Assembly: GCA_019914945.1 (NCBI GenBank)
Contig: JAAWWQ010000019.1
Location: 1-64,000, forward strand
Direction: 5' to 3'
Length of the DNA: 64,000 bases
Source of the DNA: Typha latifolia
Lineage: Eukaryota > Streptophyta > Magnoliopsida > Poales > Typhaceae
Shown: positions 1 through 64,000 of the stretch, piece after piece
Position numbering within the stretch: the stretch's first letter is position 1
How the letters are laid out: every line of letters begins with the position of its first letter
The notes under the pieces: generated by a model
What the model saw: only the letters and a program-made list of their open reading frames with translations
Database searches by the model: none
What the model was told of the DNA's origin: nothing
Translations under genes and position numbers: made by a program

Positions 1-188
1 ACAATATATTCTCTTCACCACGTTCACAACCCCGTTCACAAACCGCGTTCGAATTCACTCCACCCGCGTTCGAACGAGACTTACAGAAAACTTATTTTAA
101 TGGAAATTAAACACTAAAACATGAAATAAAAACACTCCTAAAGTGAATCAATGCTCGAGACGACGTCGGTGAAGTCCAAATCGTATCA
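1..188. repeat. Unassigned repeat with GCGTTCGAACG motifs
   Basis: No coding signal. The stretch carries GCGTTCGAA at 45-53 and GCGTTCGAACG at 66-76. Read on the minus strand, an A/T-rich lead followed by a TGTAAGTCTCGTTCGAACGCG-like segment resembles the start of the LTR of element G (15590-15620 and 47440-47465). It may be a diverged, opposite-strand relative of that LTR cut off by the window edge. The LTR-A homology begins only at about 189, so this is a separate repeat. Confidence 0.3.
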
Positions 189-873
189 GTATGACATATT
201 ATCTACTTTTCATTTATGTATTATTGAGGATACATTCATATACTCATTCATGACATGATGGTACTTTCTGATTCATATTATCCAGTACATGATTTACTCT
301 CTGTTTGGCATCACTAATTCGGGGTAAGGTCTATTCGCTGAGCTTTTTGCTCATGACTCTCTTTATTTTTTTTCTAACCCCCTCAGATATGTGGTACGTG
401 ATAGCGACTTGAGAAGATATTTTAGAGCAATGATGAGGTGAGCTATAGATGCGAGATGGTATAGATGATAGTTTATATAGAAATTGAGTTGTACTAGTAG
501 TTGATATTTGTACTCTTTTGTATTAAACGATGATTTGTATAATACAGGTCGAATCATAGTGTACTCTTGTATTAGTTATTTTAGTTGTATCTTGATGGTT
601 TGTTGTGGCCTGTGTGGGTCCTGCCAGATTATGTAGCGGTCTAGTGTATATTATTGTGGACTTGGATATTCATATGTTAACAAGTTTATTTGGTTTATAG
701 TATGATGTATTTGGTGATGGATTATGTGATCATGGATAGGTTAACAGGTTTTATTTGATGATGTCATAGGAAAGTATTTGTGTGTGACGGGCCCCGCCCG
801 ACCTGTCGCGTGCGTCGTGCGTGCCGTGTGGGTGCGTGGGCGTGCACGTGCCGTGCCGGGCGGGGGCGTTACA
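189..873 (+). mobile_element. LTR-A, 3' end fragment
   Basis: This is the last 685 bp of a long non-coding LTR. It matches the end of the inner solo LTR at 51810-52396 and, in reverse, 34330-35050. Shared landmarks are ACATATTATCTAC, the GATGAGGTGAGCTATAGATG stretch, TTGTGGCCTGTGTGGG and the final GGGGCGTTACA. GTTACA at 868-873 is the expected LTR terminus (TG...CA with TGTAAC/GTTACA inverted ends). The 5' part is missing because different sequence abuts at 188. No target-site duplication can be tested. An antisense open frame at 363-557 recurs in other copies but has no recognisable domain. Confidence 0.75.
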
Positions 874-988
874 GGTCAAGTCCAATTTTAATTTTTTTCC
901 CTTCGATGAACAGTTAATCAGTCAGTCAGTTGGTTGAACCAGACCCAAAATGGTGCATCCCTTCATAGTGTAAGTGTTAATTAGTTTC
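874..988. other. Left flank of the copia element, with a small local duplication
   Basis: Short A/T-rich non-coding flank ending in GTTTC (984-988), the left target-site duplication of the copia element. CAGACCCAAAATGGTGCATCC occurs here (about 942-962) and again at the start of the copia 5' LTR (about 988-1008), so about 45 bp was duplicated locally. The matching right flank (12770 onward) is gypsy-3 coding sequence. I could not read convincing gypsy-3 coding sequence on this left side. Confidence 0.4.
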
Positions 989-1394
989 AGACCCAAAATG
1001 GTGCATCCATTCGATGACCTTTTGCATCTTTTCATCAAACCTATTTATAGAAGCTGTTAGTCTGCATAATTTAATACTGAATTGGTTCATTCCTTCTAGA
1101 GTCGAGTCTTAAGTTTGAGTCTGCATTTGAGAGAGAGCACAGCACGGTTCAGGTTTAACAAGACATTCAAAAGTTGCTTCATTTTGAGTGCAAGGCAGTC
1201 GTTGTATCCTGGGAGACCGACGTCCACTATTCTAGAAGCAATTGGTGGAGGGCTAATTGGTCTTAAGGAGATAGTGTCCAACACTAGACTCGACTATTCA
1301 GAATTTTATATTCTGTAATCTGTAAGTTTATTTAATTTATTTATTTTGATCAGATTTTTTGTGACTCTTTGGAATCAGAATTTTACCGCCAACA
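989..1394 (+). repeat. Copia 5' LTR
   Basis: This is about 406 bp and matches the 3' LTR at 12349-12764 through shared blocks such as TTCATTCCTTCTAGAGTCG, the CAGCACGGTT stretch and the ACCGCCAACA end. It ends in CCAACA, the complement of the TGTTGG that opens the 3' LTR. Its own first bases have decayed (AGACCCAAAATGG against TGTTGGCGAAATGG), so the start is set by the adjoining GTTTC duplication. Confidence 0.75.
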
Positions 1395-1479
1395 ATCTTA
1401 AGACCAATTCTTTGGTTGTTACTCTGATTCCAATTAGTGTTCTTTTCTTCTGATCATTTTTCTTTCACTCTTTTAGATG

Positions 1480-1775
1480 GCTAAAATAGTAAAGAGTACT
1501 ATTTCCCCTATTACTGCTCCTACAGTACCTATAGTTAAGGAGAAAAGCCTGAGAAGTTCAGTGGTGCAGAATATAAGAGATGGCAACAGAAAATGCTCTT
1601 TTATCTGACCACCTTGAATTTGGCTAAATTCTTACATATGTGCCTAAATTCCAAAAGGAGGGAACTAATAGGCAAGTAGTTGCTACAGTGGATGCGTGGA
1701 AGCATGCCGACTTCCTTTGCCGAAATTATATTCTGGACTGGACAACTCTTTGTATAACGTGTATAGTTCAGTAAA
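1480..1775 (+). pseudogene. Copia gag, N-terminal part
   Basis: Translation from the ATG at about 1480 gives a copia-type Gag N-terminus, with the KRWQQKMLFYLTTLNLAKFL block followed by VVATVDAWKHADFLCRNYIL. Gag packages the element RNA in cytoplasmic particles. A frameshift lies near 1540, before the conserved block. The frame is cut at 1775 by the 2.7-kb insert and resumes at about 4521 with the [12 protein letters not shown] block. AAATA (1771-1775) is repeated at 4516-4520, and removing one copy plus the insert keeps the frame. No alternative host gene fits. Confidence 0.75.
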
Positions 1776-4515
1776 TATGAAACACCCAAACCTCCAAATA
1801 CACATATAAACCGCATAGGTAAATCCCCCCACGCGGTGCATCACATGACCAGTCAGTAAAAGGATTTCACAAGGCACACAACAGCACAAATTCACCATAA
1901 ATAAACTCAACCATAAGAGTCTGAATACAAGTTCCACAGGCCACAACAAGCGTTCTAAATACACATCCAAAATACAATGCTAAAGTCCAAAATTCATCGT
2001 CAATCATAACACCCTCGTAGGGGCTTAATACAACTAATAGATATACTGAAATAAAAAGGCCAAAACAAGCGTTCTAGCTCTGAAATAATGCCACTAAGAT
2101 GTAGTGAGCTTACAGCCTAGCGAGTAGGATCCATACAACCTAAAATAATGAAATCACATGTGCATATCCAAAGTATGCCTATATTTGCTAGCAATAACAA
2201 TATGTTTGTTGAAATGACTTACCATGAGTTACTAAATTAATGTAATCGATAAAAATTACCAGTCACTAACCTAGAACATGCTAGTTACTAAATGTATCAA
2301 GATAAGTCTACACAGATATCATGCTTGATGCAATTTCATACAAATCCCAATCATAGTGTTTACATATTATGCATGGCAATAAAAGAGTAATTTAGTCATC
2401 TCATGCCCACCGAGACATTAATCATACTTATCATAGCTCACCGAGCTATTCACAACACAGGGTAAATACTCTCAAGAAAATCATCCATTACATAACCATC
2501 CATCATCTCATACATCGAGGGGGGATATATACAGATCTAGTGGTAATACCATCTACACGTGTATGGCGACACTATATGTGACCGGTTGTCTATGGCCATC
2601 AGACTAATGACACCAGTTGTAAGCCCATATCTCACTCTCTCTAAATCATCATTACCCTCAGTGGGAGAATCGGGAGCACTCGGCTCATCAACGGATGCCC
2701 TGACCCTGCGTTGTCGGTACCGCTAGAGATATATCCCTGCCTCACAATCATGTTCTTCTATCATTATAATCTAGTCCTGACTATGCAGTATAATTACCTG
2801 AACGCCACACAGGCTCCCGACCTCAAGTGTAGGCCGCTAATAGTATAGTCATATAAAATACACTCTATCCTTAACCCTGGGCTGAGTGAGTAAGGGCACT
2901 GTCTAGTCAAAACTTGACTACTAATGATTGGTGAAAGTGGTGTAGTGTCCGTGAGTGTATAAGTCATGTCATAGTCATCATGATCATTACATTCTATATT
3001 CACAACAAATATTTATGCCAGAGTTTATCATACTGGATACATGTAGAGCATCGTTACACTAATGTCTGTGCTAACACTAACATTCTCATAATATCATGAT
3101 GAGTAAGTTATCAATAATTGCACATGTCAAGATATATCATGGTACACTAGATGCATGGATTAATACTGACATTTCCTATAGTGACATGAAAGGTATAATA
3201 ATTGAACTACATTATTCTAGACTTGTGTAAACTCTACTTGCCTAGGGGGGTCTCCACAGTACACTAAATCTCCTCAGCTAGCCGGCTCCTCCGGAATCCC
3301 CAAATCCTCCTCACGCAGTGTTCCAATTAATTCACGCAAATAAAGCCATACGTAAGATTAACGAACTAATAGAATTAATTATCTTATTAGAGAATTTATG
3401 TTTAGGCATATACATGAGTCAAGGGTCTCCTAGGATGAGTCTTATGTTATCCTAAAGTTCACATGATAATAAATTGTTATTATGGGGGTTATTCTAATTA
3501 ATCAAGTGGAAATAGATAAACGGGGTTACAGGGTCCAAATGGCCCCAAATGGGACCTCACCCAATAGGCAAGGGGGCCTTGGTGAGCTGCAGTCCAACTG
3601 TAGCCCACAAGGTTGCATGAGGTGGGCTGGGGGTTCCAACCACAGCCCACCAAGGCTGGCTGTGGACTGCATTCCAACCGCAGCCCACCAAGGGTCGGAT
3701 TGGTGGGCTGCAGCCCGCAGCCCACCAAGGGTCGGATTGGTGGGCTGCAGCCCGCAGCCCACCAAGGGTCGGATTGGTGGGCTGCAGCCCGCAGCCCACC
3801 AAGATTGAGTTAGTGGGCTATGGTCTGCAGCCCACCAAAATTGGCATAGTGGGCTACGGTCCAGCACAACCCACTAAGGGGGTATGGGTGGGGGTTTGTT
3901 TAACCCGCACCCTCCTACACCACCTCCTTCCGAGGGAAGGAGACCGAGGGTAAAAAGGGAGGAGGCCCACGAGGTTGCGGGTCGGCAACGCAGCCTCAAG
4001 GCCGGCGACGCAGCACAAGGCTGGCAGTATGGCCACAAGACCAGTGGGTAGGTAGGGGGAAAAAAAGAAAGAGGGGAAGAAAAGAAAGAGGGGAGGAGGG
4101 GGGCCCGACGGCGATGGGCCGCACTCCATGCGGCCATGGAGGTGCCTTCTCTCTTCAATAAGGGCCTGAATCCCAGAGAGGGTTTCTCTCCCTCCACCGG
4201 AGCTTCTCGGATTGGCGGCTAGCAGCTAGACGCGAGGTCGTTGGCCGCCGTGGACTCCGATAACGGTTACACTACTGAAATATATGGCGGGGGTAGGAGG
4301 GCTTACCGAGGAGGGGTTGGTCGGTAGGCTCGACAGCTCTAGGTCTGAGGCTTCGGCGGCTCCGACGTCAGCAACCCGAGGGCGGGAAGAGTGAAGGAGA
4401 GTTGGCAAGGTGGAGAAAATGGTGGAGGGGGGGGGGGGTGGGGAGGGTGGCGTGGGAAGAGGAAGAAGGAGAAGAGAGGACGGGGGGTGGCAGGCTCTGT
4501 GAGGGGGAAATAGGG
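1776..4515 (-). mobile_element. LTR-like non-coding insert within copia gag
   Basis: A 2740-bp non-coding unit flanked by AAATA on both sides (1771-1775 and 4516-4520). Read on the minus strand it has the layout of LTR-A: a C/T- and G/C-rich first kilobase (4515 down to about 3500), an A/T-rich middle, a GGCCTGTGG-type motif and a GGGTGTTTCA end (complement of TGAAACACCC at 1776). That favours a solo LTR of a family related to LTR-A, in minus orientation. The opposite end reads GGGGAAATAGGG and does not give the expected TG, so that terminus is decayed or the element type is different. No pol or gag traces were found inside. Confidence 0.6.
3681..3803. repeat. 37-bp minisatellite with inverted halves
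   Basis: Three full copies and a partial copy of a 37-bp unit that opens with CAGCCCACCA and carries TGGTGGGCTG, its exact reverse complement, 10 bases further on. Each unit can therefore fold into a 10-bp stem. Degenerate units continue on both sides (about 3590-3680 and 3804-3880). It lies in the G/C-rich half of the LTR-like insert. The open frames seen across it on both strands result from the repeat and are not genes. Confidence 0.85.
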
Positions 4516-5650
4516 AAATAAAAAAATGTCTAAGGAAATATGGGAATCTTTAGACAAGAAGTACAAGATAAAAGATGCCGGTGCAAATAAATTTGTAGTC
4601 GGTAAATTTCTTGAGTAAAAGATGGTTGACAATAAACCAATGATTAACCAGGTGCAAGATCTTCAACTGATAATTCATGAGATTCATGCTGAAGGGATGG
4701 TGATTAATGAATCATTCCAAGTGGCGGCAATTATAGAAAAACTGCCACCGACTTGGAGGGATTTCAAAAATTACCTAAAACACAAGCTCAAGGAAATGAC
4801 ACTTGAAGAACTTATTGTCAAATTGAGGATTGAAAAAGACAATCGTACTACTGAAAAGAAAATTGGAAGTCAATACATGTCAAAGGCAAATGTTGTGGAG
4901 TCCACAAAGGACAAGAAAAGGAAGCATACCAACAAAGGCTCTAAAAGTGGCAATGCAAAGAAGTTCAAGGACAAATGTTACGTCTGTGACAATCAAGGGC
5001 ATCGTGCTCAATTCTGCCACTTGCGAGAAAAGAACTCAAAGAAGAAGTATGAAAGGAAGAAGCCACAAGCCAATGTAACTGAAGTGGGAAACCTTCCTTC
5101 TGATGTGGATGACATGCACCTCTCCGCTATTGTCTCGGAAGTAAACTTGATTGGTGGTAATCCTAAAGAATGGTGGGTAGACATTGGAGCTACTCGACAC
5201 ATTTGTGCCAATAGATGGATGTTTTCATCTTATCAAACTGCAACAGATGAAAAACTTTACATGGGCAATTCAGTAACTTCCAAGGTGGAAGGAATAGGGA
5301 AGGTCGTGTTAAAATTGACTTCAGGAAAAAAACTTACTCTTAATGAATGCATGTGCCCGACATTCGAAAAAAATCTGGTTTCAGGTTCATTATTGAGTAA
5401 GAAAGGTTTTAAATTGGTGTTTGAGTTTGATAAGTTTGTACTTATAAAAAATGGCATTTATGTTGGAAGGGGCTACTTATCAAATGGCCTCTTTAAGATG
5501 AATGTAATGACTGTAACTCCAAGAATAAATACAGAGGAATCTTCTTCTTACTTGCTTGAGTCTTGTGAAATTTGGCATGGTCGATTAGTACATGTTAATT
5601 ATGGTAATTTGCGTAGATTAATTAATCATAACATGTTGCTTTCAAATTGA
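4516..5650 (+). pseudogene. Copia gag C-terminal part and aspartic protease
   Basis: Gag resumes after the insert, with an in-frame TAA at 4616-4618 directly before the long open frame from 4622. That frame shows a UBN2-type gag block (HEIHAEGMVINESFQVAAII), a CCHC zinc knuckle (CYVCDNQGHRAQFCHL, about 4978-5025) and a retroviral-type aspartic protease at WWVDIGATRHICANRWMFSS. The catalytic D-T/S-G reads D-I-G, a probable loss of activity. A GAG-pre-integrase block ([19 protein letters not shown]) follows. The protease would cut the polyprotein during particle maturation. The frame ends at a TGA (5648-5650). This is the best-preserved frame of the element. Confidence 0.85.
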
Positions 5651-6743
5651 TTTAAATAAAAAATATGAAATATATGTTGAAGCCAAATTAGCTAAGACTT
5701 CGTTTAATTTCATTGAACGAAGTACAGAACCTCTAGAACTTATACATACCAATGTATGTGATTTGAAATTTGTTCAAACTAGAGGTGGAAAAAAGTATTG
5801 TATTACTTTTATTGACGATTGCACAAGATACTATTATGTGTATTTGCTAAGAAGCAAAGATGAGGCGTTAGAAATGTTTATACATTTCAAAATTGAGATC
5901 GAGAACCAATTTAGAAGTATTAAATTGCTAAGAAGTGATAGAGGTGGTGAATATGAGTCACCATTTGCACAAATATGTGCAGAAAATGGAATTATTCATC
6001 AAACAACGGCTCCTTACACTCCACAATAAAATGGTATTGCTGAATTTAATGGAACTCTGAAAGAGATGATGAATGCCATGTTAATAAGTTCTGGTTTACC
6101 CCAGAATTTGTGGGGGGAAGCTTTGCTTTCTGCAAATCACATTATCAACCGGTTACCCCATAAGAAATTGGATAAAACACATTATGAGTTATGGAAAGGT
6201 CGAGAACCTAGCTATAAATTCTTAAGAGTGTGGGCGTGCCTAACAAAGGTTGCAATTCGAGTTCCTAAAAGAACAAAATTTGGACCTAAAACTATTGATT
6301 GTATATTCATTGGTTATGCTCATAACAGTAGTGCATATCGATTCCTGGTTCACAAATCAGATAATTCTGAAGTACATGAGAATACAATTATTGAGTCTAG
6401 GAATGCATCATTCTTTGAGAATATATTTCCATATAAATCTACATCAGAAGTAAGTTCTCTTGAAAGAACTTATGAAAATAAGCAGGACCAAGAGTCCATG
6501 CAAGAAGGAAATGATAATGAACCTAGACGAAGTAAGAGGGCAAGGACTTCTACGTCTTTTGGTCCGGATTTTCTAACATATTTGTTAGAAAAAGAACCTC
6601 ATATTTATAAGGGAGCAATGTCTACTCCTGAAGCTCCTTTATGGAAAGAAGCGATTGATAGTGAAGTTGAATCTATTTTGCAAAATCATACCTGGGAATT
6701 GGTGGATCTTCCACTAGTGTGTAAACCTTTGGGTTACAAATAG
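5651..6743 (+). pseudogene. Copia integrase
   Basis: The catalytic core is read in two pieces. At 5763-6029 come the first aspartate region ([17 protein letters not shown]) and the second ([10 protein letters not shown]), up to [12 protein letters not shown] then stops the frame. It continues without a shift through NGIAEFNGTL, where the catalytic Glu is expected, and SANHIINRLPHKKLDKTHYE. The C-terminal GKGREP-type region and a basic linker (EPRRSKRARTS) reach 6743, where TAG ends the frame. The enzyme would join element cDNA to chromosomal DNA. The stops at 6027-6029 and 6741-6743 make it a pseudogene, with the D, D and E region still visible. Confidence 0.8.
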
Positions 6744-7622
6744 ATATTCAAAACGAAGATGAAAGCAGATGGTTCAATTGACAAATACAATGCAAGACTT
6801 ATAGTCAAAGGATATAGACTGACAGAGGGAATAGATTACTTTGATACATATTCACCTGTAACAAGAATAACGTCTATCCGATTAATAATTGCTCTTGCGG
6901 CATTATATAATCTGGAAATACATCAGATGGATGTGAAAACTGCATTCTTGAATGGTGAATTAAATGAAGAAATCTATATGGAACAACCCGAAGGGTTTGT
7001 GGCTCCAGGACAAGAGTGAAAGGTGTGCAAATTAGTTAATTCTCTTTATGGGCCTAAACAAGCACCTAAACAATGGCAGAAAAAATTTGATTTAGTTATG
7101 ATATAAAATGGTTTTCATATTAATGAATGTGATAAATGTGTTTATGTGAAATGCATTTCAGATAATTATGTCATTGTATGTCTATATGTGGATGACATGA
7201 TAATAACCGGTAGCAATATTAATGTTATTAAAGCTACCAAGAACATGTTGGCGAACAAGTTCGATATGAAAGATATGGGAGTTGCAGATGTGATTCTTAG
7301 TATAAAGATCACTAAGGCAACTGAAAGGTATGTTATATCTCAATCACATTATATTGAGAAATTACTTGATAAATTTGATAAAGATAATAACCATAAAGCC
7401 AGAACACCTGTAGATGTGAATCTTCATCTCACAAAGAATACAGGTGAATGTATATCTCAGTTAGAATATTCTCGGATAATAGGCAGTTTCATATACATCA
7501 TGAATTGCACTCGTCCGGACATTGTGTATTCCGTGAGTAAATTGAGTAGATATACAAGTAATCCAGGCAGTGATCACTGGAAGGCTATAGTTAGGGTACT
7601 CACCACTAACTATAAATTGCAC
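6744..7622 (+). pseudogene. Copia reverse transcriptase
   Basis: The RT domain runs from KADGSIDKYNARLIVKGY through FDTYSPVTRITSIRLIIALA and MDVKTAFLNGELNEEIYMEQ to the catalytic box [12 protein letters not shown] at about 7178-7213, so the YVDD motif is intact. Stops occur at 7017-7019 and about 7103. The thumb region includes [12 protein letters not shown] and [20 protein letters not shown]. It would copy element RNA into cDNA in the particle. Frameshift damage near 7600 breaks the link to RNase H. Confidence 0.85.
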
Positions 7623-8097
7623 TAGTCAAGATATCCAGCAGTACTTGAAGGGTACAATGATGCAAACTGGATTTCCAATACAAAAGATACCAAATCCACG
7701 AGCGGATATGTCTTTACACTTTGGAGGTGCATCTATTTCATGAAATCTTCTAAACAAACATGTATAGCTAGATCTACTATGGAATCTAAATTCATAGCAT
7801 TAGATAAGGCTGGAGAAGAAGCAGAATGGCTTCGAAATTTCTTAGAAGATATTCCTATGTGGCCAAAACCTGCGTCCGCAATTTGCATACATTGCGATAG
7901 TCAATCAGATGTATAACGGTAAGTCACGACATTTACGTCGTAGGCATAATACAGTGCGACAATTGATCTCAAATGGTATAATATCCATTAATTATGTGAA
8001 ATCAAAGGACAACATCGCGGATACATTAACTAATGGTTTAACAACAGATCAAGTATATTGTTCATCGAGGGGAATGGGTTTGAAGCCTACCACCTAG
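7623..8097 (+). pseudogene. Copia RNase H
   Basis: Read from about 7640, the frame gives a copia RNase H with [19 protein letters not shown], the [20 protein letters not shown] block and HCDSQSD, then a TAA at 7913-7915. After a break, RRRHNTVRQLI and VKSKDNIADTLTNGL follow to the stop at 8095-8097. The ADTLT segment is the usual end of copia pol. The domain would remove the RNA strand after first-strand synthesis. At least one stop and one shift are present. Confidence 0.8.
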
Positions 8098-8228
8098 AGT
8101 AACAACACAACGACAACCTAACCTAGTTGACTGGAGATCCCAAGATCTAGGTTCAAAGGGACAACCGAGTTGTGGGGGCGTTCTCTGAAATCACTAAGGA
8201 ATTAAATTTCCTACACCTTTCCTATGAT
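8098..8228 (+). other. Copia 3' non-coding sequence, left part
   Basis: Non-coding continuation after the pol stop. The copia sequence breaks at about 8229, where the minus-strand gypsy integrase begins, and resumes near 11975. I see no complete LTR of the inserted gypsy at either side, and no clear target-site duplication. Confidence 0.5.
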
Positions 8229-8729
8229 GATTTAGTCTTTCAGTTTGGCCATCATTTTGGGGATGAAGGTTTGTGGAGAAGAAGAGTTTTGACCCCAAGA
8301 GTTTGAACAACTCCGTCCAAAACCGACCCAAGAACCGAGGATCCCTATCGCTCACGATGTTTTGTGGAACTCCCCAAGACTTGGCCACATGCCTTAGGAA
8401 CAACCGAGCTGCTTCATCAGCGGTGCAATGCAGCGAAGCCGGTATAAAAGTCGCATACTTTGAGAACCGATCCACCACAACCAACACTAAGCCAATGTCC
8501 CCGACCTTTGGCAAGCTCAATATGAAGTCCATAGAAACACTTTCCCATGGCCGCTTTGGAACGGGGAGCGGTTCCAACAACCCATAAGGCTTCGCGCGCT
8601 CCACCTTGTCTTGTTTGCAAATGTGACAAGTGCGCACGTATTCTTCGACGTCGTCCCCCATCTTTGGCCAATAATATGCTCTTTCCACAAGAGCCAAGGT
8701 CCGATGTACGCCCGGATGACCTTGAGGGT
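8229..8729 (-). pseudogene. Gypsy-1 integrase, truncated
   Basis: The long minus-strand frame shows the end of the HHCC zinc-binding region (CHICKQDKVERAKPYGLLEP), the first catalytic Asp in SVSMDFILSLPKVGD, and the second Asp in NIVSDRDPRFLGRFWTELFK. The HPQNDGQTERLN block carries the position of the third acidic residue (Glu). The copia sequence then begins and adds a short unrelated tail. Three acidic residues are therefore visible, but the whole C-terminal DNA-binding part is missing. Confidence 0.85.
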
Positions 8730-9392
8730 CTAGCCTTCGTCTACAAGCTTCTTGAGGGTCTCCGCCATCGGATCACTTTGCATCATCTCGCGAATCTTCT
8801 TTAGAAGCGACGCTTGCACTTGGCTCATACTTTCATTCGCCACTGCTTTGAGAGTAGCAAGTTCAGCCTTGCGGCTTAAGTCATCGGCAACCTGATTGGT
8901 TCGACCTGGTTTGTATTCCAAAACCATATCAAATTCAGCCAAGAAGTCTTGCCATCTTGCTTGCTTTGGAGAGAGCTTCTTTTGAGTTTGGAAATAACTC
9001 AAGGCAACATTGTCACTCTTCACCACAAAGCTAGACCCAAGGAGATAATGCCTCCAAATACGAACGCAATGCACGACCGCTGTCATCTCCTTTTCATGCA
9101 CCGTATACCTCTGCTCCGTATCATTCAACTTGCGACTTTCATAAGCAACTCGACCTTCTTGCATAAGAACTCCTCTGATGGCATAATCTGAGGCATCCGT
9201 GTGAACTTCAAACGGAAGGGAGTAGTTTGGCAACCGCAACACGGGTTCCTCCATCACCGCTCTCTTCAAATCAGCAAAGGCTTCTTGACATTTGCTTGAC
9301 CACTCCCATGAGCGGTCCTTCTTTAACAAATCAGTTAGCAGCGCAGCCCTCCGCGAGTAGCTTGCAATGAACCGCCGATAATAGTTGACAAG
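8730..9392 (-). pseudogene. Gypsy-1 RNase H and connection domain
   Basis: An open minus-strand frame (8730-9329) reads the connection segment [20 protein letters not shown], then RNase H with the first Asp in [20 protein letters not shown], the Glu in [39 protein letters not shown] with the third acidic residue, and [17 protein letters not shown] at the end. Acidic positions look kept. A break at 9330-9392 separates it from RT. Confidence 0.85.
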
Positions 9393-10107
9393 TCACAAAA
9401 ATGAGCGAAGTTCTGTCACCTTCAAAGGGACTTGCCAATCATGAATGGCATGGACTTTCTCCTCGTCCATGCGAATGCGACCTCCGCCAACTTTGTGTCC
9501 AAGGAACATGATTTCCTCTTGTGCAAAGTAGCACTTCTCCTTCTTCACATAGAGGGAGTGGTCCCTTAACACCTTGAAGATGGCCTTGAGATGTTGGATG
9601 TGTTCTTCCAACGTCCTGCTATACACCACAATGTCGTCGAGGTAGACCACCACGAACTTGTCAAGGTATTCATGGAACAGCTGGTTCATGAGAGTAAAAA
9701 AGGTTGCAGGGGCATTCGTCAAGCCGAATGGCATCACCAAGAATTTGAATGGCCATAACGTGTCACACACGTTGTCTTTGCTTTATCACCTTCCGCAAGT
9801 CTAATTTGGAGAAGTACTGCGCTCCTCGAAGTTGATCAAACAAGTCCGCAATGAGAGGGATTGGGTACTTGTTCTTGATCGTCACTTTGTTCAAGGCGCG
9901 ATAGTCTATACATAGTCGTAGACTTCCATCATGCTTCTTTTGGAATAGCACCGGCGCCCCAAACGGTGCCTTTGAGCTGCGGATCAACCCGCCTTTAAGC
10001 AACTCGTCAAGTTGCTTCCGAAGTTCCACCAACTCCGAGGGAGACATGCGGTATGGTGCTCGGGCTGGAGGCTTTGCCCCTAGTTCCAATTCGATCTTGT
10101 GATCCAC
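9393..10107 (-). pseudogene. Gypsy-1 reverse transcriptase
   Basis: Two overlapping minus-strand frames make up the domain. At 10107-9763: [54 protein letters not shown] and YFSKLDLR. At 9770-9393: [20 protein letters not shown], then the catalytic KFVVVYLDDIVVYSRTLEEH (YLDD intact) and FLGHKVGGGRIRMDEEKV. A frameshift and a small deletion between the two, after SKLDLR, remove the expected GYHQIR segment. It would synthesise element cDNA. Confidence 0.88.
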
Positions 10108-10662
10108 CGCTCGCCGATGAGCAAGGTCTTTGGCAATTCGGGCGGCATCACATCCGAAACTCCTTCAAAACTCTTGTGACCCCGAGAGGAATTGGGCCAT
10201 TCTCCAAAGGATCCGCCTTCAAGCTTCAAGGCCGCCAAGAATGTTTGCTCACCCTTCTTGACACCCTTCTTCAGTTGAAGTGCTGAAAGTTGCTTTGTAT
10301 CCTTTGTCATTGTCTTCACTACCGGGACGACACAAGGGGACTCATCCCCCATCATGCAAAAATTCCATCCCAAGAATGACTTGGAAGTCATCTAAGGAAC
10401 CACCATGAAGTTTGGCCGTGCCTCTCCAAGACCCAACCGTAACATGCACATCCTTCGCTTGCCCGGCAATCGGTTGTGACTTCGAATTCACCGCCTTCAT
10501 TCGACTTGAGTCCTTCGAAAGGAGTAACCCAAGTCGTTGTGCTTTATGATCCGCTATGAAGTTGTGAGTGGCACCAATGCCAACCAACGCCTTCGTCGAC
10601 TTTCCATTGAGCTCAATGTCGATGAACATTAGCTCGTTTGGCCTTCGGTTCATTGAAGGCAA
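10108..10662 (-). pseudogene. Gypsy-1 aspartic protease and protease-RT linker
   Basis: The frame 10662-10342 shows ELMFIDIELNGKSTKALVGI followed by GATHNFI, a retropepsin fold in which the expected D-T/S-G triad reads V-G-I-G, so the catalytic Asp is lost. The flap and C-terminal part end at DDFQVILGMEFL. A frameshift near 10370 moves the linker (KGEQTFLAALKLEGG, EVPKT-like) into the frame 10391-10080. The domain would process the polyprotein. Confidence 0.8.
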
Positions 10663-11853
10663 AGACTTTCGCTTCTCCCCACTTGAGCCTTGAGTGCGTT
10701 TAAAAGCCGCAATGCCCCCATGCGAGGGCCGTCCATCAACTTCTCATCGTCGCTCTCCGAACTTTGCTCTTGGGCTTGCACTGCATTGAGCGACTTCCGC
10801 TGTGGGCAATTCTTCACAAAATGTGGCCCTCCGCATAGGAAGCACCCTTCCTCGGGACTCTCTTCGACTTCACACCCTTTTGCCATGATCCCTTCTTTTC
10901 GCTTTGCATCACCTCTTTGCCTTTCGGCCTTTGGGGCTTTGCGTTGCTCATCGAAGGTTTCTTCTTCGGGTTTTCAAGGGCTGAATAATCCGTTGGGCGC
11001 TCTGCCGCAGCTTGGGCCGCCGCTAAGTCAGGAATATCCCGACGTCGCAACTCTGTTTGTGCCCAAGGCTTCAAGCCTTCCAAGAAGTGAAAAGGCTTGT
11101 CCTTCTTCGACATGGCCTGAATGTCCAACATGAGTGTCAAGAATTGCTTGACATATTCTCGAATCGACCCCGTTTGTGTGAGATGTCGCAAACTCCGCCT
11201 TGCGATGAACTCCACATTTTCAGGAAGGAACTGCACCTTCAACTCCCGTTTTAAATCTTCCCAAGTGTTGATGTTGCAGCGGCCACCTTGGATGTCCTCG
11301 TAACGAGTCCGCCACCATAGTTTGGCATCCCCGTCAAGGTACATCGTTGCGAAGGTGACTTTGTTTCTTCCAAGTCCGGTCGCACCACCCAAAAGTATTG
11401 CTCAACATCGAAAAGAAAGTTCTCCGACTCTTTGGCATCCCTTGCGCCCTTGTAGCAGCATGGTTCCGGCACTTTGACCCTTCCAGAATGTCCCTCTGCT
11501 TGTGCGGTGGGTTGCACAGTGCTCACCCTTGCGGAGAGGTCCGCTAGCTGCTCTTTGAGATGTTGGCCAGATTCCTTGCTGTTGTCTCGCAACGTTTCGA
11601 CCTCGTAGTCTATGTGTTGCTGATACTCCTCGATGCGATCCACCCTATCGCCGAGAGTGTATATTTGAGCAACATTGGCACTCAGTTACGAGATGCGTGC
11701 CTCCATGTTGTCAAGCCGCTCCCTGTTACTTCGATGCCTTTCAGAATCTCTCAAATGTGGCTCCGTAATCAGCACTGGCACTGCTGATCCTTTGCCCAAA
11801 TCTGCTGTATTTGCCGCTTGACTTGTCTCTCCGCCTTGCTTATGGCGCCCCAT
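10650..11853 (-). pseudogene. Gypsy-1 gag with CCHC zinc knuckle
   Basis: The likely start is the minus-strand ATG at 11853, 28 bp inside the PBS. An N-terminal coiled-coil-like stretch follows (SNRERLDNMEARIS, then a TAA), then EYQQHIDYEVETLRDNSKE. The retrotransposon gag core reads VTFATMYLDGDAKLWWRTRY and WEDLKRELKVQFLPENVEF on a second frame after a shift near 11380. The zinc knuckle CFLCGGPHFVKNCP lies near 10800-10840 in a third frame. It would form the particle and bind RNA. One stop and at least two shifts disable it. Confidence 0.82.
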
Positions 11854-11880
11854 TTGCAAGGATGTTGCTCTTGTTGACCC

Positions 11881-11892
11881 GCTTTGATACCA
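11881..11892 (-). promoter_or_regulatory. Gypsy-1 primer-binding site
   Basis: On the minus strand this reads TGGTATCAAAGC, one mismatch from the TGGTATCAGAGC complement of plant initiator-Met tRNA. It lies 28 bp before the gag ATG. No matching LTR sequence is seen outside it. Confidence 0.75.
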
Positions 11893-11974
11893 CTTTTAAT
11901 GACTCTTATACTTTGGAATGCTTTTAATGACTGTGTTAGGGTAAGCAATGCTTTTAATGACTCTTATACTTTGG
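11893..11974. repeat. Short direct repeats at the gypsy-1/copia junction
   Basis: GACTCTTATACTTTGGAA occurs twice (about 11901-11918 and 11959-11976) and AATGCTTTTAATGACT is also repeated. The copy at 11959 runs on into recognisable copia 3' sequence. These may be remains of the insertion site or replication slippage; no complete LTR can be fitted in this space. Confidence 0.5.
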
Positions 11975-12348
11975 AAATCCAAGTGGAGTATGGCAGGATA
12001 CTCTTAATAAGAGGTCACCTATGTGAGTGTGAAGTGGGCCGCTTCTATGAGATGACTAGGCTAAATCTCTAGAGCACTCAAAGAATTACCAGGCGCGTCA
12101 AGAGCCGAAATGGACACAACATATAGAACCGACTATGTTGAAAAGAGCTGTGTGCGTATTATTGTCTTGGTTTATACAAAAGCTGAACAGTTCAAGACAT
12201 CATATTCATTGGTTAGCTAATAAATCCGATAATACTTCACAATGGAAGGTTCAAAGCCAAAAGCTACCTATCCTGATGCGGTAACTTTTCGTTGTACTCA
12301 AGTGTGTATTTCATATGCATTTTCAGCCAATTCATTCATGTGGGGGAT
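11975..12348 (+). other. Copia 3' non-coding sequence, right part, with PPT
   Basis: Non-coding copia sequence that continues from 8228 once gypsy-1 is removed. It ends with the purine-rich TGTGGGGGAT directly before the 3' LTR (about 12339-12348), where plus-strand DNA synthesis would be primed. Confidence 0.6.
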
Positions 12349-12764
12349 TGTTGGCGAAATGGTGCATCCATTCGATGACCTTTTGCATCTTTTCATCGAG
12401 CCTGTTTAATTCTACAAATAGGCTGTACGTCTGTATAATTTAATATAGAAATGTGGTTCATTCCTTCTAGAGTCGAGTCTTAAGTTTGAGTCTGCATTTG
12501 AGAGTGAGCACAGCACGGTTTAGGTTTAACAAGGCATTCGAAAGTTCCTTCCTTTTGAGTACAAGGCAGTCGTTATATCCCGGGAGACCAACGTCCATGC
12601 TCCAGAAGCAATTAGTGTAGGGCGAATTGGTTTTAAGGAGATATTGTTCAACACTAGACTTGGCTATTCAGAATTTTATATTCTGTAATCTGTAAGTTTA
12701 TTTAATTTATTTATTTTGATCAGATTTTTTGTGACTCTTTGGAATCAGATTGTTACCGCCAATA
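12349..12764 (+). repeat. Copia 3' LTR
   Basis: It starts TGTTGGCGAAATGG and ends ACCGCCAATA (expected CCAACA). At 416 bp it aligns along its length with the 5' LTR at 989-1394. GTTTC follows immediately (12765-12769). Many differences between the two LTRs suggest an old insertion (inference). Confidence 0.85.
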
Positions 12765-13390
12765 GTTTCTTTATGGGCAAGAAAGAAGTTAAGCAAGCAT
12801 TGAATTCTTCAGAACCAGTCTATCCTACATATGCCAAGGAAGTCTCATCTCTGGAAGAAAGCCATGCTCGACGCCCAGAAATAGAAGGACTTCTACCTCA
12901 ATTTGATAATGTGTTTCCTGCAGAATTACCAAAGGGGCTACCGCAAGTTAGCTACGATCCAGGAGATTTAGTTTGGATACACTCGAGGAAAGAAAGATTT
13001 ATAAGCAAGAGAAAATCCAAACTCATGCCCCGAGCTGAAGGACCTTTTTAGGTGTTGGAAAAGGTAAATGAGAATGCTTACAAGATTCAATTACCAGGGG
13101 AATACAATATATCTACAACTTTCAATTTGAGAGATTTAACTCCATATTTCGACGATGATGACTTTTTGGATTTGAGGACAAATCCAAATCTACCCTGGGA
13201 AGATGATGTGCCTCATGTCAGGTCGTTGGCTCCTAGTTTTCGGCCAATTAGTCATTCTAAGTCCAAGGCTTTGCAAACTACTCTTGAGCAACTCTTTGTA
13301 GAGAAAATAGGTTGTATAGAAAACTCGGCAAAGAATGAAGAGGAGATCAAGCCTAAAGGGACCACTTTGCTCATTTGTGAGAGTAACTAA
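12765..13390 (+). pseudogene. Gypsy-3 pol remnant: protease-RT linker fused to integrase C-terminus
   Basis: The frame opens with the segment before RT (FFMGKKEVKQAL, then LPQFDNVFPAELPKGLPQ). It changes without a shift into the integrase C-terminal GPY/F-type module (DPGDLVWIHSRKERF, KSKLMPRAEGPF, stop, VLEKVNENAYKIQLPGEY, TFNLRDLTPYFDDDD) and ends at 13388-13390. RT, RNase H and the integrase core are absent, an internal deletion of about 2.5-3 kb judged by normal gypsy pol length. The left target-site duplication of the copia lies within this reading frame, so gypsy-3 is the older host. Confidence 0.8.
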
Positions 13391-13619
13391 CTTGGGTTAC
13401 ATTTGTGCATGATTCAGCCCATTTTAGGACCAGAAAAATACGGATCAAGTTTCCATTTTTCGTTCATGTTTTAGTGTCTTTTCAGTTCCTTTAACTTAGT
13501 AAGTGTGCTGGCCATTTTTCTTTTGGGTAGTGTAATCTGTTTGGCTTTGAAAAGGCTTGTTTTGGAAGTGGAATAGACATGAAATGAGTTCAGAATTTCT
13601 CTTGCTTAAAGAGTAAGAA
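13391..13619. other. Non-coding sequence after gypsy-3 pol
   Basis: A/T-rich sequence without recognisable frames, probably gypsy-3 3' untranslated sequence. I could not place a PPT or LTR start with confidence. Confidence 0.35.
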
Positions 13620-13807
13620 ATTCTTACTAAACCTTGGTTTATTAAGAATTTATCAATTCTCACTAAACCTTGGTTTATTAAGAATTTATCAATTCTCACT
13701 AAACCTTGGTTTAGTAAGAATTTATCAATTCTCACTAAACCTTGGTTTAGTAAGAATTTATCAATTCTCACTAAACCTTGGTTTAGTAAGAATTTATCAA
13801 TTCTCAT
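13620..13807. repeat. 36-bp minisatellite with a palindromic core
   Basis: Five tandem 36-bp units (starts about 13620, 13656, 13692, 13728 and 13764) plus 8 bp. Each unit holds ACTAAACCTTGGTTTAGT or a one-base variant, an 18-bp hairpin-capable palindrome. Because 36 is divisible by three, the minus strand stays open as a 12-residue repeat (RIDKFLLNQGLV); I read this as a by-product. Units 1-2 carry ATTAAG where units 3-5 carry AGTAAG. Confidence 0.9.
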
Positions 13808-14639
13808 CAGTCACCTGAGACTTCTTGAGTGTAGCTAATTACCCTAACAGAATTTGTTTGTGGCATTCCAAACTTATCAAACAAAGACTTAGTTCTTGCG
13901 ATTGGAGCTTGTGAAGGCTCATCAGGTGCTATGCCGAAGAGTAGCCAAGGAAGTTGCTTTAGTTCTTACCATAGGCAGAAAGGGCCTACAACACTACCGA
14001 CCACTCAACCATAGGCACCACACCGTTTGGGGAGGGCTCCTCCTACCTTGGCCTCCTATGCACTGACCAGATGGATGCAATGCACAGACATCGAGAAAAA
14101 CCCTAGGGATCGGGATGCTCAAATGTGATGGCTGAAGCCCAACTTGGCACCACCATAAAACCGGATAAAGCAGATCTACAACTGGCGACACCAGGATCGA
14201 ACATTCACAGTAGGAGATTGGGCCTCCATAAAACTCTAACCCTACCGTCAAACCTCGGTTCAACCCATCTTGAACCAAAAGGTGGCAGATACGTACTTTG
14301 CAATATACCAAGTGAGGTGGCCTACCAACTTGGTCTTCCAGCTTTGTGTGCCTGAGTTTCAGACAAGACAGCTGTTGCGGCCAACATACCCTATCCAGCC
14401 GCACAACCCATATCACTTTGGATTCTGGCCAAGAAAAGGATTTAGATAGATGGAAGATTGATTATACAAGTACAAGTGGAGTGATCCAACGAACCAATGG
14501 GAGATTTGATACGGGAGTTCGAGTTGATGCAGCTTCCAAGACTTCTCGCCTTGAGTATATGGTGGCCAAAAGCATGGTGGAATAATATGATCCAAATCTG
14601 ATCATGGGGACATTGGGCTTGATTGGCCAAGTTTACTTT
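13808..14639. other. Unassigned sequence
   Basis: About 830 bp with only short open frames on both strands and no domain that I recognise. It may be part of an old LTR or untranslated leader. Nothing supports a host gene. Confidence 0.3.
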
Positions 14640-14830
14640 ATCTTTTTAATTAATTCATGATGTAAGCTCTTAAAAACAAGTCTACTTAAGTCATGTAAGC
14701 ACTTGAGACAAGTCCAATCAACTCATATAAATCCTTAAGGCAAGTCTAATTAAATCCAATAGTAAGCCATTAAGACAAATCCAATTAAGTCTTGTAAGCC
14801 TTTAAGGCAAATGCGAATTTGAGTAGTGTC
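14640..14830. repeat. Degenerate short tandem repeats
   Basis: Four to five loose copies of a unit of roughly 38 bp built around TAAGC-CTTAAGACAAGTC-CAAT, for example near 14663, 14697, 14736, 14767 and 14796. Spacing and sequence vary. A TATA-like element follows directly, so the repeats may belong to the upstream part of an LTR promoter (inference). Confidence 0.55.
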
Positions 14831-14838
14831 TATATATA
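14831..14838 (+). promoter_or_regulatory. TATA-like element
   Basis: TATATATA in the context TGTCTATATATAGAGAGG lies just after the degenerate repeats. It would fit an LTR core promoter, but neither LTR end could be fixed around it. Confidence 0.35.
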
Positions 14839-15142
14839 GAGAGGTTGGGCTGCTTTGTCTGATAATCCAAGCAGTTAGAAATTATTTTAGCCTTGATATT
14901 ATCTTAGGAGTAAGAGTAAGATTACATAGGAGTGGAAATAAATTAATTTCCCTTCATCACCACCATTGCCCATCATCTTCCTCACCATCACCACAACTAT
15001 CATCTCTCCTTCCACCCTCTCCATCTACCCTCATTCACCTAAATTGAAGCCTACACTCCCTTGTTGCTGATCGACTCTAGTCGGTGCGTAACAACTGGTA
15101 TGGCAAGAGGGCGTGAATACAAGTCGAGCCCACAATTGCATG

Positions 15143-15267
15143 CTATAGTTGGACTAAGCCAAAAACGTGGAGTGAGATGAATGAGGCGACATGGGAGCTC
15201 AAGATGTATTGTGGATGTTTTTCCTGACTTTTCACCGTGAGGGCAAGGTGAGAGAAGCATGCTATGC
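15143..15267 (+). pseudogene. Possible gypsy chromodomain tail and PPT
   Basis: A plus-strand frame reads a segment ending EATWELK, then after a shift a DVL...FFLTFHREGKVR-like tail. This resembles the end of the G element pol at 47270-47350 (TTWEFETDILERFPNF). The following purine run (AAGGTGAGAGAAGC) and a TGATATGAACC start at 15268 parallel the G element PPT and LTR start. It may be the truncated 3' end of a G-related element, cut after about 25 bp of LTR. The call rests on short similarity. Confidence 0.35.
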
Positions 15268-15289
15268 TGATATGAACCAAAACGGCCCT

Positions 15290-15529
15290 AAAGTATCATC
15301 CCCGGGTCTAGGAGCGGTTTTGATGCAGGAAGACCTATCACATATTCAAGGCTCTATTGGAGAGATTGTGCCATCTCAGCACCTATGAGTGCGAGATGTT
15401 ATCTGTGGTTCATGCAATTGAGAAGTGGAGATCTTATCTACTTGGGCGCCGCTTCATTGTGCACAGTGATCAGTAGTCACTACCATACCTCCTAACAAAT
15501 CCATACTCCAGCACAGCAAAAATGCTTAG
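15290..15529 (+). pseudogene. Gypsy-2 RNase H, left half
   Basis: A GLGAVLMQED start is followed, after a shift, by TYECEMLSVVHAIEKWRSYL, LGRRFIVHSDQ and a stop, then SLPYLLTN. These are the central blocks of gypsy RNase H. The frame breaks at 15529 within the segment preceding the LAKLLGY motif. That motif appears at 48142 onward, right after the 3' LTR of element G. The CTTAG at 15525-15529 and GTTAG at 48137-48141 are the presumed target-site duplication. Confidence 0.75.
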
Positions 15530-15804
15530 TGATACACCTTGTTAGACTCTTTTATTATTGCATTAGTTGTATATTTTTATTAAAATTAAATTCGTGTAGG
15601 TCGCGTTCGAACGCGGAAGGGTCGCGTTTGAATGCCCTTGCGAACGCTTGCATTAGGTTCGCAAAAACAGAGATCGCAAAATGTGCGTTGGAACATGGTC
15701 GGGCGCGTTCGAACGCATGCATCGCATTTGCACATACAGAGAACGCCTTTTGTGCGTTCGAACATGATCGACGGGATTCCACTGGGATTAGGGTTAGTTA
15801 TTGT

Positions 15805-16068
15805 TTCTAATCAGTAATTGGGCCCAAGAATAAATTTGCATTTAATGAATTTATTTACATCTGTATTAAAATACTTGTCCTCATTCAAAAATTTTCAAGA
15901 GTTTCTTATGTTGTTTTCATTGAAAAATAATGGATTTCTCTCCATACCATTTCAATTATGAGAATTGAAACAAATTAAAATTCTCAATTCTCTACGATGT
16001 CTAGGAGATAGAATATGTTCAGGAACAAGGAAATCATAATAATTTGTATTTCCATTTACAACCATATA
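15805..16068. other. Extra segment in the G 5' LTR, absent from the 3' LTR
   Basis: In the 3' LTR the sequence passes from GTTATTGTTATTA directly to AGGCTTGTTGG. Here about 265 bp of A/T-rich sequence separates the two. It has no recognisable frame. I could not find convincing terminal inverted repeats or a target-site duplication, so an insertion here and a deletion in the other LTR are both possible. Confidence 0.6.
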
Positions 16069-16090
16069 TTAGGGCTTGTTGGCTAGCCTC

Positions 16091-16097
16091 TATAAAG
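16091..16097 (+). promoter_or_regulatory. TATA box of the G 5' LTR
   Basis: TATAAAG, followed by a conserved GTGGATGGCAGCC stretch, is kept in the 3' LTR at 47637-47643. The position in the second half of the LTR fits the element promoter. Confidence 0.6.
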
Positions 16098-16600
16098 CTG
16101 TGGATGGCAGCCAAATTTATTATGCTATTGGATTATTGATTTTTGCCTCCTATCTTTTCTCTAGTCTGTCTATCCTAATCTCCCTCCTCCCTCTTCACCA
16201 ACCTACCACCTCTACCATTGGCAAGGTCTCTCCTAACTTCTAATCTCCCTCGTCTATCAAGTCCTCCCTCTTCTTTGGGATCTCGACCACTTCTTCCCCT
16301 TCGTCTTTATCCCTTAAACAACAACACCCATCCACCCTCATCTCCATTATCATCCATAACCCCAACTTCCACTCCACCCATCACCACCACCATCATCTGC
16401 AATATATTGTATTTTCGTCCCAATTGCAGTTCAAATATGCAAAAGAAAAAAATGTAGATCAGGGAGTTATGGATCGATTCCATTTCGTTTCGTAATTTTC
16501 TGACTATGGGAGAATATTTGGTGAATATTTTCTCTTAGTTGCGCGGAGTGCTTGCTGTAATAAATTCAGATCTTAAAGGAATTGTTCAGTGACTTATCAT

Positions 16601-16616
16601 TAGTATCAGAGTCAGG
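16601..16616 (+). promoter_or_regulatory. Element G primer-binding site
   Basis: TAGTATCAGAGTCAGG, two mismatches from TGGTATCAGAGCCAGG, starts 2 bp after the LTR. It would pair with initiator-Met tRNA to prime minus-strand DNA. Confidence 0.75.
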
Positions 16617-16636
16617 CGAACCTCAGACCTCCATTA

Positions 16637-17945
16637 ATGGTGGAAACAAGGAAGATGACATCAATAAAGAGACTAATGGTGAGCACACCGACGAGGGAAG
16701 ACTCAATCCACGATAACCTTAACCGCGAGGCTGATTTCTTTGGAGCGAGCACGGCAAGACTGAGTCAACCAATGTCCATGAGTGTGTACATGGGCTTGGC
16801 GGATGAACTTAGGGGCATGTTCTAAATATTGCTACATAAATTTGACGCAAAGCAGAAAAATCATAATGCTTTAAAGGAATATGTCATAAACAGACCGACT
16901 TCATCATCTCCTCGAGACGATCGGTGCCTCAAGAAGGACCAGCGATGGGATCACACCGAACCGATACCCCACAGGTCCAAGTGCGACATGTTAGTATCAA
17001 TAATCCTCTCTTACCTATGCCTACACATTATCCCCCACCTCCGTTATAAAACCCAACACTGGCGGTGGTAGAACTCGAGAGGCGAGCGGCACTAGCGCGC
17101 TTCGTTGATGAGGAGGATTGGCACTTTGAGGATGAGTTGATGGACGGCTCGAGGATTTAGAGAAGGAGATTAACATGCACAAAGGTTCAGACCTGAACCA
17201 AGGATCTTTTGTGAACCCGACAATGCTATTCGGGAGAGAACTGCACGCTTGGACTTTCTAAAATTCCAAGGCAGTGATCCAATGGATTGGGTGTTTCAAG
17301 TTGAACAATACTTTGATTGTCAAGGGACAGCGGAGGACACAAAAGTCTATATGGCAAGATTTCACCTCCAAGGAATGGCATTGCATTGGAATAGATCCAT
17401 TATTCGTGGTGGAGGATTTACCGGCTGGGCTGAATTTTGTTGGAGGATGAAACACATATTTGGGACAACAGATTATGAATTTTTTGCTATCACATTAAGC
17501 AAGATGGTTCAGAGGACGACTGTATTGGAGTACCAAACTGAATTTTAAAGAGTTAGTAATCGATGTGACCCACCTTTGGCCTGAACCGACATAGATGAGC
17601 ACATTTATTTCAGGGCTGCGGGATGAGATAAAGGCAGATGTTCGTGCTTTATTTCCTACCACTCTTGAGGAAGCCTTTGAGAAGGCCGTGAGAATGGAGC
17701 AAAAACAAGTTGGAGCAACCGAGATGGGCGGTTTGCGCCTAGAACGCCGGCTGGAAATTCTGCAGGTTCAAAGACAGCAGAGCGGCTATTAGTACTAGAA
17801 CACGACCACTTTTGAGACCTTCTGATGTTAGAGGAGGAACAAGTCTCCCCATTCGAACTCTCACCTGCCTAGGTGGGGGAGCGAAGAGCGAAAGACCTTT
17901 GGTTTCGATGCGATGAACATTTCACCCCCAGTCATCGGTGTTCTG
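16637..17945 (+). pseudogene. Element G gag with degenerate zinc knuckle
   Basis: ATG at 16637 begins 20 bp after the PBS. Pieces in different frames give a short N-terminus (16637-16825), then the gag core RTARLDFLKFQGSDPMDWVF, VEQYFDCQGTAEDTKVYMAR and LQGMALHWNRSIIRGGG (17240-17548), a stop at 17546-17548, and STFISGLRDEIKADVRALFP with EKAVRMEQKQVG (17595-17720). A knuckle-like WFRCDEHFTPSHRC at about 17900-17941 has the first Cys replaced by Trp. The same gag type, with different stops, is present in element E. It would form particles; multiple stops prevent this. Confidence 0.8.
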
Positions 17946-18571
17946 AACCAATCAGGAGTGTGATGCTCATCGACGATCTTGAGGAGGACGATGAGGTTGT
18001 TGGTTATTGAGAGTGTTCACAGGAGGTCCATGGGGAGGCCGTTGAGGAGGGCACAAAGTAAGATATCTAAGCTGAAATATCGATGCATGTATATTTAGGT
18101 ACTTCAACGCCGATGACATTGAGGGAAGATAGACTCGTTAGAAAACATTGTGTGCAAGGAGATTCGGCTTGGATGCTGAACCAACCATGGGGTTTGATGT
18201 TGCAATTGGAGACGGCATGAAAGCTTAAGGTGGAGAGATTGTCTTGCCGGGTCGGTATACGGGTGCAAGGACACGACATCATTGTGGACCTGTATTCGTT
18301 AGCGCTACGAGGAGCGGACATTGTCCTTGTTGCTCAGTGGTTACAGAGTTTGGAACAAGTCACATTTGTTTTTCAAAACATGTGGATGAAATTTAAGCAA
18401 GGAAACAAATATGTGCGGCTTGATGGCGTTCGTTCTCTGTCGATTCCTGCGATGCAGCCGATGGTGGGGCTGCCTTGTGTGAGTGAGTCTCAAATGAGTC
18501 CAAATACTATCATAGAGTCTCAAATGAGTCTCACAACTGAACAGCGGATGTACACAAAACTGCATTTCTAA
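17946..18571 (+). pseudogene. Element G protease remnant and protease-RT linker
   Basis: After EEDDEVV the expected D-T/S-G active-site segment is not readable, so most of the protease appears lost. The frame 18230-18571 then reads VGIRVQGHDIIVDLYSLALR, GADIVLVAQWLQSLEQVTF and [18 protein letters not shown], the conserved linker upstream of RT. GADIVL starts at about 18313. This linker is the ancestral source of the left end of every array unit: its GGACATTGTCCTT (18316) corresponds to GGACACTGTCCTTAG at each unit junction. It jumps at about 18530 into the RT segment ending at 18661. Confidence 0.75.
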
Positions 18572-18960
18572 TGCCGGACGGACATTACCAGTTCCGAGTG
18601 ATGCCTTTTGGTCTTGTCAATGCTCCAGCTAGTTCTAAAGGCCTCATGAATGATATTTTTCGGACACTGTCCTTAGCACTCAGTGGTTGCAGAGTTGGGA
18701 CCCATCACTTTTGATTTCCTTGCTTAAATCAGTGGTTACAAGTTTGGAACCCGTCACATTTGATTCGGAGTATGTGGACGAAATTTAAGCAAGGAAACAA
18801 AAATGTGAGGCTTGATGGCGTTCGTTCTCTGCAGATTCCTACGATGCAGCTGATATTGGGGCTGCCTTGTGCGAAGGAGTCTCAAATGACTACAGATACT
18901 ACCATAGAGTAGTCCAATTTATTAGACAAATTTGTTGGACTGTTTGAGGAACTGAACGAG

Positions 18961-19347
18961 TTGCCACCAAGGAGAACTGCGGGCCATCGCATAGAGATTG
19001 TGTCCAGGGCAACACCGGCGAATGTGAGGCCATATCGGTATCCACATATGCGAAAGGAAGTTATTTCTAAGATGGTAGCCGAGATGTTGGACCAAGGCCT
19101 CCTACAACCAAGTAATAGCTCTTATTCATCGCTATTGCTATTGGTGCGAAAAGACGGGACATGGTGTTTCTGTGTCGATTACTGGGCACTAAATGCTATC
19201 ACCATTAAGGATCGGTATCCCATTCCGGGCATAGTAAAGCTGTTGGATGAGCTTGCAGGGGTGACCATATTCAGCAAGCTTGACATGAGGACCGGGTATC
19301 ATCAAATTAGAGTTCACCCAGCGGATTTGCACAAAACTGCATTTTGA
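18961..19347 (+). pseudogene. Best-preserved RT fragment of an array unit
   Basis: An open frame of 129 codons covers [40 protein letters not shown], a [20 protein letters not shown] block and [20 protein letters not shown], then a stop after HKTAF. These are the RT fingers and first palm segment, with the Asp of LDMR that pairs with YxDD in an active enzyme. The unit continues to 19438 as [20 protein letters not shown] and then joins the next unit. It cannot be active because the YxDD half is absent. Confidence 0.85.
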
Positions 19348-19438
19348 ACTCCGAACGGGCATTACGATTTTCGAATGATGCCTTTTGGTCTTACCAAAGC
19401 TCCAGCTAGTTTTCAAGGCCTCATGAATGATATTTTTC

Positions 19439-19847
19439 GGACACTGTCCTTAGCACTCAATGGTTGCAGAGTTGGGACCCGTCACTTTTGATTTCTCGAG
19501 CATATGGATGAAACTTAAGCAAGGAAGCAAAGATGTGCGGCTTGATGGCGTTTGTTCCCTTCTGATTCTTGCGATACAGCCGATGGTGGGACTGCCTTGT
19601 GCGAGTGAGCATCAAATGTGTCCAAATACTACCATAAATGTGTCTAATTTATTAGACAAATTTGCTTGACAGTTTGAGGAATCGATTGAGTTGCCACAAA
19701 GGAGAACGGTAGACTATCGCATAGAGATTGTGCCCGGGGCTACACCGGTGAATTTGAGACCATATCGGTATCCACATGTCCAAAAGAAAGTTATTTCCAA
19801 GATGGTAGCCAAGATGTTAGACCAAGGCCTCAAGCATGATATATTTC
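19439..19847 (+). repeat. Array unit with a deleted RT core
   Basis: This 409-bp unit passes from DQGLK directly into the NDIF junction ([10 protein letters not shown]), losing about 310 bp of RT. It keeps the linker and the RIEIVPGATPVNLRPYRYPH segment and shows that array units decay separately. Confidence 0.75.
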
Positions 19848-20573
19848 GGACACTGTCCTTAGCACTTAGTGGTTGCAGAGTTGGGACCCGTCAGTGTTGA
19901 ATTTTAGAGCATATGTATGAAATTTAAGCAAGGAAACAAAGATGTGCGACTTGATTGCGTTCGTTCTCTGCCGATTATTGCGATGCAGCCGATGGTGGGA
20001 CTGTCTTGTGCGAGTGAGCCTCAAAACTCCAGATACTGCAATAGATTTGTCTAATTTATTAAACAAATTTGCTGGAATGTTTGGGGAAACAAAGGAGATG
20101 CCACAAATGAGAACGGTGGACCATCGCAAAGAGATTGTGCCCGGGGCTACACAAGCGCATGTGAGGCCATATCGGTATCCACATTTGCAAAAGGAAGTTA
20201 TTTCCTAGATGGTGGCCATGATGTTGGACCAAGGTTTCATACAACCAAGTCATGGCTTACTCATCGCCAATGTTATTGATGCGAGAGAACGGGACATGGT
20301 GTTTTTGTGTCTACTAGCGGGAAGTAAACGCTATCACCATAAAAGATCGGTATCCCATTCCGGTCATAGAGGAGCTATTGGACGAATTTGTAGTGGCGAC
20401 CAAATTCAGCAACATTGACATGATGGCTGGGTATCATCAAAATTGAGTTCACCCGAAGGATGTGCACAAAACTGCATTTCGGACTCCGGACGGGCGTTAC
20501 TAGTTACGAGTGATGCCTTTCGGTCTTACTAATGCTCCAGCTAGTTTTTAAGGACTCATTAATGAAATTTTTC

Positions 20574-23500
20574 GGACACTATCCTTAGCACTCAGTGGTT
20601 GCCTTGTTGGGACCCGTCAGTTTTGATGTTTGAAGCATAAGGATGAAATTTCAACAAAGAAACAAAGATGTGCGGCTTGATGGCGTTAGTTCTCGGGTGA
20701 TTCTTGTGATGCAGCCGATGGCGGCGCTGCCTTGTGCGAGTGAGCCTCAAATGAGTCCAGATACTACCACATAGACTTGTCTAATTTATTAGACAGTCTG
20801 AGGAACTAAATGAGTTGCCACCAAGGAGAACGATGGACCCTCGCATAGAGATTGTGCCCGGGGCTACACCGGCGAATGTTAGGCCATATCGGTATCCAAA
20901 AGTGCAAAAGGAAGTTATTTCCAAGATGGTAGCCGAGATGTCGGACCAAGGCCTCATACAGCCAAGTCATATCTCTTACCCATCGCCAATGCTATTGCTG
21001 CGAGAGGACGCGATATAGTGTTTTTATGTCGACTACCGGGCACTAAACGCTATCACCATTATGGATCGGCATACCATTCCGGTCATAGAGATGCTGTTGG
21101 ACGCGCTTGCATAGGCGACCATATTCAGCAAGCTTGACTTGAGTGTCGGGTATCATCAAAAATAGAGTTCACCGGGCGGATGTGCACAAAACTGCATTTC
21201 GAACTCCGGATGGGTATAACATCGAAGTGATGCCTTTTGGTCTTACCAACGCTCCAGCTAGTTTTCAAGACTTCATGAATTATATTTTTTGGACACTGTC
21301 CTTAGCACTCAGTGATTGCAGAGTTGGGACACGTCAGTTTTGATTTCTGGAGCATATAGATGAAATTTAAGCAAGGAAACAAAGATGTGCTGCGTGATGG
21401 TGTTCATTCTGTACCGATTCTTGCGATGCAGCCGATGGTGGGGCTGCGTTGTGCGAGTGAGCCTCAAATGAGTCTAGATACTACCACAGACTTGTCTAAT
21501 TTATTAGACAAATTTACTGGACTGTTTTAGGAACCGAAGGAGTTGCCACCAAGGAAAATCGCGGAGCGTCGCATAGAGATTGTGCCCGGGGCTACACCGG
21601 CGAATGTGAGGCCATATCGGTATCAACATGTGCGAGAGGAAATAATTTCCAAGATGATAGCCGGGATGTTCGACTAAGGCGTCACACAACCAAATAATAG
21701 CTCTTACTCATCGCCATTGCTGTTGGTGTAAAAAGACGTGACGTGGTGTTTTTGTGTGGACTACAGAGCACTAAACGCTATCACCATTAAGGATGATTAT
21801 CCCATTCCGGTCACATGAGGGCCGGGTTTCATCAAAATCGAGTTCACCAGCGGGTGTGCACAAAACTGCATTTTGCACTCCGTACGGGCATTACTAGTTC
21901 GAAGTGATGCAATTTGGTCTTACAAATGCTCCAGCTAGTTTTCAATGCCTCATTAATGATATTTTTTCGGACACTGTCCTTAGCACACAGTGGTTGCAGA
22001 GTTCAGACCCGTCAGTTTTGATTTCTGAAGCATATGGATGAACTTTAAAAAAGGAAACAAAGATGTGCGGCTTGATGGGGTTCATTCTCTGCCAATTCTT
22101 GCGATGGAGCCGATGGTGGGGCTCCCTTCTGCGAGTGAGCCTCAAATGAGTCCAGATACTACCACAGACTTGTCTAATTTATTACAATAATTTTCTGGAA
22201 TGTTTGAGGAACCGAAGGAGTTCCCAGCAAAGAAAATCGCGGACCGTCGCATAGAGATTGTGCCCAGGGCTACATCAGCGATTGTGAGGTCATATCGGTA
22301 TCCACATGTGCGAGAGGAAGTTATTTCCAAGATGGTAGCCGAGATGTTCGACCAAGGCGTCATACAACCAAGTAATAGCTCTTACACATCGCCAATGCTA
22401 TTGCCGCGAGAGTACGGGACATAGTGTTTTTATGTCGACTACCAGGCACTAAACGCTCTCACCATTAAGGATCGGCATCCCATTCCGGTCATAGAGGAGC
22501 TGTTGGACGAGCTTCCATAGGCGACCATATTCAGCAAGATTGACTTGAGTGTCGGGTATCATCAAAATAGAGTTCACCGGGCGAATGTGCACAAAACAGC
22601 ATTTCGGACTACGGACGGGTATTACATCCCAGTGATGCGTTTTGGTCTTACCAACGCTCCAGGTAGTTTCAAGACTTCATGAAATATATTTTTTGGACAA
22701 TGTCCTTAGCTCTAAGTGGTTGCAGAGTTGGGACCCGTCAATTTTGATTTCTGGAGCATATAGATAAAATTTAATAAGCAAGGAAACAAAGATGTGCTGC
22801 GTGATGGTGTTCGTTCTGTGCCGATTCATGCAATGCAGCTGATGGAGAGGCTGCCTTGTGCGAGTGAGCATCAAATGTGTCCAGATACTACCACAGACTT
22901 GTCTAATTTATTAGACAAATTTAGTGGACTGTTTGAGGAACCGAATGAGTTGCCACCATAGAAAATCGCGGACCGTCGCATATAGATTGTGCCCGGGGCT
23001 ACACCAGCGAATGTGAGGCCATATCGGTATCCACATGTGCAAGAGGAAGTTATTTCCAAGATGGTAGCCGGGATGTTCGACCAAGGCGTCATACAACCAA
23101 GTAATAGCTCTTACTCCTCGCCATTGCTGTTGGTGCAAAAAGACGTGACATGGTGTTTTTGTGCGGACTACCGAGCACTAAATGCTATCACCATTAAGGA
23201 TCGGTATCCCATTCCAGTCATATAGGAGCTGTTGGACGAGTTTGCAGGGGCGACCATATTCAGAAAGCTTGACCTGAGGGCCGGGTATAATCAAAATTGA
23301 GTTCACCCGGCGGATTTGCACAAATCTGCATTTTGCATCCGTACAGGCATTACTAGTTCCGAGTGATGCATTTTGGTCTTACAAATGCTCCAGCTCGTTT
23401 TCAATGCCTCATTAATGATATTTTTCAGACAGTGTCCTTCGCACACAGTGGTCGCAAAGTTGGGACCTGTCAGTTTTGATTTTTGAAGCATATGAATGAA

Positions 23501-25800
23501 ATTTAAGCAAGGAAAGAAAGATGTGACGCTTGATGGCGCTCGTTCTCTTCCGATTCTTCCGATACAGCCGATGGTGGGGCTGCCTTGTGCGAGTGAGCCT
23601 CAAATGAGTCCAAATACTACCAAAGACTTGTCTAATTTATTACACAAATTTACTGGACTGTTTAAGGAACCGAAGGTTATTACCCAGGAAAATCACGGAC
23701 CGTCGCATAGAGATTGTGCCCAGGGCTACACCGGCAAATGTGAGGGCATATCATTATCCACATGTGCAAGAGGAAGTTATTTCCAAGATGGTAGCCGGGA
23801 TGTTCAACCAATCGCCATTGCTATTGCTGCGAGAGGACGGGACAGAGTGGTTTTATGTCGACTACCGGGCACTAAACGCTATCACCATTAAGGATTGGCA
23901 TCCCATTCCGGTCATAGAGGAGCTGTTGGACGAGCTTGCACAGGCAACCATATTCAGCAAGCTTGACTTGAGAGTCGGGTATCATCAAAATAGGGTTCAC
24001 CGGGCGGATGTGCACAAAACAGCATTTCGGACTCCGGACAGGTATTACATCCCAGTGATGCGGTTTGGTCTTACCAACGATCCAGGTAGTTTTCAAGATT
24101 TCATGAATTATATTTTTTGGACATTGTCCTTAGCACTCAGTTGTTGCAGAGTTGGGACTAGTCAGTTTTTATTTCTGGAGCATATATATATAATTTAAAT
24201 AAGGAAACAAAGATGTGCTGCGTGATGGCGTTCGTTCTCTGCCGATTCTTGCGAGGCAGCCGATGGTGGGGCTACCTTGTGCGAGTGAGCCGCAAATGAG
24301 TCCAAATACTACCATGGACTTGTCTAATTTATTAGACAAATTTACTGGATTGTTTGATGAACCGAAGGAGTTGCCACCAAGGAAAATCGCGGACCGTCGC
24401 ATAGAGATTGTGCCCTGGGCTACACTGGCAAATGCGAGGCCATATCGGTATCCCCATGTGCGAGCGGAAGTTATTTCCAAGATAGTAGCCAAGATGTTGG
24501 ACCAAGACCTCATACAACCAAGTCATAGCTCTTACCCATCGCCAATGCTATTGCTGCGAGAGGACGGGACATAGTGTTTTTATGTCGACCACCAGGCACT
24601 AAACGCTATCACCATTAAGGATCGACATCCCATTCAGGTCATAGACGAGCTGTTGGACGAGCTTGCATAGGCGACCATATTCAGCAAGCTTGACTTGAGG
24701 GTCGGGTATCATCCAAATAGAGTTCACCGGGCGGATGTGCACAAAACAGCATTTCAGACTCCGGACGGGTATTAAATCCCAGTGATTCGTTTTGGTCTTT
24801 CCAAAGCTTCAGGTAGTTTTCAAGACTTCTTGAATTATATTTTTTGGACACTATCTTTAGCACTCAGTCGTTGCAGACTTGGGACCCGTCAGTTTTGATT
24901 TCTGGAGCATATATATAAAATTTAACTAAGGAAACAAAGATGTGCTGCGTGATGGTGTTCGTTCTCTGCCGATTCTTGCGATGCAGCCGATGGTGGGGTT
25001 GCCTTGTGCGAGTGTGCCTCAAATGAGTCCAGATACTACCATATATTTGTCTAATTTATTAGACAAATTTACTGGACTGTTTGAGGAAAATCGCGGACCA
25101 TCGCATAGGGATTGTGCCCGAGGCTACACCGGCGAATGTGAGGCCATATCGGTATCCACATGTGCGAAAAGAAAATTATTTCCAAGATGGTACCCGGGAT
25201 GTTCGAACAAGGCGTGATACAACCAATTTAGCACTCACCGGACGGATCTGCAGAAAAACTACATTTTGCACTACGTACGGGCATTACTAGTTCCGAGTGA
25301 TGCATTTTGGTCTTACAAATGCTCTAGCTAGTTTTCAATGCCTCATTAATGATATTTTTCGGACACTATCCTTAGCACATAGTGGTTGCAGAGTTCGGAC
25401 CCGTCAGTTTTGATTTCTGGAGCATATACATGAAATTTAAGCAAGGAAATAGAGTTCACCGGGCGGATGTGGACAAAACAGCATTTTGGACTCCGGACGG
25501 ATATTACATCCAAGTGATGCCTTTTGGTCTTACCAACGCTCAAGGTAGTTTTCATGACTTCATGAATTATATTTTTTGGACACTGACCTTATAACTTAGT
25601 GGTTGCAGAGTTGGTACCCGTAAGTTTTGATTTCTGGAGCATATAGATAAAATTTAAGCAAGGAAACAAACTTGTGCTGCGTGATCGCTTTCGTTCTCTA
25701 CCGATTCTTGGGATGCAGCCGATGGTGGGGCTGCCTTGTGCGAGTGAGCCACAAATGAGTCCAGATACTACCATAGACTTGTCTAATTTATTAGACAAAT
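20574..25800 (+). repeat. Higher-order block 1 of the RT array
   Basis: Junctions in this block alternate between two variants: TTCGGACA (R type, NDIFR) and TTTGGACA (W type, NYIFW). The order is R, W, R, W, R, W, W, R, W at 20574, 21291, 21969, 22695, 23427, 24119, 24846, 25361 and 25578. The same order and matching spacings recur in block 2. The rare 217-bp spacing at 25361-25578 is shared. Confidence 0.75.
25361..25577 (+). repeat. 217-bp mini-unit with a shared deletion
   Basis: Linker sequence passes at AAGCAAGGAAATAG directly into the RT segment GTTCACCGGGCGGATGTGG, so 500 bp of unit is missing. The same deletion, with GTGGACAAAAC instead of the usual GTGCACAAAAC, is found at 43590-43806. 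That marks the two sites as copies of one event. Confidence 0.85.
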
Positions 25801-28800
25801 TTACTGGACTGTTTGAGGAACCAAAGGAGTTCCCACCAAGGAAAATCACGGACCGTCGCATAGAGATTGTGCCCGAGGCTACACCGGCGAATGTTAGGCC
25901 ATAACGGTATCCCCAAGTGCAAAAGGAAGTTATTTCCATGATGGAAGCCGAGATGTTGGACCAAGGCCTCATACAACCAAGTCATTGCTCTTACCTATCG
26001 CCAATGCTGTTGGTGCAAAAAGATGTGACATGGTGTTTTGTGTCGACTACCGAGCACTAAACGCTATAACCACTGAGGATCGGCAACCCATTCCGGTCAT
26101 AGAGGAGCTGTTGGACGAGCTTGCATAGGCGATCATATTCAGCAAGCTTGATTTGAGGGTCGGGTATCATCAAAATAGAGTTCACTAGGCGGATGTTCAC
26201 AAAACAGCATTTCGAACTGCGGATAGGTATTACATCCAAGTGATGCTTTTTGGTCTTACCAACACTCCAGGTAGTTTTCATGACTTCATGAATTATATTT
26301 TTTGGACACTGTCCTTAGCACTCAGTGGTTGCAGAGTTGGGACCCTTCAGTTTTAATTTTTGGAGCATATAAATGAAATTTAAGCAAGGAAACAAAGATG
26401 TGCTGCGTGATGGCGTTCCTTCTCTGCCGATTCTTGCGATGAAGCCGATGGTGGGGCTGCCTTGTGCGAGTTAGCCTCAAATGAGTCCAGATACTACCAT
26501 ATATTTGTCTAATTTATTAGACAAATTTACTGGACTGTTTGAGGAACCGAAGGAGTTGCCACCAAGGAAAATCGCGGACCGTCGCATAGAGATTCTGCCC
26601 TGGGCTACACTGGCAAATGTGAGGCCATATCGGTATCCACATGGGCGAAAAGAAAATTATTTCCAAGATGGTAGCTGGGATGTTCGAAGAAGGCGTCATA
26701 CAACCAATTAATAGCTCTTACTCATCGCCATTGCTGTTGGTGCAAAAAGATGTGACGTGGTGTTTTTGTGTCGACTACCGAGTACTAAACACTATCACCA
26801 TTAAGGATTGGTATCGCATTCCGGTCATATAGGAGCTGTTGGACGAGTTTGCAGTGGCGACCATATTCAGCAAGCTTGCCTGAGGGCCGGGTATCCTCAA
26901 AATTGATTTCACCGGGCGGATCTACACAAAACTGCATTTTTCACTACGTATAGGCATTACTAGTTCCGAGTGATGCATTTTGGTCTTACAAATGCTCCAG
27001 GTAGTTTTCAAATCCTCATTAATGATATTTTTCGGACACTATCCCTAGAACATAGTGGTTGCAGAGTTGGGACCCGTCAGTTTTGATTTCTGAAGCATAT
27101 GGAAGAAATTTAAGGAAACAGAGCTGTGCAGCTTGATGGCGTTCGTTCTCTACCGATTCTTACGATGCAGCCGATGGTATTGCTGCCTTGTGCAAGTGAG
27201 CCTCAAATGAGTCCAGATACTACCATAGATTTTTCTAATTTATTAGACAAATTTACTGGACTGTTTGAGAAACCGAAGGAGTTGCCACAAAGGAGAACAG
27301 CGGACCGTCGAATAGGGATTGTTCCCGGGGCTACACCGGCGAATGTGAGGCGTATCGGTATCCACATGTGCGAAAGGAAGTTATTTCCAAGATGGTAGCC
27401 GAGATGTTGGACCAAGGCCTCATATAACCAAGTCATACCTCTTACCCATCGCCAATGTCGTTGGTGCAAAAAGACCTGACATGGTGTTTTTGTGTCGACT
27501 ACCGAGCACTAAACACTATCACCATTAAGGATCGGCATCCCATTCTGGTCATAGAGGAGCTGTTGGACGAGGTTGCATAGGCGACCATATTCAGCAAGCT
27601 TGACTTGAGGGTCGGGTATCATCAAAATAGAAGTCACCGGGCGGATGTGCACAAAACAGCATTTCGAACTCCGGACGGGTATTACATCCAAGTGATGCTT
27701 TTTGGTCTTACCAACGCTCCAGGTAGTTTTCATGACTTCATGAAATATATTTTTTGGACACTGTCCTTAGCACTCAGTGGTTGCAGAGTTGGGACCCTTA
27801 AGTTTTAATTTCTGGAGCTTATAGATGAAATTTAAGCAAAGAAACAAAGATGTGCCGTGTGATGGCGTTCCTTCTCTGCCGATTCTTGCGATGAAGCCGA
27901 TGGTGGGGCTGCCTTGTGCGAGTGAGCCTCAAATGAGTCCATATACTACCAGATAAATTAGACAAATTTACTGGACTGTTTGAGGGACCGAAGGAGTTTC
28001 CATCAAGGAAAATCGCGGACCATCGCATAGAGATTCTGCCCTCGGCTGCACTGGCGAATGTGAGGCCATATCGGTATCCACATGTGCAAAAAGAAAATTA
28101 TTTCCAAGATGGTAGCCGGGATGTTCGAACAATGCGTCATACAACCAATTAATAGCTCTTATTCATCGCCATTGCTGTTGGTGCAAAAAGATGTGACGTG
28201 GTGTTTCTGTGTCGACTACCGAGCACTAAACACTATCACCATTAAGGATTGGTATCCCATTCCAGTCATATGGGAGCTGTTGGACGAGTTTGCAGAGGCG
28301 ACCATATTCAGCAAACTTGACCTGAGGGCCGGGTATCATCAAAATTGATTTCTCCGGGCGGATCTGCACAAAACTGCATTTTTCACTACGTATGGGCATT
28401 ACTAGTTCCGAGTGATGCATTTTGGTCTTACAAATGCTCCAGCTAGTTTTCAATTCCTCATTAATGATATTTTTCGGACACTATCCCTAGAACATAGTGG
28501 TTGCAGAGTTGGGACCCGTCAGTTTTGATTTCTGAAGCATATGGATGAAATTTAAGGAAACAGAGCTGTGCAGCTTGATGGCATTCGGCGAATGTGAAGC
28601 GTATCGGTATCCACATGTGCGAAAGGAAGTTATTTCCTAGATGGTAGCCAAGATGTTGGACCAAGGCCTCATATAACCAAGTCATAGCTCTTACCTATCG
28701 CCAATGCCGTTGGTGCAAAAAGACGTGACATGGTGTTTTTGTGTCGACTACCGAGCACTAAACGCTCTCACCATTAAGGATCGGCATCCCATTCTGGTCA

Positions 28801-29693
28801 TAGAGGAGCTATTGGACGAGTTTGCATAGGCGACCATATTCAGCAAGCTTGACTTGAGGGTCTAGTATCATCAAAATAGAGGTCACTGGGCGGATGTGCA
28901 CAAAACAGCATTTCGGACTCCGGACGGGTATTACTAATTCCGAGTGTTGCATTTTGCTCTTTCATTTACCAGCCAGTTTTCACTGCCTAATTAATGATAT
29001 TTTTCGGACATTGTCCTTAGCACTCAGTGGTTGCAGAGTTGGGGCCCGTCAATTTTGATTTCTGAAGCATATGGATGAAATTTAAGCAAGGAAACAAAGA
29101 TCCGCGGCTTGATTGCGTTCGTTCTCTGCCGATTCTTGCTATGTAGCCGATCGTGGGGCTGCCTTGTGCGAGTGAGCCTCAAATGAGTCCAGCTACTACC
29201 ATAGAGTTGTCTAATTTATTAGACAAGTTTTCTAGACTGTTTGAGGAACTGAAGGATTTGCCACCAAGGAGAACGGTGGACCCTCGCATAGAGATTGTGG
29301 CCGGGGCTACACCGGCGAATATGAGGCCAGATCGGTATCCACCTGTGCAAAAGGAAGGTATTTCCAAGATGGTAGCCGAGATGTTGGACCAAGGCCTCAT
29401 ACAACCATGTCATAGCTCTAACTAATCGCCAATGCTATTGGTGCGAGAGGACAGGACATGGTGTTTTTATGCCAACAACCGGGCACTAAACGCTATCATC
29501 ATTAATGATTAGTATCTCATTCCGGTCATAGAGGAGCTGTTGGATGAGCTTGCAGAGGCGAGCATATTCAACTAGCTTGACTTGAGGGCCAGGTATCATC
29601 AAATTAGTTTTCATCCGGCGGATGTGCACAAAACTGCATTTTGGACTCCGGACGGGCATTACGAGTTCCGAGTGATCCCTTTTAGTCTTACCA

Positions 29694-30756
29694 AAGCTTG
29701 GGGTGTTCCCCTATCCAAAAACCCCCCCTTCCTCGGCCACCAAGAGCGAAAATCCAACACTTGGGCCGTCACAAGTTGGAGGATGGCGATTCCAACAGTG
29801 GAGCAGGCCAACCACCAAATCAGTCGCGCCCCTTGTTCAGTCCAGACGGGTTCTCGTCTATACCAACATCCTCCACCTGGGCTGCTGCCAGCTATAGCGT
29901 CCTCTAGGCGCACGATTGTTCGGACCACCAGCTGCAACTAGAGAAGGTGGTGGTGCAGTACTAACCACCGGTCCAACTCGAGCATTGGTGGCTACTTACC
30001 GACGGGCCCCTGCTGCAAACCACCATTCCTTGGGCGGCCACTGTAAGGCCAAGGGGCCCTCCACCCCATCAGCCCGACCCATGGGACCCTCCTTAGATCC
30101 TTCATCCCCCTATGATTAGACCAAAGATGAGGTATGACCCCAACCGTGATAATGGTATCTGCGGACGCACCACACGGCTCGATTTTCCAAAATTCCGAAG
30201 TAACCAATTGGATTGGATTTTTCGAGCTAAGTAGTTTTTTGGGTACCAGGGCACCGTGGAAGACGTCAAGGTGTTGTTGGCGAGCTTTCACTTGGAGGGG
30301 CGGCCCTACATTGGTACCAGTCGGTTAGCACCCACCAACTATGCGAGACTTGGACCAAGTTCATAGAGGGGCTCTCAAGGCGATTTGGCACCTCCGACTT
30401 CGAGGACTATCATGCCACTCTCTCCAAATTGGTTCATCGGACATCCATAGCCTCTTACCAAGAGGAGTTTGAGCATGTGAGTAGCTGGTGCCAACCCCTT
30501 TGGCTGTAATAGTTGTTGATCAGCACATTCATCTCTATCCTGCGCAAGGAGATCAAGGTTGATGTCCTCTCCCAATGACCTTAGACGTTGAGCAAGGCCT
30601 TTGAGGATGCCATAGAGATGGAGCAAAAAATTCAACCCTAGGGAGTGCCCTGAGGACCTCATGGGGCAGGCAGGATAGTCAATTCACCTCACGTGTACCA
30701 GATGGGGGTGGAGGGCCGGTAGTTGCTTCGAGGGCTAATCATTCCCCCTTTGGTGT
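29694..30756 (+). pseudogene. Element E-type gag, copy 1
   Basis: The segment opens as [20 protein letters not shown] in one frame. It continues through a proline-rich N-terminal part and then, in shifted frames, TRLDFPKFRSNQLDWIF, TWTKFIEGLSRRFGTSDFED and YHATLSKLVHRTSIASYQEE, the gag core. HVSSWCQPLWL ends in TAATAG, followed by LLISTFISILRKEIKVDVLS with more stops. The same TAATAG and later stops are present in the copies at 56693 and 58627. The N-terminus is replaced by RT-array sequence. It is a dead capsid gene. Confidence 0.75.
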
Positions 30757-31388
30757 GAGGAGGGCGCGCCCAAGCTGACCTAGTCCACCCCGGGGCGGGC
30801 TCAACGAGCTTGGGTCGGTTGAGCCAGCTTGAGGGCGGGGCGCGCCTGGGCTGGCCCAACCTAGCCTGTGGCGGGCAAAACAGACCCAGCCCGAGGGGAA
30901 CAAAATGCCAAGCATGAGGCAAGCACACCAGGGTGGGTTTAGTTCGCCTGGTTATGCCCAGCCCTCGGCAGGCGCACTTGAGCGAACCTTCCATGCGCAG
31001 GCTTGACCTGCCCCAGCCCAAGCCAGGCATGCTTAAGCTGGCGGGAGCTGCTCAAGGCAAGCACGCCTCGGGTATCCCTGCAGTACTTGGGCTGGGTTAT
31101 TCCCAGTCCAAACCAAGAGGGGAAGTACCACCTCCCCTCCCCCACTCAAGTCACCACGCCCCGCCCCCACCGTGTGGGGAAGCACCAAGGACGGCGGCCC
31201 ACTACCGCCGCCTTACCGAGAAAGGAGGGGCGGTGAAAATGTGCAACCCAAAGCGCCGCGTCATCACCAGAGAGGAGTACACCGGCCTGACCACGACGAC
31301 GAATATGACAGCAACATTCGGAAAGGGAGAGGAGAAGGGTGGAAGGATAGGGGGTGACATCAAGCTCTCCTCGAGGGGAGAAGAAATA

Positions 31389-31425
<37 letters not shown>

Positions 31426-31493
31426 GCGACCCTTTGCCCAATGGTGGCGTGTGTAGGGTGGAGGGCTAGGCCCCATTTTTTGGGTATGTTACA
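30757..31493 (-). repeat. LTR-D, copy next to the integrase end (minus orientation)
   Basis: On the minus strand it begins TGTAACATACCCAAAAAATG (31493 downward), directly after the end of the element D integrase and a purine-rich AAGGGTAGTAGAGA. It is G/C-rich with many GGGCTGG/CCAGCCC-like words and a (GA)n run. Its distal end merges into gag near 30757 without a clear terminus. It matches 59770-60554 closely and 33880-34329 partly. Confidence 0.65.
31390..31423. repeat. (GA)n microsatellite
   Basis: About 17 GA dinucleotides inside LTR-D. The homologous run at 60440-60478 is slightly longer and ends in GGGAGA, so the length has changed since duplication. Confidence 0.9.
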
Positions 31494-31499
31494 TCTCTA

Positions 31500-32842
31500 C
31501 TACCCTTAGAAAAAATTTCGACTGGAAATTTAATTACTCACCCAGTGATTCGATTAGGAAAGGATAGGTTGCCCTCATCTTTTCCTCACGCTCCCACGAG
31601 GCCTCCTCGACTGAATGATTTGTCCAGAGCACCTTGACCAAAGGTATGGTCTTGGTTCTCAGCGTCTTCGTCCCCGTGTCAAGAATCTGTATCGGTTGCT
31701 CTTCATAGCTCAAATACTTCTGGAGCCGAACAAGCTCATACAAGAGAATGTGGGAAGGGTCGTGCACATTAACCCCTCAGCACGAAATCGTGAAAAACGT
31801 CATGGATCTGGCCAAATCAGCGGGTAGGGCAACCTGGTAAGCCATCGGCCCAACGCGCTCTAGTATATCAAACGGGCTTACATAGCGAGGCTTAGTTTGC
31901 CCTTTCTCCCAAAACAGAAAACCCCCTTCCAAGATGACACTCGGAGAAAAACTTTATCCCTGAAAATCGAGGACACGACATCGATGATCTGCATAGCTCT
32001 TTTGTTGACTCTAGGCAATGCGCAGGCACTCCCGGATTAAACGGACGTCGTCGATAGTTGCTTGTACTAGTACTTCATTTTCCACTTTTCTCTCCCCTGC
32101 CTCATCCGAACTGATTGGCGTCCGACATTTGCGTTCATAAAGGGCCTCATAAGGAGGCATTCCAATACTAGAATGACAGCTGTTATTATATGCAAACTCA
32201 ATTAGCAATTTATGCCGGTCCCACCCCAGCCCAAAATCAACCATGCTGGCTCGAAGCATGTCCTCCAATGTCTGAATGACATGCTCAGTGTGCCCATTAG
32301 TCTGAGGGTGATAAGCGCTGCTGTACTATAACCTGGTCCGAAAGGACTTATGCAAGTGGCGCCAAAACCGAGGCACAAACCTAGTGCCTCGATCAGATGT
32401 AATATAGACAGGAACCCCATGCCGGCAAAATATCTCGTCTCTGAACTGAATGGCAAGCTATTCCATTGAGTCGGAGACGCAATGGAATCCTTCTTCCTCC
32501 AGGTCCTTGGTAGCCCAGTAACAAAATCCATAGTAATGTGCTCCCACTTCCATTCCGGAATTGCCAACGGTTGGAGGATACCAGCGGGTCTTTGATGCTC
32601 GATCTTCACCTGCTGACATGTCAGACATCGAGCAACTCTGCAATACTACTCTTTGGACCGGGCCACCAAAATTGTCATCACAGGCTGTGGTACTTCTTGT
32701 TTCCCCATAGATGTAAGGCATAAATGGATCAATGGACTTCCGCCAAAATTTCCTCCCGCAGTCCCCTCGACTCGAGTACACAATCTTTCCCCGAACCTCA
32801 AAACTCCGGCTAGGTCCAAACTAAATTTGCTCCTCCTACAGC
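31500..32842 (-). pseudogene. Element D integrase with chromodomain-like end
   Basis: Minus strand, N to C: a degraded HHCC region (near 32842-32620), [20 protein letters not shown] followed by [18 protein letters not shown] with the first Asp, then heavily shifted sequence through 32300. Next come [40 protein letters not shown] and YERKCRTPISSDEAGERKVE. A SPFDILERVGPMAYQVALPA-type GPY/F segment follows, and finally SYEEQPIQILDTGTKTLRTK with VLWTNHSVEEASWEREEKM, a chromodomain-like tail typical of Del/Tekay chromoviruses. It would insert element DNA. Several frameshifts make it inactive. Confidence 0.8.
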
Positions 32843-33310
32843 TCAGCACCCGCTGCATAATCTAGAGAAAGGTGGAATCATGTCCCTGGGCTGCCTTAAT
32901 CCTATCCGAAAGGTTGGGTTTGGCGGTGAGCTGGGCAAGAAGCCTCCTCTTTCCCCTCCGAGCTGGGCGAGATTGCCCGAGGATTTCCTACTCAATGCAT
33001 TTGCCACCACGTTAGCCTTTCCTGGGTGATAGTTGATATGGTGCAATCATATTCATTGACCAGCTCCAACCATCGCCACTGACAAAGGTTCAAATTTTTT
33101 TGAGTGAATAAATACTTCAAGCTCTTATGATCAGAAAAGAGTTCGCACTTCTCCCCAAAGGTGGTGTCGCCAGATTTTGAGAGCTAATAAAACTGCAGCG
33201 GCTAACTCCAAGTCATTCAGTTGACAGGAGCCATAGGCTACCACCCTACCCTCTTGCATCAACACACATCCGAAGCCACGATATAGATTGTCATCGACAA
33301 TAAATCGCCC
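32843..33310 (-). pseudogene. Element D RNase H fragment
   Basis: The minus strand reads [55 protein letters not shown] and INYHPGKANVVANALSRKSS in more than one frame. The usual ADALSR reads ANALSR. No RT is found upstream: LTR-like sequence starts at about 33340. gag, protease and RT have therefore been deleted between that LTR and RNase H. Confidence 0.75.
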
Positions 33311-33339
33311 ATCGCTCGGCGAAACGGCTGCCTAATTAT

Positions 33340-34329
33340 CTAGCATCCACAGACTGAGACCTCAGGCGTAGGCCCTGCTATATATACTATAAAATATCCC
33401 CCACCCCTAACCCTGGCTAGAGAGGTGTCGGGTACTGCCGAGACATAGAATCGTCCCCCTTCGGGTCGTGTATGTGTGCTAGTGTCATGATAAGAGAATT
33501 AAATTTAGCATAATAGAATAGTAAACATGGTTACCTAAGCATGCGACACATCACATTAAATAAATAATAAATCATGCCAAGCAACATATTAAATAGACAG
33601 GTTTTGCTAGAATGCAAAGATTAGCATGTCATATATGCTTATGCTATAACATTAAATAATAAATCAAGAGTGGATAGACCACTTGCCTACATTCGCTAAA
33701 AAGTCCCTAGTGAAGAGCAGTCCCCACCTAATCATGGAGCAGTCCCCACCTAATCATGGCTTGTCCCGAGCTGAGCGCTAGTCATTGGGTGCTCTACAAC
33801 AGGATCACTAAGTCAACACCAAAATCTTAAAAAGATTTACTAGGAATAGAAAATGGGGACAGGTAGTATTAAATGCTATGGATTAAGATAAAGGGGAAAG
33901 AAAACCTGATTCAACCCCTACCCTGCCCCAAAACATGAGGCGAAGCCCAAGAAAGAAAAATGGGCTCAAAAGAACGTATCGAGCTGGGCCAGGCCAAGCT
34001 TGCAGCCAGCGCTCGTGGTGGCCAGGCCTAGCCCGGGGTGGGCACAACACGCTCAGGATGGCCCTAGGCCGGCGCACCCGGGCTGGCCCAGTCCAACCTG
34101 GGGTGGGCTCAATGTGCTCGAGCCAGCCGAGCTAGCCCGAGGGGGGGCGTGCCTGTGCAATATCCTACCTCGAGCCAAGAAGGGAGGTACCACCACCTCC
34201 CTTACAATCCTCAAGTCGCCACTCCCCTACCATGGGGGGAAGCACCAAGGCAAGCACCCCACTACCTAAGGAAGGAGGGGCGGTGACGATGCGCAGTCCG
34301 AAGCGCAGTTTCATCACCGGAGAGAAAAG
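33340..34329 (-). repeat. Second LTR-D-like copy, non-coding
   Basis: Positions 34190-34329 parallel 31120-31275 (ACCACCTCCC, the GGGGAAGCACCAAGG stretch, GGAGGGGCGGTGA, CATCACCGGAGAG). Positions 33900-34190 share its G/C-rich words. The proximal part (33340-33880) is A/T-rich and has no counterpart in copy 1. It is probably the opposite LTR of the same minus-strand element, interrupted at 34329 by LTR-A. Confidence 0.55.
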
Positions 34330-36117
34330 AGTAACGCCCCAGCCCGGCAAGGGCACGTGCATGCCCACGCCCACACGACCACACGGCACGTGAGAGGACG
34401 GGCAGGGCCCATCACGCACAGATACTCTCCTGTGCACATATAATCATGACATCATCAAATAAACCTGCTAACCTATCTATAATCACATACATCACCAAAT
34501 AAATCATACTATTAACTAAATAAACCTGTTAACATATTAATATCCAAGTCCATAATAATATACACTAGACCACTACATAATCTGGCAGGACCCACACAGG
34601 CCACAACAAACCATCAAGATACAACTAAAATAACTAATACAAGAGTACGCTATGATTCGACCTGTATTATACAGATCATCGTCTAATAGAAAAGAGTACA
34701 AATATCAAATACTGGTACAACTCAATTTCTATATAAACTATAATCTATACCATCTCGCATCTATAGCTCACCTCATCTTTGCTCTAAAATATCTCATCAG
34801 GATATCTCAAGTCGGTATCATGTATCATAATATTTGTGGGGGTTAAAAAAAAAATAAAGAGAGTCATAAGCAAAAGGCTCAGTGAATAGACCTTATCCCA
34901 AACCAGTGATGCCAAACAAAGAGTAAATTATGTACTGGATAATATGAATCAGAAAGCAGTATGATGCCACGTATGAGCATGTATATATGTATCCTTAATG
35001 ACATATACATAAACGAAATCAATTCTCATAAATGAGCATATTATATCCTCAACTAAAAATATATCACATGATGAAATTACCATATAACTTCACCGAATAT
35101 AACAACATAACATGTATAACAATTATGATCCAATGATACTAGTCACATCAATGATAATGTATGATGCATGCCAACCACTAGATAATCGTATATGTTAGAG
35201 GCAGATATAATCCACATATCTCTCACTATCGCAATCATCCATCTCAACTCTAAATATCATCCACCATGTTGGACTACGGTACCCGGCCCCAAACTCGATA
35301 CGCTAAGAGTATCTCTTTAGATAAATCATACCTTGCCATACGCTAAGAGTATCTCAAAAGGAAGTAATCATACCCTGCCATATGCTAAGGGTATATCAAT
35401 GATAGTTGTACCTTGCCATACGCTAAGAGTACAACCATTAGCCATCAACATACTCTGTCATACGCTAAGAGTATGTCCAGTACTAGCCCGGACCAGATAC
35501 CATTCCAGCCATCACATCATATCACATCACATCACATCACATACACATATACTTTTAGGATTTCTTATAAATGATAGATCATATGCATATATCCAGTACT
35601 GTAATAGATCATGCAACTCAGGAATTTAGGTGGTAAAGAAGTCAAGAGAAAAATGATGTAATGCAGACTCTAACCATGTATCTAACATATGCATACTCCT
35701 GCTAGTCTATCACATGCATACTCATACTAGAGATCATCTCGGTATAAAATCATAACAGTGTAATCATTTCCAATCATCTCTATATATCACCAATGTATTC
35801 ATATCCCATATCAGCCTAATCAAATGCATGATAAAATATGCTTGACTGAAATCATCTCTAGATAAAGTCATATAATCATGCTGGAGGCCAAAATATAATA
35901 TATAATATATCCTAATTTGAGAAAAACATCTAGGGGAATAAGACTACTCACCTCCGATCAGAAAACCCAACACATGTATCCCTCACATCCATCAATCAAC
36001 CGTCACACATCACTAGCAAGGTCCACGGGGTCTCAAATAAGAGGGTTGAAATCTGAAAATAGTTAAGTAATATAAATTTAGTTATTTATCCAATTGGGAT
36101 CCATTTGTGTAAAAATT
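34330..36117 (-). mobile_element. LTR-A, minus-strand copy truncated at the RT array
   Basis: The plus strand starts AGTAACGCCCCAGCCCGGC, the reverse of an LTR-A end (expected TGTAACGCCC). It then follows the reverse of the inner solo LTR through the CCACACAGGCCACAACA words, the TAAGAGTAT repeats and the GGTCTCAAATAAG motif to about 36117. There it ends at RT-array sequence, so about 1.2 kb of its 5' part is missing. No coding content; the open frame at 34652-34846 is the antisense frame shared with 363-557. Confidence 0.75.
35275..35475. repeat. Degenerate 60-bp-spaced repeats within LTR-A
   Basis: CCATACGCTAAGAGTA or a variant occurs near 35295, 35336, 35376, 35416 and 35458, each with a nearby TACC-TGCCATA word that gives partial dyad symmetry. 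The equivalents in the inner and outer solo LTRs have fewer copies. Confidence 0.6.
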
Positions 36118-37945
36118 GATGTTAGACCATGGCCTCATACAACCAAGTCATAGCTCTTACTCATCGCCAATGCTATTGCTGCGAGAGGACGGGACATAGT
36201 GTTTTTATGTCGACTACCGGGCACTAAACGCTATCACCATTAAGGATCGGCATCCCATTCCGGTCATAAAGGAGCTGTTGGACGAGCTTGCATAGGCGAC
36301 CATATTCAGCAAGCTTGACTTGAGGGTCAGGTATCATCAAAATAGAGTTCACCGGGCGGATGTGCACAAAATAGCATTTCGGACTCCAGATGGACATTAC
36401 GAGTTCCGAGTGATGTGTTTTGGCCCTGCCAATGCTCCAGCTATTTCTAAAAGCCTCGTGAATGATATTTTTCGGACACTGTCCTTACCACTAAGTGGTA
36501 GCAGAGTTCGGACCCGTCAATTTTAATTTCTGGACTGTTTGGGGAAACGATTGAGTTGCCACAAAGGAGAACGGTGGACCATCACAAAGAGATTGTGCCC
36601 GGGGATACACCGGTGAATTTGAGACCATATCAGCATCCACATGTGCAAAAAAAATTATTTCTAAGATGGTAGCCGAGATGTTGGACCAAGGCCTCATACA
36701 ACCAAGTCATAGCTCTTACTCATTGCCAGTGCCATTAGGGAGAAAGGAAGGGACATGGTGTTTTTGTGTCAACTACCGGGCACTAAACACTATTAAGGAT
36801 CGGTATCCCATTCCAGTCATAGAGGAGCTGTTGGACGAGCTTGCGGGGACAACCATATTCAGCAAGATATGAGGGACAAGTATCATCAAAATAGAGTTCA
36901 CCCGGCTGATGCGCTCAAAATTGCAATTCGGATTCCGGACCGGAATTACGAGTTTTGAGTGATGCCTTTTGGTCTTACCAATGCTCCAACTAGTTTAAAA
37001 AGCCTCGTACTTAGCACTAAGTGGTTGCAGAGTTGGGACCCACCAAATTTTATTTCTGGAGCATATGGATGAAATTTATGCAAGGAAACAAAGATGTGCG
37101 GCTTGATGGCATTCGTTCTCTGCTGATTCTTGCGATGCGGTTGATGGTGGGACTGTGTTGTGCGAGTGAGCTTCAAATGAGTCCAGATACTACCAGAGAC
37201 TTGTGTAATTTATTAGGAAAATTTGCTATACTGTTTGAGTTACCGTAGGAGTTGTCACTAGGGAGAACAGCGGACCATCGCATAGATAAAACTTAAGCAA
37301 GGAAACAAAGATGTGCTGCGTGCTGGCGTTCGTTCTGTGCCGATTATTGCGATGCAGCTGATGGTGGGGCTGCCTTGTGCGAGTGAGCCACAAATGAGTC
37401 CAGCTACTACCACAGACTTGTCTAATTTATTATACAAATTTACTGGACTGTTTGAGGAACCGAATGAGTTGCCAGCATGGTAACTCGCGGACCGTCGCAT
37501 AGAGATTGTGCCCGGGGCTACACTGGCGAATGTGAGGCCATATCGGTATCAACATGTGCGATAGGAAGTTATTTCCAAGATGGTAGCCGGGATGTTCGAC
37601 CAAGGCATCATACAACCAAATAATAGCTCTTACTCATCGCCATTGCTGTTGGTGCAAAAAGACGTGACGTGGTGTTTTAGTGTGGACTACCGAGCACTAT
37701 ACGCTCTCACCATTAAGGATCGGTATCCCATTCCGGTCATATAGGAGCTGTTGGACGAGTTTGCAGTGGCGACCATATTCAACAAGCTTGACCTGAGGGC
37801 CGGGTATCATCAAAATTGAGTTCACCGGGCGGATGTGCACAAAATTGCATTTTGCACTCCGTTCGGGCATTACTAGTTCCGAGTGATGCTTTTTGGTCTT
37901 ACAAAGCGCCATCTAGTTTTCAATGTCTCAATATTGATATTTTTC

Positions 37946-40900
37946 GGACACTGTCCTTAGCACACAGTGGTTGCAGAGTTGGGACCCATCAGTTTTGATT
38001 TCAGAAGCATATGGATGAAATTTAAGCAAGGAAACAAAGATGTGTGGTTTGATGGCGTTCGTTCTCTGCCGATTCTTGCGATGCAGCCGATGGTGGGGCT
38101 GCCTTGTGCGAGTGAGCCTCAAATGAGTCCAGATACTACCATTGACTTGTCTAATTTATTAGACAAATTTACTGGACAGTTTGAGAAATCGAAGGAGTTG
38201 CCACCAAGGAGAACAGCGAATCGTCGCATAGAGATTATGCCCGAGGCAACACCGGCGAATGTTAGGCCATATTGGTATCCACAAGCGTAAAAAGAAGTTA
38301 TTTCCAAGATGGTAGCCGAGATGTTTGACCAACGCCTCATATAACCAAGTCATAGCTCTTACCCATCCCCATTGCTATTGCTGCGAGAGGACGGGACATA
38401 GTGTTTTTATGTCAACAATCGGGCACTAAACGCTATCACCATTAAGGATCGACATCCCATTCCGGTCATAGAGGAGCTGAGCTGTTGGACGAGCTTGCAT
38501 AGGTGACCATATTCAGCATGCTTGGCTTGAGTGTCGGGTATCATCAAAAATAGAGTTCACCGGGCATCCTGCACAAAATAGCATTTCGAACTCTGGACGG
38601 GTATTACATCCAAGTGATGCCTTTTGGTCTTACCAACGTTCCGGGTAGTTTTCAAGACTTCTTGAATTATATTTTTTGAACACTGTCCTTAGCACTCAGT
38701 GGTTGCAGATTTGGGACCCGTCAGTTTTGATTTCTGGAGCATATAGATGAAATTTAAGCAAGGAAACAAAGATGTGCTGTGTGATGGCGTTCGTTCTCTA
38801 CCGATTCTTGCGATGCAGCCGATGGTGGGGCTGCGTTGTGCGATTGAGCCTCAAATGAGTGTAGATACTACCACAGACTTGTCAAATTTATTAGACAAAT
38901 TTACTGGACTGTTTGAGGAACCGAAGGATTTGCCACCAAGGAAAATTGCGGACCGTCACATAGAGATTGTGCCTGGGGCTACACCGGCGAATGTGAGGCA
39001 ATATCGGTATCAACATATGCGAGAGGAAGTTATTTCCAAGATGGTAGCCGGGATGTTCGACCAAGGCGTCATACAACCAAGTAATAGCTCTTATCACTAT
39101 TTCTGTTGGTGTAAAAAGACATGACGTGGTGTTTGTGTGGACTACCGAGCACTAAACACTATCACCATTAAGGATCGGTAACCCATTCCGGTCATATAGG
39201 AGCTGTTGGACGAGTTTGTTGAGTCATATTCAGCAACCTTGACATGAGGGCCGGGTTTCATCAAAATTGAATTTACCCGGCGGATGTGCACAAAACTGCA
39301 TTTTGCACTCCGTACGGGCATTACTAGTTCGGAGTGATGCAATTTGGTCTTACAAATGCTCCTTGTTTTCAATGCCTCATTAATGATATGTTTTCGGACA
39401 CTGTCCTTAGCACACAGTGGTTGCAGAGTTGGGACCCGTCAGTTTTTATTTCTGAAGCATATGGATGAACTTTAAGCAAGGAAACAAAGATGTGCGGCTT
39501 GATGGCATTCGTTCTCTGCCGATTCTTGCGATGCAGTCGATGGTGGGGCTGCCTTGTGTGAGTGAGCCTCAAATGAGTCCAGATACTACCACAGACTTGT
39601 CTAATTTTTTATACAAATTTTCTAGACTGTTTGAGGAACCGAAGGAGTTGCCAGCAAAGAAAATCGTGGACTGTCGCATATAGATTGTGCCCAGGACTAC
39701 ACCAGCAAATGTGAGGCCATATCGGTATCCACATGTGCGAGAGGAAGTTATTTCCAAGATGGTTGCCGAGATGTTGGACCAAGGCGTCATACAACCAAGT
39801 AATAGCTTTTACCCATCGCCAATGCTATTGCTGCGAGAGTATGGGACATAGTGTTTTTAAGTCGACTAGCGGGCACTAAAGGCTATCAACATTAAGGATT
39901 GGCATCCCATTGCGGTCATAGAGGAGCTGTTGGACGAGCTTGCATAGGAGACCATATTCAGCAAGCTTGACTTAAGGGTCGGGTATCATTAAAATAGAGT
40001 TCATCGGGCGGATGTGCACAAAACAGCATTTCGGACTCTGGACGGGTATTACATCCCAGTGATGCGTTTTGGTCTTAGCAACGCTCCAGGTAGTTTTCAA
40101 TTTGGATTTCTGGAGCATATAGATGAAATTTAAGCAAAGAAACAAAGATGTGCTGCGTGATGGTGTTCGTTCTGTGCCGATTCTTGCGATGCAGCTGATG
40201 GTGGGCTGCCTTGTGCGAGTGAGCATCAAATGAGTCTAGACACTACCATAGACTTGTCTAATTTATTAGACAAATTTACTGGACTGTTTGAGGAACCGAA
40301 GGAGTTGCCACCAAGGAAAATCGCGGACCGTCGCATAGAAATTGTGCCTGGGGCTATACCGGCGAATGTGAGGCCATTAAGGATCGGTATACCATTGCGG
40401 TCATATAGGAACTGTTGGACGAGTTTGCAGGGGCGATCATATTCAGCAAGCTTGACCAGAGGGTCGGGTATCATCAAAATTGAGTTCATCGGGCAGATGT
40501 GCACAAAACTACATTTTGCACTCCGTACGGGCATTACTTGTTCCGAGTGATGCATTTTGGTCTTACAAATTCTCCAGCTAGTTTTCAATGCCTCAATAAT
40601 GATATTTTTCGGACACTAACCTTAGCACACAATGGTCGCAGAATTGGGACCCGTCATTTTTTATTTCTGGACTATATGGATGAAATTTAAGCAAGGAAAC
40701 AAAGATGTGCAGCTTGATGGCGTTTGTTCTCTGCCGATTCTTGCGATGCAGCCGATGGTGGGGCTGCCTTGTGCGAATGAGCCTCAAATGAGTCCAGATA
40801 CTACCATAGACTTGTCTAATTTATTAGACAAATTTACTGGACAGTTTGAGAAACCGAAGGAGTTGCCACCAAGGAGAACGGCGGACCATCGCATAGAGAT

Positions 40901-43900
40901 TGTGCCCGGGGTTACACAAGCGAATGTTAGGCCATATCGGTATCCACAAGTGCAAAAGGAAGTTATTTCCAAGATAGTAGCCGAGATGTTGGACCAAGGC
41001 CTCATACAACCAAGTCATAGCTTTTACCCATCGCCAATATGTGGCCAAATCGGTATCAACTTGTGCGAGAGAAGTTATTTCCAAGTTGGTAGCCGGGTTG
41101 TTCGACCAAGGCATCATACAACCAGGTAATAGCTCTTACTCATCGCCATTGCTGTTGGTGAAAAAAGACGTGACGTGGTGTTTTTGTGTGGACTACCGAG
41201 CACTAAACGCTATCACCATTAAGGATCGGTATCCCATTCCAGTCATATCGGAGCTGTTGGACGAGTTTGCAGTGGCGACCATATTCAGTAAGCTTGACTT
41301 GAGTGCCGAGTATCATCAAAATTGAGTTCATCTGGCGGATGTGCACAAAACTGCATTTTGCACTCCGTACAGGCATTACTAGTTCCGAGTGATGCATTTT
41401 GGTCTTACAAATGCTACAGCTAGTTATCAATGACTCATTAATGATATTTTTCAGACACTGTCCTTTGCATATAGTGGTCGCAGAGTTGGGACCCGTCAAT
41501 TTTGATTTCGGAAGCATATGGATGAACTTTAACCAAGGAAAGAAAGATGTGACGCTTGATGGCGTTCGTTCTCTACCGATTCCTTCCGATACAGCCGATG
41601 GTGGGGCTGCCTTGTGCGAGTGAGCCTCAAATGAGTCCAAATACTACAAGAGACTTGTTTAATTTATTACACAAATTTATTGGACTGTTTGAGGAACCGT
41701 AGGTTGCCACCAATAAAAATCGCAGACCATCGTATAGAGATTGTGCCCAGGGCTACACCGGCGAATGTGAGGTCATCTCGGTATCCACATGTGCGAGAGG
41801 AAGTTATTTCCAAGATGGTAGCCAGGATGTTCGACCAAGGTGTCGTACAACCAAGTAATAGCTGTTACCCATCGCCATTGCTATTGCTGCGAGAGGACAG
41901 GACATAGTGGTTTTATGTCGTCTACCGGGCACTAAACGCTATCACCATTAAGGATCGGCATCCCATTCCGATCATAGAGTGTTGGACGAGCTTGCATAGG
42001 CAACCATATTCAGCAAGCTTGACTAGAGAGTCGAGTATCATCAAAATAGAGTTCACTGGGTCGATGTGCAGAAAACAGCATTTCGGACTCCGGACGGGTA
42101 CTACATCCTTGTGATGCGGTTTGGTCTTACCAACGATCCAGGTAGTTTTCAAGATTTCATGAATTATATTTTTTTGACACTGTCCTTAGCACTCAGTGGT
42201 TGCAGAGTTGGGACCCGTCAGTTTTTATTTCTTGAGCATATAGATAAAATTTAAATAAGGGAACAAAAATGTGCTGCGTGATGGCGTTCGTTCTATGCCG
42301 ATTCTTGCGAGGCAGTCGATGGCGGGGCTACCTTGTGCGAGTGAGCCTCAAATGAGTCCAGATGCTACGACGGACTTGTCTAATTTATTAGACAAATTTA
42401 TTGGATTGTTCGAGGAACTGAAGAAGTTGCCACCAAGGAAAATCGCGGACCGTCGCATAGAGATTGTGCCCGGGGCTATACCGGAGAATGTGAGGCCATA
42501 TCGGTATCCACATGTGCGAGAGGAAGTTATTTCCAAGATGGTAGCCGAGATGTTGGACCAAGGCCTCATACAACCAAGTCATAGCTCTTACCCATCGCCA
42601 ATGCTGTTGCTGCGAGAGGACGGGACATAGTGTTTTTATGTCGACCACCGGGCACTAAACGCTATCACCATTAAGGATCGGAATCCCATTCAGGTCATAG
42701 AGGAGTTGTTGGATTAGCTTGCATAGGCGACCATATTCAGCAAGCTTGACTTAAGGGTCGGGTATCATCCAAATAGAGTTCACCGGGTGGATGTGCACAA
42801 AACAGCATTTCGGACTTCGGACGGGTATTAAATCCCAGTGATTCGATTTTGTCTTTCCAAAGCTCCAGGTAGTTTTCATGACTTCTTGAATTATATTTTT
42901 TGGACACTGTCTTTAGCACTCAGTGGTTGCAGAATTGCGACCCGTCAGTTTTGATTTCTGGAGCATATATATAAAATTTAAGCAAGGAAACAAAGATGTG
43001 CTGCGTGATAGTGTTCGTTCTCTGCCGATTCTTGCTATGCAGCTGATGGTGGGGCTGCCTTGTGCGAGTGAGCCTCAAGTGAGTCCAGATACTACCACAG
43101 ACTTGTCTAATTTATTACACAAATTTACTGGACTATTTGACGAACTAAAAGAGATTGTACCCGGGGTTACACCAGCGATTGTGAGGCCATATCGGTATCC
43201 ACATGTGCGAGAGAAAGTTATTTCCAAGATGGAAGCCGGGATGTTCGACCAAGGCGTCATACAACCATGTAATAGCTCTAATCATCGCCATTGATGTTGG
43301 TGCAAAAAGACGTGACGAGGTGTTTTTGTGTCGGCTACCGAGCACTAAACGCTATCACCATTAAGGATTGGTATCCCATTCCGATCATATAGGAGCTGTT
43401 GGACGAGTTTGCAGGGGCGACCATATTCAGCAAGCTTGACCTGAGGGCCGGGTTTCTTCAAAATTTTCACCGGGCGGATACACAAAACTGCATTTTGCAC
43501 TACGTACGGGCATTACTAATTCCGAATGATGCATTTTGGTCTTACAAATGCTCCAGCTAGTTTTCAATGCCTCATTAATGATATTTTTCGGACACTATCC
43601 TTAGCACACAGTGGATGCAGAGTTCGGACCCGTAAGTTTTGATTTCTGGAGCATATAGATGAAATTTAAGCAAGGAAAGAGAGTTCACCGGGCGGATGTG
43701 GACAAAACAGCGTTTCGGACTCCGTACGAGTAATACATCCAAGTGATGCCTTTTGGTCTTACCAACGCTCCAGGTAGTTTTCATGACTTCATGAATTATA
43801 TTTTTTGAACACTGTACTTATAACTCAGTGGTTGCAGAGTTGGGACCCGTCAATTTTGATTTCTGGAGCATATAGATGAAATTTAAGCAAGGAAACAAAC

Positions 43901-44030
43901 TTGTGCTGTGCAGGCTTTCGTTCTCTACCGATTCTTGCGATGCAGTCGATGGTGGGGCTGCCTTGTGCGACTGAGCCTCAAATGAGTCCAGATACTACCA
44001 TAGACTTGTCTAATTTATTTGACAAATTTA
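37946..44030 (+). repeat. Higher-order block 2 of the RT array
   Basis: The junction variants run R (37946), W (38678), R (39396), W (about 40099), R (40611), R (41453), W (42175), W (42902), R (43590), W (43807). This is the block 1 order with one extra R unit at 40611. Offsets to block 1 are 17372, 17387, 17427, about 17404, then 18026, 18056, 18056, 18229 and 18229 bp. The stepwise change fits duplication followed by indels. Confidence 0.75.
43590..43806 (+). repeat. 217-bp mini-unit, partner of 25361-25577
   Basis: AAGCAAGGAAAGAG is fused directly to GTTCACCGGGCGGATGTGG, the same deletion as in the left array. Confidence 0.85.
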
Positions 44031-45892
44031 CTGCACTGTTTGAGGAATCAACGGAGTTCCCACAAAGGAGAACGACGGACCGTCGCATAGAGATTGTTTC
44101 CGGGGCTACACCGACGAATGTGAGGCGTATCGGTATCCACATGTGCGAAAAGAAGTTATTTCCAAGATGGTAGCCGAGATGTTGGACCAAGGCCTCATAC
44201 AACCAAGTCATAGCTCTTACCCATCGCCAATGTCGTTGGTGCAAAAAGACGTGACATGGTGTTTTTGTGTCGACTACCGAGCACTAAACGCTATCACCAT
44301 TAAGGATTGGCATCCCATTCCGGTCATAGAGTAGCTGTTGGACGAGTTTGCATAGACGACCATATTCAGCAAGCTTGACTTGAGGGTCGGGTATCATCAA
44401 AATAGAGGTCACCGGGCGGATGTGCACAAAACAGCATTTCGGACTCCGGATGGGTATTACTAATTCCGAGTGATGCATTTTGCTCTTATAAAAGCTCCAG
44501 ACAGTTTTCAATGCCTAATTAATGATAATTTTAGGACATTGTTCTTAGCACTGAATGGTTGCAGAGTTGGGACCCGTCAATTTTGATTTCTGAAGCATAT
44601 GGATGAAATTTAAGCAAGGAAACAAAGATGTGCGGCTTGATTGCGTTCGTTTTCTGCCGATTCTTGCTATGTAGCCGATGGTGGGGCTGCCTTGTGTGAG
44701 TGAGCCTCAAATGAGTCCAGCTACTACCACAGAGTTGTCTAATTTATTAGACAAATTTGCTAGATTGTTTGAGGAACCGAATGATTTGCCCCCAAGGAGA
44801 ACGGCGGACCCTCGCATAGAGATTGTGGCCGGGGCTACACCAGCCAATATGTGGCCATATCGGTATCCACCTGTGTAAAACGAAGGTATTTCCAAGATGG
44901 TAGCCGAGATGTTGGACCAAGGCCTCATACAACCATGTCATAGCTCTTACTAATCGCCAATGCTATTGGTGCGAGAGGACAGGACATGGTGTTTTTATGA
45001 CAACTACCGGGCACTAAACACTATCACCATAAATGATCGGTATCCCATTCCGGTCATAGAGGAGCTGTTGGATGAGCTTGCAGAGGCCAGCATATTCAGC
45101 TAGCTTGACTTGAGGGCCGGGTATCATCAAATTAGTTTTCATCCGGCGGATGTGCACAAAACTGCATTTTGGACTCCGGACGGGCATTATGAGTTCCGAG
45201 TGATCCCTTTTAGTCTTACCAATGCTCCAGCTTGTTTTCAAGGCCTCATGAATGATATTTTTCGGACACTGTTCTTAGCACTCTGTGGTTGCAGAGTTGG
45301 GACCCGTAAGTTTTGATTTATGGAGTATATGGATGAAATTTAAGCAAGGAAACAAAGATGTGCGCCTGGATGGCATTCGTTCTCAGCCGATTCTTGTGAT
45401 GTAGCCGATGGTGGGACTGTCTTCTGCGAGTGAGCCTCAAATGAGTCATATACTACCATAGACTTGTCTAATTTATTAGACAAATTTGCAAGACTGTTTG
45501 AGGAAGCGAAGGAGTTACCACCAAGGAGAACGGCGGACCATCACATAGAGATTGTGCTCGGGGCTAACCGGCGAATGTGAGGCCATATCGGTATCCACAC
45601 GAAAGGACGGGTCATGGTATTTTTGTGTCGACTACCGAGCACTAAACACCATCACCATTAAGGATTGTTATCCTATTTTGGTCATAGAGGAGCTGTTGGA
45701 CGAGCTTGCAGTGGCGTCCATATTCAGCAAGCTTGACTTGAGGGCCGGGTGTCATCAAATTAGTGTTCACCCGGCTGATGTGCATAAAAAATGCGTTTCG
45801 GACTTCAGACGGGCATTACGAGTTCCGAGTGATGCATTTTGGTCTTACCAATGCTCTAGCTACTTTTCGAGGCCTCATGAATGATATTTTTT

Positions 45893-46735
45893 GGCCTCTA
45901 TTGTGAAGGTATATTTTGGTATTATTTAACGACATTTTAGTATATAGTATAGCAGGACTGAATTGAAGCATTGGTGGCATTTGGAGGATGTGGTGAATTT
46001 GTCGAAACAAAACCAGCTGAAGATCAAGAAGTCCAAGTGCATATGGGGAGTATCAAAAGTGGAGTATTTAGGCCACATCATCTCAACAGAAGGTGTAGCG
46101 GCGGATCCAAAAAGGTAGCATGCATGACCGCTTGATTGATACCTACTATTACCACAGGATTGCGAGAATTTTTGGGGTTTACCGAATATTATCGCCGCTT
46201 CATCGCCGGGTATGTCAAGATCTTTGCTACTCCCACTTCTTTGTTGAAGGACTCTTTTAGATGGACGGATGAAGCCACTAGTGCTTTTGAAAAACAAAAA
46301 ACAACAATAACAACGTCTAGCTCTACCGAACTTAAGCAAAGATTTCATTGTGGAATGTGATGCGTCGGGAGTTGGCATATGAGCAGTACTAATGTAAGGA
46401 GGACGTCCTATTGCCTTTCTTAGCAAAGCTTTCTCACAAAAATATCAGCAATTATTGACTTACGAGAGAGAGATGTTGGCAATTCTGCATGCGATGACCA
46501 AGTGGAGGCCTTATTTGATCGGTAGGCAATTTATTATCTGAATCGATCAAACAAGCCTTCCATACTCTTTGAGATAGCGTATACACACTCCGGCATAGCA
46601 GAGATGGATCACAAAATTGCTGGGGTATGATTATAAAATCCAACACGAAATGGGAACGGAAAATAGAAACGATGGTTGGAGTTCTTACCATGGGCGGAGT
46701 GGTCTTAAAACACCGCCTCCCACAGCAATATTGAC
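45893..46735 (+). pseudogene. Element G RT catalytic end and RNase H
   Basis: The only place in G where RT goes past the unit junction. After NDIFWPLL and a stop comes YILVLFNDILVYS, where the YxDD box reads F-N-D (first Asp lost). The thumb region follows (NQLKIKKSKCIWGVSKVEYL, GHIISTEGV), then LREFLGFTEYYRRFIAGYVK. RNase H follows with FIVECDASGVG, PIAFLSKAFSQKYQQLLTYE and REMLAILHAMTKWRPYLIG, up to TKLLGYDYKIQHEMGTENR. Several shifts are present. After about 46690 the integrase HHCC and core are missing. Confidence 0.8.
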
Positions 46736-47350
46736 ATGACTCCATTTGTGGCGGTGTATGGACTCACGATTTCGACATTAAGCGCTTATGATCCAGTGGC
46801 ATCTGCAGATCTGACGGAGGTGGTCTTTGCTTTGATGGATAGAGACGCCACATTGAGAAGGTTGAGTGCCCATTCTAAACCTGCTCAGAACCGCATAAAG
46901 CAAGTTTATGATCGTAGCCATAGGGAGCAGGAGTTCGACAATGGCAGTTGGGTGTTTGTGTGGGTGCAATTATAGACAAATGACCTTGTGTCCAATGCGA
47001 AACCAGAAATTAGCAGATCGCTACTTCGGTCTGTTTCGAGTGTTAGAGAGTATTAGTCCGGTTGCATATCGTTTGGAGGTTCCAGAGGGGTCGAGAGTGC
47101 ATCCTGTCTTCCATGTGTCATTACCGAGGGAGCGGAGTGGAGATCACGAGATTGTTTGATCAGTTCTGCTGGAGCCATTATAGGGGACAAAGATCGTAGA
47201 GCCAATTCGAGTACTTGCAAAGCGCTGACGACATCATGGTAGCAAATTACAAATAGATATTCTAGTTGAGTGGCTCGACAAGCCATCCGATGAGACTACA
47301 TGGGAGTTCGAGACGGACATCTTAGAGCGTTTCCCCAACTTTACACCTTG
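46736..47350 (+). pseudogene. Element G integrase C-terminus and chromodomain-like tail
   Basis: Positions 46736-46972 read MTPFVAVYGLTISTLSAYDP, LMDRDATLRRLSAHSKPAQN and RIKQVYDRSHREQEFDNGSW, the part after the integrase core, ending at a stop. The next frame (46983-47159) gives NQKLADRYFGLFRVLESISP, VAYRLEVPEGSRVHPVFHVS, the GPY/F-type module. KIVEPIRVLAKR and then ILVEWLDKPSDETTWEFETD follow to about 47350, a chromodomain-like end. The entire D,D,E core is deleted upstream. Confidence 0.8.
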
Positions 47351-47355
47351 AGGTT

Positions 47356-47368
47356 AAGGTGGGGGAAG
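47356..47368 (+). promoter_or_regulatory. Element G polypurine tract
   Basis: AAGGTGGGGGAAG lies 10 bp before the 3' LTR (TGTTATACC at 47379), the site where plus-strand DNA would start. Confidence 0.7.
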
Positions 47369-47378
47369 CGTGGTGGGC

Positions 47379-48136
47379 TGTTATACCTTGTTAGAGTCTT
47401 TTCATATTGCATTAGTTGTTTATTTTCAATAATAAAAAATTCCTGTAGGTCGCGTTCGAACGCGGAAGGGGTCGAGTCCGAACACCCTTGCGAATGCCTG
47501 CATCTGATGAACAATAACAAAGAATACAAAATGTGCGTTCGAACACAGTCGGGCATGTGGCGCGTTCGAACGTGATCGACGGCATTCTACTAGGATTAGG
47601 TTTAGTTATTGTTATTAAGGCTTGTTGGCTAGCGTCTATAAAGGTGTGGATGGCAGCCAAATTTATTATGCTATTGAATTATTGATTTCTTGTCTATATT
47701 CTCTCTATTCTCTCTACCCTAATCTCCCTCCTACCACCTCTACCGTTGGCAAGGTCTCTCCTAACCTTCTAATTTCCTTTGTCTGTCGAGTCCTCCCTCT
47801 TCTTTGGAATCTCAACCACTTCTTCCCCTTCGTCTTTATCCCTTAAACAACATCAACCATCCACCCTAATCTCCATTATCATCCATAACCCTAACTTCTA
47901 CTCTACCCGTCACCACCACCATCATCCGCAATATACCGTATTTTTGTCTTACGTGTAGTTCAAATTTGCGAAGATCATAAATAAGGAAAACGTAGATCAG
48001 GGAGTTATGGATCGATTTCACTTGATTCGTAATTTTCTGACTAAGGGAGAATATTTAGTAAATATTTTCCCTCGGTTGCGCGGATTGCTTCGTTCAATAA
48101 ATTCAGATCTTAAAGGAATTGTTCCGTGACTTATCA
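47379..48136 (+). repeat. Element G 3' LTR
   Basis: It begins TGTTATACCTTGTTAG and ends GACTTATCA at 758 bp. It carries GCGTTCGAACGC (47452-47463), GCGTTCGAAC (47535-47544), GCGTTCGAACG (47562-47572) and TATAAAG (47637-47643). GTTAG (48137-48141) follows as the duplicated target. Confidence 0.85.
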
Positions 48137-48765
48137 GTTAGCCAAGTTACTTGGGTATAAAGGCAGCAAAAATGGTGCTGCAGATGCTCTATCAAGGGAA
48201 CCAGAACCGGCTGAACTAGCAACTTGTCTGGCCCAACATTTTCCTCTCTTGGACAGAATCAGAACTGCCACCAATGAAGACTCAGAGCTCCAGAAGATCA
48301 AACTTCAAATTGAGCAAAATCAGGCTGAACTGGACCACACCATGAGGGATGGCCTGCTTCTGATCCAAGGTCACACTATGGTGCCTACAAATGCCGAACT
48401 TAGAAGAGATTTAATCAGCTACTTTCCATGACTCTCTAGCAGCCAGCCATGAATGTACAATTAGAACTATAAACGCAGCTGTAGATGGACAGAGATGAAG
48501 AATGATACAATAGCCTATGTCAAGGCTTGTGATACATGCCAACGGGTCAAAGACTGAGTCAACCAAGCCCGCTGGCTTGCTGCAGGCCCTTCCCATACCA
48601 AATCAGATCTAGGAGGACCTCTCACTTGATTTCATCAAAGACATGACAATGATTAAGAGAAAATATGTGATCATGGTTGTAGTTGATTGCCTCAGCAAGT
48701 ACACGCATTTCATTGTGCTAATTCATCCTTACACGGCTCAGATAGTGGTGGAAGCTTTTATATGC
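48137..48765 (+). pseudogene. Gypsy-2 RNase H end and integrase N-terminal part
   Basis: After the G 3' LTR the gypsy-2 frame resumes at AKLLGYKGSKNGAADALSRE (end of RNase H, lacking about 8 residues), followed by the spacer DSELQKIKLQIEQNQAELDH. A shift leads to HDSLAAS and AYVKACDTCQRVKD (HHCC region), then TKPAGLLQALPIPNQI, stop, EDLSLDFIKDM with the first catalytic Asp, YVIMVVVDCLSKYTHFIVLI and TAQIVVEAF. It stops at 48765, where the solo LTR-A begins, and continues at 54711. Confidence 0.82.
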
Positions 48766-48955
48766 TGTAATAACCCAAGGTTAAATAAAAAATAAAAAAA
48801 ATTATTCCTGCACGCATGGCACGACAGCTCGTGTCATGCAGTGGCAGCCGAGATGGGCGCCACGAGCCCCAAGCGCTGGCCCGGCCAACCTGGCCGAGCC
48901 AGCTGGCGCGGTAGGCCCCCGCCGCCGCAGCCTCCCTCCCCACCGCCTCTCTCCC

Positions 48956-48957
<2 letters not shown>

Positions 48958-48999
<42 letters not shown>

Positions 49000-49139
49000 C
49001 TCTTTCGAGCTCTCGCTGACCTTTCTCTCTTCCTCTCTCTCTCAAACACTCTCTCTCTTTACCCACTGTCGCCGCCACCTCCCCTAGCTCCGGTGAGCCT
49101 CCCACCCTCTCTCTCTCTCCCTCCCTCTCTCCCTCTCTC

Positions 49140-49205
<66 letters not shown>
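48958..49205. repeat. (CT)n microsatellite cluster in the outer LTR-A
   Basis: Two main CT runs at about 48958-48994 and 49142-49205, with imperfect CT/CCT sequence between. Long open frames across it on both strands (Arg/Glu- or Ser/Leu-rich) are caused by the simple repeat. Confidence 0.9.
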
Positions 49206-49212
<7 letters not shown>

Positions 49213-49416
49213 TTTTCTCCTTGTCGGCTTCCTCTCGGAACCGCCGGAGGATTGAGCCGTCGGCGAGAGGTCGGCCGCTGATTAGCCACCAGCGGCCGCA
49301 CCCCTCCCCCATGGCCCAACCCTCTTTTTTTTCTTCTTCTTCTTCTCTTCCTTCTTCCTCTCCTCCTCCTCCTTCTTTCCTCCTCTCCTCTGTCTGCACC
49401 CTGCAAGTGGCGCTGG

Positions 49417-49611
49417 TGTAACAACCCAATCCCAAAAAAAAAAAAAAAAAATTAATTAATTAATTTTTTTGCATTGGCACGACGTGGCCGGCCACAGTGT
49501 GACCGGCCTCGTGCCCATGCAGTGGGGCTGCGTGGGAGAGGTGCCACGCACCCCCCCTCGCGTCGCCGCAGCTACTGCCAACCTCCCACCGCCTTCCCTC
49601 TCTCTCTTTAA

Positions 49612-49650
<39 letters not shown>

Positions 49651-52396
49651 GGAGGCCGGACTATCGCCGCCGCCGCCACCTCCACGAGCGCCGGTGAGCT
49701 CTTTCTCCTCCTCTCTCTTCTTCTCTCTTCTTCTCTCTCTCTCTCACTATCTCCCTCCCTCTCTCTCTCTCTCTCTCTCTCTTTTCTTACCTTGGGCTCG
49801 GGCCCGTCGGAGCCGAGCCGCCGGCGAGAGGCCGGCAGCTGGCTGGCCACCAGCTGCCGGTGCCCTCCCCGCCGGCCCGGGTCCGCACCTCCCTCCTCCT
49901 TCTTCCCTTCTTCTCTTTTCTTCTCTTCTCTTCTCTTCTTCTTCTTCTTCCTTTCTTTCTTCTCCTTCTTTCTTCTTCTTCATCTTCCTCAGCTTCTTTC
50001 TTTCCTTCTGCAATAGTGCTGGGCTCGGCCCAGCACTGTAGCAGGCAGTGCCGAGCCCAGCACTGTGACAAGGGATTGCTCCCTTTTTAATTTGTTTATA
50101 TTAATCATATGATTTAGTTTCTAAAATATAGGTAAATCAGTTATCTAGATGATTGATTATTTTGATAATTTATACTCACTAACATAAGTATTAGCTAAGT
50201 ATTATTAGTATAATAATTTATTAATTATAGTTATAAGTACTTGCATATGATTATATATAGTTTTGCCACTGTTTATTAGATTAATACATGTAATCATATT
50301 GATAATAATCTTATATTTTATATAGTTAGTTCTATTAAAAATAATTAAATTTTATAAGTTTCTATTAACGTTTATGTATGCTTATACATGCATATATTTA
50401 ATACATTTGAGTATTCAATGTGTTTCTAGCACCTTATTATTATTATATATTATTTTATATGCAATAAAATGCTGAGCTCAGATAATTACTTTTGTATTTA
50501 TGAATAATGATTAATATATGTATGATTAGTAACTAGTTAAGTAAAATTAATAATTGCCAAATAATTGAATAAGGTTATCATAATTATATATATATAATGT
50601 ATATCAATTTATTTAATAAAATCAAATAATTTATTATATTTTACACCAATGAATTCTAAATGGGATAAACGGCTGACATCATATCATTTAAATATTTTCA
50701 GACCCCGAACCCCTTATTTGAGACCCCGTGGATCTTGACAATGAGTTGATGTTTGACTGACGGACGTGAGAGATGCGTGGTTCGTGACTTCTTATCAGAC
50801 TATGAGTAGTCTTATCACTTAGACGCCTATCTCAAATTAAGTTACATTATATATTTGTGTATATGCATGTTTTGGCCTTCAGCATGATTATATGATTTTA
50901 TCTATAGATGATTATAGTCGAGCATATTTTATCATGCATTCGATTACGCTGATTTGGAATAAGAGTACAATGGTGATATATATAGAGATAATCAGAGATG
51001 ATTCTACTGTTATGATTGTTTACCGAGTTGATCTGTAGCATGAGTATGCATGTAATAGATTAGCATGAGTATGCATGTGTTGACGATACAGTTGGAGACT
51101 ACATTGCATCATTTTCTCTTGATTCCTATTCCACCTAAATTCCTGTTATGCATTGACTTGTTATTGTACTGGATATATGCATATGATTTGTCATTTAGAA
51201 AAAAAGCATGAAATGTGATTGATAGGATAGTTGATAGAAAGCGTGAGGATACCCGAGTGGACGCGAGGGTTAGGACGCGCTTGGTGGATGATTGATCGCT
51301 CGACACGGTCGCGATCCTGTTGGCCTTACGTCTGAGGTCGTTAGTCTGTGTGCGCAGCAGACATTCGGACACATGCTGTTCGCCAGGGCATATGTGGCGA
51401 GTTATCCTCACGAGGTTTCTATCAACTGTGTGTGCCGGTCTGGATGGATGTTGATACCCTAGCAGGTGGCGGGGTATGATTATATTTGAGATACTCCTAG
51501 CGGATGGCAGAGTATGCTCTGAGCCTTCGGGCATGATGTTGAGACCGGGTACCGGGTATTGACTGTGCACAGTGGTCTAGTATGATGATATTATACCGAG
51601 ATGTCGGTGATGATCGTGATGTTGAGAAATGCATATGATTTCATTTTTATCTGACATACCTGATTATTAAGTGGTCAATATATATCATATATGGTTGCAT
51701 TTGATATCATCGCATGGTCATGGTCGGCATGCATCATATATCATATTTGATAGAGAGTTATGATGATCATATGACATGGAGATTTATTTATTCATTGTCG
51801 AGGATTGTATATTTTTATCAATATGACATATTATCTACCTTTCAATTATGTATTATTGAGGATGCATTCATATACTCATTCATGACATGATGTTGCTTTC
51901 TAATTCATATTATCCAGTACATGATATATTTGGCGATGATGAGGTGAGCTATAGATGCGAGATGGTATAGATGATGGTTTATATAGAAATTGAGTTGTAC
52001 CAGTATTTGATATTTGTACTCTTTTGTATTAGACGATGATTTGTATAATACAGGTCGAATCATAGTGTACTCTTGTATCAGTTGTTTAATGGTATCCTGA
52101 TGGTTTGTTGTGGCCTATGTGGGCCATGCTAGATTGTGTTGCAGTCTAGTGTATATTATTGCGGACTTTGATATACATATGTTAACAGGTTTATTTGGTT
52201 AAGAGTATGATTTATTTGGCGATGGATTATGTGATCATGGATAGGTTAGCAGGATATTTTTTTGATGATGTCATGATTATATGTGCACAGGAGAGTATCT
52301 GTGCGTGACGGGCCTCGCCCGACTTGTCGCGTGCGCCGTGCGTGCCGTGTGGGCGCGTGGGCGTGCACATGCCGTGCCGGGCGGGGGGGCGTTACA
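49417..52396 (+). mobile_element. Inner solo LTR-A nested in the outer one
   Basis: It starts TGTAACAACCC (49417) and ends GGGGCGTTACA (52396), 2980 bp. GCTGG lies directly outside both ends (49412-49416 and 52397-52401). The interior matches the outer copy along most of its length: 50690-51930 against 52935-54190, and the CAGCACTG-type palindromic words at 50018-50070 against 52399-52455. Its 3' end is the form also seen at 189-873 and 34330. It is non-coding. Confidence 0.9.
49612..49650. repeat. (CT)n microsatellite in the inner LTR-A
   Basis: A CT run of about 38 bp. A second run lies at about 49755-49784 and polypyrimidine sequence continues to 50010. The positions correspond to the CT runs of the outer copy, but lengths differ. 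Confidence 0.85.
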
Positions 52397-52506
52397 GCTG
52401 GGCTCGGCCCAGCGCCCTTGCAGCGCCTGTGCATGGTGCTGGGCTGAGCCCAGCACTAAATGCAATTCTATTTTCTATTTTTTTTGTTGTTTTCTCTCTC
52501 TTCTCT

Positions 52507-52509
<3 letters not shown>

Positions 52510-52544
<35 letters not shown>
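52510..52544. repeat. (TA)n microsatellite
   Basis: About 17 TA dinucleotides in the outer LTR-A, just after the inner insertion; absent at the matching place in the inner copy (about 50085). Confidence 0.9.
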
Positions 52545-52549
<5 letters not shown>

Positions 52550-54710
52550 ATTAGGTTAGCTTAGTTAATTTAATGTAATTAAGTTATACAAATTAAATAT
52601 AATTATATCATAGCTAGTATATAGTTCTAATTATACTATGTTTAGCAAAATGCCTGCAGTATAAATTACTATTTTAATCCTAAGGAATTTTAGGGTTATG
52701 TACGTATATTTTTACGTAATTAATTGCAGTAACTTAATTCTTATTTTCTTAATTATCAAAGAGAATAATAGATAGATAAAATATATTCTAAATACACAAA
52801 TAAATAATATAATTATGATTGATAAATAACAAAAACAAATATTTGAAGAGTACATAATTACAATAAGAAACTATTCTTTTGTCTGGTTAATTTTAAATTA
52901 ATAGAAAGACCGACATATTTGCTATAAATAATTTCAGATCCCGACCCCCCCTGTTCTAGATTCCGTGGACTTAGCTATCGAGGCGTGATCGATATCGTAA
53001 TAGCGTGAACGAGTGGTGGTTTGGTATTTGCAGTGGTGTGAGTAGTCTTATCCCCTTAGACGCCTTTCTCAAATTAGATTGCATTATATATTTGTGTATA
53101 TGCATGTTTTGGCCTCTAGCATGATTATATGATTTTATCTAGAGATGATTATAGTCGAGCATATGTTATCATCCATTCGATTACGCTGATTTGGAATAAG
53201 AGTACATTGGTGATATATATATAGAGATAATCAGAGATGATTCTACTGTTATGATTGTTTACCGAGTTGATCTGTAGCATGAGTATGCATGTAATAGATT
53301 AGCATGAGTATGCATGTGTTGACGATACAGTTGGAGACTACATTGCATCATTTTCTCTTGATTCCTATTCCACATAAATTCCTGTTATGCATTGACTTGT
53401 TATCGTACTGGATATATGCATATGATTTGTCATTTAGAAGGAAAGCATGAAATATGATTGATAGGATAGTTGATAGAAAGCGTGAGGATACCCGAGTGGG
53501 CGTGAGGATACTCGAGTGGGCGCGAGGGTTAGGACGCGTTTGGTGGATGATTGATCGCTTGACATGGTCGCGATCCTATTGGCCTTACGTCTGAGGTCGT
53601 TAGTCTGTGTGCGCAGCAGACATTCGGACACATGCCGTTCGCCAGGGCATATGTGGCGAGTTATCCTCACGAGGTTTCTATCAACTATGTGTGTGCCCAG
53701 TCTGGATGAATGTTGATACCCTAGCAGGTGGCGGGGTATGATTATATTTGAGATACTCCTTGCGGATGGCAGAGTATGCTCTGAGCCTTCGGGCATGATG
53801 TTGAGACCGGGTAGAGTATTGACTGTGCACAGTGGTCTAGTATGACGATATTATACCGAGATGTCGGTAATGATCGTGATGTTAAGAAATGCATATGACT
53901 TCATTATTATCTAACATACCTGATTATTGAGTGGTCAATATACATCATATATAATTTTATCTGATATCATAGCATTGTCAGGGTCGGCATGCATCGTGTG
54001 TCATACTTGAGAGAGAGTTATGATGACCATATGACGTGGTGATCTGTTTATTCATTGTCGAGGATTATGTATTTTTATCATTTATGACATGACATGTTAT
54101 CTATATTTCATTTATGTAGTATTGAGGACACATTCATTTACTCATTCATGACATGATATTCTTTCTGATTCATATTATCCAGTACTTGATTTACTCTCTG
54201 CTTAGCATCACTGATTCGGGGTAAGGTCTATTCACTGAGCATTTAGCTCATGACTCTCTTGTTTTCTACTTTCCAAAAACCCAGGTGATTGAGAAGAACA
54301 GGATACTCCCTTAGAGGTCTTGCTGGTGCGTGAGGAGTAGGGTGTGGTTAGTGTTGTATGTCGGTTGAGTTATCTTATCTGATGTAATAGTGGTTAGTGT
54401 GGTTATCCTTGTCTTATACCTTAGCAGGTGACTTTGTACTTGTATAATTATGTATATAACTCTGTTGTGTATATGTAATTGTGAAGAGCTCTTGATGATG
54501 TGTTGTGGCCTGTGTGGGGCCCAAGTAAGCTTATCTGTATGCTGTTGACAGTTAGACTTGGGTTATTCTTAGTTTAGATATTGTGGAGAAAATTATGATG
54601 TTACTACGTGTTTATTTGATTGTCAGTAACGAACCGATTGGTCAGGTGCTATGCACGTGTCGTGTGGGCTCGTGCTACGCACGTGTTCAGAGTGTGGGTG
54701 TCACATATGC

Positions 54711-54942
54711 GAAGTGGTTTATCTCCATAGGGTTGCACGCTCTATTGTGTCCGACCGAGATCCTATCTTCACCAGCAAATTCTGGATTGAAATGGCACAT
54801 CTCCAAAGGACAGAGTTGAAGATGAACTCCGCCTACCATCCTCAAACTGATGGGCAAACTGAAAGAGTTAATCGTTGCTTGGAGCAATATCTACGTTGCT
54901 ACATTGGCGAGCAACCACAAGGTGAATGGAAGCGTGCTGGAG
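54711..54942 (+). pseudogene. Gypsy-2 integrase core, continued
   Basis: The frame continues from 48765 with VVYLHRVARSIVSDRDPIFT (second catalytic Asp), SKFWIEMAHLQRTELKMNSA and YHPQTDGQTERVNRCLEQYL (catalytic Glu), then GEQPQGEWKRA. It is cut at 54942 by the LTR of element E. This is the third insertion into gypsy-2 pol in the window. Confidence 0.85.
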
Positions 54943-56414
54943 TGTTATAACCCAAGCCCAAACTGATCTAGCCTAGCCAAGCAAAATCAATTGATCTACT
55001 ATTATACTCACACACTAACCATCTTAAATTTTCTTATTTCCTTTAAGTTGTTCAATTAAGACCTTATGGTCTGTTGCATTTGCTTATTAGACCAAGTTGA
55101 TCTAAGTTTGCTTATTAGCATTAGTCAGGCCAGATGAGGATAAAATAGCCTAATTCGGATATGGCCTGTAAATTGTGGTGTGGAGCTCTTTTGCTCATTA
55201 TGAAATGAATCAGTTAGTCATAATCTAAAATAGCCTCCTCCAACACCTCCGAAATTTCCTCCTACACCTCCATTGCAACCCTCCACCACTTCCCCACCAA
55301 GTCCTGGCCACGCTATCTTGACACCAAATGAGAGAATTACCACACCTTTCTACGAAGCATATGCAACTCCTTGGAATCTAGATCTACTTTTCCAGAAATT
55401 GGGCCGCTACAATCTTCTAAACATAGCCAAGCTAGTAATCCTACCACTTTGACGCAGCACGCATAGTGGAGGCAATCCAGGTAAGATCATTGTCCATACC
55501 AAATTTAAGGGTTATGGACTGATCACATTACCAAATTGGGCAATATTATGATATGATTTAGCCTTGAGGGCAAGCCCAACCACATTCAGTTTGGTGCTTA
55601 GGGAACGGTCAGGGGCATTTACATATTTTCTCCTGGCTAGTTATATGTTTATATTTATTCTTGCATTTGCTTTTTAGTTGCTTCTACTTTTAGACACTAT
55701 GTTTGGTGTATTTACTTTCTAGTCTTTTGCTTATGCATATTACTAATGGTTTATGTGGATGAGTTGTGGCTTAGGCAGATTAGTCGAATTCGAGCCTGCT
55801 CGGTTCGGCTAAAAAAGTCAAGTTAGAGAGCCACGTATAACTATTATGATGTGGACCAAAGTTGGGGGGCTTTGGATTATAGAAATCCTTAGTTGACTGT
55901 TGTGAGCCGGCCCCGAGCTGGTTGGTCCAGTCGAGTCGAGTTGAACGGGTTAGTCTAGCTAGTTGAGTTGAGTCTAGGGTTACTTGGACAGCAAGTAACC
56001 TAGCATGGGGTAGCCACAAGAAAGATGGTGTGGTGAGCACCCTAAGAAGGAAGGAGAATTACCCTAACTTTCCCTTTCCTTTCACTCTCTCCTCCTCTCT
56101 CTCTCCCTCTCTCTCTTTCTCAACTGGCAGGACTCCTAACGAGGCCACCAGCTGAACCTGTCAACCCCAACCCAAGTTAACCCAACACTTCAGCTCACCT
56201 TGCCTTGGTAACCGCACCGCCATCTTCCTCAGCTCATATCACCATCACCTCCATCTCCCTCACGCTCAGCAACCACCTACCTAACTCAGCCAAGCCCCTT
56301 CCTTCACCTCCCCCTCACAACTCGATGGCTAACGGCCACCGATCCAAGCTCAACCGACAGTTAGATCGCCCAGCTCATCATCGACCTTATCCCATCCCAT
56401 TGTCAACCCCAACA
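54943..56414 (+). repeat. Element E 5' LTR
   Basis: It begins TGTTATAACCCAAGCCC and ends CCCCAACA, directly before a good primer-binding site. At 1472 bp it has an A/T-rich first half and a C/T-rich end (CCTCTCTCTCTCCCTCTC near 56090). The left flank TGGAG (54938-54942) would be the duplication, but the other end lies outside the window or is lost. No coding content. Confidence 0.75.
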
Positions 56415-56415
56415 G

Positions 56416-56428
56416 TGGTATCAGGGCC
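56416..56428 (+). promoter_or_regulatory. Element E primer-binding site
   Basis: TGGTATCAGGGCC, one mismatch from TGGTATCAGAGCC, one base after the LTR end. Fits initiator-Met tRNA priming. Confidence 0.85.
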
Positions 56429-56443
56429 ACTCCCTTCTCGGTC

Positions 56444-57760
56444 ATGACCACCACCACACGGGCGACGGCGAGTAGGAGAGCAGCTGCCGAGGCACAGGCG
56501 GACGGGGAGCATCAAAATACCACCATCGCAGCTGCGACCATGGATGTTGAAGCTTTCTCAACTGCGCTGAGCACACCGCTGACAGGAGAGGCACTGCTAA
56601 CTAAATTGCTAGAAGGCTTTCATGTTCGACAGGCAGACGCAAGACCATTGCTAACCACCTAAACAGCTACTACTGCCTTCGGCAGCAACGGCTTGGGGTG
56701 TTCCCCCATCCAAACCCCCCCCCTTCCTCTGCCACCAAGAGCGAAAATCCAACACTTTGGCAGTCACAAGTTGGAGGAGGGCGAGTCCAACAGTGGAGCA
56801 GGCCAACCACCAAATCGATTGCGTCCCTTGTTCAGTCCGGAAGGGTTCTCGCCTAAGCCAACATCCTCCACCTGGGCTGCGGCCAGCTATAATGCGCCGT
56901 TGCTGCCGCGTCCTATAGGCGCACGATTGTTCGGTGGTGCAGTACTAACCACGGGTCCAACTCGAGCATTGGCGGCTACTTACCGACGGGCCCCTTCTGC
57001 AAACCACCATTCCTTGGGCGGCCACTGTAAGGCCAAGGGGCCTTCCACCCCATCAGCCCGACCGGAGGGACCCTCCCCAGATCCTTCATCCCCCTATGAT
57101 TAGACCAAAGATGAGGTATGACCCCAACCGTGATAATGGTATCTGCGGACGCACCACATGGCTCGATTTTCCAAAATTCCGAAGTAACCAATTGGATTGG
57201 ATTTTTCGAGCTAAGTAGTTTTTTGGGTACCAGGGCACTGTGGAAGACGTCAAGGTGTTGTTGGCAAGCTTTCACTTGGAGGGGCGGCCCTACATTGGTA
57301 CCAGTCGGTGAGCACCCACCAACTATGCGAGACATGGACCAAGTTCATAGAGGGGCTCTCAAGTCGATTTGGCACCTCCGACTTCGAGGACTATCATGCC
57401 ACACTCTCCAAATTGGTTCACCGGACATCCATAGCCTCTTACCAAGAGGAGTTTGAGCATGTGAGTAGCCGGTGCCAACCCCTTTGGCTGTAATAGTTGT
57501 TGATCAGCACATTCATCTCTATCCTGCGCAAGGAGATCAAGGTTGATGTCCTCTCCCAATGACCTTAGACCTTGAGCAAGGGCTTTGAGGATGCCACAGA
57601 GATGGAGCAAAAAATTCAACCCTAGGGAGTGCCCTGAGGACCTCATGGGGCAGGCAGGATAGTCAATTCACATCACGTGTACCAGATGGGGGTGGAGGGC
57701 CGGTAGTTGCTTCGAGGGCTAATCATTCCCCCTTTGGTGTGAGGAGGGCGCGCCCAAGCT
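56444..57760 (+). pseudogene. Element E gag, copy 2 (with its native start)
   Basis: ATG at 56444 lies 15 bp after the PBS. The first frame reads MTTTTRATASRRAAAEAQAD through an alanine/threonine-rich stretch and LLTKLLEGFHVRQADARPLL to a stop (56660-56662). After ACGGCTTGGGGTG it follows the same sequence as copies 1 and 3: a proline-rich part, TRLDFPKF-like, TWTKFIEGLSSRFGTSDFED, HVSSRCQPLWL, TAATAG, LLISTFISILRKEIKVDVLS. The upstream part shows where the gag of copies 1 and 3 has been replaced by RT-array sequence. Multiple shared stops make it a pseudogene. Confidence 0.78.
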
Positions 57761-57870
57761 GACCTAGTCCACCCCGGGGCGGGCTCAATGGGCTTGGGTC
57801 GGTTCAGCCAGCTTGAGGGCGGGGCGCGCCGGGCTGGCCCAACCTAGCCTGTGGCAGGCAAAATAGACCC
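57761..57870. repeat. LTR-D fragment
   Basis: Short G/C-rich piece matching 30757-30890 and 59780-59900, cut at GACCCAGCCCAAG where RT-array sequence begins. Confidence 0.6.
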
Positions 57871-58626
57871 AGCCCAAGTGATGCATTTTGGTCTTCCAAA
57901 TGCTCCAGCTAGTTTTCAATGCCTCATTAATGATATTTTTTGGACATTATCCTTAGCACACAGTGGTTGCAGAGTTGAGACCCGTCAGTTTTGATTTATG
58001 AAGCATATGAATGAAATTTAAGTAAGGAAACAAAGATGTGCAGCTTGATGGCATTCGTTCTCTAGCGATTCTTGCGATGCAGCCGATGGTGTGGCTGCCT
58101 TGTGCAAGTGAGCCTCAAATGAGTCCAGATACTACCATAGACTTGTCTAATTTATTAGACAAATTTACTGGACTGTTTGAGAAACCGAAGGAGTTGCCAC
58201 CAAGGAGAACGGCGGACCATCACATAGAGATTGTTCCCGAGGCTACACCGACGAATGTGAGGCGTATCGGTATCTATATGTGCGAAAGAAAGTTATTTCC
58301 AAGATGGTAGCCGAGATGTTGGACCAAAGCCTCATATAACCAAGTCATAGCTCTTACCCATCGCCAATGCCGTTGGTGCAAAAAGACGTGACATGGTGTT
58401 TTTATGCCAACTACCGAGCACTAAACGCTATCACCATTAATGATCGGTATCCCATTCTGGTCATAGAGGAGCTGTTGGATGAGCTTGCAATGGCGAGCAT
58501 ATTCAGCTAGCTTGACTTGAGGGCCGGGTATCATCAAATTAGTTTTCATCCGGCAGATGTGCACAAAACTGCATTTTGGACTCCGGACGGGCATTACGAG
58601 TTCTGAGTGATCCCTTTTAGTCTTAC
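57871..58626 (+). repeat. Single RT-array unit outside element G
   Basis: About 756 bp of array sequence: it begins inside RT (ATGCATTTTGGTCTTCC), crosses one unit junction at about 57942 (TTTTGGACATTATCCTTAG), runs through the linker (QLDGIRSLAILAMQPM) and RT, and ends at CTTACCAAAGCT. It shares GTGAGGCGTATCGG, which lacks CCATA, with units at about 27345 and 44125. Its second half matches 29467-29693. It is a hybrid of two array variants, sandwiched between gag copies. Confidence 0.85.
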
Positions 58627-59769
58627 CAAAGCTTGGGGTGTTCCCCCATCCAAAAGCCCCCCCTTCCTCGGCCACCAAGAGCGCAAATCCAACACTTGGG
58701 CAGTCACAAGTTGGAGGAGGGCGAGTCCAACAGTGGAGCAGGCCAACCACCAGATCGGTCGCTCCCCTTGTTCAGTCCGGAAGGGTTCTCGCCTAAGCCA
58801 ACATCCTCCACCTGGGCTGCCGCCAGCTATAATGCGCCGTTGCTGCTGCGTCCTCTAGGCGCACGATTGTTCGGACCACCAGCTGCAACTAGAGAAGGTG
58901 GTGGTGCAGTACTAACCACGGGTCCAACTCGAGCATTGGCGGCTACTTACTGACGGGCCCCTGCTGCAAACCATCATTCCTTGGGCGGCTACTTACCGAC
59001 GGGCCCCTGCTGCAAACCACCATTCCTTGCGCGGCCACTGTAAGGCCAACGGGCCCTCCACCCCATCAGCCCAACCCGAGGGACCCTCCCCAAATCCTTC
59101 ATCCCCCTATGATTAGACCAAATATGAGGTATGACCCCAACCGTGATAATGGTATCTACGGACGCACCACACGGCTCGATTTTCCAAAATTCCGAAGTAA
59201 CCAATTGGATTGGATTTTTTGAGCTAAGTAGTTTTTTGGCAAGCTTGGTATGACCACACGGCACCGTGGAAGACGTCAAGGTGTTGTTGGCAAGCTTTCA
59301 CTTGGAGGGGCGGCCCTACATTGGTACCAGTCGGTGAGCACCCACCAACTATGCGAGACATGGACCAAGTTCATTGAGGGGCTCTCAAGTCGATTTGGCA
59401 CCTCCGACTTCGAGGACTATCATGCCACACTCTCCAAATTGGCCCACCGGACATCCATAGCCTCTTACCAAGAGGAGTTTGAGCATGTGAGTAGCCGGTG
59501 CCAACCCCTTTGGCTGTAATAGTTGTTGATCAGCACATTCATCTCTATCCTGCGCAAGGAGATCAAGGTTGATGTCCTCTCCCAATGACCTTAGACCTTG
59601 AGCAAGGACTTTGAGGATGCCACAGAGATGGAGCAAAAAATTCAACCCTAGGGAGTGCCCTGAGGACCTCATGGGGCAGGCAGGATAGTCAATTCACCTC
59701 ACGTGTACCAGATGGGGGTGGAGGGCCGGTAGTTGCTTCGAGGGCTAATCATTCCCCCTTTGGTGTGAG
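58627..59769 (+). pseudogene. Element E-type gag, copy 3
   Basis: Follows the RT unit with the same fusion as at 29694. It reads [20 protein letters not shown], the proline-rich region, TWTKFIEGLSSRFGTSDFED and YHATLSKLAHRTSIASYQEE, then the shared TAATAG and STFISILRKEIKVDVLS with later stops. An extra short insertion near 59240 adds a frame change. It is a duplicated dead gag without its own start. Confidence 0.75.
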
Positions 59770-60437
59770 GAGGGCGCACCCAAGCTGACCTAGTCCACCT
59801 TGGGGCGGGCTCAACGAGCTTGGGTCGGTTGAGCCAGCTTGAGGGCGGGGCGCGCCCGGGCTGGCCCAACATAACCTGTGGCGGGCAAAACAGACCCAGC
59901 CCGAGGGGAACAAAATGCCAAGCATGAGGCGAGCATGCCAGGGTGGGTTAAGTTCGCCTGGCCTGGCCGAGCTAGCCCAAGGCAGGAGTTACCGTGCTGG
60001 TTATGCCCAGCCCTCGGCAGGCGCACTCGAGCGAAACTTCCATGCGCAGGCTTGACCTGCCCCAGCCCAAGCCAGGCATGCTCAAGCTGGCGGGAGCTGC
60101 TCAAGGCAAGCACGCCTCGGGTTTCCCTGCAGCACTTGGGCTGGGTTATTCCTAGTCCGAACCAAGAGGGGAAGTACCACCTCCTCTCCCCCACTCAAGT
60201 CACCACGCCCCGCCCCCACCGTGTGGGGAAGCACCAAGGACGTCGGCCCACTACCGCCGCCTTACCGAGAAAGGAGGGGCGGTGAAAATGTGCAACCCAA
60301 AGTGCCGCGTCATCACCGGAGAGGAGTTCACCGGCCTAACCACGACGATGAATATGACAGCGACATTCGGAAAGGGAGAGGAGAAGGGTAGAAGGATAGG
60401 GGGTGACATCAAGCTCTCCTCGAGGGGAGAACAAATA

Positions 60438-60484
<47 letters not shown>

Positions 60485-60554
60485 CGGCGACCCTTTGCCC
60501 AATGGTGGTGTGTGTAGGGTGGAGGGCTAGGCCCCATTTTTTGGGTATGTTACA
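59770..60554 (-). repeat. LTR-D, copy 3 (minus orientation)
   Basis: The minus strand begins TGTAACATACCCAAAAAATG (60554 downward), next to the integrase end of element D, and matches 30757-31493 with extra bases near 59955-60005. The distal end is again joined to gag sequence. It is taken as the 3' LTR of the minus-strand element whose PBS lies at 63894. Confidence 0.65.
60440..60478. repeat. (GA)n microsatellite
   Basis: About 19 GA dinucleotides in LTR-D, the counterpart of 31390-31423. Confidence 0.9.
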
Positions 60555-60559
60555 TCTCT

Positions 60560-61178
60560 ACTACCCTTACAAAAAATTTCGACTGGAAATTTAATTACTC
60601 ACCCATTTATTCGATTAGGAAAGGATAGGTTGCCCTCATCTTTTCCTCACGCTCCCACGAGGCCTCCTCGACTGAATGATTTGTCCAGAGCACCTTGACC
60701 AAAGGTATGATCTTGGTTCTCAGCGTCTTCGTCCCCGTGTCAAGAATCTGTATCGGTTGCTCTTCATAGCTCAAATCATTCTGGAGCCGAACAAGCTCAT
60801 ACTAGAGAATGTGGGAAGGGTTGTGCACATAACCCCTCAGCACGAAATCGTGAAAAACGTCATGGATCTGGCCAAATCAGCAGGTAGGGCAACCTGGAAA
60901 GCCATCGGCCCAAAACAGAAAACCCCCTTCCAAGACGACACTCGGAGAAAAACTTTATCCCTGAAAATCGAGGACACGACATCGATGATCTGCATAGCTC
61001 TTTTGTCGACTCTAGGCAATGCGCAGGCACTCCCGGATTAAACGAATCTTGTCGATAGTTGCTTGTACTAGTACTTCATTCTCTACTTTTCTCTCCTCTG
61101 CCTCATCCGAACTGATTGGCGTCCGAAATTTGCGTTCATAAAGAGCCTCATAAGGAGGCATTCCAATACTAGAATGAC
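60560..61178 (-). pseudogene. Element D integrase C-terminal part
   Basis: Minus strand: SHSSIGMPPYEALYERKFRT, PISSDEAEERKVENEVLVQA and IRLIRECLRIA are in frame with the RT piece upstream. A shifted stretch (AIQVALPADLAR region, near 60840-60900) and the chromodomain-like tail (NHSVEEASWEREEKM region, near 60640) follow. The integrase catalytic core is absent. Confidence 0.78.
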
Positions 61179-61926
61179 TTCGAACTTCAAGCCTAGAAAG
61201 AGGGGAGGCAATTTTTGAAAATCCCTCCACAAAGCATCTATAATAGCCGACAAGCCCAAGGAAACTTCGAACTTCAAGCACACTAGTCGGTCGCTTCCAT
61301 TCCAACATTGCTGAGATCTTCGATTGGTCAATCTGGATGCGATCTCCTGACGCAACGTGACCCAGAAAGACCACTTCCTCCAACCAGAACTCAAATTTAG
61401 AGAATTTGACAAACAGGCGTTCCTCCCTCAAGGTCTGTAGTACCAACCAGAGATGGTATTCATGCTCCTGCTCACTGGAAGAATAGACCAGAATGTCATC
61501 AATATACACCACCATAAACATATCCAAAAACAGGCGAAACACCCAGTTCATTAGATCCATGAAGACGGCGCATTGGTCATCACAAATGCCGAGAGAAAAA
61601 CGCCGTCTTCGGAATATCCTCCCCCCTAATTCTGAGCTGGTGATAACCTGTCCGTAGGTCAATATTTGAGAACACCCGAGCACCACGGAGTTTATCAAAA
61701 GGTCCTCGATGTGGGGGAGAGGATACTTGTTCTTCACGGCTACTTGGTTCAACTCCCGGTAGTCAACACATAAGTATAGGGTACTGTCCATTTTCTTAAC
61801 AAATAAGATCGGAGCACCCCAAGGAGATACACTAGGGTGAACGAATCCCTTGTGAAGGAGATCATCAATCTGTCTTCGAAGTTCTACCATCTCCAAAGGT
61901 GCCATCCAATAGGGCACCTTGGACAT
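61179..61926 (-). pseudogene. Element D reverse transcriptase fused to integrase
   Basis: Minus strand: [60 protein letters not shown], then an out-of-frame stretch where the SKIDLRSGYHQ segment should be. Next come MVVYIDDILVYSSSEQEHEY (YIDD intact), LGHVASGDRIQIDQSKISAM and EVRSFLGLVGYYRCFVEGFS up to KIASPLSRLEVR. There it joins SHSSIGMPP of integrase with no shift: the RT end, RNase H and integrase core are deleted. The two compensating shifts leave one 304-codon frame that looks intact but is not functional. Confidence 0.82.
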
Positions 61927-62560
61927 GGCCCCGCGCCAGGAACTATAGTAAGGGAGAACTCGACTCCGCGATCAGGGGGCAGCCCTACAATATCTTTAGG
62001 GAAGACATCCAGGAACTCACGAACCACAGCCACATCCGTAAGAGGGAGGGTCCACCAGATGGAGCTGCGTGCAAGGAGGAAGGGCCAAAGCAATAGCCTG
62101 GCACCAGCTGTTGGGTATGGAGTGCGGAAGAGATGCGGGCCAAAAGGCCCGGACGCGACTTGCGTATCCGTCAAACCGCTCCCCCGCTTAACTGAAGTAC
62201 CACTTCCTTCCGAAAGCAGTCGATGCTAGCATGGTATGACCCTAGCCAATTCATCCCCAGAATAAAGTCAAAATCTTGCATTTCCAAGGGCAATGGATCC
62301 ACCAAGAAGTCCCACTCGCCAAAACCAACGACACAAGCACGGAGGACATGGCTAATCTTAGACGCGTCCCCCAAGGGAGTGGATATGAGGAGAGGCTCAT
62401 AAAAAAACTCAGTAGGATGATCAGCATGAGGCATAAAAGGGTAGAACTGAACGAATGCATGGTCCCCGGGTCGAACAAGACCATAGTAGGCCGAGAAAAT
62501 AAAGTCATAGTACCTCTAGCGACCTCATTAGAAGCCAGGGCATCCATCTTTGTCATACCA
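61927..62560 (-). pseudogene. Element D protease and protease-RT linker
   Basis: Minus strand, N to C: the FSRPTMVLFDPGTMHSF segment, where the retropepsin triad reads D-P-G and the following A-T is lost, then ISHVLRACVVGFGEWDFLVD and LEMQDFDFILGMNWLGSYHA, SIDCFRKEVVLQL, and a linker with VREFLDVFPKDIVGLPPDRG before RT. Frameshifts separate the pieces. Confidence 0.72.
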
Positions 62561-63830
62561 AATACTCGACCGGTGCATGGGCCTCTACCTTGGTGTGATG
62601 GGCCAAGGGAAGAGGCTCGTAAGGCTTTTGGGCACAAAAACAGTAGTAAGCGGGGAAGAAGAGGCAAATTGAGTCGGGCAATGATCGCGAAGATGGCCCT
62701 GCTGGCCACACAAGAAGCACTAGGCGAGACGACGAGGATGGGGGGAATCTCTAGACTTGTGACCCTCCTGGCCACAATTGTAACTCCCCCGTGCCCCAGA
62801 AGGTCTCGGTGCGAGCTCGGTCCTTAGTGGCGGCCAAGGAGCCCCGCATGGAACCACCAACACTAGCTTGGGAGAGGGCGCCTGGCTGATACCCCCCGGA
62901 GGTAGAGCTGCCTACCTGGTAAGGATGGTAAGCAGGTCTCGACTCGGAGGAGCAGCCTGACTCCAAGCTCAAACTTCGGCGGCAACCGTCACGCCCTGCC
63001 TTTACGGTGACCCTGTCAGTCCCGGTCCTGGTTCAAGGCATTCCACTCCATAATATTAGTCTCAGCAACCAAGGCCCACTCCATTGTCATGGTGTAGGAA
63101 AGAGGCCCCAAAACAGATAGTCACTCTCTAATGCCAAGACCCAAACCCTCGTAGAAGCGCTCAACCTTGACCCCATCATCAAAAACTAGATGTGCTGCGA
63201 AATGAGATAAGGCATCCAAGGTCGCCTCATACTGAGCCACGCACATGCTTCCTTGCATCAAATTGTTGAAATCCCTCCACAGCCTGTTCCTCACAGCCAT
63301 GGGGAAATATTTCTAGTTGCATGCATTAGAGAACATGGCCCAAGTAATAATCTCCGACCCTGGTGTCATCAACCGGATCAACCTCTTTGTTGCCTTCCAC
63401 CACCGCTCAGCATCAACACAAAGGAGGAAGGTAGCGGAGGAGACACACTATCGATCGAGGCACTCTAAGGTGTCCAATATCTTCTTGACATCCATTAACC
63501 ATCTGTTAGCCTCCAATGGCTCAGTAGTGCCACTAAAAACCGGGGGTTTCAACTACATGAAGCAGTTCAGGGATGTCCCTCCTCCGCTACTTTTCGGGTG
63601 GATGTGGGGGGCCTCATCAATTCATGAGGAAGCTGCGCAAATATGTAGAACCTTCTCGATCAATCTCTCCTGCTGCTGGACCAAGCATGCAAATGTCTTT
63701 ATGCTGACCGTTGTCACCTCTGCATTGGGTTCCCGACTGGGGCTGACGTGCGCCCCTCAGAGACGGCATATGACGGCAGTGAGGTGGCATCCTGGATTCA
63801 CGAATTGACAACCCATATTAAGACCCAGAA
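62561..63830 (-). pseudogene. Element D gag with two zinc knuckles
   Basis: The minus-strand ATG at 63811 starts a frame that ends at 63617. Other frames then give KPPVFSGTTEPLEANRWLMD, VKKILDTLECLDRECVSSAT, WWKATKRLI and MAVRNRLWRDFNNLMQGSM, the gag core of Del/Tekay-type elements, down to about 63050. A first knuckle-like CGQEGHKSRDSP (about 62740-62790) lacks the last Cys. The second, CFLCGQQGHLRDHCP (about 62676-62720), is intact. It would bind genomic RNA; shifts and a stop near 63555 disable it. Confidence 0.78.
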
Positions 63831-63893
63831 GGTAAACAAATAGGTATCGACAAATCTACATTATTATTGTTATTTTGTTCATTCTATATATTT

Positions 63894-63906
63894 GGCTCTG
63901 ATACCA
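63894..63906 (-). promoter_or_regulatory. Element D primer-binding site
   Basis: The minus strand reads TGGTATCAGAGCC, a perfect match to the initiator-Met type site, about 83 bp before the gag ATG. Confidence 0.9.
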
Positions 63907-64000
63907 TGTTGTAATAGCCCAATACCGCCACGTGGCTCTCACGGGTTTACCCCTCACGTGTGGGTCACATGGGAGTTTAGAAGCTCGACAAAACGCCATC
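63907..64000 (-). repeat. Element D 5' LTR, partial at the window end
   Basis: The plus strand starts TGTTGTAATAGCCC directly after the PBS, the reverse of an LTR end in ...TTACAACA. The rest lies beyond 64000. It does not match the visible parts of LTR-D, whose distal end is missing, so identity of the two LTRs cannot be tested here. Confidence 0.65.

Follow-up and report, generated by a model that had tools for sequence, protein, structure and literature searches.

A slice of pol repeated in tandem inside a dead Ty3/Gypsy element: an old, single-locus satellite-in-the-making in Typha latifolia

Can the coding sequence of a retrotransposon turn into satellite DNA, and can the process be followed while the repeats still reside in the element that supplied them? 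The beginnings of satellites are usually inferred from the likeness of a finished satellite to a transposon. The locus described here brings together, within one 32-kb stretch, the donor with its ancestral flanks, the breakpoints, the early copies and the later types, so that much of the succession of events is legible. The window analysed comprises 64,000 bp (bases 1-64000 of contig 19, which is 75,000 bp long), and the assembly searched 214 Mb in 62 contigs. A degenerate Ty3/Gypsy element at 15530-48136 carries a slice of pol of about 727 bp repeated head-to-tail, the first unit being joined to the 5' flank and the last to the 3' flank. We regard the locus as a real, old, single-locus satellite-in-the-making in a dead gypsy copy.

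The element, whose parts are all on the + strand, is bounded by LTRs starting with TG and ending with CA. The 5' LTR (15530..16599), delimited by alignment to the 3' LTR and to the relatives L010 and L012, includes an additional stretch of about 300 bp absent from the 3' LTR (47379..48136), itself delimited by alignment to the 5' LTR. Short candidate target-site duplications are found beside the LTRs, CTTAG at 15525..15529, weak if taken alone, and GTTAG at 48137..48141, identical at four of the five bases. A primer-binding-site-like sequence (TTAGTATCAGAG..., 16600..16620), recognized by its sequence and by the relative L012, is presumably an initiator-Met tRNA site. It is followed by a single-copy leader, gag and protease region (16621..18315), colinear in BLASTN with L010 to position 4003. 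On the other side of the array, 45892..47378 holds the single-copy rest of RT, an RNase H-equivalent region and the partly deleted 3' end of pol, as aligned to L010, L012 and L045, with domains named by their position in L012. The 3' parts of this region align with L012 and L045, relative to which about 0.8 kb is absent 3' of the RNase H-equivalent region, and a G-rich PPT-like tract lies immediately 5' of 47379. Domains follow in the order gag, protease and RT. Retrotrans_gag (17174-17545, E 1.6e-4) and RVP_2 (18221-18568, E 6.7e-4) fall slightly short of the Pfam cut-off; RVT_1 was matched in two of the five array frames scanned, once above the cut-off, and not in the other three, the best match spanning model positions 17-144 of 205. 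In L012 gag, RVP_2, RVT_1 and RNase H all exceed the cut-off, and the ordinary element layout is seen in L010, L011 and L012, all from the same genome. The window also contains further retroelement pieces, at about 6.0-6.7, 8.7-9.4 and 61.0-62.0 kb, and two near-perfect short minisatellites, at 3678-3803 (37-bp unit, 3.4 copies) and 13619-13806 (36-bp unit, 5.2 copies).

A BLASTN search of the window with one unit found the slice throughout 18359-29698 and 36118-45894, on the + strand only. The original prediction had drawn the array over 18316..45892; it holds for two blocks, but the intervening 29697-36117 is foreign DNA. As delimited by BLASTN and a junction scan, the left block (18316..29697, 11.4 kb, 17 junctions) and the right block (36118..45891, 9.8 kb, 12 junctions), which continues into single-copy RT, add up to 11,382 + 9,774 = 21,156 bp, or 29.1 unit-equivalents. 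With 29 junctions, the predicted 30 or so copies over about 21 kb are thus borne out. Unit 0 (18316..18663), the left end of the element's own slice, is continuous with the 5' flank and internally deleted; an example of a full unit, 726 bp long, lies at 21970..22695. The unit corresponds to L010:4004-4777, and extends from the protease-RT linker into mid-RT. To call it an RT fragment, as was done before, is correct for its reach into RT, but not for its start, which lies upstream, in the linker.

The units are joined by a constant junction, found in an approximate-match scan in 29 array copies, each at most six edits from a 37-base probe. A 30th copy occurs at 57966, outside the array, and the junction is absent, on both strands, from the rest of the window, and from the following 10 kb of contig 19. 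The best of 20 shuffled control sequences gave 10 edits. Among eight relative loci six gave at least 11 edits, one 9, and one (L050, on C10) 6, equal to the worst array copies. Adjacent junctions are mostly 679-732 bp apart, and rearranged intervals measure 217 (twice), 409, 515, 530, 777, 842, 1215 and 1472 bp. The full-length filter was passed by 19 units. Dispersed fragments, the finding that would have spoken against tandem amplification, look unlikely given the constancy of the junction. Tandem Repeats Finder, with a longest searched period of 500 bp, is blind to an array of this kind, and missed it.

The window sequence is colinear with L010 on both sides: 16065-18486 corresponds to L010:1633-4173, the segment L010:4004-4777 is repeated, and 45602-46667 corresponds to L010:4486-5527. 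The array flanks are single-copy. As proposed, one delimited piece of pol was multiplied within one Ty3/Gypsy element, with a constant junction. A gypsy insertion into a pre-existing satellite was rejected, since in the relatives the unit and its flanks make up a single colinear stretch of pol. A deletion of 39 bp is found at all 29 array places retaining the site, including unit 0 (at 18501), the undeleted form at none of them, while the latter is present in six of eight relatives; for the relatives only the undeleted-form probe counts, as the deleted-form probe also matched, among the eight, four relatives that keep the 39 bp. Since the deletion is common to the array and the left flank, the array derives from its own element. 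The possibility that the deletion marks a sister subfamily was discarded: among L047-L049, three places with shorter alignments to the unit query, none carries the same deletion. L048 is undeleted at the site, L049 has a different deletion, and L047 shows neither form. A second change, a missing T, follows 28 of the 29 array junctions, the last one being a tie, and the T is retained in unit 0; the array thus traces to one early copy of the slice. The array shares a common origin with the element that carries it. At the junction L010:4776/4777 is fused to 4004, and both ends share GG (CGG in some copies). By frame count 4004 is a codon position 1 and 4776 a position 2, so the duplication is out of frame.

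The head-to-tail arrangement and constant junction (29 copies of it) are those of a satellite, but the units are poorly homogenised: K2P distances average 0.161 and range from 0.055 to 0.229 (190 pairs of 20 units), and the longest exact repeat in the array is 90-99 bp. The LTRs differ by 0.167 (CI 0.136-0.199) over all aligned sites, and by 0.127 (CI 0.097-0.161) in the core. Since the units diverge no less than the LTRs, the earliest duplications are put at roughly the time of the insertion, perhaps earlier. Changes private to units are spread evenly over codon positions (128/126/109, chi-square p 0.41), while those separating three pairs of relatives fall mostly at the third position (25/25/47, p 0.007; 21/17/42, p 0.001; 24/27/38, p 0.16). 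The third-position share differs between units and each of these pairs (Fisher p 0.001, 0.0002 and 0.03). The units have therefore drifted without coding constraint, and their divergence is neutral. Ten fixed differences between array and relatives, distributed 2/2/6, fit a coding past, but are few. Sites marking the unit types A and B described below are distributed 14/3/4, an excess at position 1 that counts against the reading preferred below.

The tree covers 19 near-full units and three relatives, together with the truncated unit preceding the insert and the displaced piece at 57973; shorter pieces, omitted from it, were compared individually. The leftmost full unit, u18678, joins the relatives (97/93); type A includes 10 units (89/99) and type B six (100/100), to which u19849 is basal (82/80). 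A third type (88/98) is made up of u44535, the truncated unit preceding the insert, and the displaced piece. Five of the 21 inner branches are weak. Adjacent A and B units differ in type in nine of 11 pairs (permutation p 0.024), in an irregular order, and the distance between units two apart (0.119, eight pairs) compares with 0.146 for neighbours (13 pairs). Two mini-units of 217 bp, at 25362..25578 and 43591..43807, both on the + strand, carry the same internal deletion, and sit in blocks 18,229 bp apart and 87% alike; other block pairs are 92% alike at an offset of 18,060 bp, and 94% at 15,526 bp. Blocks were thus duplicated within the array, and the alternation of A and B, the closeness of units two apart and the shared mini-unit blocks all indicate growth in the chromosome.

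Older copies may lie at the edges of the array, as both ends hint, in a mixed pattern. By mean p-distance u44535 is nearest to the relatives (0.143), followed by its near twin (0.145), and u18678 (0.164) and u19849 (0.167) are unremarkable; the third type as a whole ranges from 0.143 to 0.153, the remaining units from 0.163 to 0.182. Third-type members occupy the right end of the array, the border of the insert and the displaced piece. The near twin of the right-end u44535 thus lies mid-array, beside the insert, against a clean order of age from edge to centre. As for the end pieces, 18316-18516 is nearest the relatives, 18544-18677 nearest the third type, and 45602-45891 equally near both.

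The foreign DNA that splits the array is a 6.4-kb insert, X (29697..36117, + strand), and its ends are found again at contig positions 58632-60913 and 64758-67561. X is present twice on contig 19 (29697-36117 and 58632-67561), the left parts being about 90% and the right ends 94% alike, and about 750 bp of array sequence accompanies the left part of both copies. Directly left of the second copy, 12 kb downstream of the array, lies the displaced piece of about 750 bp (57879..58631, + strand), made of a unit end, a junction and about 659 bp of the next unit. Array sequence was thus copied, together with X, to the second place. The second copy is preceded by an extra copy of the first 1.2 kb of X (56692-57878), and in a genome search with 40 of 88 candidates scored the left 1.2 kb of X was found at full length on contig 19 only. 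Nearby, a 1.15-kb direct repeat (50803-51928 and 53039-54193) is 91% alike, with a part that corresponds, in reverse, to X's right end.

Whether the unit has spread was monitored by searching the assembly with an 81-base junction, 40 of 84 candidates being scored. Of the scored places, 27 span the junction on contig 19, where 30 junctions are known, a ratio that gauges the sensitivity of the search; among those elsewhere, 12 are matched on a single side and one, on C10, crosses the junction by 10 bases. No other array was found in the assembly at this depth of scoring. The many loci or very long arrays of an abundant satellite were likewise not seen, the junction occurring on contig 19 only among the 40 of 84 candidates scored. 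One unit used as query hit at least 36 loci off contig 19, at 76-81% identity, among 38 of 1682 candidates scored. Spread as a satellite is accordingly not supported, as 27 of the 28 scored places crossing the junction are on contig 19, and the 28th has an unrelated left flank. The latter place (L050, C10:6556680) was rejected as a second junction on account of this flank and because the 39 bp are kept; its left flank matched nowhere else in a search with surroundings (40 of 1150 candidates scored). At L050:4681-5084 a 404-bp fragment begins, in unrelated surroundings, exactly at the unit start base L010:4004; perhaps this base marks a break-prone site, perhaps the coincidence is due to chance. 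At one of the loci hit with the unit query, L045 (C8:5063500-5073400), a larger slice of pol, about L010:3294-5057, is duplicated in tandem, the two copies being about 83% alike, and the duplication contains a nested one of 194 bp. This separate case implies that internal duplication occurred at least twice in this element family.

Taken together, the array most probably started as a chance duplication of a pol slice in a dying or dead element, and then grew on the spot, through unequal exchange and the duplication of blocks. A slice of about 730 bp, with ends sharing 2-3 bp (GG/CGG), would have been duplicated in tandem in a single Ty3/Gypsy copy; the frame would have been lost through the duplication, leaving the pol of the carrier copy broken thereafter. 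Within the chromosome the doublet may then have expanded as units exchanged unequally or slipped during replication, and duplication of multi-unit blocks would have led to about 29 copies of a few types, with two of them tending to alternate. The present state would correspond to an early, single-locus stage of a satellite, now decaying. Exchange is the presumed mechanism, and all growth of the array would plausibly postdate the insertion.

Alternatively, tandem pol slices may have been present in gypsy RNA or cDNA before or during insertion, the array or its first few copies having been made by repeated template switching in reverse transcription, having arrived with the element, and having been enlarged later by the chromosome. 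We consider this unlikely. Unit divergence equal to or above LTR divergence agrees with it, and the tandem repeats that Ogre-type elements carry in the 3' UTR have been hypothesised to be made during element replication (PMC7004042, in the part available). Yet, no other array-bearing copy was found in the assembly, with 40 of 84 candidates scored, and copies of several ages, as well as the shared block that carries a private rearrangement, call for growth in the chromosome, at least at later stages. In addition, an RNA of about 26 kb would be a poor substrate. Were multiplication before or during insertion true, repeats of coding regions would be a product of reverse transcription able to seed satellites directly. 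Still less probable is rolling-circle copying of a circle made from the slice, followed by its return through homologous recombination. A single constant junction and a regular period suit a circle, and circles from plant satellites have been described (PMC2543021, in the part available); a burst of this kind predicts a star-like tree, but the observed groups are nested, at distances of 0.055-0.229, unless later growth masked the burst. That mis-joined reads expanded a single RT copy is hardly credible, even though contig 19 is small, has a round length of 75,000 bp, and may have been cut out in scaffolding, because units 5-23% apart (K2P) with no exact repeat reaching 100 bp appear too divergent for an assembly duplication, and because the derived changes common to units follow a genealogy, whereas duplicated reads would give identical copies.

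Chance duplication and growth in place imply that the coding sequence of a dead element can turn into a satellite-like array without a repeat of the untranslated region, and from the locus one can predict clearly what to expect in other haplotypes and in sister species. The notion that a satellite is being born here keeps the alternating unit types and block duplications in its favour; spread as a satellite was not found at the depth of the searches. The view that amplification of coding sequence is unusual has to be softened, as gag- and pol-derived satellites are already mentioned in reviews (PMC9659126 and PMC12628747, in the parts available).

In the available text of these and related sources, the 3'-UTR tandem repeats of Ogre elements gave rise to satellites in Lathyrus (PMC7004042), and to PisTR-A in pea (PMC9659126). 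As in Ogre, tandem repeats within a Ty3/Gypsy element seed a satellite, and element domains flank the array in the expected order. Unlike Ogre, in which repeats lie downstream of gag-pol, in dispersed elements, the unit here is protease-RT coding sequence, in one element; repeats between the end of pol and the 3' LTR, typical of Ogre/Retand, are replaced by a unit inside pol. The rye satellites E900/E3900 stem from LTR-element gag, PROsat and Pvc 20 from LINE-1 ORF2, and the chicken HinfI satellite from CR1 ORF2 (PMC9659126, in the part available). As in all of these, a coding stretch forms the monomer or part of it. In the same part of that review an array still within its donor element is not described, and Table 1 has no entry for an RT slice of an LTR element, although a human row says any region and the legend of Figure 2 marks POL. 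In the literature searched, with subscription journals mostly outside it, no array of an RT slice residing within its parent element was recognised. Alpha satellite higher-order repeats, and other mature satellites, feature distinct alternating unit types and multi-unit duplication. The array described here has unit types that tend to alternate and block duplications too; unlike alpha satellite, it is confined to a single locus, counts about 29 units, has an irregular order, and is poorly homogenised. What reviews state on gag and pol satellites is general, and this locus adds one worked intermediate with its ancestral flanks. Satellites from gag or pol of LTR elements are already known; the intermediate still residing inside its parent is the valuable part.
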